Virus record (IMG/VR): IMGVR_UViG_3300030520_000044
Coordinates: 1-44,858 of that record
Direction: 5' to 3' (one strand)
DNA: 44,858 nt
Origin: a virus
The notes under the pieces were generated by a model. That model worked only from the letters and a program-made list of their open reading frames with translations. It was not told the origin of the DNA and searched no databases. Both the position numbers and the translations under genes were made by a program. Positions 1 to 44,858 of this stretch are shown piece after piece; position 1 is the first letter of the stretch, and every line of letters starts with the position of its first letter.

Positions 1-731
1 TTTCGTCGTGGAACGTCAACTTCGAATGGCGTACCGTCGTACGCTTCGAAATGGGCATTCTGGTCGGGCTGTTGGAAGAAGCGCGCGCCGCACGTATGCG
101 CGTTTCTTCGAGCGGCGAAAAGCGTGGCCAAGCCGGTCGCGCGCTCGACATTCAACGCAACCGCGTTGGTTTCTACGGCTTCAATGACGGCGCAGGCCGT
201 ACATACGGGTTCCTGAACGATCCGTCGTTGCCTGCCTATGTCACGTTGCCTGATGGCGCGACGTCGGGTACAACGACGTGGAACACCAAGACGTTCAACG
301 ACATCACGGCCGACATCCGGCTTGGTATGTACACGCTCGAAGTGCAGAGCATGGATACCATCGACGTTGAGAAAACGCCGATCACGATGGCGATTCCGAT
401 GGGCAAGAACCAGTTCCTGACCGTTACGCAGTCCGTTGGCGGCATTTCGGTTCGCCAGTGGATTCGTGACAACTATCCGAATCTGCGTATCGTGACGTGC
501 CCGGAACTGACGGACGCTAACGGCGGCGCAACGGCGATGTACTTCTACGCCGAACGCATCGAAGACGGTTCCAGCGATGACGGCAAGGTATTCATTCAGG
601 TCGTGCCGTCGAAGTTTCAGGCGCTTGGTGTGGAAAAGCGCGCTAAGTCGTACGTCGAAGATTACGCCAACGCAACGGCCGGTGTGATGTGCAAACGCCC
701 GTATGCAGTGGTGCGTTTCACCGGTCTGTGA
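1..731 (+). CDS. Major capsid protein, DUF2184 family, C-terminal part (5' end outside window)
   Basis: The reading frame is open from the first bases (frame starting at base 3) with no start codon or ribosome binding site, so the gene continues upstream of the window. The visible part is about 242 residues. It ends with an acidic-aromatic segment and the stretch VEKRAKSYVEDYANATAGVM followed by CKRPYAVVRF, which resembles the C-terminus of DUF2184 phage major capsid proteins. Proteins of this family form the icosahedral shell. An intrinsic terminator lies 27 bases after the stop, as expected for a gene expressed far above its neighbours. The family call rests on motif recollection, not on a search. 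Confidence 0.8.
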   Translation, partial: SSWNVNFEWRTVVRFEMGILVGLLEEARAARMRVSSSGEKRGQAGRALDIQRNRVGFYGFNDGAGRTYGFLNDPSLPAYVTLPDGATSGTTTWNTKTFNDITADIRLGMYTLEVQSMDTIDVEKTPITMAIPMGKNQFLTVTQSVGGISVRQWIRDNYPNLRIVTCPELTDANGGATAMYFYAERIEDGSSDDGKVFIQVVPSKFQALGVEKRAKSYVEDYANATAGVMCKRPYAVVRFTGL

Positions 732-757
732 TTCGTCGCTAAACCGGGGCTGTAGAA

Positions 758-790
758 TAAGGGGGTGTGTCTAACGGCGCACCCCCTTTT
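758..790 (+). terminator. Intrinsic terminator after the capsid gene
   Basis: An A-G5-TGTG stem (one G-T pair) with an 8-base loop pairs with CGCAC5 and is followed by TTTT. It separates the capsid gene from the connector genes, yet the next gene starts only 20 bases later with no promoter, so it probably acts as an attenuator. Confidence 0.85.
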
Positions 791-810
791 CAATTAACGG
801 AAAACACATC

Positions 811-1281
811 ATGTCAGGCAAACAGGTAGCACAAAAATCGACGGGTACCGTTCACGTTTTCAGCACGTTGGCGAACCCGCAAAAGTTCACGCGGTATTCG
901 ATGCCCGATCCGACCGACGCAACTCAGATGGGCCGGTTACCCGTCGTTGAACGCGAAGTTCTGATTCGTGGTGGCGCAGGCATCGCGACCAAGAATCTGA
1001 TTACACCACAGGGTGCACACACCGCGATTACTGAAGATGAGTACGAAGCGGTTCGCGAACTGTCGCATTGGAAAGATTTCATTGCCAAGGGTTTTATCCG
1101 TGTTGAACGCAAGGCATACGACGTTGACAAGATGGTTGGCGACATGAACCCGCGCGATCCTAGCGGCCCGCTCACACCGGCCGATTATCAGACCGCCAAA
1201 AAAGACGGTTCTGAAGCGCTGCCGACCGAACTCGAAAAGACGGGTACGGGCTGGGTGGCGAACCAGTTGGCGAACCGTTAA
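811..1281 (+). CDS. Hypothetical protein between capsid and head-tail connector genes
   Basis: 156 residues, mostly polar, no membrane segment or signal peptide. I do not recognise a domain. The start is supported by an AACGG-type binding site about 9 bases upstream of ATG. Its place, directly after the capsid protein and before the DUF4054 connector, is typical of minor head proteins or small connector factors, but nothing in the sequence proves a virion role. The last codons overlap a near-consensus copy of the 17-bp palindrome found across the right half of the genome (1273-1289). Confidence 0.7.
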   Translation: MSGKQVAQKSTGTVHVFSTLANPQKFTRYSMPDPTDATQMGRLPVVEREVLIRGGAGIATKNLITPQGAHTAITEDEYEAVRELSHWKDFIAKGFIRVERKAYDVDKMVGDMNPRDPSGPLTPADYQTAKKDGSEALPTELEKTGTGWVANQLANR

Positions 1282-1295
1282 TAACGGAGTATAGG
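1267..1295 (+). promoter_or_regulatory. Palindrome site in the head operon with promoter-like flanks
   Basis: AACCGTTAATAACGGAG at 1273-1289 matches the 17-bp palindrome of this phage in 14 positions. It is flanked exactly as the intergenic sites are: TTGGCG directly upstream and TATAGG directly downstream (17-bp spacing). The predicted start of transcription would fall at or just after the ATG at 1298, so a normal promoter role is doubtful. The AACGGAG part doubles as the ribosome binding site. It may be an operator or chance. Confidence 0.3.
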
Positions 1296-1297
1296 AA

Positions 1298-1741
1298 ATG
1301 ACGCAGCACACGTTTGACTACGCACTGTTTCAGGCACAATGCCCGGCATTCGCTAGTGACCCTAGTGAAACCGTCCTTACCGCCTATTACGCAATGGCTC
1401 AGACGTACGCCAACGACGGATATGACAACTGGTGCGGCGGTTTTAACGGTGCTGCGCTCGATTTGATTCTGAACTTGCTGACCGCACATATTGCGCAGAT
1501 TCAGGCGCAGATTGCAGAAGGTATAGATAGCGTCATCGTGACTGGCAGCACTATCGATAAGGTCACGGTGTCATTGCTCGCACCACCGGTCAAGGACATG
1601 TTTCAGTACTGGCTTGCAACCACGCCGTACGGCAAGCAGGTTCTGGCGCTGGCGCGCGCGCGGTTCGCTGGTGGTTTCTATGTTGCCGTGGGTAACCCGG
1701 AACGTCACGGCTTTCGCAAGGTCGGCGGGCGGTTCCGCTAA
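1298..1741 (+). CDS. Head-tail connector / adaptor protein, DUF4054 family
   Basis: 147 residues with the DUF4054 pattern. An N-terminal F-x-A-x-C-P-A-F segment is followed by a helix with LNLLTAHIAQIQAQ near residue 65, then a TGSTIDKVTVS segment, FQYWLATTPYGKQVLALARA and a C-terminal GGFYVAVGNPERHGFRKVGG. Proteins of this family sit at the portal-tail junction and complete the head. The start has a GGAG binding site 11 bases upstream. The stop overlaps the next start (TAATG), so translation is probably coupled. Confidence 0.85.
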   Translation: MTQHTFDYALFQAQCPAFASDPSETVLTAYYAMAQTYANDGYDNWCGGFNGAALDLILNLLTAHIAQIQAQIAEGIDSVIVTGSTIDKVTVSLLAPPVKDMFQYWLATTPYGKQVLALARARFAGGFYVAVGNPERHGFRKVGGRFR

Positions 1742-2319
1742 TGGCAACGATACACAGAGTACCGGGGAATGCATCCGGCGCGTTCACCAAGGCGCTTAAA
1801 GATTTGTCTGGTGCGAATGTTCGTATCGGCTGGTTTGAATCGTCACGATACCCGGACGACAACGCAACGCCCGTTGCCTACGTTGCAGCTATCAACGAAT
1901 TGGGGCCGCACAAACGGCCCTTTCTTCAAACGACGGCAGATGCACGCGAGCAGGAATGGGCGGAACTGATGTTGCAGTTATCCCGGCGCGTCGTCACTGG
2001 CAAAATGACGACTGAAGACGCACTATCGGCAATCGGTCTGCAAGTGGGCGGTGACATTCAACACAAGCTTGCGGAAATATCGCGCGCAGGCGGTCTGTCG
2101 TTGATTACGCTGGTCGCACGCGCGTACCGTCGCGATGGCAAGAAAGTTACCGGCAAGACGATTGGGGAGATTGCAGCGCTTATCAAGAGTGACCCCGACA
2201 AGGCGCGCGAAGAAGCCCAGGGCATTGCAGATGCACCGTTGAATGATTCGGGCTACATGCGTGCAACCGTGTCATTTAGCGTCAACATGAATGAACCTGA
2301 AAAGGTCGACCAGACATGA
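1741..2319 (+). CDS. Probable head-tail joining / virion morphogenesis protein
   Basis: 192 residues. The N-terminal half contains VRIGWFESSRYP followed by PVAYVAAINELG and a KRPFLQTT segment, a pattern shared by the gp10-like/virion morphogenesis proteins that join head and tail. The C-terminal half is helical with a conserved LNDSGYMRATVSF ending. It overlaps the preceding stop (TAATG) and the following start (ATGA), so it is part of the coupled connector group. The exact structural role (stopper, completion) is inferred from position. Confidence 0.7.
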   Translation: MATIHRVPGNASGAFTKALKDLSGANVRIGWFESSRYPDDNATPVAYVAAINELGPHKRPFLQTTADAREQEWAELMLQLSRRVVTGKMTTEDALSAIGLQVGGDIQHKLAEISRAGGLSLITLVARAYRRDGKKVTGKTIGEIAALIKSDPDKAREEAQGIADAPLNDSGYMRATVSFSVNMNEPEKVDQT

Positions 2320-2753
2320 TTATCCCTGGCTCCAATCTACTCAAACTTGCGTTGTCCGTGCAAGGGTCGCAAACAGTAAACTGGTTTCAGTTCGCCTCAC
2401 AGAAATCTGGTCCGACCGGCCTGAATGAGGTCACGTACAACGCGACGCAGACCGTTACGCTAGGTAGCGTCCAACCGGTGCCGCGAAACCGGTACGACGC
2501 CTATGGACTCGATCGTGAGGCAAAGTACGTCACATGGTTTGTGCCCAACGTTAATGCGCAGTCAGTCAGTCGCGGTCCTGACAAGTCGGGCGACGTCATT
2601 GAATACCCGGTCAACAAGGACGGCACGTTGATAGCTGGTGTATCGCGTCGTTATCAACTCGTTGGCGATACACCGTGGTTGAGTTCTGATAGTTGGACAT
2701 ACGTACTTGGTCAGGACATCGGGCCAGCAACGGGAAACACAACAAATGCTTGA
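2316..2753 (+). CDS. Hypothetical neck/collar protein
   Basis: 145 residues starting at an ATGA overlap with the gene before. The protein is rich in beta-strand-forming segments with no membrane part. A conserved-looking segment, EAKYVTWFVPNVNAQSVSRG, and the position between the gp10-like protein and the neck terminator suggest a collar or neck component. I recall similar proteins at this place in Bcep781-like phages, but the role is an inference from gene order. Confidence 0.6.
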   Translation: MIIPGSNLLKLALSVQGSQTVNWFQFASQKSGPTGLNEVTYNATQTVTLGSVQPVPRNRYDAYGLDREAKYVTWFVPNVNAQSVSRGPDKSGDVIEYPVNKDGTLIAGVSRRYQLVGDTPWLSSDSWTYVLGQDIGPATGNTTNA

Positions 2754-3285
2754 TTCGGCTATTCAGTTGCAGTTGCAAAATACGCTGGTCGCGGGGCTTG
2801 CGGCGCGCAGCGTCACTGCCGGTGTTATCCAGAACAATCAGCCCCGGCAATTCGTTGCGCCGTCGACACCCGCTATCTTTCATTCGTTGGGACCGCGCAA
2901 GCCTTGGGGGTGGCCCGCATACAAGGATGTGTCCAACGCGCCGAACTCTGGCTTTACAACGACCAAAACACAGGTGATGCATACACGGTTTCAGATCGCA
3001 GGGTGCGCACCAAACGCTAGTCCTGCGACACCGACCGCATTGACATCAACCGACCTTGCTGGCATTGCCAACAGCATAATGACCGACGAAACAAACCTTG
3101 CGGCATTCGTCGCCGCAGGTTTCAACGTGTTTCGAGTAATCGATTTAGGCGCTATCTGGTTCAAGGATGACACCGGCCAGAACGTTCTATGGGCACCGTT
3201 TGATATCATATTCACGCACAAAGACGTGTTCACAACACAGACTGGCGCGATTACTGACTTTGACGGCACGTTTGACCGCATCTAA
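2746..3285 (+). CDS. Neck/tail terminator protein, gp12-like
   Basis: 179 residues if started at the ATG at 2746, which overlaps the stop of the preceding gene. A TTG 39 bases earlier is less likely. The C-terminal half holds VFRVIDLGAIWFKDDTGQNV followed by PFDIIFTHKDVF, the pattern of phage neck terminator proteins that cap the tail tube at the neck before it joins the head. It is followed by the sheath gene after 15 bases, as usual in myophages. Confidence 0.7.
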   Translation: MLDSAIQLQLQNTLVAGLAARSVTAGVIQNNQPRQFVAPSTPAIFHSLGPRKPWGWPAYKDVSNAPNSGFTTTKTQVMHTRFQIAGCAPNASPATPTALTSTDLAGIANSIMTDETNLAAFVAAGFNVFRVIDLGAIWFKDDTGQNVLWAPFDIIFTHKDVFTTQTGAITDFDGTFDRI

Positions 3286-3300
3286 ACAGGAGAATGCCAA

Positions 3301-4896
3301 ATGGCAATCAGATTTACGAAATTCATCGACATCAATTCGGTGGTCGGTGCTGCGGCACAAGTGCCCCAACGGCAATGGTGTGCCCGCATCTTCACAACAA
3401 GCGCGCTAGTTGGGCCTAGCGCAATTCCGCAATTCACCAGCGCGGCCGACGTTGGCGACTTCTTTGGAACGACTTCTGAAGAATATCAACGCGCCGTTGT
3501 GTACTTCGATTATGAATCGGTGCTTGGTAACGCGCCGGTCGCAATCCAGTACGCCCGTTGGGTCGAAGTCAATCAGCCCGCGACGATCTACGGCGAGGCA
3601 AGTATTGCGACGCTGGCGGCACTGAACGCGATTACGGCCGGTGTGTTGTCGCTCAAGTTCGGCGCGACTACTGTGAACCTGACCGGTCTGGATTTCGCGG
3701 CAGATGGAACGCTTGCTGCGATTGCCACGACGTTGCAAACGGCGCTTATTGCAGCAACGGCGCAATCGCCCAATGCTGAACTTACCGCATGCGTGGTCGC
3801 ATTCAACGCGACGTCACAGGCGTTTGATTTCACCGCAAACCCGACCGTCACGGCAACAGAAACGTTTCAGGTGGTCACACCGGAAGGTGCAACAAGCGCG
3901 AATGACGTCGCCGCTGCGTTGGGCTGGTATGCGTCGCAAGGTGCGCTGGTCAACGGGGCATCGCTTCTTGAAACCCGAGTCGCTGGTTTCTCGCGCGTCA
4001 CCGCACTGAACAACAACTGCGGTGAAATCATGTATACGGACGTGTCGGACCTGACGCTATCCGATGCAACTGCAGTTGGCGAGGCCAATGCGGCACTGAA
4101 CGTAATGTTCATTTTCCGCGTGTTCGTCAGTCCGACCACATGGGTCGCATGGTCTGCTGCACTGATCGGTATTGCGGGCCTCGGTCTGGAGTACGAGGAT
4201 ATCAATGCCAATGGCGCGGGTGTTCGCCAGTACATTGAAATGTTGCCCGCTTCGATTCATGCTGCGATCAACTTTAATGCCGTCAACGGTACCATCAACT
4301 TTATGTACCGTCAGAACAGCGATTTCGGCGCGTCTATCAACGACAACCCCGGTACCGTGCAATCTGATGCGCTCGACGCGGCCCGCGTGAATTACTATGG
4401 TGTAACGCAGACGGCTGGCACGAACATCGCGTTTTATCAGCGCGGCAATCTGTGTGGCGGTGCAACTGCGCCGGTCACGTCGACGGTGTTCGCGAACGAG
4501 CAGTGGTTCAAGGACATGTGCGGCGCGAATCTCATGAACCTGCAACTTGGTGTCGGGCAGATTCCGGCCAACAAGCGCGGGCAGATCATGTGCGAAAGCG
4601 TGCTGGAAGGCAATGAAGCAACCAGCCTGACGCCTGCAACCGGCATTCAACTGGCACTTGCCAACGGCACCATTCAGGCAAACGGTCTGCTGTCGTTGAC
4701 GCAGCAAATCTACATTACGCAGCAAACGAACGATTCGACGGCATGGCAACAGGTCCAGACGAACGGATACTGGAAAGGTAGCAACATTACGTCGGCCGTC
4801 AACAATGGGGTGACTGAATACACGTTGAACTACACAATTATCTATGTGAAAGACAACGTTATCAACACCATCACCGGTTCTCACCAACTGATCTAA
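3301..4896 (+). CDS. Tail sheath protein, DUF3383 family
   Basis: 531 residues, a normal length for a contractile sheath. The N-terminus (RFTKFIDINSVVGAAA) and the C-terminal segment with TIIYVKDNVINTITGSHQL fit DUF3383 sheath-like proteins. The sheath surrounds the tail tube and contracts on infection, so this gene makes the phage a myovirus. ATG is preceded by an AGGAGA binding site. The large minus-strand open frame opposite (4057-4887) is a shadow of this gene. Confidence 0.88.
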   Translation: MAIRFTKFIDINSVVGAAAQVPQRQWCARIFTTSALVGPSAIPQFTSAADVGDFFGTTSEEYQRAVVYFDYESVLGNAPVAIQYARWVEVNQPATIYGEASIATLAALNAITAGVLSLKFGATTVNLTGLDFAADGTLAAIATTLQTALIAATAQSPNAELTACVVAFNATSQAFDFTANPTVTATETFQVVTPEGATSANDVAAALGWYASQGALVNGASLLETRVAGFSRVTALNNNCGEIMYTDVSDLTLSDATAVGEANAALNVMFIFRVFVSPTTWVAWSAALIGIAGLGLEYEDINANGAGVRQYIEMLPASIHAAINFNAVNGTINFMYRQNSDFGASINDNPGTVQSDALDAARVNYYGVTQTAGTNIAFYQRGNLCGGATAPVTSTVFANEQWFKDMCGANLMNLQLGVGQIPANKRGQIMCESVLEGNEATSLTPATGIQLALANGTIQANGLLSLTQQIYITQQTNDSTAWQQVQTNGYWKGSNITSAVNNGVTEYTLNYTIIYVKDNVINTITGSHQLI

Positions 4897-4955
4897 GCGG
4901 GCATGCGCGGCGTACCGCGCATTTTGTCACAGTTACAAACTTTGGAGCAACAATC

Positions 4956-5420
4956 ATGAATGGTGAAATTGGCGGGTTTGGTCTAGTCATCACGTTGCGG
5001 GCAACGACCACATACCCACTTGCGCTGCCTATTGAACAGTTCGCGGATGACGCGGACCCGTTCGATTTCCCCGATATCAACATCGCAGAAGTAGCGATGG
5101 GCCTGAATGGCGACATGATTTCGTGGTCAAAGGCCATCCCGTTGCCGTGCACACTGAGTGTCATCCCTGAATCTGATGACGACAACAACCTTGCAGTGTT
5201 GCTCGCCGCGAACCGTGTCGGCAAGAACAAGCAATCGGCGCTCGACCGTATCACGCTGGTCGGTCAGTATCCGTCCGGGGCAATCGTTACGCTCAGTACC
5301 GGCAAACTGCTTTCCGGTAGCATCAGCAACAGCATTTCGTCGGCTGGTCGTATGAAATCGAAGCAATACAAGTTCGCATTTCAGAACATCACGATTGCGC
5401 GTGCGGGTCTGACCGGGTAA
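4956..5420 (+). CDS. Tail tube protein (by position and size)
   Basis: 154 residues, beta-rich, starting after a GGAG binding site 12 bases upstream. It follows the sheath gene directly and precedes the tail chaperones, the invariant place of the tube gene in contractile phages. Size and predicted beta content agree. The segment SGSISNSISSAGRMKSKQYK near the C-terminus suggests the strand pattern of tube subunits. A strong terminator after the gene (5447-5470) fits high expression. Identification is by context, with only weak motif support. Confidence 0.75.
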   Translation: MNGEIGGFGLVITLRATTTYPLALPIEQFADDADPFDFPDINIAEVAMGLNGDMISWSKAIPLPCTLSVIPESDDDNNLAVLLAANRVGKNKQSALDRITLVGQYPSGAIVTLSTGKLLSGSISNSISSAGRMKSKQYKFAFQNITIARAGLTG

Positions 5421-5446
5421 CTATCCGGCCGGATGCGATAATAGAT

Positions 5447-5470
5447 GGGCCGCTTCGTGCGGCCCTTTTC
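5447..5470 (+). terminator. Intrinsic terminator after the tube gene
   Basis: GGGCCGC, loop TTCGT, GCGGCCC, then TTTT. The following chaperone gene starts 19 bases downstream with no promoter between, so it likely lowers chaperone expression relative to tube and sheath. Confidence 0.85.
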
Positions 5471-5488
5471 ATTAACAGGAATCCCATC

Positions 5489-5929
5489 ATGATTCAACCA
5501 AAACTATTCGAAGACGGTCCGACGTCGCACGGTGGCGCGTCATTCATGCTGTCGAAGTTTCCCGCAACGGTCGGGCGTGAAATCATCATGCAATACCCGA
5601 CCAGTGCATTGCCGAAAGTAGGCGACTACAGCACCAACGAAGCGCTGATGCTCAAGATCATGTCGCATGTTGCGGTTGCGATTGACGGTCGCGAAACGCC
5701 GCTAACGTTGTCGACGCAAGCGCTGGTCGACAACCACGTCAAGAATGCAGAGGATTTGTTACGGTTGGAATGGGCGATGATGAATTACAACTTCGCTTTT
5801 TTCGGCAACGGAAAGCTATCCGGTATCCTAGACCGCGTGATGACGCAGGCCGTCGCATTGATTCAGAAAACGTTGACGGACTTATCGCCTGCGTTACAAG
5901 CGAAGCAGGACGGGGCGGCGCAACCCTGA
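5489..5929 (+). CDS. Tail assembly chaperone, zero-frame product (gpG-like)
   Basis: 146 residues between the tube and tape-measure genes, the standard place of the tail assembly chaperone. The N-terminus is a compact domain. Residues 80-146 are helical (LLRLEWAMMNYNFAFFGNGK onward) and the sequence ends DGAAQP. In the last third the zero frame keeps a strong G/C preference at third codon positions (about 29 of 41 codons from 5804 to 5926), so this frame is genuinely translated to its stop. The ATG has an AGGA binding site. An overlapping frame provides the probable extension. Confidence 0.75.
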   Translation: MIQPKLFEDGPTSHGGASFMLSKFPATVGREIIMQYPTSALPKVGDYSTNEALMLKIMSHVAVAIDGRETPLTLSTQALVDNHVKNAEDLLRLEWAMMNYNFAFFGNGKLSGILDRVMTQAVALIQKTLTDLSPALQAKQDGAAQP

Positions 5930-6054
5930 TAGAACTGCGTACCGTGTACACGCTCGAAGATGCGATGAACATGCTAGAAGTCATCATGGTACGCAGGGCT
6001 AACGAATATCTTTCCGCACAAGAAGCAGAGCGCAAAGCACAGCAACAAAGATAA
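5770..6054 (+). CDS. Tail assembly chaperone C-terminal extension (probable -1 frameshift product, gpGT-like)
   Basis: This open frame lies in the -1 frame relative to 5489-5929 and runs 125 bases past that stop, ending 15 bases before the tape-measure start. Only its last part, from about ATLIELRTVYTLEDAMNMLE onward, looks like natural protein sequence. Its ATG at 5770 has no convincing binding site. A textbook -1 slippery heptamer T TTT TTC lies in the correct register at 5797-5803. Slipping there would give a 188-residue fusion. Slipping nearer the zero-frame stop is also possible. Tail chaperones of most long-tailed phages use such a shift. Confidence 0.55.
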   Translation: MGDDELQLRFFRQRKAIRYPRPRDDAGRRIDSENVDGLIACVTSEAGRGGATLIELRTVYTLEDAMNMLEVIMVRRANEYLSAQEAERKAQQQR

Positions 6055-6069
6055 CGGAGCAACCAAACC

Positions 6070-8085
6070 GTGAATATTCTTGATACCTACTTTTTTATGT
6101 TTGAGGCAGATGTCTCGAAGGTGAAAAAAGGCACCGACGAAGGCGACGTATCGCTGAAGAAGCTCAAAAAATCAGTGGATGACGTGGACCTGTCTGTCGA
6201 TAAACTGGCATCGAACTTTGTGAATATGGCAAAGAATGCGGCCGGTGCGTTGGCGGGAGTGCTCGCACTTGGCGCAATCAAGGCGCTGGTCAACGACACA
6301 GCGGCGGCGACCGCCGCAACCGCGTTGCAGGCCCGCGCAATGAACATGTCCGTTGAATCGATGTCGGCTTATCAGGCGGCAACAATTTCAATGGGTGGCA
6401 CCGCTGACCAGGCAGCAGCAACGCTTGGCAAGTTGCGCGATGGTTTCGTAGAAGTCGCACGGTTTGGTACCGTCGGTGTAAGTCCGATGACCATGGCATT
6501 TCAGCAATTGGGCGCGTCGGCACAGGTGATGCGAGAATCGATCAAAGACCCGACGCTTGCATTGTCTGCTATCGCGGATAACTTCTCGAAGTTGAATCGT
6601 ACGCAACAGATTTTCCTTGGTCAGAAGTTGGGTCTTGACCAAGGAACCATCATGCTACTGGCACAGGGACGTCGCGCGTTTGACGAACTGATTGCCAAGG
6701 AACGTGAGCTACATGCGGTAACGCAGGAACAGGCCGACGCGTCGCTCAAGTATACGATTGCTCAGAAGGAACTTAGCCTGTCGTTTGAAGGGGTAAAACG
6801 TAGTATCGCGCAGGAGCTATTACCGGCGTTCACGTGGGTCGTGCAGGGTCTGGACAAAATGATTACGTGGATGTCTGAACACAAGGCCGTCGCAATCGCA
6901 ACATTCGCCGCTATCGGGGCCGTGGTTGCTACCGTGCTTGTTCCGCCGCTGCTTGTTGCCGCTGGTGCCTTGTGGGCGCTTATAGCGCCTGTATTGCTTG
7001 CTGCTGCGCCTTTTATCGCGCTTGGACTGGCAATTGGGCTTGTGGTTGATGACATCGAAAAGTTTCGCAACGGTCAGGAGTCGCTGATTGGCGAAATTGT
7101 CTCGCGCTGGCCCATCATCGGTCGCATCGCGCGCAGCGTTGCTGAAATCGTGCAGATGTCATGGAAGCTCATCACTGACGCAATCAAGTGGGCAGCAAAT
7201 GTGCTGCTCACGGAAGGCGCCGCCGCGTGGAACAAGTACAAAGGTGCATTGCAACCTATCGTTGACCTGTTCGAAAAAGGTGTTGGACTGGTTGAGAAAT
7301 TCTGGCAATGGTTAGGCAAACTTGCCAGCGTGGCAATGCCAGCGTGGCTCGACAAACTTGGCAACTGGCTGGCTGGCGAAACGGGCGGCAAGTATGACAA
7401 CATCCAGGGCGGTAGCAGTGCGCCGTCAACACCAGCCGCGACCGCACGTCTTGGTAACACCGGTACGGGGCGGCAGATTGCGACGTCGCTGCAAGGTATG
7501 GGATGGACGCGTGAGCAGGCGGCGGGCATTGCTGGTTCATTCATGCAGGAATCGGGCGGTAAGGCGGATGCGCTTAACTCATCGTCGGGCGCGTATGGTT
7601 TGGGCCAATGGTTGGGTTCGCGCCGCGCCGACTTCGAAAAATGGTCAGGTCATCCGCTCGAAGGGTCAAGCCTTGACGAACAGTTACGTTTCTTCAATTA
7701 CGAAGTAACGCAAGGTAAAGAGCAATCGGCCGGCAAACGTCTGCGCGCTGCAACGACCGCAGAGGAAGCGGCCGACATTCATTCCAAGTATTACGAACGT
7801 CCCGGTTCGGCAGAAGCCAACAACGCCCGGCGCGAAGCATATGCAGCACAGATTTATGCCGGGCAGGCGCAGATCAACGCGGCCGATAGCAGTCCGCTCG
7901 CGCAACCCGGCGCAGGCGGTGCAACAACTAACGTTGGCGGTGCAAGGACAACACAGGTGACCGTGGGTGACATCAACGTGCACGCTGCTGACAACCCGCA
8001 AGCTACAGCAAAAGCCGTGCAAGATGCATTGAAGCAACACATCAATAACGCCGTCGACCAGCATACTGACGGCATCGCGGGGTAA
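6070..8085 (+). CDS. Tape measure protein with C-terminal tail lysozyme domain
   Basis: 671 residues from a GTG start with a GGAG site upstream. The N-terminal part is helical and Ala-rich. Residues about 270-340 form a long hydrophobic region (ATVLVPPLLVAAGALWALIA and neighbours), typical of the membrane-active part of tape measures. Residues about 475-620 form a phage tail lysozyme-type domain (GMGWTREQAAGIAGSFMQES, then AYGLGQWLGSRRADFEKW and a YYERPGSAEANNARREAY segment). The protein sets tail length and probably opens the cell wall and inner membrane during DNA entry. It is short for a tape measure, implying a tail on the order of 100 nm. Confidence 0.85.
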   Translation: MNILDTYFFMFEADVSKVKKGTDEGDVSLKKLKKSVDDVDLSVDKLASNFVNMAKNAAGALAGVLALGAIKALVNDTAAATAATALQARAMNMSVESMSAYQAATISMGGTADQAAATLGKLRDGFVEVARFGTVGVSPMTMAFQQLGASAQVMRESIKDPTLALSAIADNFSKLNRTQQIFLGQKLGLDQGTIMLLAQGRRAFDELIAKERELHAVTQEQADASLKYTIAQKELSLSFEGVKRSIAQELLPAFTWVVQGLDKMITWMSEHKAVAIATFAAIGAVVATVLVPPLLVAAGALWALIAPVLLAAAPFIALGLAIGLVVDDIEKFRNGQESLIGEIVSRWPIIGRIARSVAEIVQMSWKLITDAIKWAANVLLTEGAAAWNKYKGALQPIVDLFEKGVGLVEKFWQWLGKLASVAMPAWLDKLGNWLAGETGGKYDNIQGGSSAPSTPAATARLGNTGTGRQIATSLQGMGWTREQAAGIAGSFMQESGGKADALNSSSGAYGLGQWLGSRRADFEKWSGHPLEGSSLDEQLRFFNYEVTQGKEQSAGKRLRAATTAEEAADIHSKYYERPGSAEANNARREAYAAQIYAGQAQINAADSSPLAQPGAGGATTNVGGARTTQVTVGDINVHAADNPQATAKAVQDALKQHINNAVDQHTDGIAG

Positions 8086-8087
8086 CC

Positions 8088-8684
8088 ATGGGTTTCACGA
8101 ACATCGTTGGTAACGCACAGGGTACATTAGGTGCAATTAACAACATTGCTCAGAGCGTGTTGTCGCTGTTTGGCGTGGACGTCGTTGGTATTTATGACAA
8201 CGACACGTTTGAGCAATTGTTCCAGACTGCGCGGCCGATGAAAGCGAACATCAACCGTTCCGCAAAGATCATGGAGCATCCGATTGAAACCGGGTCGGTT
8301 GTACAGGACTTCATGATTATCCAGCCGGTCGACATCGAGCTATCTATGGTGCTTGCCAGCGATGGCGAATATCAGGCCGTGTATCAGGCTATTAAAGGCT
8401 ATTTTCTGAGCGGTACACAAGTATCGATTCAGACTAAAGCCGATGTGTTTCCAGACATGTTGATTCAGGCGATGCCGCACGAAGAAAGCGCCGACATGTT
8501 TGACGCCATCCCGCTTGCCATCAAATTGCGACAAATCCAGATGGTCACGGTTCAGTATCAGGCGCTTACGGCCAGTAATGTGCAACAGCCACAGGACCAG
8601 TCAACTGTACAGACCGGCGCGCAGCAACCGCAACAATCGGCGCTGTATCAGATCGGTAGTTTTTTAGGGGGTATCTTCAATTGA
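8088..8684 (+). CDS. Dit-like baseplate protein
   Basis: 198 residues, starting two bases after the tape-measure stop. The segment IMEHPIETGSVVQDFMIIQP followed by VDIELSMVLASDGEYQAVYQ matches the N-terminal domain of Dit-like proteins of contractile phages, which form a ring at the tail end linking tube and baseplate. The C-terminus is Gln-rich and ends in a hydrophobic IGSFLGGIFN segment. Gene order (tape measure, Dit, plug, hub, spike) supports the call. Confidence 0.75.
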   Translation: MGFTNIVGNAQGTLGAINNIAQSVLSLFGVDVVGIYDNDTFEQLFQTARPMKANINRSAKIMEHPIETGSVVQDFMIIQPVDIELSMVLASDGEYQAVYQAIKGYFLSGTQVSIQTKADVFPDMLIQAMPHEESADMFDAIPLAIKLRQIQMVTVQYQALTASNVQQPQDQSTVQTGAQQPQQSALYQIGSFLGGIFN

Positions 8685-9049
8685 TGCCGATTAATTTGCA
8701 GGCGATTCCGAATCAGGAACCGACCTTTACCGCAGACGGCCAACAATACGATATCCGCGTCTGGTTCGATGGTGATGACATGATGTTCATGGATATCACC
8801 GTAAATGGTGCCGTGGTTGCATCATCGTGCCCGTGTCTCGTTGGTCAGATGGTCATCCCTTACGAATACCTCGAAGGTGACGGCGGAAACTTTTTCTGGA
8901 CAACAGCCAGCGGCGGTAACCCGAACTATGAGAATTTTGGTGCGGGCGATGTGCTGCTATATGCGAGCAACGCGGAAATGGCAACGGGCCGCGCGACTAT
9001 TGCCGCGAACGCGCAAACAATTACACTTGCATCCAATCAGGCGGCATGA
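8684..9049 (+). CDS. Baseplate plug protein (gp18 of Pam3-like)
   Basis: 121 residues from an ATG that overlaps the preceding stop (TTGATG), with AGGGGG 14 bases upstream. The sequence begins MPINLQAIPNQEPTFTADGQ and continues with a WFDGDDMMFMDITVNGAVV strand and a CPCLVGQMVIPYEYLEGDGG segment, as in the small plug proteins found in simple contractile baseplates. It is expected to close the central channel near the hub. The match is by pattern recall. Confidence 0.7.
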   Translation: MPINLQAIPNQEPTFTADGQQYDIRVWFDGDDMMFMDITVNGAVVASSCPCLVGQMVIPYEYLEGDGGNFFWTTASGGNPNYENFGAGDVLLYASNAEMATGRATIAANAQTITLASNQAA

Positions 9050-9921
9050 TGTTTGATGACCGTATCGTAAAGCTTGTGTTCACATGGGGCACTGAAAGCG
9101 CCACGATTGATACGTCAATGGGTGACCCCAAAGAGCCGCCGCTGATCGTCGCGACCGGTAGCAAGTTCGTTGACGTGACGCAGAACGAATGCTCGATTCA
9201 AATCGCCAACCTGTCACGGCAGTTACGCAATTCACTGGCAACTAACCTGACGCCGTTCGACTATAACCAGGCGCGCAAGTCTGTGCAGGTATGGGCAGGT
9301 CGCGTCAGTACAGGTATGTTCTTGCGTTATCAGGGTGACATCGTTACTGCGGTACCGTCACAACCGCCTGACATCATCATGAATATCCGGTCGCGCACCA
9401 TGCAGTTTTACAAGAACGATCTTGTCGCGCAATCGTATGGCATCACCGCGCCGCTATCGCAGATATCGCAGAACATCGCGAATCAGATGGGGCTCAATCT
9501 GCAATTCGAAGCGACCGACCGCAACATCGCAAACTATGCATACAACGGCAGCACAGCAGGTCAGGTAACGAAGCTTCAATCACTTGGTGCAGTAGATGCG
9601 TATGTCGATGACAACACGCTGGTGTGCAAGGATAAGGGTATTGCGTTGACGAACACCGCATTCGTTTTGTCGCCTGATAGTGGCATGATTGGTCAGGTTG
9701 AATTGACGGAATACGGCATTCGTGTCAAATGTCTGTTGTCGCCGGGCGTCAAGTTAGGTGGCATTCTGACATTGCAGAGTGTACAAAATCCGTCACTGAA
9801 CGGCAATTACACTATCTATCGAACGGGCTTCGAAATCGCTACACGTGACGTTGCGTTTTACGACATCATCGAAGCAACGAAGTATCCACAAATGTTCTGG
9901 ACTAACAGCCTGCCGTCATGA
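9046..9921 (+). CDS. Baseplate hub protein
   Basis: 291 residues, coupled to its neighbours by ATGA overlaps on both sides. Between a plug and a gp138-type spike, this position is that of the hub (gp27/gp44-like) in simple myophage baseplates. The sequence is mostly beta with segments SIQIANLSRQLRNSLATN and AVDAYVDDNTLVCKDKG consistent with hub domains. I see no clear catalytic motif. The assignment relies mainly on gene order. Confidence 0.7.
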   Translation: MMFDDRIVKLVFTWGTESATIDTSMGDPKEPPLIVATGSKFVDVTQNECSIQIANLSRQLRNSLATNLTPFDYNQARKSVQVWAGRVSTGMFLRYQGDIVTAVPSQPPDIIMNIRSRTMQFYKNDLVAQSYGITAPLSQISQNIANQMGLNLQFEATDRNIANYAYNGSTAGQVTKLQSLGAVDAYVDDNTLVCKDKGIALTNTAFVLSPDSGMIGQVELTEYGIRVKCLLSPGVKLGGILTLQSVQNPSLNGNYTIYRTGFEIATRDVAFYDIIEATKYPQMFWTNSLPS

Positions 9922-10649
9922 GCACACCACTTATACCCGATAAACCGCCATCCATTGATGGTGACCTTGGCGGCGCGCTATCGTACATTTTCCGCAAGCT
10001 GATGATGAAAACGGACGGCCAGTTGCCTGCCCGCATCATCAGTTATAACCGCGCCACAAACCGCGCGATGGTTCAACCACTCATCAGCATGATTAGCACC
10101 AGTGCGCAACGCGTTGGACGCGCGCCTATCGCCGCCGTGCCGGTACTTGCTATTGGTGGTGGTGGTCTGTTCATCAACTTTCCGCTTGGTCCCGGCGATC
10201 TTGGATGGATTGAAGCGAGCGACCGCGACATTTCGCTATTCCTGCAAGGCGCACAAATGTCATCACCTAACGATGGTCGGATTCATTCGTTTGAGAATGG
10301 CCGGTTCATTCCCGACGTGTATGACAAATGGACATTTACGCTTGATGACGGGGCACTCGTAATCAGCACGCTTGACGGTTCAACGCGCATTGTCATGTCA
10401 GAAGGTAAAATTAACTTGATTGGTGCTGATATCCAGATCAACGGCATAACGGTTGAAATCAACGCATCTTCGTCAATCAGCATCAACACCGGAACGTTGG
10501 ATGTAGACGCTACCGGGTTTGGCTCGATGTTCACCGGCAATGTGAATTTGCCGGTGGCGACAACAATCGCTACCGTGCCATTCCCGACGCACGTACACAG
10601 CGGTGTGCAAACAGGTTCGGGCGATACAGGCGGAGTCGTGGGAGCATGA
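9918..10649 (+). CDS. Baseplate central spike, gp138/gpV-like
   Basis: 243 residues. The N-terminal part has an OB-fold pattern (LPARIISYNRATNRAMVQPL, then GGGLFINFPLGPGDLGWIEA) seen in gp138-type spikes. The middle is a repetitive beta region (INGITVEINASSSISINTGT), expected to form a trimeric beta-helix. The C-terminus carries PFPTHVHSGVQTGSGDTGG. The H-x-H there resembles the iron-binding histidines at the tip of P2 gpV and phi92 gp138. It would form the membrane-piercing needle. Confidence 0.85.
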   Translation: MSTPLIPDKPPSIDGDLGGALSYIFRKLMMKTDGQLPARIISYNRATNRAMVQPLISMISTSAQRVGRAPIAAVPVLAIGGGGLFINFPLGPGDLGWIEASDRDISLFLQGAQMSSPNDGRIHSFENGRFIPDVYDKWTFTLDDGALVISTLDGSTRIVMSEGKINLIGADIQINGITVEINASSSISINTGTLDVDATGFGSMFTGNVNLPVATTIATVPFPTHVHSGVQTGSGDTGGVVGA

Positions 10650-11014
10650 ACATGCTGATGTTATTTGCAGAGAACGAAAACCGTGACCCATTTATAGACC
10701 CTGAAACCGGAGATATGGCGATTGTCACTGGTGCCGCAGCGGTCGCACAGTTGAGCAAGTCGCGGGTCGAAGCGCAACGAAACGAAATGAAGTACGCGAA
10801 CAACGAAGGAATGCCGATGTTTCAGACGGCATTTAACCAGTTGAATCCTTCACAGTTTGAAGCAGCGGCGCGCACCATCATTCTTGCCACAACGGATGTG
10901 ACCGGCATCGAGTCGTTCACCATGTCGTCTGTGGATGGTGTATTGAGCTATACCGCAGTCATCACAACGGTCTATGACGAATCAGTAACTATCACGGGGA
11001 TTGCGACGCAATGA
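10646..11014 (+). CDS. Baseplate wedge protein, gp25-like
   Basis: 122 residues, with overlaps of four bases on both sides (ATGA). Pattern IDPETGDMAIVTGAAAVAQL followed by a helical region and an isoleucine/valine-rich C-terminus fits the gp25-like/lysozyme-related wedge subunits that lie before gpJ in contractile baseplates. Such proteins start sheath polymerisation. The call rests on pattern and order. Confidence 0.7.
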   Translation: MNMLMLFAENENRDPFIDPETGDMAIVTGAAAVAQLSKSRVEAQRNEMKYANNEGMPMFQTAFNQLNPSQFEAAARTIILATTDVTGIESFTMSSVDGVLSYTAVITTVYDESVTITGIATQ

Positions 11015-12285
11015 GCGACGTCTACGATTACATCACTGAAACGGGCGTTATCTCGCCGGATACGTCCGACGTGTTGACCGACGTTCAGAGCGAATGGGAA
11101 CTGGCGTTCGGTGTGAACATCAGCACCGATCCGAGTACATACGTTGGTGCACAGGTGACAGCAGAAACGAGCGCGCGCACTGCGGTTGTCAACACCAATG
11201 CGAAAGTCGCGAACCAGATCAACCCGAAGCTTGCGGGCGGTCTGTTCCTTGATGCGCTTTGCGCGCTGATGGGATTGACTCGCGCACCGGCAGCACCAAC
11301 GCAAGTTACGAATGTGATGCTTACGGGTGTCATCAATACCAACATTCCGGCTGGTACGCGTGCATCGGTCGGGCAGAATGGTCCGGTGTTTGTTCTGACT
11401 ACCGGCGTAACACTGGCAAGCAACGGTTCGGGCGGCGGTATTGCGTTTGGTCAGTTCGCTGCACAAGTGGCAGGCCCAACGGCCGTTGCAAGCCTCACGC
11501 TTGACTGGCCGGTCGACTCTATCCTTGGATGGGAAACCATCAGCAATGACCAGACTGGTGCGACCTATCCAAGCGGTCAGGCACCTAGCGTCACAACCGT
11601 CGGTACTAACAAGCAAACTGATGCATCGCTGCGTGCGCTGCGTAACAACACGCTTGCATTGCAGGGTATCAGCACGCCGCAAGCTCAGATTTCTGGTTTG
11701 TATAACATCCGTGATGCAAACAACAATCTGCTTGTTACGTCGGTAGCGTATCTGGAAAACGTTACAAGCGCCGTCGAAGTCATCAACGGCATCACGTTGC
11801 AACCGCACAGCATTTGGGCCTGCGTCGACGGTACTGCAACCGCGCAACAGATCGGTGCGACGTTGTTGCAGAACAAGACGGACGGTGCGGGCTGGAATGG
11901 CGCGCAGTCTGTCGATATCGTTGAACCCGCAAGCGGTCAGACATACGACGTTTTGTTCGATATCCCAACGTATGTATTTATCTACGGCGCGATGACAATC
12001 GTGCAAGGTACTTACACGGGGAACCTGCAAGCCGACGCAGCACAGGCCGTTGCGGATTACTTCGTTGGCAACGTTGATGGTTTCTCTGCGGTTGGCATCG
12101 GGCAGGATGTCAGTCCGTTTGAAATAGCCGCAGCAGTCGTACAAGAGTGCCCCGGTTGCCGTGTGCGTATCTGCAATATCGGCACGTCGCCGGGTTCGCT
12201 CACACCGGTTGATATCGCCATCGCGCAAGGTTCACGTGCACAGACCAACAACACCGCGTTCTCTATCACGGTCGTGACGTCATGA
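11011..12285 (+). CDS. Baseplate J-like protein
   Basis: 424 residues. The N-terminus contains GVISPDTSDVLTDVQSEWEL and the middle contains the long baseplate-J domain (ETSARTAVVNTNAKVANQIN, GGLFLDALCALMG, RAPAAPTQVTNVMLTG and a TDASLRALRNNTLA segment). The protein forms the outer wedge that links fibres to the baseplate. Four-base overlaps on both sides show translational coupling. The large minus-strand frame opposite (10972-12228) is a shadow. Confidence 0.88.
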   Translation: MSDVYDYITETGVISPDTSDVLTDVQSEWELAFGVNISTDPSTYVGAQVTAETSARTAVVNTNAKVANQINPKLAGGLFLDALCALMGLTRAPAAPTQVTNVMLTGVINTNIPAGTRASVGQNGPVFVLTTGVTLASNGSGGGIAFGQFAAQVAGPTAVASLTLDWPVDSILGWETISNDQTGATYPSGQAPSVTTVGTNKQTDASLRALRNNTLALQGISTPQAQISGLYNIRDANNNLLVTSVAYLENVTSAVEVINGITLQPHSIWACVDGTATAQQIGATLLQNKTDGAGWNGAQSVDIVEPASGQTYDVLFDIPTYVFIYGAMTIVQGTYTGNLQADAAQAVADYFVGNVDGFSAVGIGQDVSPFEIAAAVVQECPGCRVRICNIGTSPGSLTPVDIAIAQGSRAQTNNTAFSITVVTS

Positions 12286-13364
12286 GCACCAGTATTGAAG
12301 ATTTCGATTTCAGCGTCGATATCCTGTCTGCGCTGCTATGGCGTAACAACCAGTCCGCCAATCTGCAATCGATATTGCAGCAAAAGCAGGACTGGTATGC
12401 CGCGAATCATGAACAGTTCTGGACTGACTGGTGTACTAACGTTTTCAATCTGGAAACGGCCAATGAGTTCGGATTGTCTGTGTGGGCGCAGATTCTTGGC
12501 ATTCCGTTATCGCTGATCGTTGCACCCAATACAGGACCGCAGTTCGGCTTTGATTTCCCCGAACTGTTGACTGACCGGGTTGATGCCAAGGCATCATGGG
12601 TAGCAACGGGTGCCGCGACGATTACAACAGGGCAGGCCGACCCCAACGGGGCTACGCAGGCTGTAGCGGTCACGATGACTGGCAGCGCCGCCAAGCACGT
12701 CGCAATGACTCCTATCGCTGCTGGAATCCCGGCCGGGTCTGTGGCGCTATCGTTTAAGGCCAAACTCATCAGTGGTACGCAGGGCACGTTGGCAAGCGAT
12801 GTTGGCGGTACGACGTTAGGCAACTGGCCCACATTGAGTACATCAGCATGGACTACGGTAACCCTCACCGGTACGACGTCGACCGCGCATACTGCGTTTA
12901 ATATCCTGTCGTCAACGACCAGTGCATGTGAAGTTGCGATATTCAATCCGCAACTCAAAGCGAACAACGTGGTTAGTAATGGTCGCATGAATTTCAATCA
13001 GGGTAACTTTGGCACGTCGCAAGCCGGGGTCGGTCTAACCATCGATCAAAAACGAATCCTGTTGCAGTTGCAGTATTACAAGCTTATCAGCCGTTGCACC
13101 GTGCCGGAAATCAATGCCCGCATCAAGGCGATTCTTGGTCAATACGGTAGCGTGTATGTGCTTGACGGCAACAATATGGAGTTCGTCACATACGTATTCG
13201 GGTTCACACCGAACAGTGCTTTACAATTTGTTCTTGAAAACTTTGACGTTCTGCCCCGCCCAGCAGCGGTTGGCGTGAAATATATCGTTTCAACTAGACC
13301 CGCGTTCGGGTTCGGTTCGTTCAATCAGAACTTTAACAACGGCACCTTTTGGGCGGAAAATTAA
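12282..13364 (+). CDS. DUF2612 baseplate protein with an inserted beta domain
   Basis: 360 residues. Residues 1-90 (ending GLSVWAQILGIPLSL) and 230-360 (with DQKRILLQLQYYKLISRCTV and NARIKAILGQYGSVYVLDG) look like the two halves of a DUF2612 protein, the gpI-like partner of gpJ. Between them lie about 135 residues rich in Thr, Ala and Gly with strand patterns such as PAGSVALSFKAKLISGTQG and WTTVTLTGTTSTAH, resembling a carbohydrate-binding jelly roll. That region may be a receptor-contact domain spliced into the baseplate protein. The C-terminus ends FNQNFNNGTFWAEN. Confidence 0.75.
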   Translation: MSTSIEDFDFSVDILSALLWRNNQSANLQSILQQKQDWYAANHEQFWTDWCTNVFNLETANEFGLSVWAQILGIPLSLIVAPNTGPQFGFDFPELLTDRVDAKASWVATGAATITTGQADPNGATQAVAVTMTGSAAKHVAMTPIAAGIPAGSVALSFKAKLISGTQGTLASDVGGTTLGNWPTLSTSAWTTVTLTGTTSTAHTAFNILSSTTSACEVAIFNPQLKANNVVSNGRMNFNQGNFGTSQAGVGLTIDQKRILLQLQYYKLISRCTVPEINARIKAILGQYGSVYVLDGNNMEFVTYVFGFTPNSALQFVLENFDVLPRPAAVGVKYIVSTRPAFGFGSFNQNFNNGTFWAEN

Positions 13365-13366
13365 AC

Positions 13367-14704
13367 ATGAATCAACATTATTTCGATGTACCTTTTGGAT
13401 TCGCTGGTGACGTTACGAGCATTCCCGACCCGCTGCAGGTAGGCGGAACTATCTCGATGACAGAGGGGTGGAATTTTAACTATCAGCGTGACCTTGCCAC
13501 AGACCCGGCCGCGTTGCCGATTGACCGGTCAACAATGAACTGGCTACTGTTGCAGATTACAACGGCGTTGCAGGCGTTGCAGACTGAAACCGTACCTGAA
13601 TTCATTCTTGCGTCACAGAATGGCGGTGTGGCAATTTCATATGGTCTTGGTGCAGAGGTTCTTTGGTCGGCAAGCGGTAATGCGCCGTTTCAAAAGTTCG
13701 TCAGTATTATTGCCGCCAATGCCAACACGCCATCGGCATCGGACGTGTTGGGTACAACGACCGGCTGGCAAGTCGTGTGCGATCCGATTGCGACGTCTGC
13801 ACAGGCTAGTGCGGGCACTAACAACGCATCTATCATGACGCCTCTGCTTGTCGCACAGCAGACAGCGTTACGCGCCCTGTTGGCCGGATCGTCAACTCAG
13901 GTATTCAACGTCGGCCTGGCGACATCGGCAACACATGCCGTTGAATTTGGACAACTGACAGGGGTCATTGGGTCGACGCGCAATCTGGTATGTACGAATC
14001 TATCTGGTGCGGCAGGAACATCACTTGTCTATACAGCCGACGCGCTTATTGTCGGTTCTGCATTGGGCGGTCTGCAATACGCGCTCGCCAGTTTCAATCA
14101 GACAATGAATGGCGCAACAACTGGTATCGGTGGTTTGGATACCGGCGCACTCGCAGCATCGAGCTACTATGCGATTTATGCAGCGTGGAACCCGACCACA
14201 CAAGCCGCGGGCATCTTTGCGCAACTTGAAACTGGCACACCGACAACGGTCTATAGCGGTAGCCATCTGCCAGCCGGATATACAGCAACGGCACTAATTG
14301 GGGAATGGATCACAAACCCTAGCGCACAATTCGTGCAAGCATTTCAACATGATCGGCATGTTACAACAACGTCCCTTGCGTCAAACACATTTACCGCAGC
14401 ACTTACCAATGCATCAATTACGTTAAACGTGCCATACGGTGCAAAGAAAGCACAAATTGGTAGCACGCAAACGACCACAAGCGGCGCAACAAGCTATGAA
14501 GCTGTGTTGGCATCTAGTTCCCCTGTCGTGGGCGGTACAGCTACGCTTAACGCTAGTATTAGCACTGCTGCTGCTAGTCTTGAACTATATGCAGTGCCCG
14601 GCTATGTTGACATTCTCACACCGCGCACGTGTTTTGGAACATGGATAGTAGTTGGTGGCGCATCACCACAACTAGTGCTTGCAATTGCAGGATACGACAT
14701 CTAA
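13367..14704 (+). CDS. Tail fibre / receptor-binding protein candidate
   Basis: 445 residues from ATG at 13367, with GGCGGA 9-14 bases upstream. A start 18 bases earlier would have no binding site. The N-terminus (GGTISMTEGWNFNYQRDL) resembles baseplate-attaching regions of fibres. The rest is low-charge and rich in Ala, Thr, Ser and Gly with repeated strands, as in fibres. A segment FQHDRHVTTTSLASNTFTAA and a C-terminal beta domain follow. It is the last structural gene before lysis, the usual fibre place. No separate fibre chaperone is visible. Confidence 0.7.
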   Translation: MNQHYFDVPFGFAGDVTSIPDPLQVGGTISMTEGWNFNYQRDLATDPAALPIDRSTMNWLLLQITTALQALQTETVPEFILASQNGGVAISYGLGAEVLWSASGNAPFQKFVSIIAANANTPSASDVLGTTTGWQVVCDPIATSAQASAGTNNASIMTPLLVAQQTALRALLAGSSTQVFNVGLATSATHAVEFGQLTGVIGSTRNLVCTNLSGAAGTSLVYTADALIVGSALGGLQYALASFNQTMNGATTGIGGLDTGALAASSYYAIYAAWNPTTQAAGIFAQLETGTPTTVYSGSHLPAGYTATALIGEWITNPSAQFVQAFQHDRHVTTTSLASNTFTAALTNASITLNVPYGAKKAQIGSTQTTTSGATSYEAVLASSSPVVGGTATLNASISTAAASLELYAVPGYVDILTPRTCFGTWIVVGGASPQLVLAIAGYDI

Positions 14705-14716
14705 GGATAACCCATC

Positions 14717-15001
14717 ATGCAAAATGAAACTTTGGCAGCAAGCGCCGCAAAGGTCACTGCCGTAACATCGGGGACGTTAGTAAGTATGGTTCCAAATTCT
14801 GGCGCTATCGGGGCGGCGGCGGGCATTCTTGCAGCGAGCTATTCGGCGTTGCAGATCATCAAATCGCTACCGTGGCTTACGGACTATTTCATTGCCTTGC
14901 GGTCAGGTCTGATTCATCACGATTGGCGTCACTGGCGCAGCATTTCACGGCGCAACGAAAAGGACGACGAGGAGCAACATGATCAGTCCGTTAAGCCGTA
15001 A
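14717..15001 (+). CDS. Holin (probable)
   Basis: 94 residues with a hydrophobic stretch from about residue 11 to 48 that can form one or two membrane helices around a Gly-rich turn (SGAIGAAAGILAASYSALQI). A strongly charged hydrophilic tail follows (RRNEKDDEEQHD). Size, profile and position directly before an endolysin fit a holin that permeabilises or depolarises the inner membrane at lysis. The start has a GGA site. Its 3' end overlaps the endolysin start by 23 bases. With an SAR endolysin it would act as a pinholin or timing holin (inference). Confidence 0.72.
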   Translation: MQNETLAASAAKVTAVTSGTLVSMVPNSGAIGAAAGILAASYSALQIIKSLPWLTDYFIALRSGLIHHDWRHWRSISRRNEKDDEEQHDQSVKP

Positions 15002-15482
15002 GGTACTGGCACTTGTCGCGGCTGGGGCATCGGCCGTTGCTATCGCTACGCAATTCCTGTCAGAGAAAGAAGGCGCTGACAGGCTGGTTGCGTATCAGGA
15101 TGATAATGGCGTGTGGACCGCATGTATGGGTATCACACGCGGTGTCAAGGCAACCAGCAGTTTCACACCGCAACAGTGCAAAGCTATGGATGCGGCAGCG
15201 GTGAACGAAGCGGCCGACGAAGTAAAGCGTATAGTAACGGTTCCGCTCACCGAACCCGAACGTGCTGCGGTCATTTCGTTTTGTGCGTATAACATCGGGC
15301 CGGGGAAGTGTTCGACCAGCACTTTCCTCAAAGAACTAAACGCAGGCGACCGTAAGGCAGCATGCGCACAAATCAATCGCTGGATTTACGACGGGGGCCG
15401 TGACTGCCGTATCAGGTCTAATGACTGTTACGGGCAGGTTATCAGACGTCAACAGGAAACCGCACTATGCCAAATGAACTAG
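14979..15482 (+). CDS. SAR-type endolysin, GH24 lysozyme family
   Basis: 167 residues. An N-terminal weakly hydrophobic Ala-rich segment (VLALVAAGASAVAIATQFL, residues 9-27) behind basic residues looks like a signal-anchor-release domain. The catalytic region EGADRLVAYQDDNGVWTACM gives E31, D41 or D42 and T47, the lysozyme triad, although the E-to-D spacing is one residue longer than in P1 Lyz or R21. Later motifs AAVISFCAYNIGPG and KAACAQINRWIYDGG are typical. Several cysteines (C49, then others) could form disulfides in the periplasm. GAGGAG lies 7 bases before ATG. Confidence 0.88.
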   Translation: MISPLSRKVLALVAAGASAVAIATQFLSEKEGADRLVAYQDDNGVWTACMGITRGVKATSSFTPQQCKAMDAAAVNEAADEVKRIVTVPLTEPERAAVISFCAYNIGPGKCSTSTFLKELNAGDRKAACAQINRWIYDGGRDCRIRSNDCYGQVIRRQQETALCQMN

Positions 15483-15994
15483 AACTATGTAGCGTTGCCG
15501 CCATCGTTGGTGCGTTGATCGGCGGCGGTGTATCGTTTGCCATCACACACAAGATTGATGGCGCGGCGCTCGCGCATCAGAAGCAGTTGAACGCCGACGA
15601 AATCGCAAAAATCAACGCGGCATCTGCAAAGCAACTAGCCGACGCGCTTGCCAAGGGTCAGGCAGCAGAAGGTCGCGTTGCATCCCTTGAACAGCAATAC
15701 GACACAGAGGTAGCAAATCATGCGAAAGACAATCTTGATTGGCGCGCTAAGTTGCTTGACGGTACTAACCGCGTGCGCGTCCACGTCACCGCCTGTCATC
15801 CTGCCAGCACCGCCAGCAAAGGCACCCCCGCCGCCAGCGCAACTGATGATTCCGCCGCCAGCGCAGACCTATCACCAGCAGTTGCTGCAAGCGCTTTCAC
15901 AGTAGTCGACGGCGCAGACGATACAGCGTCGCGGTTGCGCGCTTTACAGGCATACGTGGTGGAGCTACAGAATGACGGATACATCAGCAAGTAA
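15467..15994 (+). CDS. Rz: Inner-membrane spanin, Rz-like
   Basis: 175 residues, overlapping the end of the endolysin gene. Residues about 9-26 form one membrane helix (AAIVGALIGGGVSFAIT), followed by a long helical periplasmic part with Lys/Ala/Gln (KINAASAKQLADALAKGQAA and onward) suited to coiled coil. It would work with the lipoprotein encoded inside it to fuse inner and outer membranes in the last lysis step. The complete nesting of Rz1 in the +1 frame supports the identity. Confidence 0.85.
   Translation: MPNELELCSVAAIVGALIGGGVSFAITHKIDGAALAHQKQLNADEIAKINAASAKQLADALAKGQAAEGRVASLEQQYDTEVANHAKDNLDWRAKLLDGTNRVRVHVTACHPASTASKGTPAASATDDSAASADLSPAVAASAFTVVDGADDTASRLRALQAYVVELQNDGYISK
15720..15905 (+). 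CDS. Rz1: Outer-membrane spanin lipoprotein, Rz1-like, nested in Rz
   Basis: 61 residues in the +1 frame, wholly inside Rz. A basic N-terminus and hydrophobic segment lead to the lipobox LTAC, giving lipidated Cys19. The mature part is small and proline-rich (PPVILPAPPAKAPPPPAQ), as in Rz1 proteins. It should sit in the outer membrane and bind Rz. Nesting restricts both sequences. The Ala/Pro/Ser run in the Rz frame at the same place reflects this double coding. Confidence 0.9.
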   Translation: MRKTILIGALSCLTVLTACASTSPPVILPAPPAKAPPPPAQLMIPPPAQTYHQQLLQALSQ

Positions 15995-16223
15995 TTTCGC
16001 CACCGTGGCGGATGCGACCGCAGCAATTCAGGCACATCCGCTATGCGCACAGTTCATGGCGACGTCGCAAAAGTACGTGGTGTTCTATCCAGCCGCGTAC
16101 ACGATACCGGGCGGTGCCGCAGTGGCAATCGGTAACAATCCGCTGGCAGCGCTGAATCTGCTTTATCAACGATTGCAGACGTTCTGGCAGTCTCAGACCT
16201 TGCAGGTAAGCGCCACCACATGA
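15972..16223 (+). CDS. Hypothetical protein, paralogue of the N-terminus of the 25540-26109 product
   Basis: 83 residues, overlapping the end of Rz by 23 bases, with a GGAG site at 15960. No membrane segment. It contains KYVVFYPAA followed by NPLAALNLLYQRL. The product of 25540-26109 has RYVVSYPAAQFD and YPAALNAMRKYMDAL at similar spacing, so the two share a small domain. Function unknown. Position at the end of the lysis cassette gives no firm clue. It is followed by a terminator. Confidence 0.65.
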   Translation: MTDTSASNFATVADATAAIQAHPLCAQFMATSQKYVVFYPAAYTIPGGAAVAIGNNPLAALNLLYQRLQTFWQSQTLQVSATT

Positions 16224-16224
16224 C

Positions 16225-16252
16225 AAACTGCCCGCTCGATGCGGGCAGTTTC
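16225..16252. terminator. Bidirectional terminator between converging operons
   Basis: AAACTGCCCGC, loop TCGAT, GCGGGCAGTTT. It lies between the stop of the last plus-strand late gene and the stop of the minus-strand replication operon, and can serve both directions. Confidence 0.8.
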
Positions 16253-16254
16253 AA

Positions 16255-16434
16255 TTAGTTCGCATAGATGGGATAAGCGACAACGGGGCACATGTAATTG
16301 GTATCGCTTGGTGCAATATCTATGTCATCGAACACATGCGCTGCCGCATCAACAGGATTGCCGTTTATAGCGTCAAGATGCCGCCACGAAATGGTACCGT
16401 GAATATCGTAATAGATAATAACAAAGCGGGTCAT
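16255..16434 (-). CDS. Small hypothetical protein coupled to the DNA polymerase gene
   Basis: A 59-residue frame beginning MTRFVIIYYDIHGTISWRHL and ending VVAYPIYAN. Its ATG overlaps the stop of the polymerase gene (ATGA), so translation is coupled. It is acidic in the middle (FDDIDIAPSD) and has no membrane segment. I do not recognise it. Being the last gene of the replication operon, just before the terminator, it may be a replication accessory factor (inference). Confidence 0.6.
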   Translation of the reverse strand: MTRFVIIYYDIHGTISWRHLDAINGNPVDAAAHVFDDIDIAPSDTNYMCPVVAYPIYAN

Positions 16435-18326
16435 CGTGTCACCTTCAATGAGTCCAACAGTTTGCGGGCGTGTGCCACATAGTATTCGTAATCAATCCAG
16501 TCAGGTACAGCATCCGGCAGCGTCATCAAAGGCCATGCTCCGGTGCTGTCTGCAACCTGATTGCCATTCGTTTTGTAATGGATAGCGCCGGTATAGTCAC
16601 GCCGGTATGCCCATCGGACAACCTTGCCAAGCACTTCATATGAACCCGGTTGTTGCTGGTCAAATGGTTCATGCTCGGTACCTTCATAGAGCCGTCTGAC
16701 GGCACCCCCTTTAACCGTGCGCGATGACACGAACTTGCGGATATCGCGGCACCTGTAGATCGTTTCATCGAGCGGCGTCCCGTGTTGGACGTAGGCAATG
16801 ACCGCATCCATGCAGATTTCCCGATGTGGCGCTTTCGATGATGAGGGACCGCTACCGACTTCCGCATGTACGAAAATACCTTTGCGCTTGACTTCGTCTT
16901 TATCGGTGATAGCAAAATAGTTGTTGACGTCGCGAAAGTAAATGCCTTTGTACACCTGGTGTTCCAGTTCCATATCAACAATGCGTTCCCACTCTTTCAT
17001 GATGACATTGCGGCGCGGTATGAGCGGTATCGGGCACCGTGTCACGATACCGTCTGTGTTGGCCGAAACGACACTGATGCCGCTCAGTTCGAGCGCTTCG
17101 ATAAGCATCAGCAACATCAACTGTCCGCTGATCGTTACTTGCATCAATAATTCGGGCGCATAAGCCATACTGTACTTGCTACCAAGCTTGCCGAACCATC
17201 CGTTCAACACAATCTTTTTGCTGTTACCTTCTTTCTTGCGACCAGCACGCTTCGCGGCGATACGCTCGACAAACACTGTCTTGTAAATAATCAACTGTCC
17301 TGGTCCGCACTGTTCCGGGTAAAGCTCCTGATTGATGATGACCTTTGGATAAAACGAACCGACATCGCTATCGCATATCTGATGCGTCGCGGTTGTTTCG
17401 TACCATACGCCGGACTCCTGAGAATGCAGACCGCCTGCGCCGAATTTATAAACGCTGGTGCCAATCTTGATGCGGATAGCCGCGATGTCCTTATGCATCT
17501 TGATACCGGATTTGATCTTGTTGCCGTCGCTATCCAGTTCGTCGGTTTCTTCTTCCTTGTGCATCACCGTAAAAGGCGACGTCGCGACAATGCGTAGCGC
17601 TTCCTGCAACTGTTCGGTCTGAAAGCTGATGTTTGACGGCACGCGATATGTGAACTGATAACCGCTAGGTCGTTGGATAGGTTCCGGCCGGAATCCAAGC
17701 TTGGCACGTGTGATTGCTTCGGATATCTGTGCATCTGACTTGCTGCGTACGTCAATGCCGATTTCATCGCTGATATGTTCGCGCAGCGGTATCCATTCTT
17801 TATCGCATGCGATTTCGTACAACCTTCGCGTAACTCGCAAATCATTGCCGCAATAGGTCGACAGACGAATGCGCTCGATGGGGCTGATATCTTGTGACGG
17901 GTCAATCGGCAAATCCTGAATCGTCGGGCAATGCGCGATGCCAGCATAGGCTTTAAGACTGATGCGCACACCGGGCAACACTTCCATGATGTCGATGTGA
18001 TCCGTACATGTGGGCATCGATATGTTGTACACGCGGTAAAACTCCCATGGTTTCGTGCCACGCGTGATTATCATATCGTTAGCATCTTTGAGTGCCTGAT
18101 TGTCTGCGCCGGTCAATGCGAGCGCCAGAATAGGGCAATCGTAATTACCGCTGTTAAAACCAACAATCGTGTGTCGAGCGAGCATTAGCAGTACGCCCAC
18201 GCGGTTTAACGGCTGGCCCGGAAACATAGCGAACTCGACGTATTCATCGGTCGGTAACAGAAACTTGCAGAGGAAGTAGTTACGGTACGTTTCCAGATCG
18301 AAAAAAGCGATGGGGCGTTTAGTCAT
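16431..18326 (-). CDS. DNA polymerase, family B-like with 3'-5' exonuclease
   Basis: 631 residues. Exonuclease motifs: FFDLET (D10, E12), FNSGNYD at 57-63, YCGND (Y158, D162). Polymerase motifs: a FGAGGLHS segment near 295-302 like the Y-x-G-G motif, motif A DVGSFYP (D321), motif B KIVLNGWFG (K371, N375, G379), motif C ANTDGIV (D425). In motif C the usual first aspartate of D-T-D is asparagine. The length is short for family B, like small phage polymerases. It replicates the phage genome with the primase-helicase at 28588. The gene starts 15 bases after a minus-strand terminator, with no promoter seen between. Confidence 0.85.
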   Translation of the reverse strand: MTKRPIAFFDLETYRNYFLCKFLLPTDEYVEFAMFPGQPLNRVGVLLMLARHTIVGFNSGNYDCPILALALTGADNQALKDANDMIITRGTKPWEFYRVYNISMPTCTDHIDIMEVLPGVRISLKAYAGIAHCPTIQDLPIDPSQDISPIERIRLSTYCGNDLRVTRRLYEIACDKEWIPLREHISDEIGIDVRSKSDAQISEAITRAKLGFRPEPIQRPSGYQFTYRVPSNISFQTEQLQEALRIVATSPFTVMHKEEETDELDSDGNKIKSGIKMHKDIAAIRIKIGTSVYKFGAGGLHSQESGVWYETTATHQICDSDVGSFYPKVIINQELYPEQCGPGQLIIYKTVFVERIAAKRAGRKKEGNSKKIVLNGWFGKLGSKYSMAYAPELLMQVTISGQLMLLMLIEALELSGISVVSANTDGIVTRCPIPLIPRRNVIMKEWERIVDMELEHQVYKGIYFRDVNNYFAITDKDEVKRKGIFVHAEVGSGPSSSKAPHREICMDAVIAYVQHGTPLDETIYRCRDIRKFVSSRTVKGGAVRRLYEGTEHEPFDQQQPGSYEVLGKVVRWAYRRDYTGAIHYKTNGNQVADSTGAWPLMTLPDAVPDWIDYEYYVAHARKLLDSLKVTR

Positions 18327-18340
18327 TGTGGCAATCCATG

Positions 18341-18366
18341 AAAAACGCCCGCACGTCGCGGGCGTT
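18341..18366 (-). terminator. Minus-strand terminator between the ssDNA-binding and polymerase genes
   Basis: On the minus strand AACGCCCGC, a 5-base loop, GCGGGCGTT, then a T run. It follows the abundant-binding-protein gene and precedes the polymerase ATG by 15 bases, so it probably reduces polymerase expression. Confidence 0.82.
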
Positions 18367-18386
18367 CCGTTGTGACGATTTACAGG

Positions 18387-19457
18387 TTAGACCAGATAAC
18401 CATTTTGCCGCAACATCGTATCATCCCAACCGTTACCGATAGCTTGCTGATATGACGTAAAGCCTGCTGCCAACGCTGCCGGTGTCAGTTGTGGACCCGC
18501 GACAGGTGGCGTCGGCGGTACGGGTGCGACAGGTGGCGTCGGCGGTACGGGTGCGACAGGTGGCGTCGGCGGTACGGGTGCAGGGGCCGGATAAAGCGCC
18601 GCAACCTCTGCGTCAGTCTTGACGTCCTGACCTTTGTACCGATAGCCCGGTGCTTGCGGGTGCACTATCCATCCATCAGCGGTTGCCGTCGCAATAGGAT
18701 CATGGGCAACTGGCGCGGCAGGTGGCGTCGGCGGTACGGGTGCAGGCGGCAACGGAACCGCCCCTACGCTTGCCGGATTTGCACCGGGCACGCAACCGGG
18801 TGGCAAAGCACCAGCCGTGACACCTTTGAATGCTTCCGACGCTTTTGGACCGCTCACAATGCGCGGTCCGCCGCCGACCAGACACACCATGTTGGCGTTG
18901 ACGTACACACCGGGCGTTTCCGCGCCGACATTGGCGTCAACAGTTCCGCAGACCGCAACATAATCGCCCGGTAGCACGCGCGTCTTGTCCTGCAATTGTT
19001 GCGTCGGGTCAAGCCCGATTTGCAGATCGAAGTTGCGCGGCGCGTATTGGCTCGAAAACACAACAACCCAATGCCCGGCCCAACCTTCTTTCAACTTGTT
19101 GTCTTGCCCCTTGGTGTCGAAGCCGTCGCCGTCCTTGATCTTGGTGGCGAATACGACGCCCTGAGTAATACCGGGCTTACCCGTCAACGGGTCGATTGGG
19201 CCGTTGAAAAACTGCGGATAACCGGCGCGACCCGCATCGAGAATCATCGCACGGAAGGTGTTGAACTCCGCGTTCAGCGCACCATTCGCCAGCACTTTCG
19301 GGAACGCCACGCCAAATGACCATTGCGTAGCGGGTTGGCCCTTATTAGGACCGCTTTTTATGACGCGCGGTTGCCCCTTGGAATCGGTGGTCGACCCATC
19401 CCATACCGAACCGAATACGATGCGACCAACGGGGCTTGTGAACTGAACCTTTGCCAT
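18387..19457 (-). CDS. Single-stranded DNA-binding-like protein with proline-rich C-terminal repeats
   Basis: 356 residues. Residues 1-215 resemble DUF2815/OB-fold phage ssDNA-binding proteins (VQFTSPVGRIVFGSVW at the start, later DKTRVLPGDYVAVCGTVDAN). Residues about 235-335 contain repeated APVPPTPPV units. A short helical ending SYQQAIGNGWDDTMLRQNGY follows, like a small peptide-binding or helical domain. It sits between polymerase and nuclease genes, as phage SSBs do. The repeat region is a flexible linker and shows near-identical DNA repeats, so its length could vary between relatives. Confidence 0.7.
   Translation of the reverse strand: MAKVQFTSPVGRIVFGSVWDGSTTDSKGQPRVIKSGPNKGQPATQWSFGVAFPKVLANGALNAEFNTFRAMILDAGRAGYPQFFNGPIDPLTGKPGITQGVVFATKIKDGDGFDTKGQDNKLKEGWAGHWVVVFSSQYAPRNFDLQIGLDPTQQLQDKTRVLPGDYVAVCGTVDANVGAETPGVYVNANMVCLVGGGPRIVSGPKASEAFKGVTAGALPPGCVPGANPASVGAVPLPPAPVPPTPPAAPVAHDPIATATADGWIVHPQAPGYRYKGQDVKTDAEVAALYPAPAPVPPTPPVAPVPPTPPVAPVPPTPPVAGPQLTPAALAAGFTSYQQAIGNGWDDTMLRQNGYLV
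18501..18581. repeat. Three tandem 27-bp repeats coding the Pro-rich linker
   Basis: Three identical 27-base units, each starting GACAGGTGGCGTCGGCGGTA on the plus strand, lie head to tail. A 25-base copy of most of the unit recurs at 18719-18743. On the minus strand each unit codes APVPPTPPV. Identity at the base level points to recent slippage or unequal recombination. Confidence 0.9.
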
Positions 19458-19460
19458 TGT

Positions 19461-20615
19461 TTAATCCTTCTTCAAATGAGAAAAAGCTTTAACCGCTGCA
19501 TTGCTGTCAAAGCGAACCAACTTTACTTCACCGCGCCGACGTTGCGCGTATTGCTCAATCAACTCTTTTGGCATCTTGTGAAGCGCCTGCAACGGCGTAA
19601 TAGCCCGTGCAGGTTTGCGCAAGTCTGCGCCCATCAGGTCGCCCATCGTAAGTGCTGCCTGCTCTGCGTTTTCATCGAGCCACATCAACCGACCCTGACC
19701 CGATTCCAACGCATAGTGAGGTAGCACCGCACCCTTGCGGATGAGATATGAAGCCTGCGCCTGCAACCCGGTCAACCGTGCCTGCAAGATGGCTTGCGCC
19801 TGCTCAATACGTTGCATTTCATAATCAAGGGCATTTACCGGCAAATCATAAACGTCAGGTTCGCCAGCCACTTCAAGCGCTCGTCCTGTGGCAGCGTGCG
19901 CAACACTGCACGATGCCCGACCGGCGCAATCGTCACATTGCGGGCCTGACACAGCCCGCGCATAGTCACCCATCGCGATAGCAGCAGCGTGATGCAACGC
20001 ATTGATATGGTCGCGGCATTCGCCAACAGTTGTACGAAACGTACGAACCGGACCGTCACGATGGTAGCAGCGCGGTTGTACGATGACGAATTCAACAACC
20101 GTATCATCTTCGTCAAACCCCGGTGCATAATCCAAAATCGCAGCTAGATAGCCCATCAACTGCCAGTTAGGAAAAACGTCAACGAAACGATAGCCCCCCT
20201 TAAAATCGACCAACCGAATGATATTCCCCCACTGCAAGTCATACAACGCGAACGCATCAGGCGTGCCGCCGCACTGAGCATGGATGCGTGGTGCGCAAAG
20301 TTGACGCTCGATGACCCATGCATCCATGCTGTTATCGAAGCCAAATACCGTGTCAAAATAAAACTGTGCGGCGTCGACCATTTCATCGTCAAGCACAACA
20401 CCGTTCGACATCTTAGCGCCGCCCGATACCTCAAGACCCATGAACATCCAATGCGCCGCTTCGTGCATCGCGGTCCCTTCTTCACGCACCGTGTGGTCCG
20501 CCGCATTCTCTATGATCACCGCTTGTGGCGTACGGTTCATGCGTGAGAATGCGGCGCAGCGAACCCACGACGCGGCATGCGACAACCGCAAGGCGTATGG
20601 ACTCGCGTCGGCCAT
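19461..20615 (-). CDS. Cas4/RecB-like exonuclease, DUF2800 family
   Basis: 384 residues. Motifs of the PD-(D/E)XK nuclease fold: EGTAMHEAAHW (H51), GGTPDAF (D120), LVDFKGG (D137, K139) and NWQLMGY (Q152, Y156). A possible Fe-S cluster is formed by C20 near the N-terminus with CDDCAGRASC (C227, C230, C236), the arrangement of AddB/Cas4-like nucleases. It probably resects DNA ends for recombination-dependent replication, together with the neighbouring ssDNA-binding protein. It follows the 20615-22039 gene with a one-base overlap. Confidence 0.82.
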   Translation of the reverse strand: MADASPYALRLSHAASWVRCAAFSRMNRTPQAVIIENAADHTVREEGTAMHEAAHWMFMGLEVSGGAKMSNGVVLDDEMVDAAQFYFDTVFGFDNSMDAWVIERQLCAPRIHAQCGGTPDAFALYDLQWGNIIRLVDFKGGYRFVDVFPNWQLMGYLAAILDYAPGFDEDDTVVEFVIVQPRCYHRDGPVRTFRTTVGECRDHINALHHAAAIAMGDYARAVSGPQCDDCAGRASCSVAHAATGRALEVAGEPDVYDLPVNALDYEMQRIEQAQAILQARLTGLQAQASYLIRKGAVLPHYALESGQGRLMWLDENAEQAALTMGDLMGADLRKPARAITPLQALHKMPKELIEQYAQRRRGEVKLVRFDSNAAVKAFSHLKKD

Positions 20616-22039
20616 CAGATTGCCCCTTTCGCTTGCAGGATTTGCACGACGTACGGGAAAGCTGCGGTGTGTTCGCGCATCAGCGCCAGTTGACCGTTAC
20701 CGCCAGCATCCACAAAGCCAACATCACGCGCCGCGTCGGACGCATCCGTAATGCTGATGCGCTTGGCTTGCTGGTTAGCAACTACCCATTGCATCAACTT
20801 GGGGAAGTCGGCCACCGCCTGTTCGGCTGTTACCAGCACAGGCGGTGTAATACCAGCGGCCCCATTGGGCGAACCAGACGCCTGTACGTTTCCCTCAAGC
20901 GCCTTACGCAGTTCCGCCATGACCAGCAATTTAGTTTCGCCCGGCACGTCGAAGCGTTGCAACCAGACGCCGTTCGCGTCCTTTATCTTCGCGGGTACAT
21001 TAATGCGTTCATCCCAAGGCAAACCAGTTGCGTCTAGCTCGCCTTGCGGGGCATTCGGCACAGGGGCAAGCGTACCAACCGCCGCTGTCAGGTATACATC
21101 CGTGTTGCTCGCCATTCCCGCTGGCGCTACGGGAGCGCTGCCAGTCGTCTGCGGTGATGCGCTCGCAACGTGTGCGCCGGGCACACCGTTTGGGGCGTCC
21201 ATGAATTCCTTATATGCCGCCTGGAACTTCGCGTAATAGATGGTGAGCCATTCACCTTGCCCCGGTGACACCGAATATGATTTGACGGTTCCAGACATAA
21301 TGCCTTCAAGCATCGGGTCGTCAATCTGCTGCGGCCCGGCAACGCGGAGCGCTTGTGTCTTGGCGTACGCAAGTGCCGCCTGCTTCTTGCTGATGGGGTC
21401 AAGCGAAGCAGAAGCAAGGGTATCCGCAGTACCGACAGTTGCGCCGCTCGCGTGTGCGACCGAGGCGTTTCCCGCGCCATACCGTGCGCGCAATTCCAGT
21501 TCGACCGACTTGATGAGATTCTTGTCGACACCCTTGCGCGAGCGCCACTCGCCGCCCGGCGTTTTCGTCCTGTTGCCGCTGTGGATACGCTCATCCCACG
21601 CCAGTCCGCTCGAATCAAACTCGACGCTTGCAGGGTTCGAAGGGGCCGCATTTGCCGGTGGCGTTGGGGCAGTCACCGTAGCGCCGGGCGGCAGTGCAGG
21701 GATGGATGACGCGAGCGCCGATGTTTGAGAAGTATCCGTCTGCGCCGCGTGGGCAGTCTGTGACGTTGCGGCATCCGCAGAAGACTGAGCAGACGCCGCA
21801 ATCCCGTTTCCCGCTGCCGCGCTATTCAACAGACTGCCGAACGCAATAGCCGGGCTTTGCTCTGTGCCAGCGTCGGGGCTGTCGGCCGCGCCGATACGTT
21901 CAACGGCCTGTTTGATATGCTGCGGAACGTTGGCCGGTTGACCAAGGATGCTCACGCCAACCGCAAAGTGATTCGCAACAGCGTGGATTGCGTCCGCCGC
22001 GTTAATGTCGGTCGGGAACTGAAATACGAGATATGGCAT
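20615..22039 (-). CDS. Hypothetical protein with two WDERIH-type repeats
   Basis: 474 residues, first gene of the minus-strand replication operon. Two segments match each other: near residue 140, DSSGLAWDERIHSGN with later GGEWRSRKGVDKNLIKSVEL, and near residue 335, DATGLPWDERINVPA with later NGVWLQRFDVPGETKL. A long Ala/Ser/Thr/Pro-rich linker (residues about 50-135) looks disordered. I recall such repeats in phage proteins next to ssDNA-binding proteins, but no function is established to my knowledge. The start has a GAGG site, and the divergent palindrome-containing promoter lies about 50 bases upstream. Confidence 0.7.
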   Translation of the reverse strand: MPYLVFQFPTDINAADAIHAVANHFAVGVSILGQPANVPQHIKQAVERIGAADSPDAGTEQSPAIAFGSLLNSAAAGNGIAASAQSSADAATSQTAHAAQTDTSQTSALASSIPALPPGATVTAPTPPANAAPSNPASVEFDSSGLAWDERIHSGNRTKTPGGEWRSRKGVDKNLIKSVELELRARYGAGNASVAHASGATVGTADTLASASLDPISKKQAALAYAKTQALRVAGPQQIDDPMLEGIMSGTVKSYSVSPGQGEWLTIYYAKFQAAYKEFMDAPNGVPGAHVASASPQTTGSAPVAPAGMASNTDVYLTAAVGTLAPVPNAPQGELDATGLPWDERINVPAKIKDANGVWLQRFDVPGETKLLVMAELRKALEGNVQASGSPNGAAGITPPVLVTAEQAVADFPKLMQWVVANQQAKRISITDASDAARDVGFVDAGGNGQLALMREHTAAFPYVVQILQAKGAI

Positions 22040-22058
22040 TTTGCTAACCTCAATTGTG

Positions 22059-22110
22059 TTGATGGGGTGCTACAGGAACCGTATAATACACCGTTACTAA
22101 CGGTTTGCAA
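22059..22110. promoter_or_regulatory. Divergent promoter pair sharing one palindromic operator
   Basis: Plus strand: TTGATG (22059-22064), 17-bp spacer, TATAAT (22082-22087), with the palindrome CACCGTTACTAACGGTT (22089-22105) covering the start of transcription. Minus strand: TTGCAA (22105-22110), the palindrome as spacer, then TATTAT or TTATAC (spacing 16 or 18). A protein bound here would block both the helicase operon and the minus-strand replication operon. Confidence 0.75.
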
Positions 22111-22125
22111 CTAGCGGAGAACGAT

Positions 22126-23889
22126 TTGTCAAACTTGCGGGGATTTCAACAACGTTTGAAAGATGACGTCAACGGCGCGTACCTAGGCGGCAAACGCGCC
22201 GTCATGATGCAACTGGCGACCGGTGGCGGCAAGACGGTAATTATGGGGTCATTCGCCAAGGATCATATCGCAACCCCGTGGAACCATCAGTTTCCGGCCG
22301 GTTGCAGCATCGCGCACCGGGGCGAACTGTTAGGGCAGATGTCGATTCAACTGGCGCGTGAGGAAGTACCTCACGGCCTGATTGCGTCAGACAAGGTTAT
22401 CAAAAGCATCGTCGCGGCCCATGTTGAGGAATTCGGGCGCACATTCTACAACGCCCGTTCGCCGTGGCGCGTTGCATCGGTCGACACCATCACCAAGCGT
22501 GATCTTGGACAATGGCCCGGTTCGGTTGGCATGGTACATATAGACGAAGGCCACCATGTATTGAAAGAAAACAAATGGGGTCGCGCGGCCGAACTATTCC
22601 CCAATGCCCGCTTTCTGTTGCCGACCGCAACGCCCATTCGTGCCGACCGCAAAGGGCTTGGCAGTCATGCCCATGGTATTGCCGATGCACTGGTTGAGGG
22701 GCCACCAATGCGCCAACTTATCAACGACGGCTACCTGACCGACTATAAGGTCTATTGCATCAAGCCAGATGACCTTGCAACTGATGGAATCGAAGTTAGC
22801 GCCAACGGCGAATTCAATCAGGACCAGGCGCGTGAAGCCGTCCATCAGTCCAAAAAGCTTGTCGGCAGTGTAGTCGATACCTATATCAAATACGCGCGCG
22901 GCAAGCTTGGTGTGACGTTCGCGCAGGACATCGAGGAAGCGCGCAAGATCACTGCGGAGTTTATCTCCAAGGGCATACCCGCCGCGATGCTCACAGGCGA
23001 AGACGATGAGGGGCACCGACGCAAGACGCTTCGTATGTTCCGCAACCGTGAGCTATGGCAACTGATCAACGTCGACCTGTTTGGCGAAGGGTTTGACCTA
23101 CCCGCTATCGAATGCGTGTCGTTCGCACGCATGACCGCATCGTTTAGCCTGTATTCCCAAATGTGGGGTCGTGCACTTCGCTTGATGATTTCACAAATAC
23201 TTGCAGGTGCATGGGATAGCTACACTGTGATGCAACGCCTGCAATTCATCAAGGATAGCGGCAAGCCATTTGCGTATATTTTCGACCACGTTGGCAACTT
23301 CTATTTTCACAAAGGTCCGCCTGACAAACCCCGCGTGTGGACTACCGATGCGGGCACCAAACGCAAGGCAGCGGTCGACGATGGCATACCGATGCGCGTA
23401 TGTCTCAACCCCGAATGTGCCTTCCCCTATGAACGCATCTATCACTGTTGCCCTTACTGCGGAACGGAAGCCCCGCCACCGGCCGCACGCGGTGGTCCTG
23501 CACAGGTCGATGGTGACATTACTGAAATTGACCCGGCGTTGCTGGCGCAATACCGGCAGGAAATGGAACGCATTGATGTACCGGCAACCGCTGTATACGT
23601 GCCAGCAGGCGTACCGCGTGTAGCAGTCATCAAGTCGCACATGAACCGGCAGGCCGCGCAGCACCGGTTGCGTGAGACGATGATCTATTGGTATTCAACC
23701 TATGGTGACCTTGACGCACGTGTAGCGTATCGTCGGTTCTGGTTCGCATTCAATATCGACCATAATGCGGCAATGACGTTAGGACGTTCTGAAGCGTATG
23801 CATTACGCGAACGAATCGTCGCAAGTCTTGTTGATCGTGGTATCGTGGTGCCTGCAAACCTGACCGTAACTAACGAAATTGAGGCGTGA
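22126..23889 (+). CDS. SF2 DNA helicase with C-terminal zinc ribbon
   Basis: 587 residues if started at TTG 22126, which has GGAG six bases upstream. A TTG 21 bases earlier overlaps the operator and lacks a site. Helicase motifs: I ATGGGKT (about 31-37), II DEGH (140-143), III TATP (167-170), V GEGFDLPAIE (about 320), VI QMWGRALR (345-352). A zinc ribbon CLNPEC with CCPYC follows near residue 430. It would unwind DNA in replication or recombination. The gene belongs to a plus-strand early operon with a VRR-NUC nuclease, a combination seen in replication-repair modules of many phages. Confidence 0.85.
   Translation: MSNLRGFQQRLKDDVNGAYLGGKRAVMMQLATGGGKTVIMGSFAKDHIATPWNHQFPAGCSIAHRGELLGQMSIQLAREEVPHGLIASDKVIKSIVAAHVEEFGRTFYNARSPWRVASVDTITKRDLGQWPGSVGMVHIDEGHHVLKENKWGRAAELFPNARFLLPTATPIRADRKGLGSHAHGIADALVEGPPMRQLINDGYLTDYKVYCIKPDDLATDGIEVSANGEFNQDQAREAVHQSKKLVGSVVDTYIKYARGKLGVTFAQDIEEARKITAEFISKGIPAAMLTGEDDEGHRRKTLRMFRNRELWQLINVDLFGEGFDLPAIECVSFARMTASFSLYSQMWGRALRLMISQILAGAWDSYTVMQRLQFIKDSGKPFAYIFDHVGNFYFHKGPPDKPRVWTTDAGTKRKAAVDDGIPMRVCLNPECAFPYERIYHCCPYCGTEAPPPAARGGPAQVDGDITEIDPALLAQYRQEMERIDVPATAVYVPAGVPRVAVIKSHMNRQAAQHRLRETMIYWYSTYGDLDARVAYRRFWFAFNIDHNAAMTLGRSEAYALRERIVASLVDRGIVVPANLTVTNEIEA
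23862..23878 (+). promoter_or_regulatory. Intragenic palindrome variant near the helicase 3' end
   Basis: GACCGTAACTAACGAAA keeps the left half and centre of the palindrome (CCGT-AACTAACG) inside coding sequence. No promoter boxes are seen around it. It could be a weak binding site or chance. Confidence 0.25.
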
Positions 23890-23890
23890 C

Positions 23891-24229
23891 ATGGATGAGA
23901 AAGTAACACCTGTAATCGGTCGCGAACAGGTTATCAAACACCTGATGCAACTACGCAAGACGCTAGTGCATTCGCTCAATCAGCCACGTATCGGACCGCG
24001 CCGGTTCAATGAGATACGTGAGCAACTGTTGCCGCTCGATGCACAGTTGCGCAAGCTTGGCATCGATGATTTGCCCGTGACGCCGCAAATGCAACCATCA
24101 TTTGTCAAACAGTCGCGATATGAGCGACGCAAGCATCAACGCGATGGCAAATTCAACAGTTATGAATCACGTATCGCGGAGAAGCGTGCACGCAAACGTC
24201 AACTGGAGCTTGAAGATGCGAACAATTGA
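23891..24229 (+). CDS. Hypothetical basic protein
   Basis: 112 residues from ATG at 23891, one base after the helicase stop and with GAGG 7 bases upstream. The protein is helical and strongly basic, with KRARKRQLELED at the end and a YERRKHQRDGKFNSYESR stretch. This suggests nucleic-acid contact, but no domain is recognised. It overlaps the nuclease gene by 14 bases, so the two are co-translated and may work together. Confidence 0.65.
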   Translation: MDEKVTPVIGREQVIKHLMQLRKTLVHSLNQPRIGPRRFNEIREQLLPLDAQLRKLGIDDLPVTPQMQPSFVKQSRYERRKHQRDGKFNSYESRIAEKRARKRQLELEDANN

Positions 24230-24704
24230 CGAATGGGCGCGTGCATGGGGCGTCGATAGCCGTGCTGTAGACGCCCTTAAATTACTGATGGGTTTGCATC
24301 AAATGGACGCGCCTAAACTCAGTGACGACCCTCCCGGTAGCGAATCTCGCCAGCAATCCCTTGTACGCATCGAAGCGGCCAATAAGTGCGTACGTCTGTT
24401 CCGCAACAACAGCGGTGCATTCAAGGACGATGATGGGCGTGTCGTGCGATATGGGCTTGCTAATGAATCCAAACAGGCCAACGAAGTTCTGAAGTCACCC
24501 GACCTTATTGGCTGGCGACCCAAACTGATCGAACCGCAACATGTGGGCATGACGTTCGGACTGTGCACCATGCGTGAGATAAAGCATGAAGGATGGACGT
24601 TCAGCCCAAACGACAGGCATGAGGCAGCGCAGCTTAACTTTCTCAATCTGGCGATAGCTGACGGTTGCGACGCTGCATTTGCCACCGGCCCCGGAACCCT
24701 GTAA
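24216..24704 (+). CDS. VRR-NUC family nuclease
   Basis: 162 residues. The VRR-NUC pattern is visible: SLVRIEAANKCVRLFRNNSG at the start of the domain, VVRYGLANES, then KSPDLIGW (D96), MREIKHEGW (E121, K123) and EAAQLNFLNLAIADGC (Q139). These proteins are PD-(D/E)XK endonucleases acting on branched or flapped DNA. Its place after an SF2 helicase suggests processing of replication intermediates. ATG at 24216 lies within the end of the gene before, with GGAG 12 bases upstream. The gene also contains the -35 of the next promoter. Confidence 0.85.
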   Translation: MRTIDEWARAWGVDSRAVDALKLLMGLHQMDAPKLSDDPPGSESRQQSLVRIEAANKCVRLFRNNSGAFKDDDGRVVRYGLANESKQANEVLKSPDLIGWRPKLIEPQHVGMTFGLCTMREIKHEGWTFSPNDRHEAAQLNFLNLAIADGCDAAFATGPGTL

Positions 24705-24735
24705 TATCTGCAACACCAAACCGTAACTAATGGAG
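24679..24735 (+). promoter_or_regulatory. Promoter and downstream operator of the mini-TetR gene
   Basis: TTGCCA (24679-24684), 17-bp spacer, TAATAT (24702-24707). Transcription would begin near 24714. A palindrome variant AACCGTAACTAATGGAG occupies 24719-24735, just downstream of the start and overlapping the ribosome binding site. This position fits autorepression. The site is weaker than the consensus, as often seen for a regulator's own operator. Confidence 0.6.
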
Positions 24736-24745
24736 TGAATCGAGC

Positions 24746-25051
24746 ATGGCAAACGAACGTATGAGCGCTAATGAGCGCACCGCACAACTGACATTGGTCG
24801 GTTACAAGATCGCCCGCACCAAAGGCATCCGCAAGGTGACGCGTGCCGCCGTGGCCCGTGAAACCGGCGTGAGTGATGGTCTGCTGAACCGGTACTTTGG
24901 GGGCCGTGAAGGTCTGCGCTTTGCCGTGTTGGAACATGCGGTTGCGGAGAATGACGCGAAAACACTAGCGGAAGCGAGCGAACATTACGAACTGCCCAAA
25001 CCGCTCAAGAAAACGTTACGCGCCGAAATCGACCGGCTTGTAAGACACTGA
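24746..25051 (+). CDS. Miniature TetR-type HTH regulator (candidate binder of the palindrome)
   Basis: 101 residues. Residues 15-70 match the TetR DNA-binding domain (LVGYKIARTKGIRKVTRAAV, then ARETGVSDGLLNRYFGGREG and LRFAVLEHAV). The usual C-terminal ligand-binding and dimerisation domain of about 120 residues is missing. Only about 35 charged residues follow. TetR proteins bind palindromes of 15-17 bp, as found across this genome, and a variant palindrome lies in this gene's leader. It is followed by a terminator, so it may form its own unit. The link to the operators is an inference. Confidence 0.8.
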   Translation: MANERMSANERTAQLTLVGYKIARTKGIRKVTRAAVARETGVSDGLLNRYFGGREGLRFAVLEHAVAENDAKTLAEASEHYELPKPLKKTLRAEIDRLVRH

Positions 25052-25073
25052 CCGGGCGTTGCGCATGGACCAC

Positions 25074-25100
25074 AAGGGACGCTCGAAGCGTCCCTTTTCA
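25074..25100 (+). terminator. Intrinsic terminator after the mini-TetR gene
   Basis: AAGGGACGCT, loop CGA, AGCGTCCCTT followed by T-rich sequence. A palindrome-type promoter begins 9 bases later. Confidence 0.88.
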
Positions 25101-25108
25101 TTTTCTGC

Positions 25109-25138
25109 TTGCATAGATGGAAGTAACGGTTTTATACT
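25109..25138 (+). promoter_or_regulatory. Operator-type promoter for the 25171 operon
   Basis: TTGCAT (25109-25114), 18-bp spacer holding AGATGGAAGTAACGGTT (right half of the palindrome perfect, left half degenerate), TATACT (25133-25138). It drives the group of small genes from 25171. Confidence 0.75.
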
Positions 25139-25170
25139 CTGTTCCGTTGTCAACCCTAATGGAGCTTAAA

Positions 25171-25527
25171 ATGTTACTTACCCTTGTGGTACTGGTTGCG
25201 GTCATGCTGATCGTCGCCTTGTTCGCATTTGCGTACCGGATGGACAAACATCGCGGCGTGATCCTGTTTGCAGTGCTGGCAGTGTGGTTGTATAACATGC
25301 AACCGGCAAGTGCGGCAACCATCAAGACGGTCACTGACGTGGATGGTGTCCGCTATTACGATGTCATGACAACCAACCCTAACGAGTCGTACAACGGTGT
25401 ACAAGGTCGTGATCCACGCATCGACAAGCTTTATAAGTGGCTCGACCTGGAATGTCGGGGCGGTCACGGTGATGACTCGGACACACAGGCATTCTGCAAC
25501 CTGCGCGATAAACTCGCCAAACAGTAA
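25171..25527 (+). CDS. Hypothetical membrane or exported protein
   Basis: 118 residues from ATG at 25171, preceded by TGGAGC. An earlier ATG at 25117 lies inside the promoter and is rejected. Residues 1-21 are a strong hydrophobic segment (MLLTLVVLVAVMLIVALFAF). A second hydrophobic stretch (GVILFAVLAVWLYNM) ends at a signal-peptidase-like SAA site near residue 48. The C-terminal part (IDKLYKWLDLECRGG) is soluble with two cysteines that could pair in the periplasm. As the first gene after an operator-promoter it is probably expressed early or conditionally. Confidence 0.65.
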   Translation: MLLTLVVLVAVMLIVALFAFAYRMDKHRGVILFAVLAVWLYNMQPASAATIKTVTDVDGVRYYDVMTTNPNESYNGVQGRDPRIDKLYKWLDLECRGGHGDDSDTQAFCNLRDKLAKQ

Positions 25528-25539
25528 GGACATACCATC

Positions 25540-26109
25540 ATGACTACCCCTGCACAAGAAGCCAAAGACTTTGCCGCTGCGAACGGCTTTACCATCAGCC
25601 CGCTTGACCGCCGTTACGTCGTGTCATATCCTGCCGCTCAATTCGACACATTCGTCGCGAACGTCGGCGGTTATCCGGCCGCGTTGAACGCTATGCGGAA
25701 ATATATGGATGCGTTGCGTGACGCGGAAGTGGCGGCGTTTAACGATCAAACCCGACCATCCGTAGTGAGGCTGTTGGTCGCTGCCGGTAGCAAATCGCCG
25801 GAGTTGCCGGTATGTGCTCGTGAGTTGCCTCTGACATATACCGCACAGCAACAACCTATCAACATGAATAGCGTGGGAATTGCATTCATTGATGTCGAAC
25901 AGACACTTGATGATGTGATTCGGGAACAACAGCGTCGCGTATTCGGTGCGATGGGTGTCAAGAAGGCCCAACCCGGCAGGTTTCGTATCGATGCGCCGGA
26001 AGGTGAGTATCTTGGCTTTCCTGATCGCGCTAGTGCTCTTAAGTATGTGCGCCGCAATCTGGCCGGTGTACGCGGCGTGAGCATCCTGCCTGTGGAGCAA
26101 GTACAGTGA
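25540..26109 (+). CDS. Hypothetical protein sharing a domain with the 15972-16223 product
   Basis: 189 residues, with an AAGGA site 9 bases before ATG. Residues about 25-60 (RRYVVSYPAAQFDTFVANVG, then YPAALNAMRKYMDAL) are similar to the small protein encoded after Rz. The rest, with DVEQTLDDVIREQQRRVFGA and a GEYLGFPDRASALKYVRRNL segment, is not recognised. No membrane segment. The stop overlaps the next GTG start. Confidence 0.65.
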   Translation: MTTPAQEAKDFAAANGFTISPLDRRYVVSYPAAQFDTFVANVGGYPAALNAMRKYMDALRDAEVAAFNDQTRPSVVRLLVAAGSKSPELPVCARELPLTYTAQQQPINMNSVGIAFIDVEQTLDDVIREQQRRVFGAMGVKKAQPGRFRIDAPEGEYLGFPDRASALKYVRRNLAGVRGVSILPVEQVQ

Positions 26110-26294
26110 CTCCTATCCTGACTGACGCAGAGATTGAACACCTGTTGACATTGCCTGAAGTCAAGGACGCGCTGATACGGTTCAACCGCGCACAGGCATA
26201 CCAGACCGTCGACCATGACACGCGGTTGCGGCTGGTGGCGCGTGTACGGTACTTCGAGCGCCAACCCGTTCCGTTGCGCGGTCGACCGCGCTAA
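26106..26294 (+). CDS. Small hypothetical protein
   Basis: 62 residues from a GTG start that overlaps the stop of the gene before (GTGA). Helical N-terminal half (LTDAEIEHLLTLPEVKDALI) and a basic C-terminus (PLRGRPR). Not recognised. Tight packing in an operator-driven operon supports that it is real. Confidence 0.55.
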   Translation: MTPILTDAEIEHLLTLPEVKDALIRFNRAQAYQTVDHDTRLRLVARVRYFERQPVPLRGRPR

Positions 26295-26296
26295 TC

Positions 26297-26488
26297 ATGA
26301 CGGTGCCAATTTTCAATATGGGCAATCCGGTGCGCAAGCAGGCCGCAATGCGCGATGACGGTATATGGTTCGTACGTCATCGTCGTCACAACGGCCCCGG
26401 ATTCACCGCGTGGAAACTGGCACCGTTCAATCAACGACCGCCCTATTCGTGGTATGACGGTCAACATGCAAAACTCCCCCATGAGTAA
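26297..26488 (+). CDS. Small hypothetical protein
   Basis: 63 residues beginning MTVPIFNMGNPVRKQAAMRD, rich in Trp, His and Arg (FVRHRRHNGPGFTAWKLAPF). Starts two bases after the previous stop and overlaps the next gene by 8 bases. No recognised domain. It may be a small host-directed protein, but nothing in the sequence shows this. Confidence 0.5.
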   Translation: MTVPIFNMGNPVRKQAAMRDDGIWFVRHRRHNGPGFTAWKLAPFNQRPPYSWYDGQHAKLPHE

Positions 26489-26699
26489 TGAATCTATCGG
26501 CCAGCGTGTGCGACGCCTACGCGTGCAGGCCAGCATTGAAAAAGTCGAACTAGCCCGGCGCGTCAAGGTCAACGAAGGTACCATTTACAACATGGAACGC
26601 GGCAAAGGCGTAAACATGTTCACATTCATCGACGTTGCGCGTGCACTTGGCGTGTCGCTCGATTATCTGGCTTCAGGAAAACCGCCAAATGGAAACTAA
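26481..26699 (+). CDS. Cro/C1-type (XRE family) HTH regulator
   Basis: 72 residues, starting MSNESIGQRVRRLRVQASIE. The helix-turn-helix region is KVELARRVKVNEGTIYNMER and the C-terminal helix is FIDVARALGVSLDYLASG, a complete small XRE domain. The binding site upstream of 26481 is poor, and in-frame ATGs at 26454 and 26466 are alternatives. It is embedded in an operon of small genes instead of standing divergent to another repressor, so a classical lysogeny switch is not evident. It is an alternative candidate for palindrome binding. Confidence 0.8.
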   Translation: MSNESIGQRVRRLRVQASIEKVELARRVKVNEGTIYNMERGKGVNMFTFIDVARALGVSLDYLASGKPPNGN

Positions 26700-27132
26700 A
26701 CGTATCGCGCGCGCATTGCCATCTCACGGCTCGATGCAACGTGCCATAAAGGCGGCGCTTGCAGTCGGTGCCGTCGTATCGATGAATCTTGATGGTGACG
26801 CACTGTTCGTACAGTTCAAGGACTCTGACCGTTATCTGTTTGACCCGGACAATATCACCATGCACTGCCTGGAACTGGTCGGTGTGGCGCGTATTCATGG
26901 GTTCGTGTTGTACCGTTATGACCCGAACGACAAAGAGCACCCGTACAAATGGGGTCGCGCGCCACTTGTCGTTCGTACCGTCTTTAGCAACATTGACGTG
27001 CGCGTGCAGATCGGCGCAAGCAAGTGGTTTAACGTCGAACACCACGACACGGCCTATGCGCTGCGTCATTCCATCATCAACGCATTCGTGACCTACTATG
27101 ACGAAGCAATCGCCCCCTATCCCGAAGCGTGA
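26689..27132 (+). CDS. Hypothetical protein
   Basis: 147 residues from ATG at 26689 with AGGAAA 8 bases upstream, overlapping the stop of the HTH gene. It contains beta-type segments (SMNLDGDALFVQFKDSDRYL) and a KWFNVEHHDTAYALRHSIIN stretch. No recognised domain or membrane part. Overlaps the next gene by 35 bases. Confidence 0.6.
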   Translation: METKRIARALPSHGSMQRAIKAALAVGAVVSMNLDGDALFVQFKDSDRYLFDPDNITMHCLELVGVARIHGFVLYRYDPNDKEHPYKWGRAPLVVRTVFSNIDVRVQIGASKWFNVEHHDTAYALRHSIINAFVTYYDEAIAPYPEA

Positions 27133-27316
27133 CTTTCTGCCGTCACAGCGACCGGACCATATCACCAAGGGTCTCGACGCTGCATACGAAGCCGGGTTCG
27201 GTATGGGTCGACGCGCCGGTCTGGAACGCGCGTGCGATATCCTGCGCGAAATGAAACCGGGCGATGTCGACGTTTTCAAACTGCTGGAACTATTCACTGC
27301 GGAGAAGTATCGATGA
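27098..27316 (+). CDS. Small hypothetical protein
   Basis: 72 residues. A helical core GLDAAYEAGFGMGRRAGLER followed by ACDILREMKPGDVDVFKLLE is a pattern I have seen in small phage proteins of unknown role. The stop overlaps the next ATG (ATGA). Confidence 0.55.
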   Translation: MTKQSPPIPKRDFLPSQRPDHITKGLDAAYEAGFGMGRRAGLERACDILREMKPGDVDVFKLLELFTAEKYR

Positions 27317-27738
27317 AAAACTATAATTGCCTCACGTGTCAGGAACCGATGAAAGTATCGATATTTTTCCATACTTATATCCGGTCCAACGGTCCGCAAA
27401 AGCAGCGGTGTACGATGTGTGGCGCGGTGCATGAAGTGAATGGCAAGAACGAAATACGCCTGACAGTACCCGGCGCACAGATGGCAAAGCTGTCACAGGA
27501 GTACGGTTACCCGGAACATAAACCGTGGCGTGTGGGGGCGTACCGCGTGCGCTACAGCAACGGTCAATGGAGCAAGGTCAAGGTGACATGGGATGGTGAT
27601 GTGTGGCGCAACGGCCCGGTCCTTTTCCACGCTGGCAGCATCGTCGCATGGCAGGGGCTGGCAGGTGATATGGAACATCTTAAGCGCATGCCGTATGACC
27701 TTGCCGACCCGCTACCTTATAACGGTGATGACGAATGA
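27313..27738 (+). CDS. Hypothetical zinc-binding protein
   Basis: 141 residues. Two Cys pairs, CLTC at residues 6-9 and CTMC around residue 33-36, can hold a zinc ion. The C-terminal two-thirds are beta-like with many tryptophans (VKVTWDGDVWRNGPVLFHAG). Coupled to neighbours by ATGA overlaps on both sides. Function unknown. Confidence 0.6.
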   Translation: MKNYNCLTCQEPMKVSIFFHTYIRSNGPQKQRCTMCGAVHEVNGKNEIRLTVPGAQMAKLSQEYGYPEHKPWRVGAYRVRYSNGQWSKVKVTWDGDVWRNGPVLFHAGSIVAWQGLAGDMEHLKRMPYDLADPLPYNGDDE

Positions 27739-27989
27739 AACCTTCAATGCTAAAGAAAGATTTAATGCTCGACATGTTCACCACTGCGGCGAATGTACAT
27801 ATGCGTTACCACAAGGCAACTAGCTTTGTGCTCGCGTGCGATTCAGGTAATGAAGATGCTGACGGTAACGCCCCAGCGCTTGCACATGTATTCATTGTGT
27901 CGGCTACTGATGCGAATGAACTTGAGGACTTCTTTCGCAAGCGTGAGCATGTGATGCTCGAAATGCTGCGAAAGGACTTCGAGCAATGA
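27735..27989 (+). CDS. Small hypothetical protein
   Basis: 84 residues, ATGA overlap at both ends. A strand-rich middle (ALAHVFIVSATDANELEDFF) followed by a charged helix (RKREHVMLEMLRKDFEQ). Not recognised. Confidence 0.55.
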   Translation: MKPSMLKKDLMLDMFTTAANVHMRYHKATSFVLACDSGNEDADGNAPALAHVFIVSATDANELEDFFRKREHVMLEMLRKDFEQ

Positions 27990-28195
27990 AGCTCATCTAT
28001 AAATGCAGCTATTGCGGGCAGGCCAAAGAGTTCGACTATCCCGCATCTGCATGTCATGACGTCGAATTTATACTAACGCATGCACTGCATGGATATGTGC
28101 CGGGAGTGAGCGGCGGTGCGCGTCCATGGATCAGACACCCGTGCCAACCCGGCGTGCATGGTATCGCTAACCTTATTGCCATTCTGGAACCCTGA
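27986..28195 (+). CDS. Small hypothetical protein with a Cys pair
   Basis: 69 residues beginning MKLIYKCSYCGQAKEF. CSYC is a half zinc-ribbon. Two further cysteines, at ACHD and PCQP, could complete it. No other features. ATGA overlap with the gene before. Confidence 0.55.
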   Translation: MKLIYKCSYCGQAKEFDYPASACHDVEFILTHALHGYVPGVSGGARPWIRHPCQPGVHGIANLIAILEP

Positions 28196-28196
28196 C

Positions 28197-28292
28197 ATGT
28201 TCATGCTACTTTTCGCAATCATTGCTGCACTGTACGGCGATTGGTGGTTGACACTAATATTCGTCGGCATATGGCTGATATTTCTGGACTGA
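28197..28292 (+). CDS. 31-residue membrane protein
   Basis: A very short frame with sequence beginning MFMLLFAIIAALYGDWWLTL and ending VGIWLIFLD. Two hydrophobic segments are separated by GDWW, so it could span the membrane twice. It starts one base after the previous stop and ends four bases before a terminator, completing the operon. No separate binding site is evident, so coupling is likely. Confidence 0.45.
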   Translation: MFMLLFAIIAALYGDWWLTLIFVGIWLIFLD

Positions 28293-28295
28293 CAT

Positions 28296-28320
28296 AAGGC
28301 CCGCGCCACGCGGGCCTTTC
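28296..28320 (+). terminator. Intrinsic terminator ending the small-gene operon
   Basis: AAGGCCCGCG, loop CCA, CGCGGGCCTT followed by T-rich sequence. Confidence 0.88.
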
Positions 28321-28383
28321 TCTTTGTGATAAGCTCCTGCCTTGTGTGACGTCCACACATTTACACACATTGGAGCTATCTAC

Positions 28384-28566
28384 ATGCCCGCTATCATTCC
28401 CCCAAACTTTGTATCCGTCCGTCTTGATGAGGACGACAAGCAGAACTATTCCAAGGTTCATGAAGCGACCGAAAAGGCCACCGGTATTCGCCTTAACACT
28501 GCTGACATCTACCGGTTCGCCATCGTTGCACTGGCTGAAAAGCATGGCGTCAAGGGTGTTCGTTAA
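28384..28566 (+). CDS. Possible ribbon-helix-helix DNA-binding protein
   Basis: 60 residues from ATG 28384, with TTGGAG 9 bases upstream. The order strand (FVSVRLDEDD), helix (KQNYSKVHEATEKATG), short loop, helix (TADIYRFAIVALAEKHG) is that of Arc/MetJ-type ribbon-helix-helix proteins. The leader holds GTGTGACGTCCACAC and ACACAC elements that could be its operator. It lies directly before the primase gene and may regulate replication. Similarity is by fold pattern only. Confidence 0.55.
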   Translation: MPAIIPPNFVSVRLDEDDKQNYSKVHEATEKATGIRLNTADIYRFAIVALAEKHGVKGVR

Positions 28567-28587
28567 TCTTCTGCCGGGCAATAAACC

Positions 28588-31215
28588 ATGCACGACTATG
28601 CAGCATTAAGGGCCGCGCTTGACGGCCCGTTCAAGCCCCTGACGCAGTACCGGCAGTTCATGTTGTGGCAATTGCAGGCTGACCCATCTGGCGGCAAGCC
28701 CCGCAAGATGCCGTATAGCATCGCAGGCTATCAGGGCAGCAGCACAGACCCGACAAGCTGGTGCGACGCAGAGACTGCGCTGGCATCGGCGCGCACAAGC
28801 GGAATGGGCGTAGCGTTCGTTGTAACCGACGCCGACCCGTTCGTATTCATCGACGTTGATGGATGCGTGACTGATGGTGCGTGGGATGCCGATGCGCTCG
28901 ATGCGTTCAGCCGGTTCCCCGGTGCGGCATTTGAGGCATCACAGTCAGGTACCGGTATGCATCTGTTTGTGGCTGGCACAACGCCGCACGGATTCACCGG
29001 CCGCAAGCGTGGGAAGTTCGAATGCTACCGTACCGGCCGCTTCATTGCGCTCACTGGTCGCGGTGCCGTTGGCAACGTGTACGACTTTGGCGCGACGCTC
29101 AACCAGTTCATTACGGACAAATTCCCCATAACCCCCGGTGCTGGCGCGATGCCGCTCACATGGACAACAGCACCCATACCTGAATGGAACGGACCCGCCG
29201 ATGATGAAGAACTGTTACGTCAGTTTTTGTCCGCACCGGCACCGCGTAGTGCAAGCGAAGCGTTTGCCCATCTTTCTCCCGAAGCGCCTGCCATTAGCAG
29301 TAATGCGATTGCTTCAAATGCCGACCTGTTCAATGCAAACGTTGCCGTTCTATCTCAGGCTTATCCTGCCGACAACGACACCTTCGACCACAGTAACGCC
29401 GCGTTCGCGCTTGCTACACGGTTTGCTTACTGGACCGGCAAGGATTGCGAACGTATAGAGCGGCTGATGTCACGTGCGGCGTTCCGGCGCGGCAAGGCGT
29501 ATGAGCAGCATGACGCGCAACGCACTTACATGCAATGGGATATCGAGCGTGCATGTGCAATGACGACGAAAGTCATGTTCCAGCGCGCGACGTCATTGAA
29601 CGCCGACGTTGTTGCTGATGCTGCTGCCGCATATGACGAATACTATGACCGCATCAGTGCAGCCGGTGATGTGCATGCGGTACGTGCGGTTGCAAGTGAG
29701 GCAGCGCTCGATCAGCGCATCGACCCAACGTTGCGTGAATTGCTGGCCGGTCATGTACAGACGACGCTTGCCAACCATGGGCACCGGCTCAAGATCGATG
29801 AGTGCCGCAAGATGGTGGCGATGCGTAGCGCACGGCCGAACGCCGATCTACGCGAGTTGACGCGACAGACCAACATCGCACTGAACCTGCCTGAAGAAAC
29901 CATTCTGCTTGCGCCAGTGATGAGCATCGGTCAGATGATTGAGCAGTTCGTATTTATCAGCGACGGCTCACAGGTCGGCAACGTGTATGACCGTTACATG
30001 AACTTCGCACTTGCCGACTTCCGTAATACCATGGCAGCGTCCAACAGCCTGACCGCGGATGGTCGCACCATCGAGCACACGCGGGAATGGTTGCGGCACC
30101 CAACGCGCAAGATGGTGCAGACGCGCACCTTTCATGCTGGCGGCAACATCATCACTGCCGACCCGAATGGACGCAGCGCGTTGAACATGTGGAGACCTGT
30201 CGAACGTGGCGCATATAGCGTCGACATCGGGCCGTTCATTGAACAGGTGCAATACCTGTTTGGCGATGCAACTGAACGCTTCCTTGACTGGCTGGCGCAC
30301 ATCGAGCAACAACCCGGCGTGTTGCCGCATTTTGGATGGTTGCATATCGCCGACCACTACGGTACTGGCCGTAATTGGGTCGCATCGGTCATCAGTCGTC
30401 TTTGGCGCGGATATGTTGCGCCTAGCGTCGACATGGACGCACTCATCAACGGTGGATTCAATGGGGCGCTGGCAGGGCGTGTGATTGCCATCGTTGATGA
30501 AATCCGTGCCGGTGCGCGTGAAGACGCGTACATGATGGAAGGCAAGATTCGCAACATGCTCACGGAGGAAACACGCTATATCAAACCCAAGTACGGGCGT
30601 GAGTACATTGAACACAACGCGTGCCGCTGGTTGCTGTACTCCAATCACAAGAACGCCGTGCCAATGGACGATGCCGACAGACGATGGGATGTGGTTCACC
30701 TGTCTGCTGCACCACGTGCAGAACACATCTATGTCTATCTGTATGGTCTGCTTGACCAACCCGCGTTTATCGATTCGCTTGGCGCATGGTTGCGGACTCG
30801 AGACTTGTCGCGGTTCAATCCCGGTGCGCGACCGCCCGTAACTGAAGCCAAGCGCCGCGCTATTGCTGCTTCGAAGTCGGAGTTTCAGAAGCTTGCCAGC
30901 ATGATCGCTTCCCATTGGCCTTGTGATTTCATCACCGTTTCTGACCTGTTGAGCGTCATGAATGATGGCGATGTTTCTGGCGTCAAACGTTTGTCATCTT
31001 CCATGCGGCATGCGCTTGATGATGCTGGTATGCATCAGGTCGAATTGCCCGTGTATGACGAAAACGGCAACAAGCAGCGCGTATGGATCGTTCGTAATGT
31101 TGTTCAATGGTTGTTGCCGGGGGTCATATGCAAAGAAAACACCGCAAAAGCGTTTGCAACGTATCGACCGTATTCAAAAGGGTTCGGTTATCAGACGTTG
31201 CAGGCGTTGTTGTAA
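28588..31215 (+). CDS. Primase-helicase, DUF5906/D5-like
   Basis: 875 residues. The N-terminal domain resembles archaeo-eukaryotic-type (NrS-1-like) primases: FVFIDVDGCV (D89, D91) and FEASQSGTGMHLFVAG (S120, H125). The C-terminal part holds an SF3-like ATPase with a variant P-loop HYGTGRNW (G592, G594, R595, N596) and a Walker B VIAIVDE (D637, E638). A later sensor-like CRWLLYSNHKNAVPMDDADR segment and RRWDV are typical. The usual P-loop lysine is arginine. It should prime and unwind DNA for the polymerase at 16431. An AT-rich repeat region follows the gene. Confidence 0.82.
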   Translation: MHDYAALRAALDGPFKPLTQYRQFMLWQLQADPSGGKPRKMPYSIAGYQGSSTDPTSWCDAETALASARTSGMGVAFVVTDADPFVFIDVDGCVTDGAWDADALDAFSRFPGAAFEASQSGTGMHLFVAGTTPHGFTGRKRGKFECYRTGRFIALTGRGAVGNVYDFGATLNQFITDKFPITPGAGAMPLTWTTAPIPEWNGPADDEELLRQFLSAPAPRSASEAFAHLSPEAPAISSNAIASNADLFNANVAVLSQAYPADNDTFDHSNAAFALATRFAYWTGKDCERIERLMSRAAFRRGKAYEQHDAQRTYMQWDIERACAMTTKVMFQRATSLNADVVADAAAAYDEYYDRISAAGDVHAVRAVASEAALDQRIDPTLRELLAGHVQTTLANHGHRLKIDECRKMVAMRSARPNADLRELTRQTNIALNLPEETILLAPVMSIGQMIEQFVFISDGSQVGNVYDRYMNFALADFRNTMAASNSLTADGRTIEHTREWLRHPTRKMVQTRTFHAGGNIITADPNGRSALNMWRPVERGAYSVDIGPFIEQVQYLFGDATERFLDWLAHIEQQPGVLPHFGWLHIADHYGTGRNWVASVISRLWRGYVAPSVDMDALINGGFNGALAGRVIAIVDEIRAGAREDAYMMEGKIRNMLTEETRYIKPKYGREYIEHNACRWLLYSNHKNAVPMDDADRRWDVVHLSAAPRAEHIYVYLYGLLDQPAFIDSLGAWLRTRDLSRFNPGARPPVTEAKRRAIAASKSEFQKLASMIASHWPCDFITVSDLLSVMNDGDVSGVKRLSSSMRHALDDAGMHQVELPVYDENGNKQRVWIVRNVVQWLLPGVICKENTAKAFATYRPYSKGFGYQTLQALL

Positions 31216-31224
31216 ATGATGCGC

Positions 31225-31358
31225 CAGAACACAGAACACACCAGAACAGTCTGTGTAAAAAGAGCTAGTCAAAAAGTGGTATTAAAGTGGTATTAGAGGT
31301 ATATTAGGTATGGATATAGACTTTAGGCCAAACCTGTTCTGGAACGTTCTGTGTTCTG
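31225..31358. repeat. 25-bp inverted repeat around an AT-rich iteron-like core (candidate origin or packaging site)
   Basis: Left arm 31225-31249 contains CAGAACA three times. The right arm 31334-31358 is its reverse complement with 22 of 25 matches. The 84 bases between are unusually AT-rich and carry tandem copies of AAAGTGGTATT at about 31274-31296, followed by shorter GGTATATT and GGTATGG units. It lies between primase-helicase and small terminase genes and holds no gene. The arrangement suits protein binding by a replication initiator or by terminase. Confidence 0.6.
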
Positions 31359-31374
31359 AGAATGCTTATCAACT

Positions 31375-32190
31375 ATGAAATTGACACCAAAACAGGATGC
31401 ATTCGTGTTGGCATATCTCGAAACGGGGAATGCCACCGAAGCGTATCGGCGTGCATATGACGTTGGGCGCATGCTCACATCAACTATCAGCAACAACGCG
31501 TGGACGTTGATGCAAAAGCCAGAGATAAAACAGAGGGTTCAAGATGCCCGCGAAGCAACCGTGTCAGTTGCAACAATTGATCGTGCTGGTGTTCTGGCCC
31601 TTATCACTGAAATCGCAACGGCCGATGCAAGCCAACTGTCAGAAGTGCAGGTTCGTTGCTGCCGTCACTGTTGGGGCATGGGATATCACTATCAGTGGAA
31701 AAACGACGCGGAGTTCGGCTTTGCGCTGGCAGAGGCGATAGACCGGAACGCGCGTAAGCAGAGCGAGTGGGAAAAGAACCGTGACATTGGTATGACGCAG
31801 GGGCCATTAGAACTTGATCCGCTACCGGTCGACGTCGGCGGGTATGGGTTCGATGTGACTGGTTCACCTAACCCGGAATGCCCTAAGTGCCTGGGCGAAG
31901 GTCATGTGAAAACGATATTCAAGGACACCCGTAAATTGCGGGGCGCAGCGAAGCGTCTGTTCGCTGGTGTGAAGGTGACGAAAGACGGCATCGAGATAAA
32001 GCAGCGCGACCAGGCACACGCGCTATCGCTGCTTGCCAAAGAGTTCAACATCGCCAAGGACGCCCCAGCAGTGCAGGTAACGAATCAGGTCGGCATCAAC
32101 GCACAGGGCGCGCAACAGGTTACAGTGGTATCGGTTGATCCGCTTGAGGCGTCACGACAGTATCAGGAACTGATGAAGGGGTCGATATGA
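31375..32190 (+). CDS. terS: Terminase small subunit with zinc motif
   Basis: 271 residues. The N-terminal region KLTPKQDAFVLAYLETGNAT followed by EAYRRAYDV is the DNA-binding start of Terminase_2-type small subunits. A zinc-binding insert follows: CCRHCWGMGY (C95, C96, C99) and CPKCLGEGHV (C169, C172), as in a common phage subgroup. The C-terminal part includes AGVKVTKDGIEIKQRDQAHA and helps the ring assemble. It selects phage DNA for packaging. The gene is 4.6 kb away from the large subunit, farther than usual. The start has only a weak GAG site. Confidence 0.85.
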   Translation: MKLTPKQDAFVLAYLETGNATEAYRRAYDVGRMLTSTISNNAWTLMQKPEIKQRVQDAREATVSVATIDRAGVLALITEIATADASQLSEVQVRCCRHCWGMGYHYQWKNDAEFGFALAEAIDRNARKQSEWEKNRDIGMTQGPLELDPLPVDVGGYGFDVTGSPNPECPKCLGEGHVKTIFKDTRKLRGAAKRLFAGVKVTKDGIEIKQRDQAHALSLLAKEFNIAKDAPAVQVTNQVGINAQGAQQVTVVSVDPLEASRQYQELMKGSI

Positions 32191-32432
32191 GCAAGGGCAC
32201 AGGACCGCAACGAACTATCGAGCGCACAGCATGGGTACGGTTCGCGTACGTGTGTGACGTCGAGGATTTGACCATCAGCATCAGGCGAGGTGTGCTTGAC
32301 GTCGAAGAAGTGAACGCCGCCAGTAACGCGACTATCGTCATTGACCGGATGTTACGCAATGGGCGGTCCAACTGGCGGCGTAGGATGCTCAACACCCTCA
32401 TGCGGCATAATAGGCGGGGCAGTATGCCATGA
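32187..32432 (+). CDS. Small basic hypothetical protein
   Basis: 81 residues, ATGA overlap with the small terminase stop. Basic C-terminus (NGRSNWRRRMLNTLMRHNRR) suggests nucleic-acid binding. Coupling to the terminase suggests a packaging accessory role (inference). Followed by a terminator. Confidence 0.55.
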   Translation: MSKGTGPQRTIERTAWVRFAYVCDVEDLTISIRRGVLDVEEVNAASNATIVIDRMLRNGRSNWRRRMLNTLMRHNRRGSMP

Positions 32433-32442
32433 TGGGGGCTTC

Positions 32443-32472
32443 GGGCCGCGCACTCACGCGGCCCATTTTTTA
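32443..32472 (+). terminator. Intrinsic terminator after the small terminase unit
   Basis: GGGCCGCG, loop CACTCA, CGCGGCCC, A, then T6. It ends the primase/terS transcript before the converging minus-strand gene. Confidence 0.87.
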
Positions 32473-33060
32473 TGCTGGCTCACCTGTCAATGCTTCCTGA
32501 CTCTCAGGTTGCGCCGCTTCTGGCTGTTCAAACTTCGACATCGCCAGTTCCATCAGTTGCGTTGCCATCGCCAGCATGTCTTCACGCGTCGCACTGGCTG
32601 GAATGGTCAGGTGCAAGTGTCCTGCTTCGAGTCGCTGACCTTCACCATGTGACGATCCACCCTTGCGCGGCGCGCGCACCTTGTCGCATGCCAGCAGTAC
32701 CTCATTGACTGACTTGACCTTGAGTGCCGCAACGGCCGGGCGCAGTGCGCTCACCAGGTCTGCCGCCTTTACGGTTTGGGCCAGTTCCGCAACGTCGCCG
32801 TTCATGTGTGTGTCGTACAGCGCGATAGCTGCGGTAATGCGCCGGTTGACTGCGCGCCAGTCGAGCGTACCGGGCTTGCTGCACTGCCAGCCTGCGCCGT
32901 TATAAATCGTCAACAGTGTTTCGCGCCCTAACCTGCGTGACGGCTCACTGTCGTACATAACGGCCAGACCGACTGATAGCTCTATTTCGAGTGCGGTCTG
33001 TTTGTGCATCGCTGCTTCTACAAGCGCCTTGGTATATGCGCGAATGTGTGTCTTGTTCAT
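32470..33060 (-). CDS. Hypothetical protein under operator-promoter control
   Basis: 196 residues if started at ATG 33060, which has AGGTGA five bases upstream. A GTG nine bases earlier overlaps that site. The only minus-strand gene in the right half. The sequence is helical with LGRETLLTIYNGAGWQCSKP and WRAVNRRITAAIALYDTHMN segments, and a charged acidic tail (QPEAAQPESQEALTGEP). No recognised domain. Its own strong operator-promoter suggests a regulatory or host-directed role expressed apart from its neighbours. Confidence 0.65.
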   Translation of the reverse strand: MNKTHIRAYTKALVEAAMHKQTALEIELSVGLAVMYDSEPSRRLGRETLLTIYNGAGWQCSKPGTLDWRAVNRRITAAIALYDTHMNGDVAELAQTVKAADLVSALRPAVAALKVKSVNEVLLACDKVRAPRKGGSSHGEGQRLEAGHLHLTIPASATREDMLAMATQLMELAMSKFEQPEAAQPESQEALTGEPA

Positions 33061-33116
33061 CTTGGTCACCTGTTAAAATGTCGGTTGAATTGGCACGGCA
33101 TTTGCCGTACAGTTCC

Positions 33117-33145
33117 TTTGTAGACCGTTAGTAACGGTTTGACAA
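33117..33145 (-). promoter_or_regulatory. Minus-strand operator-promoter
   Basis: Reading on the minus strand: TTGTCA (33145-33140), AACCGTTACTAACGGTC as 17-bp spacer (one mismatch in the palindrome), TACAAA (33122-33117). It drives the 32470-33060 gene. The leader also holds a small hairpin ACGGCA-AA-TGCCGT. Confidence 0.8.
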
Positions 33146-33199
33146 GAAGTATTTCGACCCCATGACGCGATGGCGTCTAACACCTGGAGATTGACCGAT

Positions 33200-33508
33200 A
33201 TGGGCAAGCCTACAAACATCGCAGGACCGTCAACCGCACATTCGCAAGCCAAAGAGTTCGCGGCGCTCGCCGGTGTTGCATCCGCACCGGCCGACGTCAC
33301 CACATTGCAACAGTCACTCAAGACGGCCATTGCAAAGCAGGCGGAACTGACGGAGCAGAACGAAGCGTTGACTCAGGCGAATAACGAAGGTGCAGGCACG
33401 GTTGCGTTGATGAACACAAAGATTGACGAACTGACGGAACAACTGACCGCAGAGAAGGAAGCGCACGCCAAGACGCAAGCGGCGCTCACCGCAGCAACCG
33501 CGTCGTAA
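33200..33508 (+). CDS. Hypothetical coiled-coil protein
   Basis: 102 residues from ATG 33200, with TGGAGA 12 bases upstream. From residue 38 on it is almost entirely charged and heptad-like (LQQSLKTAIAKQAELTEQNE, then KIDELTEQLTAEKEAHAKTQ), so a coiled coil is expected. A possible -35 TTGACA lies next to the palindrome at 33140, but no -10 is convincing. Function unknown. Confidence 0.6.
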   Translation: MGKPTNIAGPSTAHSQAKEFAALAGVASAPADVTTLQQSLKTAIAKQAELTEQNEALTQANNEGAGTVALMNTKIDELTEQLTAEKEAHAKTQAALTAATAS

Positions 33509-33525
33509 CGGAGCACACCCCCATC

Positions 33526-33855
33526 ATGGAAACTTGCAAAGGAATTAACTGCACATCAGACGGTACGACACCGCATAGTGCTGAATGTGCGGCAGAATAC
33601 GAACAATGTACTGCCGGATGTGAATTTGACGAAACTGGCGACATCACAATGACGCGCGAAATGGATGATACGTGCCGCTATCGCTTTAGATTCTGGCATA
33701 AGGAGGATGGGCCTAATCATCCAAGATCGTACGTATCAGGCAATCTTATGCAATTTCACATTGCGGTGCGCTTGATGCGATTGGTCAAGGGTTTGGCGCA
33801 CTATCCGGTTTGTTTCAGTATCGTTGATGAGGTACGTCGCAATGCAGACATTTAA
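33526..33855 (+). CDS. Cys-rich hypothetical protein
   Basis: 109 residues, GGAG 12 bases before ATG. The N-terminal part has six cysteines (CKGINC, HSAECAAEYEQC, CEFD), with HSAEC-A-E as in small phage zinc proteins. The C-terminal half is basic and hydrophobic (FHIAVRLMRLVKGLAHYPVC). Not recognised further. It overlaps the next gene. Confidence 0.55.
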   Translation: METCKGINCTSDGTTPHSAECAAEYEQCTAGCEFDETGDITMTREMDDTCRYRFRFWHKEDGPNHPRSYVSGNLMQFHIAVRLMRLVKGLAHYPVCFSIVDEVRRNADI

Positions 33856-34060
33856 GCTACGGATGGCAATGAGTGTTGCAAATGGGTGGATCGCCGCATG
33901 GTTTCCGGGTGAGGAAATGGACGGCAAGTTGTTTCGTTCTAGCGATTTCAGCGAAGCGGCGACGATCATTCCACGCTACATGTACATGCGTCGTCTTCGC
34001 AAACAGGTCAAGTTACCGTTAGGGATACACCATGCAACAGTTCCCAATCACCGCAGTTGA
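33842..34060 (+). CDS. Small hypothetical protein
   Basis: 72 residues from ATG 33842 with GAGG 9 bases upstream, inside the 3' end of the previous gene. Sequence MQTFKLRMAMSVANGWIAAW suggests a short strand and helix. No domain recognised. Confidence 0.5.
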   Translation: MQTFKLRMAMSVANGWIAAWFPGEEMDGKLFRSSDFSEAATIIPRYMYMRRLRKQVKLPLGIHHATVPNHRS

Positions 34061-34217
34061 GAAAGTCACGCTTTTGCATATAGCGCAAGGGTGTGAACAG
34101 CGCGGCGAAGATTCATACGCTCGCGTCGTGCGTCAGATGGTTCAACGTCTTTGGCCTGATGCACGTGTAGTGGATGACGCGGTTAAGATTGACGACGCGT
34201 TTGGGCATCTGTTGTGA
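34032..34217 (+). CDS. Small hypothetical protein
   Basis: 61 residues, AGGG upstream of ATG, overlapping the previous gene by 29 bases. Helical (VEKVTLLHIAQGCEQRGEDS) with an acidic end. Not recognised. Confidence 0.5.
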   Translation: MQQFPITAVEKVTLLHIAQGCEQRGEDSYARVVRQMVQRLWPDARVVDDAVKIDDAFGHLL

Positions 34218-34218
34218 T

Positions 34219-34268
34219 ACACTCCGCTCTGCTGTAACGTTAGTAACGATCCAAACCTTTCGAAAGGA
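34219..34268 (+). promoter_or_regulatory. Palindrome site and hairpin in the leader of the 34279 gene
   Basis: A -10-like TACACT (34219-34224) without a clear -35 is followed by TAACGTTAGTAACGATC (34236-34252), a palindrome variant with a perfect core. CCTTTCGAAAGG (34257-34268), a perfect 12-bp palindrome, overlaps the ribosome binding site AAAGGA. Confidence 0.5.
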
Positions 34269-34278
34269 TATCCCTATC

Positions 34279-34596
34279 ATGAAGAAGTCGATTCTTGCAA
34301 TGCTCCTGTTGACGAAACATTCGTTCACCGATGATGCCCCGGCCGCTGGCGCTGCTGCAACGGTATCGGTCGTCGTTCCGGCCGAACATGAATCGCTGGT
34401 GACGCGTATTCTGGCGTTGCTCGAAAAAGATGCGACCTGGCTGAAAGACAACATCGAAGCGGGCGTGTCGCATTTCGAAGCGATGTTCGAAAAGTCGGAT
34501 ACGCCGACCGCCGCAGCGTCGACAGGTGCACAGGCGGCAGTCAAGACCGATGCGCCTGCTGTGTCTCAGAACGGCCCGGCAAGCACGGAGCAGTAA
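34279..34596 (+). CDS. Hypothetical protein
   Basis: 105 residues from ATG 34279 with AAAGGA 9 bases upstream. The N-terminus MKKSILAMLLLTKHS is weakly hydrophobic, not a clear signal peptide. A helix ESLVTRILALLEKDATWLKD follows, then an Ala/Thr/Ser-rich tail. Unit organisation (palindrome upstream, terminator downstream) suggests an independent accessory gene. Confidence 0.55.
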   Translation: MKKSILAMLLLTKHSFTDDAPAAGAAATVSVVVPAEHESLVTRILALLEKDATWLKDNIEAGVSHFEAMFEKSDTPTAAASTGAQAAVKTDAPAVSQNGPASTEQ

Positions 34597-34640
34597 AAAG
34601 GTTTCGAAGGCTCGCATAGCTAGTTCGCATTGTTGGAAGG

Positions 34641-34674
34641 AACGCCCCATGCTAACCACATGGGGCGTTTTGTT
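34641..34674 (+). terminator. Intrinsic terminator
   Basis: AACGCCCCATG, loop, CATGGGGCGTT followed by TTG-TTTG. The stem is nearly the same as that of the terminator at 39493. An operator-promoter starts six bases later. Confidence 0.88.
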
Positions 34675-34679
34675 TGTGC

Positions 34680-34708
34680 TTGTCAAACCGTTACTTACGG
34701 TTCATACT
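34680..34708 (+). promoter_or_regulatory. Operator-promoter
   Basis: TTGTCA (34680-34685), AACCGTTACTTACGGTT as spacer (34686-34702, one mismatch), CATACT (34703-34708). Drives the 34737-35451 group. Confidence 0.82.
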
Positions 34709-34736
34709 TGCCACCGTTGACTATATGGAGAACGAT

Positions 34737-34892
34737 ATGACAGCATTTCTGTACGTAATGGTGGCAATGATGCTGATTGCGTCGTTGACGGTTGGTTGGG
34801 TCGCGCTGCGCTATCACATGATGCCGCCTGAAGTCGATCCGCGTGTGCTTGATATCAACTGGCCGTGCGGGGATGACCATGATCCGGTATAA
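34737..34892 (+). CDS. Small membrane protein
   Basis: 51 residues from ATG 34737 with TGGAGA 7 bases upstream. Residues 3-25 are hydrophobic (FLYVMVAMMLIASLTVGWVA), followed by a short soluble tail. A single-span inner-membrane protein is expected. Unknown role. First gene of an operator-controlled group. Confidence 0.6.
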   Translation: MTAFLYVMVAMMLIASLTVGWVALRYHMMPPEVDPRVLDINWPCGDDHDPV

Positions 34893-35136
34893 CGTTTCGC
34901 CGGGTGCGCTTGACATGTGCGCGGATGGTGATTTCGTCAAATACGAAGACGCCCGCCGCGATATTGAGCGCCTGGGCAATGAACTGTTCGCGGCGCGTGC
35001 CGCGAACAAAGAGCTTGAGGCACAGCGACGGCGCGACCTGAAAGTCAAGGATGACCGTATCGAACTGCTCGAAACTAGAGCCCGTCAAGCTGTCGTCGCA
35101 TTGGGCTTTCGTGACCCTGATGAGGGTAGAACATGA
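34879..35136 (+). CDS. Hypothetical coiled-coil protein
   Basis: 85 residues if started at ATG 34879, six bases after GGGG. ATG 34873 is an alternative. A charged helix RRDIERLGNELFAARAANKE and ELEAQRRRDLKVKDDRIELL fits a coiled coil. Overlaps both neighbours. Function unknown. Confidence 0.55.
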   Translation: MIRYNVSPGALDMCADGDFVKYEDARRDIERLGNELFAARAANKELEAQRRRDLKVKDDRIELLETRARQAVVALGFRDPDEGRT

Positions 35137-35336
35137 TGAACCTGACCATCGGTGAAGATGCTGACTGGCGCATCCGTGTGACGGAGCCTGACGGTTCGAC
35201 CCGCACGCTGATACTGAACGGTCGGGCCAGTTGGAAAAAGGTTAGCGCCGTGTGTCATGCACGGTCGTTCGCGTTCCGCAACCCGATGTGCAAGGTGCGT
35301 GTCGAAATCTTTGGATACATTGATGATGAAGGTTAG
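35133..35336 (+). CDS. Small hypothetical protein
   Basis: 67 residues, ATGATG start overlapping the preceding stop. Beta-rich (DWRIRVTEPDGSTRTLILNG) with two cysteines. Not recognised. Confidence 0.55.
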   Translation: MMNLTIGEDADWRIRVTEPDGSTRTLILNGRASWKKVSAVCHARSFAFRNPMCKVRVEIFGYIDDEG

Positions 35337-35451
35337 GTATCTGAAGCATCGCCCGCGCAAACGTACCGTATGGCTCGATGGCGGAACGTTTGTTGTTCCC
35401 AAAGCCACCGTCGACGCCATAACAGCGTGGTTGCGCTCGTTCGTCAAATAG
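35323..35451 (+). CDS. 42-residue basic protein
   Basis: Starts at ATGATG inside the end of the preceding gene. Sequence MMKVRYLKHRPRKRTVWLDG followed by TFVVPKATVDAITAWLRSF is strongly basic at the N-terminus, with an amphipathic helix at the end. Possibly nucleic-acid or membrane binding. Not recognised. Confidence 0.45.
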   Translation: MMKVRYLKHRPRKRTVWLDGGTFVVPKATVDAITAWLRSFVK

Positions 35452-35454
35452 TTG

Positions 35455-35484
35455 TTGACGGTGCGAAAGTAATGGTTTTATACT
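35455..35484 (+). promoter_or_regulatory. Operator-type promoter (degenerate site)
   Basis: TTGACG (35455-35460), 18-bp spacer containing GTGCGAAAGTAATGGTT (right half AGTAA-GGTT kept), TATACT (35479-35484). It precedes the 35519 gene. GTCAC just after the -10 can pair with GTGAC in the ribosome binding site. Confidence 0.7.
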
Positions 35485-35518
35485 TGTCACACTTTCACAC
35501 AACAAGCAGGTGACTGAA

Positions 35519-35737
35519 ATGCAAGAACGGAACGAAACAGCAGCGATAAACGCTATCGAACATGCGCATAGACAAAGTTTACACGCCATCCACTTAGCAG
35601 TAGAAGCATTCGGGGAAGACAGGGAATTTTCTGTTTTATTGGCACGTTTGCAAGATGCAGCAATGGACATTGAGACCATCAAAAATCAGATGGTGCGCAT
35701 AAAGTCCCGCAACGATATTGAACGTGGATTTAAGTAA
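35519..35737 (+). CDS. Hypothetical helical protein
   Basis: 72 residues from ATG 35519 with AGGTGA five bases upstream. Entirely helical (NETAAINAIEHAHRQSLHAI and FSVLLARLQDAAMDIETIKN). Its codons are somewhat richer in A/T than those of its neighbours. It forms a single-gene unit with its own promoter and a weak hairpin at 35749-35766. Function unknown. Confidence 0.55.
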   Translation: MQERNETAAINAIEHAHRQSLHAIHLAVEAFGEDREFSVLLARLQDAAMDIETIKNQMVRIKSRNDIERGFK

Positions 35738-35782
35738 CCCACCGCCCCGCAGGACGGGACTTTTTCTTCATAGGTGAAAAAT

Positions 35783-36619
35783 ATGCTTTCGTATCATAAC
35801 GATCCGGCAATAAAACTGAAGTATCAGGCCCGTTTCGAAGCGCATCGCAAGGCTGACGATGTCATTCAGGGTACCGGGTATGACAACAGTCGTGGATGCT
35901 TCGTCGGTTGTACTCTCAACAAGTACGATCATTCGCGCTTTCCTGTTGAACTTGGCTGGCCGGAATGGCTGGCGCGTCTTGCCGATGTAATTTTTGAAGG
36001 CGTTCCGAAGTCAGAAGCGGCACAGTTTGGTACCGACTTGTTAGATGCGGTCCAGATCGGCAAGGACTTGGAGCCGGTTAAATGGCACTTGGCGATTGCT
36101 CGCCATAAAGTGCAGATCGAGCGTCTGAAACATAATAGCGAACCCTATGCAGAACAGGTTAGTAATGCGTTGCAAGGTGTTATCGACTACTGTGAGTCTC
36201 AACTAGCCGGAACAGCTACCGATGAAATGACGGCGTGGTCGGCAGCGGAGTCGGCAGCGCGGTCGGCGTGGTCGGCAGCGGAGTCGGCGTGGTCGGCGCA
36301 GTCGGCGTGGTCGGCGCAGTCGGCGCAGTCGGCAGCGGAGTCGGCAGCGGAGTCGGCAGCGCGGTCGGCAGCGCGGTCGGCGTGGTCGGCAGCGCGGTCG
36401 GCAGCGCAGTCGGCGCGGTCGGCAGCGGAGTCGGCAGCGGAGTCGGCAGCGGAGTCGGCAGCGCGGTCGGCAGCGGAGTCGGCAGCGTGGTCGGCGTGGT
36501 CGGCGTGGTCGGCAGCGGAGTCAGCGTGGTCGGCAGCGCGGTCGGCGTGGTCGGCAGCGCGGTCGGCAGCGTGGCAATTCGAACGCGATACGCTTTTGAC
36601 GATTTTGCGTGAAATGTGA
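35783..36619 (+). CDS. Phage protein with long Ser-Ala-Trp/Glu/Arg repeat tail
   Basis: 278 residues from ATG 35783 with AGGTGA five bases upstream. Residues 1-110 ([60 protein letters not shown]) form a domain I recall from many phage genomes with no known function. From residue about 152 to 266 the sequence is built of short units [13 protein letters not shown] and SAAR. This should form a long alanine-rich helix with regularly placed Trp and charged residues. The unit number is likely to vary between relatives. Confidence 0.7.
36235..36575 (+). repeat. Low-complexity mosaic of 9-bp and 12-bp units
   Basis: Units GCGTGGTCG (9 bp) and GCAGCGGAGTCG or GCAGCGCGGTCG (12 bp) alternate irregularly for about 340 bases. 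All unit lengths are multiples of three, so the frame is kept. The same pattern opens spurious long frames in the other frames and on the other strand. Confidence 0.9.
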
Positions 36620-36792
36620 TGTTGACCGATATCCGTATCCCTATCCGACCCGACACGCCCATTCTTGAACGCGATACGCTTGATTCGTGGATTATCGACA
36701 GCGTGCAGGGCTCGACAGTACTTATCGTTCGTGTAACTGATGGTCTGCGCCGGAACGTAGCGCGCGATACCATTGACGAGTTGTATAGCTAG
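36619..36792 (+). CDS. 57-residue hypothetical protein
   Basis: A short frame beginning [20 protein letters not shown] and ending RDTIDELYS. Its ATG overlaps the stop of the repeat-protein gene (TGATG), so it is probably co-translated. Beta-like centre ([18 protein letters not shown]). Not recognised. Confidence 0.5.
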
Positions 36793-36796
36793 CTCA

Positions 36797-36817
36797 AACC
36801 GTCACCGACGTTACACT
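36797..36817 (+). promoter_or_regulatory. Degenerate palindrome with -10-like box before the large terminase
   Basis: AACCGTCACCGACGTTA keeps the left half of the palindrome. TACACT at 36812-36817 is at the place of the -10. The -35 would be AGCTCA, which is poor. Transcription from here would begin inside the following hairpin. Confidence 0.35.
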
Positions 36818-36818
36818 A

Positions 36819-36848
36819 GGGCCATAGCTCATAACTATGGCCCTTTTT
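36819..36848 (+). terminator. Intrinsic terminator directly before the large terminase start
   Basis: GGGCCATAG, loop CTCATAA, CTATGGCCC, TTTTT. The ATG of the terminase follows after one base, and no ribosome binding site is present between. Confidence 0.85.
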
Positions 36849-36849
36849 C

Positions 36850-38466
36850 ATGCCCTACCCCTACGCGCACGACTTCCGTGCCCCCGATTACTCCCGTATC
36901 TTTCAATGGCGCGTTGACAAGCTCCATCAGCTACGCGCTGATCCGGCATTGCTTAAAGCGGTCCTGACGCATTATCGTCACAATCCAATCGACCTGATCG
37001 AAGATTGGGGATGTACGTATGACCCGCGTAATGTTGGCTCACAGTACCCTGCAATGCTGCCGTTGATCCTGTTTCCACGCCAACGTGAGTTTCTGCAATG
37101 GGTCATCGAGCGTTGGAAAGCCAAAGAATTTGCAGTAAGTGACAAGTCGCGCGATATGGGCCTGTCATGGATGATGGTGTCACTATTCACCGCACTGGCC
37201 GTTACTAACGAAGGATTCACAGGCGGATTCGGATCACGCAAGGAAATCCTTGTTGATCGTGCCGGTGACCCTGACTGTTTATTTTTCAAAATTCGCATGT
37301 TCCTGTCATTGCTGCCATTTGAGTTCCGGGGCGGTTGGGTCATGGGTGGGCGGGACTGTGATAAGTCGATGCTCATCACGATACCGTCAACTGGCGCAGT
37401 GATCCGTGGTGAAGCAGGCGACAACATTGGCCGGGGCGGTCGCGCATCCATTTATTGCCGTGACGAAGCGGCGTTTATTGAACGGCCCCAACTGAGCGAT
37501 GCTGCTTTATCACAGAACACGAATTGCCTGATTGATATCAGTTCAGTCAATGGCTTTGACAACCCGTTCGCAGAGAAGCGTCACAGTTGGCCCGAACATC
37601 GTGTATTCACCTTCCAATGGCGTGACGATCCGCGCAAGGATGAGGCATGGTATGAAAAGCAGAAAGAGAACCTTAACCCGCTTATCGTTGCGCAAGAAAT
37701 TGACCTTGACTATTCAGCGTCCAAGCAAGGTGTTGTCATACCTTCAGCGTGGATACAATCTGCCATCGGTGCTGCGCGTAAGCTCGGTATCACGATCAAA
37801 GGTGAACGTCGTTCGGCGCTTGATGTGGCGGATGAGGGGCTTGACCTGAACGCATGGGCCGGTCGACACGGTATCGAGCTACAACACATAGACGCCTGGA
37901 GCGGTCAGGGCAAAACAATATTCTGGACAACGGAACAGGCGTTTTTACGCTGCGATGAGTTTGACTATGACAACTGCCGGTATGACGGCGACGGGCTTGG
38001 CGCTGGTGTACGCGGCGACGCGGCGCAGATCAATGGTCGGGACAACCGCAAAGGATCGCAACGCAAGTTCACTGAGTTCAAAGGCAGTGGTGCCGTTGTC
38101 AACCCTACAGCACTGGTCTACAAAGGTGATGACCGTGGTGTCGGGTCGCGCAAGAACGAAGATTTCTTCAAGAACCTGAAAGCGCAATCATGGTGGTCAT
38201 TGCGTATGCGTTTTGAGAAGACGCACCGCGCCGTGGTGGATGGCGCGGTGTTTGACCCTGACGAACTTATCAGCATCAGTGAACAGATACCGCCGCACGT
38301 ACGGACCAAGCTTGTTGCAGAACTGTCACAACCGACATACGACATCAACACGGCCGGTCAGATGATTATAGACAAGACACCAGACGGCACACGCTCACCG
38401 AACCATGCCGACTCGGTGATGATCCTGTACGCACCGCAGGAAAAGAAATCGTCATTGTTTGCATGA
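36850..38466 (+). CDS. terL: Terminase large subunit
   Basis: 538 residues. An adenine/Q-motif-like FPRQREFLQWV (residues 76-86) precedes a Walker A variant DKSRDMGLSW (K99, R101, S106). Walker B with catalytic glutamate is YCRDEAAFI (D205, E206). The nuclease domain shows SALDVADEGLD (D325) and YDGDGLGAGVRGD (D379, D381). It is the ATP-driven packaging motor and cuts the concatemer. ATG 36850 is the only reasonable start, but it has no binding site and abuts a terminator hairpin, an odd arrangement. It is 4.6 kb from the small subunit. Confidence 0.92.
   Translation: MPYPYAHDFRAPDYSRIFQWRVDKLHQLRADPALLKAVLTHYRHNPIDLIEDWGCTYDPRNVGSQYPAMLPLILFPRQREFLQWVIERWKAKEFAVSDKSRDMGLSWMMVSLFTALAVTNEGFTGGFGSRKEILVDRAGDPDCLFFKIRMFLSLLPFEFRGGWVMGGRDCDKSMLITIPSTGAVIRGEAGDNIGRGGRASIYCRDEAAFIERPQLSDAALSQNTNCLIDISSVNGFDNPFAEKRHSWPEHRVFTFQWRDDPRKDEAWYEKQKENLNPLIVAQEIDLDYSASKQGVVIPSAWIQSAIGAARKLGITIKGERRSALDVADEGLDLNAWAGRHGIELQHIDAWSGQGKTIFWTTEQAFLRCDEFDYDNCRYDGDGLGAGVRGDAAQINGRDNRKGSQRKFTEFKGSGAVVNPTALVYKGDDRGVGSRKNEDFFKNLKAQSWWSLRMRFEKTHRAVVDGAVFDPDELISISEQIPPHVRTKLVAELSQPTYDINTAGQMIIDKTPDGTRSPNHADSVMILYAPQEKKSSLFA
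37197..37213 (+). promoter_or_regulatory. Intragenic palindrome core inside the large terminase
   Basis: GGCCGTTACTAACGAAG contains the perfect 12-base core CCGTTACTAACG within coding sequence. No promoter boxes flank it. It may be a binding site that blocks transcription, or chance. Confidence 0.3.
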
Positions 38467-38487
38467 ACGTTAGTAACAGTTTATACT
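38459..38487 (+). promoter_or_regulatory. Operator-promoter after the large terminase
   Basis: TTGCAT (38459-38464), spacer GAACGTTAGTAACAGTT (38465-38481), TATACT (38482-38487). The -35 lies in the last codons of the terminase. Confidence 0.82.
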
Positions 38488-38520
38488 CCCGGCGTAGTCC
38501 CATAAACTCACCGGGAGTAT
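38483..38520 (+). promoter_or_regulatory. Hairpin that would hide the ribosome binding site in read-through RNA
   Basis: ATACTCCCGG (38483-38492) pairs perfectly over 10 bp with CCGGGAGTAT (38511-38520), which contains the ribosome binding site GGGAG. The left arm overlaps the -10 box and ends just before the expected start of transcription. Only RNA coming from upstream can form the hairpin. Confidence 0.65.
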
Positions 38521-38522
38521 CC

Positions 38523-38735
38523 ATGCAAGACAAGCGCCCATCCGTCACAACCGATGAATCCTGCAAGGACGGCAATATCGTCCAGTTGCAATGCGCATTG
38601 ATCGCTGACGACCTATATGCAGTGTTGACGCGTGCCCACAAGTTGGGCTTTGTCATCACCGTCGATATCGAAAACCTGCAACCGTTTGCGATGGGCAACT
38701 ATCGTATGGATGCAAAAATCAGGAGTCGCAGATAA
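38523..38735 (+). CDS. Small hypothetical protein
   Basis: 70 residues from ATG 38523 with GGGAG five bases upstream. An in-frame ATG at 38463 overlaps the terminase stop (ATGA) and could give a 90-residue form from read-through RNA. Sequence IVQLQCALIADDLYAVLTRA followed by HKLGFVITVDIENLQPFAMG suggests an alpha/beta fold. Not recognised. First gene after an operator-promoter. Confidence 0.6.
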   Translation: MQDKRPSVTTDESCKDGNIVQLQCALIADDLYAVLTRAHKLGFVITVDIENLQPFAMGNYRMDAKIRSRR

Positions 38736-38905
38736 TGCATTTTCATTGGCCCCAAATTGTTGAAATTTGCCTGATGGCGTTTTCATTCCTTCTGCACGGT
38801 ATGAACCATGGCAAGCCGACGCGCGGCACCTATAATGGCTTCGTGTCCATGCTCGTCATTGCCGTCAACGTAACGATTCTCTATTACGGGGGATTCTGGT
38901 CATGA
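38735..38905 (+). CDS. 56-residue membrane protein
   Basis: Starts at TAATG overlapping the preceding stop, with AGGAG 10 bases upstream. Two hydrophobic segments (IVEICLMAFSFLLHG and GFVSMLVIAVNVTILYYGG) flank a short basic loop (HGKPTRG). A two-span inner-membrane protein is expected. Ends with ATGA overlap to the next gene. Confidence 0.55.
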   Translation: MHFHWPQIVEICLMAFSFLLHGMNHGKPTRGTYNGFVSMLVIAVNVTILYYGGFWS

Positions 38906-39111
38906 CTACACCTGTTCGCGTCACCGTCAACGGTCACCGTGTATTCGTTGGGCCGCAGGCGTTCGCGTTTTCATCACAGGCCGCAGCGGCGCAGGCGCAA
39001 TGCACACTGCGTGAACCGCTCCATATCCCTCGCGGCGGCAACAAGTTCGACAAGCAGGACGTCGGTGTGTTTGCGGCACTCGAAGCCGCGTTCAAGGCGG
39101 CGCAATCATGA
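38902..39111 (+). CDS. Small hypothetical protein
   Basis: 69 residues, ATGA overlaps at both ends. Begins TTPVRVTVNGHRVFVGPQAF and continues with an Ala/Gln-rich helix. Not recognised. Confidence 0.55.
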   Translation: MTTPVRVTVNGHRVFVGPQAFAFSSQAAAAQAQCTLREPLHIPRGGNKFDKQDVGVFAALEAAFKAAQS

Positions 39112-39473
39112 CCCTTACCGACATTTCACGCCTACTCAAGTTCGCCAAGGCACCTTGCAGCAAGACGGTAGAATGCTTCTACCCCAATCCGTCTATCGAA
39201 GTGTTCGTTCCAATGACGCACTATCTGATCGTCAAGGAAGTCGTTAGACGGCTCGACGTGCTGCCGGGTTTGGACCTTCGCATATCGCCGCTGACGAGTC
39301 GTGACGTCAAGCCGAATCAACACGTGTATGTCAAGGTAAAGGGCGTAACGATCGGTCACACTGATGTCAATGACGGATCGGACTGGCGCGAGAAACTTCG
39401 CCGTCGACGCGAATCAGCCCGTATGCGCAACCATGACGTTAAGGTAGAATGTGCATCGGTGGTTGTACCGTAA
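39108..39473 (+). CDS. Hypothetical protein
   Basis: 121 residues, ATGA start. Alpha/beta pattern (SIEVFVPMTHYLIVKEVVRR, then VYVKVKGVTIGHTDVNDGSD) and a strongly basic helix REKLRRRRESARMRNH near the end that could bind nucleic acid. Last gene of the 38523 operon, followed by a terminator. Confidence 0.55.
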   Translation: MTLTDISRLLKFAKAPCSKTVECFYPNPSIEVFVPMTHYLIVKEVVRRLDVLPGLDLRISPLTSRDVKPNQHVYVKVKGVTIGHTDVNDGSDWREKLRRRRESARMRNHDVKVECASVVVP

Positions 39474-39492
39474 CAACTGCGCTGCAACTACC

Positions 39493-39528
39493 AAACGCCC
39501 CATTCTGACCGATGGGGCGTTTTCTTTT
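39493..39528 (+). terminator. Intrinsic terminator
   Basis: AAACGCCCCAT, loop TCTGACCG, ATGGGGCGTTT then TCTTTT. The stem is shared with the terminator at 34641. An operator-promoter follows after about 10 bases. Confidence 0.88.
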
Positions 39529-39538
39529 GCGGTCATAC

Positions 39539-39568
39539 TTGCCAAACCGTTAGTAACGGTTCTATACT
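39539..39568 (+). promoter_or_regulatory. Operator-promoter with perfect palindrome
   Basis: TTGCCA (39539-39544), AACCGTTAGTAACGGTT (39545-39561, perfectly symmetric apart from the central base), one base, TATACT (39563-39568). Drives the outer-membrane protein gene. Confidence 0.85.
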
Positions 39569-39600
39569 TCATACCATCATCAACCAATGTGAGGTGTGAA
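39568..39600 (+). promoter_or_regulatory. Hairpin over the ribosome binding site in read-through RNA
   Basis: TTCATACC (39568-39575) pairs with GGTGTGAA (39593-39600) over 8 bp with one G-U pair, covering part of the binding site GAGG and the bases up to the ATG. The left arm lies between the -10 box and the expected transcription start. Confidence 0.5.
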
Positions 39601-40266
39601 ATGAAAAAGTTGGCAATCGCGGTAGCCGTAGCGCTCGCATCTGTTAGCGCTCACGCACAGGACTGGTTCCAGTTTGAGGTAGGTGTCGGCGTCGGACTCG
39701 CGAATGATATGGGTGACGGCACGTGGATTCAAGACGGCTCACCCGACAATCGCGAGAAGTTGACGTTCCCCGTCATCACTGCTGGTATCACGGGTGAACT
39801 GTATCAGCGTGGTTCGGTCGATGTGCGCTATCACGCTGACTATGCGTACCTTGGCGAGCAACGCGCGAGTGTAATGGGCGTACCTGACGATCAATACAAC
39901 GGTCAGACGCATAGCATCACTGGATACCAGGGTGAACGATTCAGCCCGTTCAATGGCCATGGTCACGTGCAGGGCATCCCTGTCACGCTTGACGTTGGCT
40001 ATACGCTCTACGGATGGCGCATGGGTGTCGAAGCCGGTGTTTGGGCCTACTGGCAGACATGGCACGAATCGCTGTACAACCTTGCCGACCAGTGGCAAGA
40101 CCTTTCCCACAAGACGACAGTACAATTCGGCTATGTTATCGGCGCGAGTGTATCGCGCGGCCCGTTGAGTCTGTCGTACCGTTACTACAATGTACGGCAA
40201 TTGTGGAACCCAAATCCCGGCCTTGTGACCGGTGCAAACGTTGTAACCCTCACCTATCGTTTCTAG
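39601..40266 (+). CDS. Phage-encoded outer-membrane beta-barrel protein
   Basis: 221 residues. A typical signal peptide (MKKLAIAVAVALASVSAHA, cleavage before Q20) is followed by alternating beta strands (FQFEVGVGVGLAND, VDVRYHADYAYLGEQ, VTLDVGYTLYGWRMGVEAGV, TTVQFGYVIGASVS). The chain ends VVTLTYRF, a C-terminal phenylalanine signature recognised by the outer-membrane assembly machinery. It has its own terminator and operator-promoter, so it is an autonomous accessory gene. A role in superinfection exclusion or altering the host surface, as for Lom-type proteins, is plausible but inferred. Confidence 0.8.
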   Translation: MKKLAIAVAVALASVSAHAQDWFQFEVGVGVGLANDMGDGTWIQDGSPDNREKLTFPVITAGITGELYQRGSVDVRYHADYAYLGEQRASVMGVPDDQYNGQTHSITGYQGERFSPFNGHGHVQGIPVTLDVGYTLYGWRMGVEAGVWAYWQTWHESLYNLADQWQDLSHKTTVQFGYVIGASVSRGPLSLSYRYYNVRQLWNPNPGLVTGANVVTLTYRF

Positions 40267-40280
40267 GACAAATTCAAATC

Positions 40281-41030
40281 ATGGCAAAACAAACTGAACT
40301 TAGCAAATTGCTCAAGTCATTGCACCGCGCGATCTATGCACATGTCGACTTGAGTCGCACGCCGCACGTAGCAGTAACCGATGTGCGGTTGAAACACACA
40401 GAGGGAGAAGTCGACAAGGCGACGAAACGCCTGTTCTCATACTTCGACAAGATGCAAGAACAGATTGATACCGGTGAGCGTGACAAGACGGCATTGCGCG
40501 ACCTGTTGATACACGCGCAGGACACTTCTAAACGTCATGGGGAGTGTGTACAGGCGGCAGGGAAGGTAGGCGTAACGTTTCGTCAGGAGAAGTCGCCGGG
40601 CGGTACGTTTTCTTGGTATGTGGCGGAATTGCCCGGCATTGCATCGACGGTGGTCGCACCATTTGTAGTGAAGTTTCCATTTGATTTGCAAAAAGTAAAG
40701 GATGGTGCGCCAATTCAATGCGAAGTTGCAAAAGGACACGAAGGCAGCAAGCTGTGGTTTGACGCTCGATTTATCGGCATGTCGGGCGATGATGTAGTTA
40801 TAGATAGCGATCTACATGGGCTTGAAAAGGTCGCGACGTCTGATTTGCGTATGAAGATGAAGGCGCCATCTGAACTCACGCTCTATGCGAACGTCGCGCG
40901 CAATCAGGGACTCGACGGCATCAAAGGCGCGGTCTATGCCACATATACTGAGGCGAATACCGCTGCGGCGAAATTCCCCGGCCAGCACGTTGTGACAGCA
41001 TTCCCGGTAAAAGTGACCGTCACTTTGTAA
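40281..41030 (+). CDS. Hypothetical protein
   Basis: 249 residues from ATG 40281 with AGGA 11 bases upstream, 14 bases after the barrel gene. N-terminal half helical and charged (TKRLFSYFDKMQEQIDTGER, KTALRDLLIHAQDTSKRHGE). C-terminal half beta-like (LWFDARFIGMSGDDVVIDSD). No signal peptide or membrane segment. Not recognised. Shares the transcript of the outer-membrane protein. Confidence 0.6.
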   Translation: MAKQTELSKLLKSLHRAIYAHVDLSRTPHVAVTDVRLKHTEGEVDKATKRLFSYFDKMQEQIDTGERDKTALRDLLIHAQDTSKRHGECVQAAGKVGVTFRQEKSPGGTFSWYVAELPGIASTVVAPFVVKFPFDLQKVKDGAPIQCEVAKGHEGSKLWFDARFIGMSGDDVVIDSDLHGLEKVATSDLRMKMKAPSELTLYANVARNQGLDGIKGAVYATYTEANTAAAKFPGQHVVTAFPVKVTVTL

Positions 41031-41038
41031 CAACATGT

Positions 41039-41067
41039 GACCGTTACTAACGTTTTTACGGTATAAT
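41039..41067 (+). promoter_or_regulatory. Palindrome with TATAAT downstream
   Basis: GACCGTTACTAACGTTT (41039-41055) carries the perfect core. TATAAT at 41062-41067 is a consensus -10, but the spacing is longer than at the other sites and the -35 (TGACCG or GTGACC) is poor. An eight-codon frame (41070-41096) ends overlapping the next GTG start. Confidence 0.6.
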
Positions 41068-41092
41068 CAATGCTCCTACTAAAGGGGGTAGT

Positions 41093-41296
41093 GTGAAAAG
41101 TTGGGCACCTAACAAACTTGTGCAGGACGACCGGGATGTCGCATACGAACCAACAGACATGGAGGGGAAAAAACTAGCAGCGGGATTGACCTTGTATTTG
41201 CGCCGTTTGATGTACCGGGCCAGAACACTGAATTCGCCCATACGGGACCATCCAAATTGTCGGTGCTACATCAAGCCGATATCACCAGACCAGTAA
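41093..41296 (+). CDS. Small hypothetical protein with MuF-like C-terminus
   Basis: 67 residues from GTG 41093 with AAAGGGGG about 6 bases upstream. The end of the protein, RDHPNCRCYIKPISP, resembles the C-terminal HPNCRC motif of MuF-type head proteins, and a true MuF gene lies 1.7 kb downstream. The rest (DMEGKKLAAGLTLYLRRLMY) is unrecognised. It may be a remnant or a short accessory head protein. The similarity covers few residues. Confidence 0.45.
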   Translation: MKSWAPNKLVQDDRDVAYEPTDMEGKKLAAGLTLYLRRLMYRARTLNSPIRDHPNCRCYIKPISPDQ

Positions 41297-41301
41297 GCCC
41301 G

Positions 41302-41332
41302 AACGCCCTATTGTTACAATAGGGCGTTTTCC
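41302..41332 (+). terminator. Intrinsic terminator before the portal gene
   Basis: AACGCCCTATTG, loop TTA, CAATAGGGCGTT then TTCC. The portal ATG lies 17 bases beyond with only a ribosome binding site between. Confidence 0.88.
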
Positions 41333-41349
41333 TTTATGGAGCGGGCATC

Positions 41350-43041
41350 ATGGCTTTCGGCTGGTTCAAAAAACGAACAATCGCGACCGCAGCGCAATCC
41401 GCCGTCGATACCCCTGTTGGTGGCTCGATGTTTTCAACGCATCGCGGCGATACTGTACGCAGTGACGAATCGCGCGCGAACACCGAATCTATCGTTGATA
41501 CGTGGAATCGTTATCTGCTTGCATGGGCACCGCGACCGGTCGCCCCGGTAGGCACTGGCGACGATGACGATTCGCAAGGATGGAACGCCATCAAGTCGGC
41601 GTATGGACTGGCGCAACCGAATATCCCGGATGCCATCTTTCAATGGTTTGCCACTCAGACCTATATCGGGCCGCAGGCGTGCGCTATCGTGGCGCAACAC
41701 TGGCTGGTCAAGAAAATCTGCCTGGTGCCCGCACGCGATGCCATTCGCCAAGGTTTCGAAATCATCAACGAGGTAGGTGAGGACCAACTTGACGATGACG
41801 TTGTTGCGGAGTACGCGCGATACGACAAGAAATTCAAGTTGATGAAACATCTGCTCAACTACGCGTACAACGGTCGCAAGTTCGGCATTCGCGTCGCGGT
41901 GCCAATCATCGACTCGCCCGACCCTGACTTTTACGAAAAACCGTTCAACCCGGATAGCATCCGACCCGGTTCATTCAAGGGCTGGTTCATGCGCGATCCG
42001 TATTGGATGTCGCCCATTCTGTCAGGTGACGCAGCAGGCGATACGACGTCGCCGGATTTCTACGAACCCACGTGGTGGCAAATCAACGGCAAGAAGTATC
42101 ACCGCACGCATCTGTGCATCTTTCGCACGGAACAGCCCGACGATATCCTTAAGCCTGCTTACCTGTACGGCGGCATCCCGGTGCCACAGGCCATCATGGA
42201 ACGCGTGTACGCTGCGGAACGCACGGCCAACGAAGCGCCGTTGCTCGCCATGACGAAGCGACTCTATACGCTCAAGATGGGGGGCATCGAAGAAATGATG
42301 CTCAACAAGGACAAGTTTGATGAGTCCATGCAGTTCATGAATGTCGCACGCGACAACTACGGCGTGCGCATCATGGGCAGTGATGACGAAATGGAGCAGC
42401 TTGATACGGCGCTGACCGACCTGTCAGAAGTCATCGACAACCAGTTCGCATTAGCGTGTGCCGCTGGTGACGCGCCGGTCAACAAGATCATGGGCACCGC
42501 AGCGGGTGGATTTAGTAGCGAAGGTGAGTACGATCAATCGTCATATCGCGAAACACTCGAATCAATGCAGATGCACGAATTGACACCATTCGTTGAACGT
42601 CATCACCTGTTGACGAAACTGGCCTACATCATTCCGAAGTTCGGCGCGCGCGGTCAGGCGCAGACGACTATTAGTTGGATGCCGCTCGATGCGCCGACCG
42701 CGAAAGAGTATGCAGAAATCAACGAACTTAACGCGCGCGCAGACCTGTCGCTTATCCAGACCGGTGCAATTAGCGATTCTGACGTCAATGAACGGTTGCG
42801 CAACGACAAGAACAGCGGTTACAGCACCATTCGGTCGATTGATGAGGGTGAGCGTGAACCAGTCAACGGCGGCGAATTCGCTGACCCGGAAGGCCCGCAA
42901 CTTGGCACACCCGGTAAGGTATCGGTGAGCGAAACAGAAGGCTCACCGACCGGCGATTCAATGGATACGCTGATTGAACGGCTCGTTGTCGAAGCGTTCA
43001 AGAATCACGGGATGTTGCTGACCTACATGCAGGAAAAGTAA
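41350..43041 (+). CDS. Portal protein, DUF1073 / phage_portal_3 family
   Basis: 563 residues. It begins with a short basic segment (FGWFKKRTIA), then a Q-W-F-A-T-Q-T-Y-I-G segment, a helix AIVAQHWLVKKICLVPARDA and a GFEIINEV strand, the DUF1073 pattern. Later PAYLYGGIPVPQAIMERVYA and APVNKIMGTAAGGFSSEGEY are conserved positions in this family. The portal ring is the DNA gate and terminase dock. Databases sometimes label this family after the anti-CBASS protein Acb1. I see no reason to apply that function here. GGAG lies 10 bases before ATG. The stop overlaps the MuF start (TAATG). Confidence 0.88.
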   Translation: MAFGWFKKRTIATAAQSAVDTPVGGSMFSTHRGDTVRSDESRANTESIVDTWNRYLLAWAPRPVAPVGTGDDDDSQGWNAIKSAYGLAQPNIPDAIFQWFATQTYIGPQACAIVAQHWLVKKICLVPARDAIRQGFEIINEVGEDQLDDDVVAEYARYDKKFKLMKHLLNYAYNGRKFGIRVAVPIIDSPDPDFYEKPFNPDSIRPGSFKGWFMRDPYWMSPILSGDAAGDTTSPDFYEPTWWQINGKKYHRTHLCIFRTEQPDDILKPAYLYGGIPVPQAIMERVYAAERTANEAPLLAMTKRLYTLKMGGIEEMMLNKDKFDESMQFMNVARDNYGVRIMGSDDEMEQLDTALTDLSEVIDNQFALACAAGDAPVNKIMGTAAGGFSSEGEYDQSSYRETLESMQMHELTPFVERHHLLTKLAYIIPKFGARGQAQTTISWMPLDAPTAKEYAEINELNARADLSLIQTGAISDSDVNERLRNDKNSGYSTIRSIDEGEREPVNGGEFADPEGPQLGTPGKVSVSETEGSPTGDSMDTLIERLVVEAFKNHGMLLTYMQEK

Positions 43042-43919
43042 TGGGTCATCGACAAGTACGCGTTGTTGGTAAACGTGCCGATTGGGCGCAACAGTTCGCT
43101 ATCGAAAAGGTGCGTGGCAAGCCGTTGTTCATTGCCGGGCAGATTGCAACGAAGTACAGCGATACGTTGCAACACTACATCGAGCGCATGATTCGTGAAA
43201 CCATGCGCGAAGTATTGGGTCTGTCTGATGCGTTCGCGGCCGATAGCGTTGCGTGGGCAATGGATGCGAGCGTTGCGAGTCAGGCCCGTATCCTGTCAAA
43301 TGCGATGCGCGACAAGTTTGCCAGACTATTCGCATCTGTCGCGCAACCGTTAGCAGAGAAGATGACCGGTGCTGCGGAAAAGGATAGCGCACAGAAGTTG
43401 AATATCAGCCTTAAAGAAATGAGCGGTCAGTACGTTCTAAAAACTAACGTTTTCAACGACCAGCTACGCGATGTGCTGACAGCCAGCGTTGCGGAGAATG
43501 TAGCGCTTATCAAACGTATCCCTGAAAAGTATCTGGATAATGTACAGGGTGCGGTGATGCGCTCGATTCAATCGGGTCAGGGGCTGGCAGACCTTAAACC
43601 CGAACTCGACAAGTACGGCGTGACTGTCAAGAATTGGGCAAAGAATGTCGCGCTTGACCAGACACGCAAGGCATACAACGGAATCAACGCCGCGCGTATG
43701 CAGGCGTTGGGCGTCAAAGAGTTTGAATGGGTGCATAGCGGGGGTAGCAATCACCCCCGCGAATATCACCGTGACGTATTGAACGGTAAAATATTTAGCT
43801 TCGACAATCTGCCGCACCTTGACGGACCTAATACCGGCGAGAAAGGCATACCCGGCCAGGCACCATATTGCCGGTGTACGATGCGGCCGATTTTCAGATT
43901 CAACGATGACGACGAATAA
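43041..43919 (+). CDS. MuF-like head morphogenesis protein
   Basis: 292 residues, starting at a TAATG overlap with the portal stop. The C-terminal half carries the MuF domain: NWAKNVALDQTRKAYNGINA, EFEWVHSGGSNHPREYHRDV, LNGKIFSFDN and GQAPYCRCTMRP. MuF proteins are minor capsid components and are often ejected with DNA. The N-terminal half is helical. No C-terminal toxin extension is present. Confidence 0.87.
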   Translation: MGHRQVRVVGKRADWAQQFAIEKVRGKPLFIAGQIATKYSDTLQHYIERMIRETMREVLGLSDAFAADSVAWAMDASVASQARILSNAMRDKFARLFASVAQPLAEKMTGAAEKDSAQKLNISLKEMSGQYVLKTNVFNDQLRDVLTASVAENVALIKRIPEKYLDNVQGAVMRSIQSGQGLADLKPELDKYGVTVKNWAKNVALDQTRKAYNGINAARMQALGVKEFEWVHSGGSNHPREYHRDVLNGKIFSFDNLPHLDGPNTGEKGIPGQAPYCRCTMRPIFRFNDDDE

Positions 43920-43930
43920 GGGGCGTTGCG

Positions 43931-44858
43931 ATGCCATTGGATAAAAGCGGTACGAAAGAAGCATTCGGCAAGAACGTCGCAACTGAAGAAGCGGCAGGCA
44001 AGCTACAGAAGCAGGCCGTTGCGATTGCCTATGCAACGGCAGGCGACGCGTCGACAGCAGCGGGCGTTGTCTATCATGCCAACGGTAAAATCCTGATGCT
44101 GCAACGACCCAATGGCGAATGGGGTTTTCCAGCTGGAACGATTGAGGAAGGTGAGACACCGGAAGCGGCGGCACGGCGCGAGACAATTGAGGAAGTACAA
44201 CACGCGCATCAGGGCGATTTGACAAACATCGGCGTATTTGACGGTTTCTTTACTGCGTTTTTTGCTGACGTCGAACCGTTCGATCCGGTATTGAATGACG
44301 AACATATCGGCTCAGGCTGGTTCACGCTCGATGCATTGCCAACGCCGTTGCATGGTTGCAGCGCCAATGTCATCGCCTGCATATTCAATGCGATTGCGGG
44401 CGACAGGTCAGATACCGTCAAGCAGTGGGATATCAACGGGTTCTTTGAAGTAATGGATAACCCGGTGTCAAAGGTCGGTGTATTTAACTACCTTGGCAAG
44501 AACATTCCACAGGAAGTCGACAAGGGCAATGCGGGCCAGTTCTTTGCGGTATATCGCCCGGCATCGGAACTGGCAGACCCGGCCTGTATCGCAACGTTAC
44601 GTCTGAAACCGTGGATTATCGATCACACGATGATCGGTGATGGTACGGGCGGAACAGTCCAGATTGAAGAAAAGAAAGCACGTGGTGTTACTGGTGAACG
44701 TGGTTGGTTCGACCCCAACGATGATTATGGGACGTTGAAAACCAACATCATGTGCTGGTCCGAATTTCTCGCCGCAAGCATTGCGTCGGGTAAAACCCCG
44801 TTGTCACTCGGTTACCGTTGTGTATACGAGTATGCGCCGGGGGTGTTTGAGGGTGTGC
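43931..44858 (+). CDS. Nudix hydrolase fused to DUF2213 prohead protease (3' end outside window)
   Basis: About 309 residues visible from ATG 43931 with AAGGGG about 7 bases upstream. Residues 45-130 are a Nudix domain with a perfect box GTIEEGETPEAAARRETIEE (G69, E75, R83, E84, E87, E88). From about residue 175 the sequence matches DUF2213 prohead proteases (QFFAVYRPASELADPACIAT, LRLKPWIIDHTMIGDGTGG, then ASGKTPLSLGYRC). The protease part should cut scaffold and capsid precursors. The Nudix part would hydrolyse a nucleoside-diphosphate-linked compound, which may act on host metabolites, capped RNA or signalling nucleotides (inference). Confidence 0.85.
   Translation, partial: MPLDKSGTKEAFGKNVATEEAAGKLQKQAVAIAYATAGDASTAAGVVYHANGKILMLQRPNGEWGFPAGTIEEGETPEAAARRETIEEVQHAHQGDLTNIGVFDGFFTAFFADVEPFDPVLNDEHIGSGWFTLDALPTPLHGCSANVIACIFNAIAGDRSDTVKQWDINGFFEVMDNPVSKVGVFNYLGKNIPQEVDKGNAGQFFAVYRPASELADPACIATLRLKPWIIDHTMIGDGTGGTVQIEEKKARGVTGERGWFDPNDDYGTLKTNIMCWSEFLAASIASGKTPLSLGYRCVYEYAPGVFEGV

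Follow-up and report, generated by a model that had tools for sequence, protein, structure and literature searches.

The 17-bp palindrome AACCGTTASTAACGGTT, which recurs in the tailed-phage genome analysed here (IMG/VR record IMGVR_UViG_3300030520_000044, taken over its whole length of 44,858 nucleotides and hereafter called the window), is quite probably an operator bound by the phage's own repressor, which would act over most early and accessory promoters. This repressor is most likely P0001, a short TetR-type protein that would bind as a dimer. A count against shuffled sequence, proposed when the palindrome was first noticed, gave seven matches with at most three mismatches (starting at 1273, 22089, 33123, 34686, 38465, 39545, and 41039), compared with ~0.06-0.1 expected per dinucleotide-shuffled genome. 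A weight matrix returned nine sites scoring at least 14, with 23862 among them, against 0.13 expected.

Ranking the sites by matrix score gave eight strong sites (centres 1281, 22097, 33131, 34244, 34694, 38473, 39553, and 41047; scores 19.6-30), two weaker but conserved sites (centre 23870, score 15.0; centre 24727, score 12.0), and two half-sites (centre 25123, score 9.0; centre 35469, score 4.3) at which the right half, GTAACGGTT/GTAATGGTT, abuts a TATACT box. The sequence-only reading had listed about 14 places, two of which did not hold up: 36805 (start 36797) scored 4.3, which is background level, and was dropped, while 37205 (start 37197) scored 12.7 but lies within the terminase gene, has no counterpart at the orthologous place in the related phages G004 or G005, and was taken as coding sequence. 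A match at 15226 within the endolysin gene was likewise omitted as conserved coding sequence, though it is stronger in G004 and G005. The weight-matrix scan found no strong site between 1.3 and 22 kb, as expected from the initial impression that the late block is nearly devoid of sites. Naive palindrome clustering over whole genomes yielded a signal that was not separable from GC-rich background. For the window and for phages Psp6 and KsaM-C1, a refined dyad scan put the expected motif at the top of its ranking; it was used as support only, and equally high scores were seen in GC-rich genomes that lack the motif.

Most of these sites sit inside promoters. The palindrome fills the spacer at 33123..33139 on the minus strand (TTGTCA-17-TACAAA, towards gene 33069-32470; conserved in G004 and G005), and on the plus strand at 34686..34702 (TTGTCA-17-CATACT; positional equivalents in G004 and G005) and at 38465..38481 (GAACGTTAGTAACAGTT in TTGCAT-17-TATACT, overlapping the terminase gene at its end; complete operators in G002, G004, and G005). 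A perfect operator occupies the 18-bp spacer of TTGCCA-18-TATACT at 39545..39561 (plus strand), is conserved in the same three relatives, and stands upstream of gene 39601-40266, a predicted outer-membrane beta-barrel. The exact spacer fit first claimed for six places thus stands for these four, and the other two are half-sites only: at 25115..25131 (plus strand) the right half AAGTAACGGTT lies in the 18-bp spacer of TTGCAT...TATACT just past the tetR-like gene, where it is kept in G002, G004, and G005 and becomes a full palindrome in the more distant relative L009, and at 35461..35477 (plus strand) the half-operator GAAAGTAATGGTT lies in the 18-bp spacer of TTGACG...TATACT, with GCGAAAGTAACGGTT kept in G004 and G005.

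The operator CACCGTTACTAACGGTT at 22089..22105, assigned to neither strand, lies between divergent operons and is conserved in G002, G004, and G005. Its minus-strand promoter (TTGCAA-16-TATTAT, with the operator within the spacer, which is 17 bp long in G002 and G005) faces the exonuclease/ssDNA-annealing/DNA polymerase operon running from 22039 to 16431; this spacer site was absent from the earlier list of spacer-filling sites. The plus-strand promoter faces the helicase gene, with its -35 box TTGATG at 22059-22064, its -10 box TATAAT at 22082-22087, and the operator immediately 3' of the latter, at the start.

Placement within spacers, as originally proposed, does not describe every site, exceptions being the 22089 plus promoter and three further plus-strand sites. 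The weaker operator AACCGTAACTAATGGAG at 24719..24735, upstream of the tetR-like gene and unchanged in position in G002, G004, and G005, lies in the start region ~12 bp 3' of a TAATAT -10-like box (24702-24707) and has the counterpart AACCATTACTAACGATA in L009. Operator TAACGTTAGTAACGATC at 34235..34251 is likewise in the start region, after an extended -10 box (TGA-TACACT, 34215-34223), a layout that is matched in G004 (TGATACACT) and G005 (TGCTATAGT). Operator GACCGTTACTAACGTTT at 41039..41055 overlaps a promoter on its -35 side; this promoter has its TATAAT at 41062-41067 and precedes gene 41093 as well as the portal gene. The operator is conserved in G002, G004, and G005, and the -10 box less so. 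Two more plus-strand sites lie close to gene boundaries. The weaker operator GACCGTAACTAACGAAA at 23862..23878 is found where the helicase gene ends, upstream of the next gene; it keeps its position in all three relatives and reads GACCGTTACTAACGAAA in G004 and CACCGTTACTAACGAAT in G005. AACCGTTAATAACGGAG at 1273..1289 overlaps the stop codon that ends gene 811-1281 together with the ribosome-binding site for gene 1298, is accompanied by weak promoter boxes (TTGGCG-17-TATAGG), and is conserved in G002 and G004; it is possibly an operator whose sequence is partly constrained by coding.

The sites at 23862, 24719, 34235, and 1273, each found beyond a start or close to where a gene begins, could be roadblocks, and the sites as a whole are numerous and dispersed, as are the repressor sites of mycobacteriophage L5, which lie genome-wide. 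It is nevertheless very unlikely that they are mycobacteriophage-like stoperators that halt elongating RNA polymerase across the genome. Stoperators are asymmetric 13-bp sites read by a monomer, situated in short intergenic spaces and oriented with transcription, where they block elongation (PMC9283540), and many of them lie outside promoters. The palindromes in the window are symmetric 17-mers found mostly in promoter cores, and the early remark had already set the pattern apart from stoperators by its tie to promoters.

This tie was assayed by computing a sigma70 score at every spacer offset relative to the palindrome for the strong sites of three genomes (the window, G004, and G005), using random or intergenic positions as the null and E. 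coli weights for the -35 and -10 boxes, which may not be those of the host. The mean score peaked at offset zero only, that is, with the palindrome filling the -35/-10 spacer. In this register, 17 of the 26 sites, which come from related genomes (73-78% identical) and are not independent samples, scored above 95% of the null and 14 above 99% (0.26 expected), which random or intergenic positions did not match. The palindrome lies between the boxes and adds little or nothing to the score, and the result is therefore not circular. The coupling of palindrome and promoter is real.

Many of the promoters are built as units of -35 box, site, and -10 box, which would also suit a spacer-bound activator of the MerR type, with the palindrome marking middle genes to be switched on, and a TetR-family activator that works through a promoter motif has been reported (PMC6873888). 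MerR-type activation goes with an over-long spacer of 19-20 bp that contains a palindrome, whereas the spacers here are already 16-18 bp long with good boxes. Moreover, at other sites and in other lineages the operator lies on the -35 box, the -10 box, or the start, as expected for occlusion but not for a single activating geometry. Activation is accordingly given little credence, and occlusion of RNA polymerase is favoured.

The arrangement is retained among relatives. G002 (~95% identical), G004, and G005 (both 73-78%) are collinear phages which carry operators at the same promoters despite changes in the surrounding DNA, and at least ten promoters are positionally conserved together with their site across the three. 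Loss of the palindrome from relatives that keep the promoters would have spoken against the initial proposal; G004 and G005 keep both together at orthologous places. An unbiased search for the palindrome across 2.9 million viral contigs yielded ~100 loci. Nearly all contigs with at least two sites encode relatives of the window phage, while the remaining loci are mostly single and without relatives, as chance predicts.

The reader of the palindrome is likely P0001, a regulator that the sequence-only reading had not named. Its gene (24746-25051, plus strand) encodes 101 aa with a Pfam TetR_N domain (E 9.6e-8, above the gathering score), and profile matches were to TetR-family chains. The AlphaFold2 model (pLDDT 92) has six helices, comprising the helix-turn-helix DNA-binding domain followed by two short helices, and its closest matches in the PDB, by sequence and by fold, are the DNA-binding domains of HapR/LuxR/SmcR. 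The chain ends at residue 101 and the predicted structure has no ligand-binding domain; homologues are mostly 92-108 aa long. P0001 thus has the N-terminal TetR_N domain of the family but not the C-terminal ligand-binding and dimerisation domain, and is a holder of the TetR DNA-binding domain rather than a complete TetR-family repressor. The domain that it lacks is the one by which TetR proteins usually dimerise. As is often the case in the TetR family, a predicted palindromic operator lies beside its own gene: the imperfect site at 24719 is directly upstream and conserved in four genomes, and the tetR-like gene is likely autoregulated through it. This self-site ranks among the weaker matches.

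The main rival candidate is P0002, an XRE-type regulator of 72 aa (26481-26699), which could read the operator in CI/Cro fashion. XRE proteins are classical phage repressors, P0002 carries the PHROGs label of transcriptional repressor, and its gene is common to G002, G004, and G005 (49-99% identity). However, the XRE gene has no operator upstream, whereas the tetR-like gene has one, Psp6, whose operator is related and which encodes a TetR homologue, gave no match to the XRE protein, and operator classes match TetR classes across unrelated phages. P0002 is therefore an unlikely reader, and P0001 is preferred.

The match between operators and TetR proteins extends well beyond the window. Short TetR homologues were found in other phages, many of which have the same divergent polymerase/helicase early region. 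The TetRs of Psp6 and its relative L146 are 39-41% identical to P0001, and the corresponding motif, AATCRTAAWTTAYGATT, occurs at six and three sites, respectively (null 0). It resembles AACCGTTASTAACGGTT in its 17-bp length, one-base centre, and symmetry, shares part of the half-site, and overlies -10 boxes in both phages. A third motif, TTGACGNNNNCGTCAA, was found at 11 sites in JD001, 13 in KsaM-C1, nine in CP-T1, and four in phiPLPE (null 0.2 for the first three). Here, a TTGACG inside the operator doubles as the -35 box, with -10 boxes scoring best 17 bp downstream, and 26 of 33 sites exceeded 90% of the null as promoters; in JD001 and KsaM-C1 one such site lies upstream of tetR. Each operator class is nearly absent from the other phage groups. 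No such TetR was found in Silvanus, with a shared helicase and polymerase region, or in Magia, with a shared terminase, and both phages have none of the three motifs. Vibrio phage 1.009.O and AeroV_348, both with a short TetR, showed no clear operator.

It might still be argued that a host regulator binds the site, either exploited by the phage or silencing incoming phage DNA, as sites of the TetR type occur widely in hosts. Against this, a single operator class spans Klebsiella, Vibrio, and Iodobacter phages that share a TetR type, while other TetRs go with other classes, and contigs with two or more sites come almost all from the window phage group. Since the classes match TetR types, are near-absent elsewhere, and are missing where no such TetR was found, the operator tracks the TetR lineage and not the host, and a host regulator is extremely improbable. 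A repressor encoded by the phage remains the preferred explanation.

Under such a repressor, host sigma70 RNA polymerase would read the free promoters soon after phage entry, and the repressor would be expressed from one of the early units and then accumulate. I infer, as the best account of the sites, that a bound dimer would then block RNA polymerase at many promoters together, as first suggested: sitting on the spacer, the -35 box, the -10 box, or the start site, it would shut these promoters at once, its own included. The one operator at 22089 would govern two divergent promoters, those of the DNA polymerase and helicase operons, and half-sites and weak sites may be shut later or to a lesser degree, resulting in a graded shut-off. 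Because P0001 has no ligand-binding domain, the switch is expected to track repressor dose and not a small molecule. No tyrosine or serine integrase was found in the four records G000, G002, G004, and G005, which as IMG/VR records may be incomplete, and the window phage therefore need not be temperate; among the bacterial genomes sampled, no close relative turned up with either the TetR protein or the terminase as query. Early shut-off is the more likely use in the window phage.

Dispersed phage operators are known from a few temperate phages. The phiC31 repressor has many near-identical palindromic operators that are intergenic and in several cases at early promoters; it belongs to a different family, and phiC31 is an actinobacterial (Streptomyces) temperate phage with an integrase. 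On the plasmid RK2, the repressor KorA, of a different fold family, is very short and has copies of one palindrome at several promoters. The proposed repressor would act in the manner of the phiC31 and P1 C1 regulons, with many near-identical promoter sites spread over one genome, as seen in the window. The C1 repressor of P1 represses lytic gene expression from 22 dispersed 17-bp operators (PMC8546580) and is thus similarly one phage repressor with many 17-bp sites across the genome. However, the P1 operators are asymmetric, C1 is unrelated and works with the partners Coi and Lxc, and P1 is a plasmid prophage, whereas the window phage has symmetric sites that fill promoter spacers and a TetR-type candidate reader.

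P0001 shares its DNA-binding fold with TetR itself. The odd symmetry of tetO around one central base is also that of the palindrome described here. In contrast to the TetR/tetO pair, P0001 carries neither a ligand-binding nor a known dimerisation domain, and a single protein would act at no fewer than ten phage promoters. The layout is akin to that of PLtetO-1 and Jungle Express: in engineered forms of T5, T7, and lambda early promoters, the 17-bp spacer was given a truncated operator of the TetR family, and a full one was added at the start site so that control would be tight (PMC6127294). The compact repressor-promoter pairs proposed here would be nature's version of a spacer-operator design that engineers built by hand.

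The tetR-like genes of phiPLPE, CP-T1, and 138, which encode homologous short regulators, were judged plausibly co-opted in 2012 and assigned no role; no operators for them turned up in passages of PMC3391216. By the same source, Vibrio phage CP-T1 is reported to be temperate although none of the known lysogeny genes is present in its genome. The four sites in phiPLPE and nine in CP-T1 are new here. Searches of the literature on TetR, phage, and promoters, with subscription journals thinly covered, gave no account of these operators, and searches for the palindrome itself returned no relevant paper. A minimal TetR candidate repressor, on record in phages from 2012 or earlier but with no role assigned, gains a predicted binding site and a target list in each lineage. 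If true, this would account for how many early promoters might be closed jointly in these phages, with related viruses of several bacteria sharing one design and each having its own version of the palindrome. With its TetR homologue and nine sites, CP-T1 could possibly use the repressor in a quiescent state, which, if true, would be an answer to its temperate behaviour without known lysogeny genes. More tentatively, and with the odds rather against it, TetRs free of a ligand domain may form an unrecognised class of phage master repressors, each with its own core-promoter palindrome, in a broad set of phages of which several lack classical lysogeny genes; in some, such as CP-T1, they could maintain a quiescent, lysogeny-like state. 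Homologues of the JD001 protein are present in 97 GenBank records.

The window's perfect operator lies upstream of its putative target, gene 39601-40266 on the plus strand. Its product is likely an outer-membrane beta-barrel protein, with a weak match to OMP_b-brl that fell below the curated cut-off, and it could have a role in superinfection exclusion. A further plus-strand gene (35774-36619) carried a long low-complexity stretch at about 36220-36580, which consisted of short tandem repeats resembling tcggcagcg and tcggcgtgg.

Half-operators, in which only the right half of the palindrome lies beside the -10 box, were found at 25115-25131 and 35461-35477, and were retained at both promoters in the window phage and in its collinear relatives G004 and G005. 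L009, a more distant relative, had the full palindrome at the equivalent of the first of these promoters (25115-25131).

A partial palindrome within the endolysin gene (15226-15242) reached a matrix score of 7.6 in the window, while the equivalent place scored higher in G004 and G005 (16.2 and 20.9, respectively). At 16230-16430 the window had no operator promoter, unlike the collinear relatives G002, where the corresponding region held a minus-strand promoter with a perfect operator, and G005, where the counterpart was degenerate. The plus-strand gene for a 72-aa XRE/Cro-type regulator (26481-26699) was conserved in G002, G004, and G005, and no palindrome copy was present upstream of it.

Acinetobacter phage Scuro showed a variant dyad, TGAC(N6)GTCA, at five places (21960, 22970, 26266, 28351, and 33394), among them upstream of its tetR gene and within the divergent early region.
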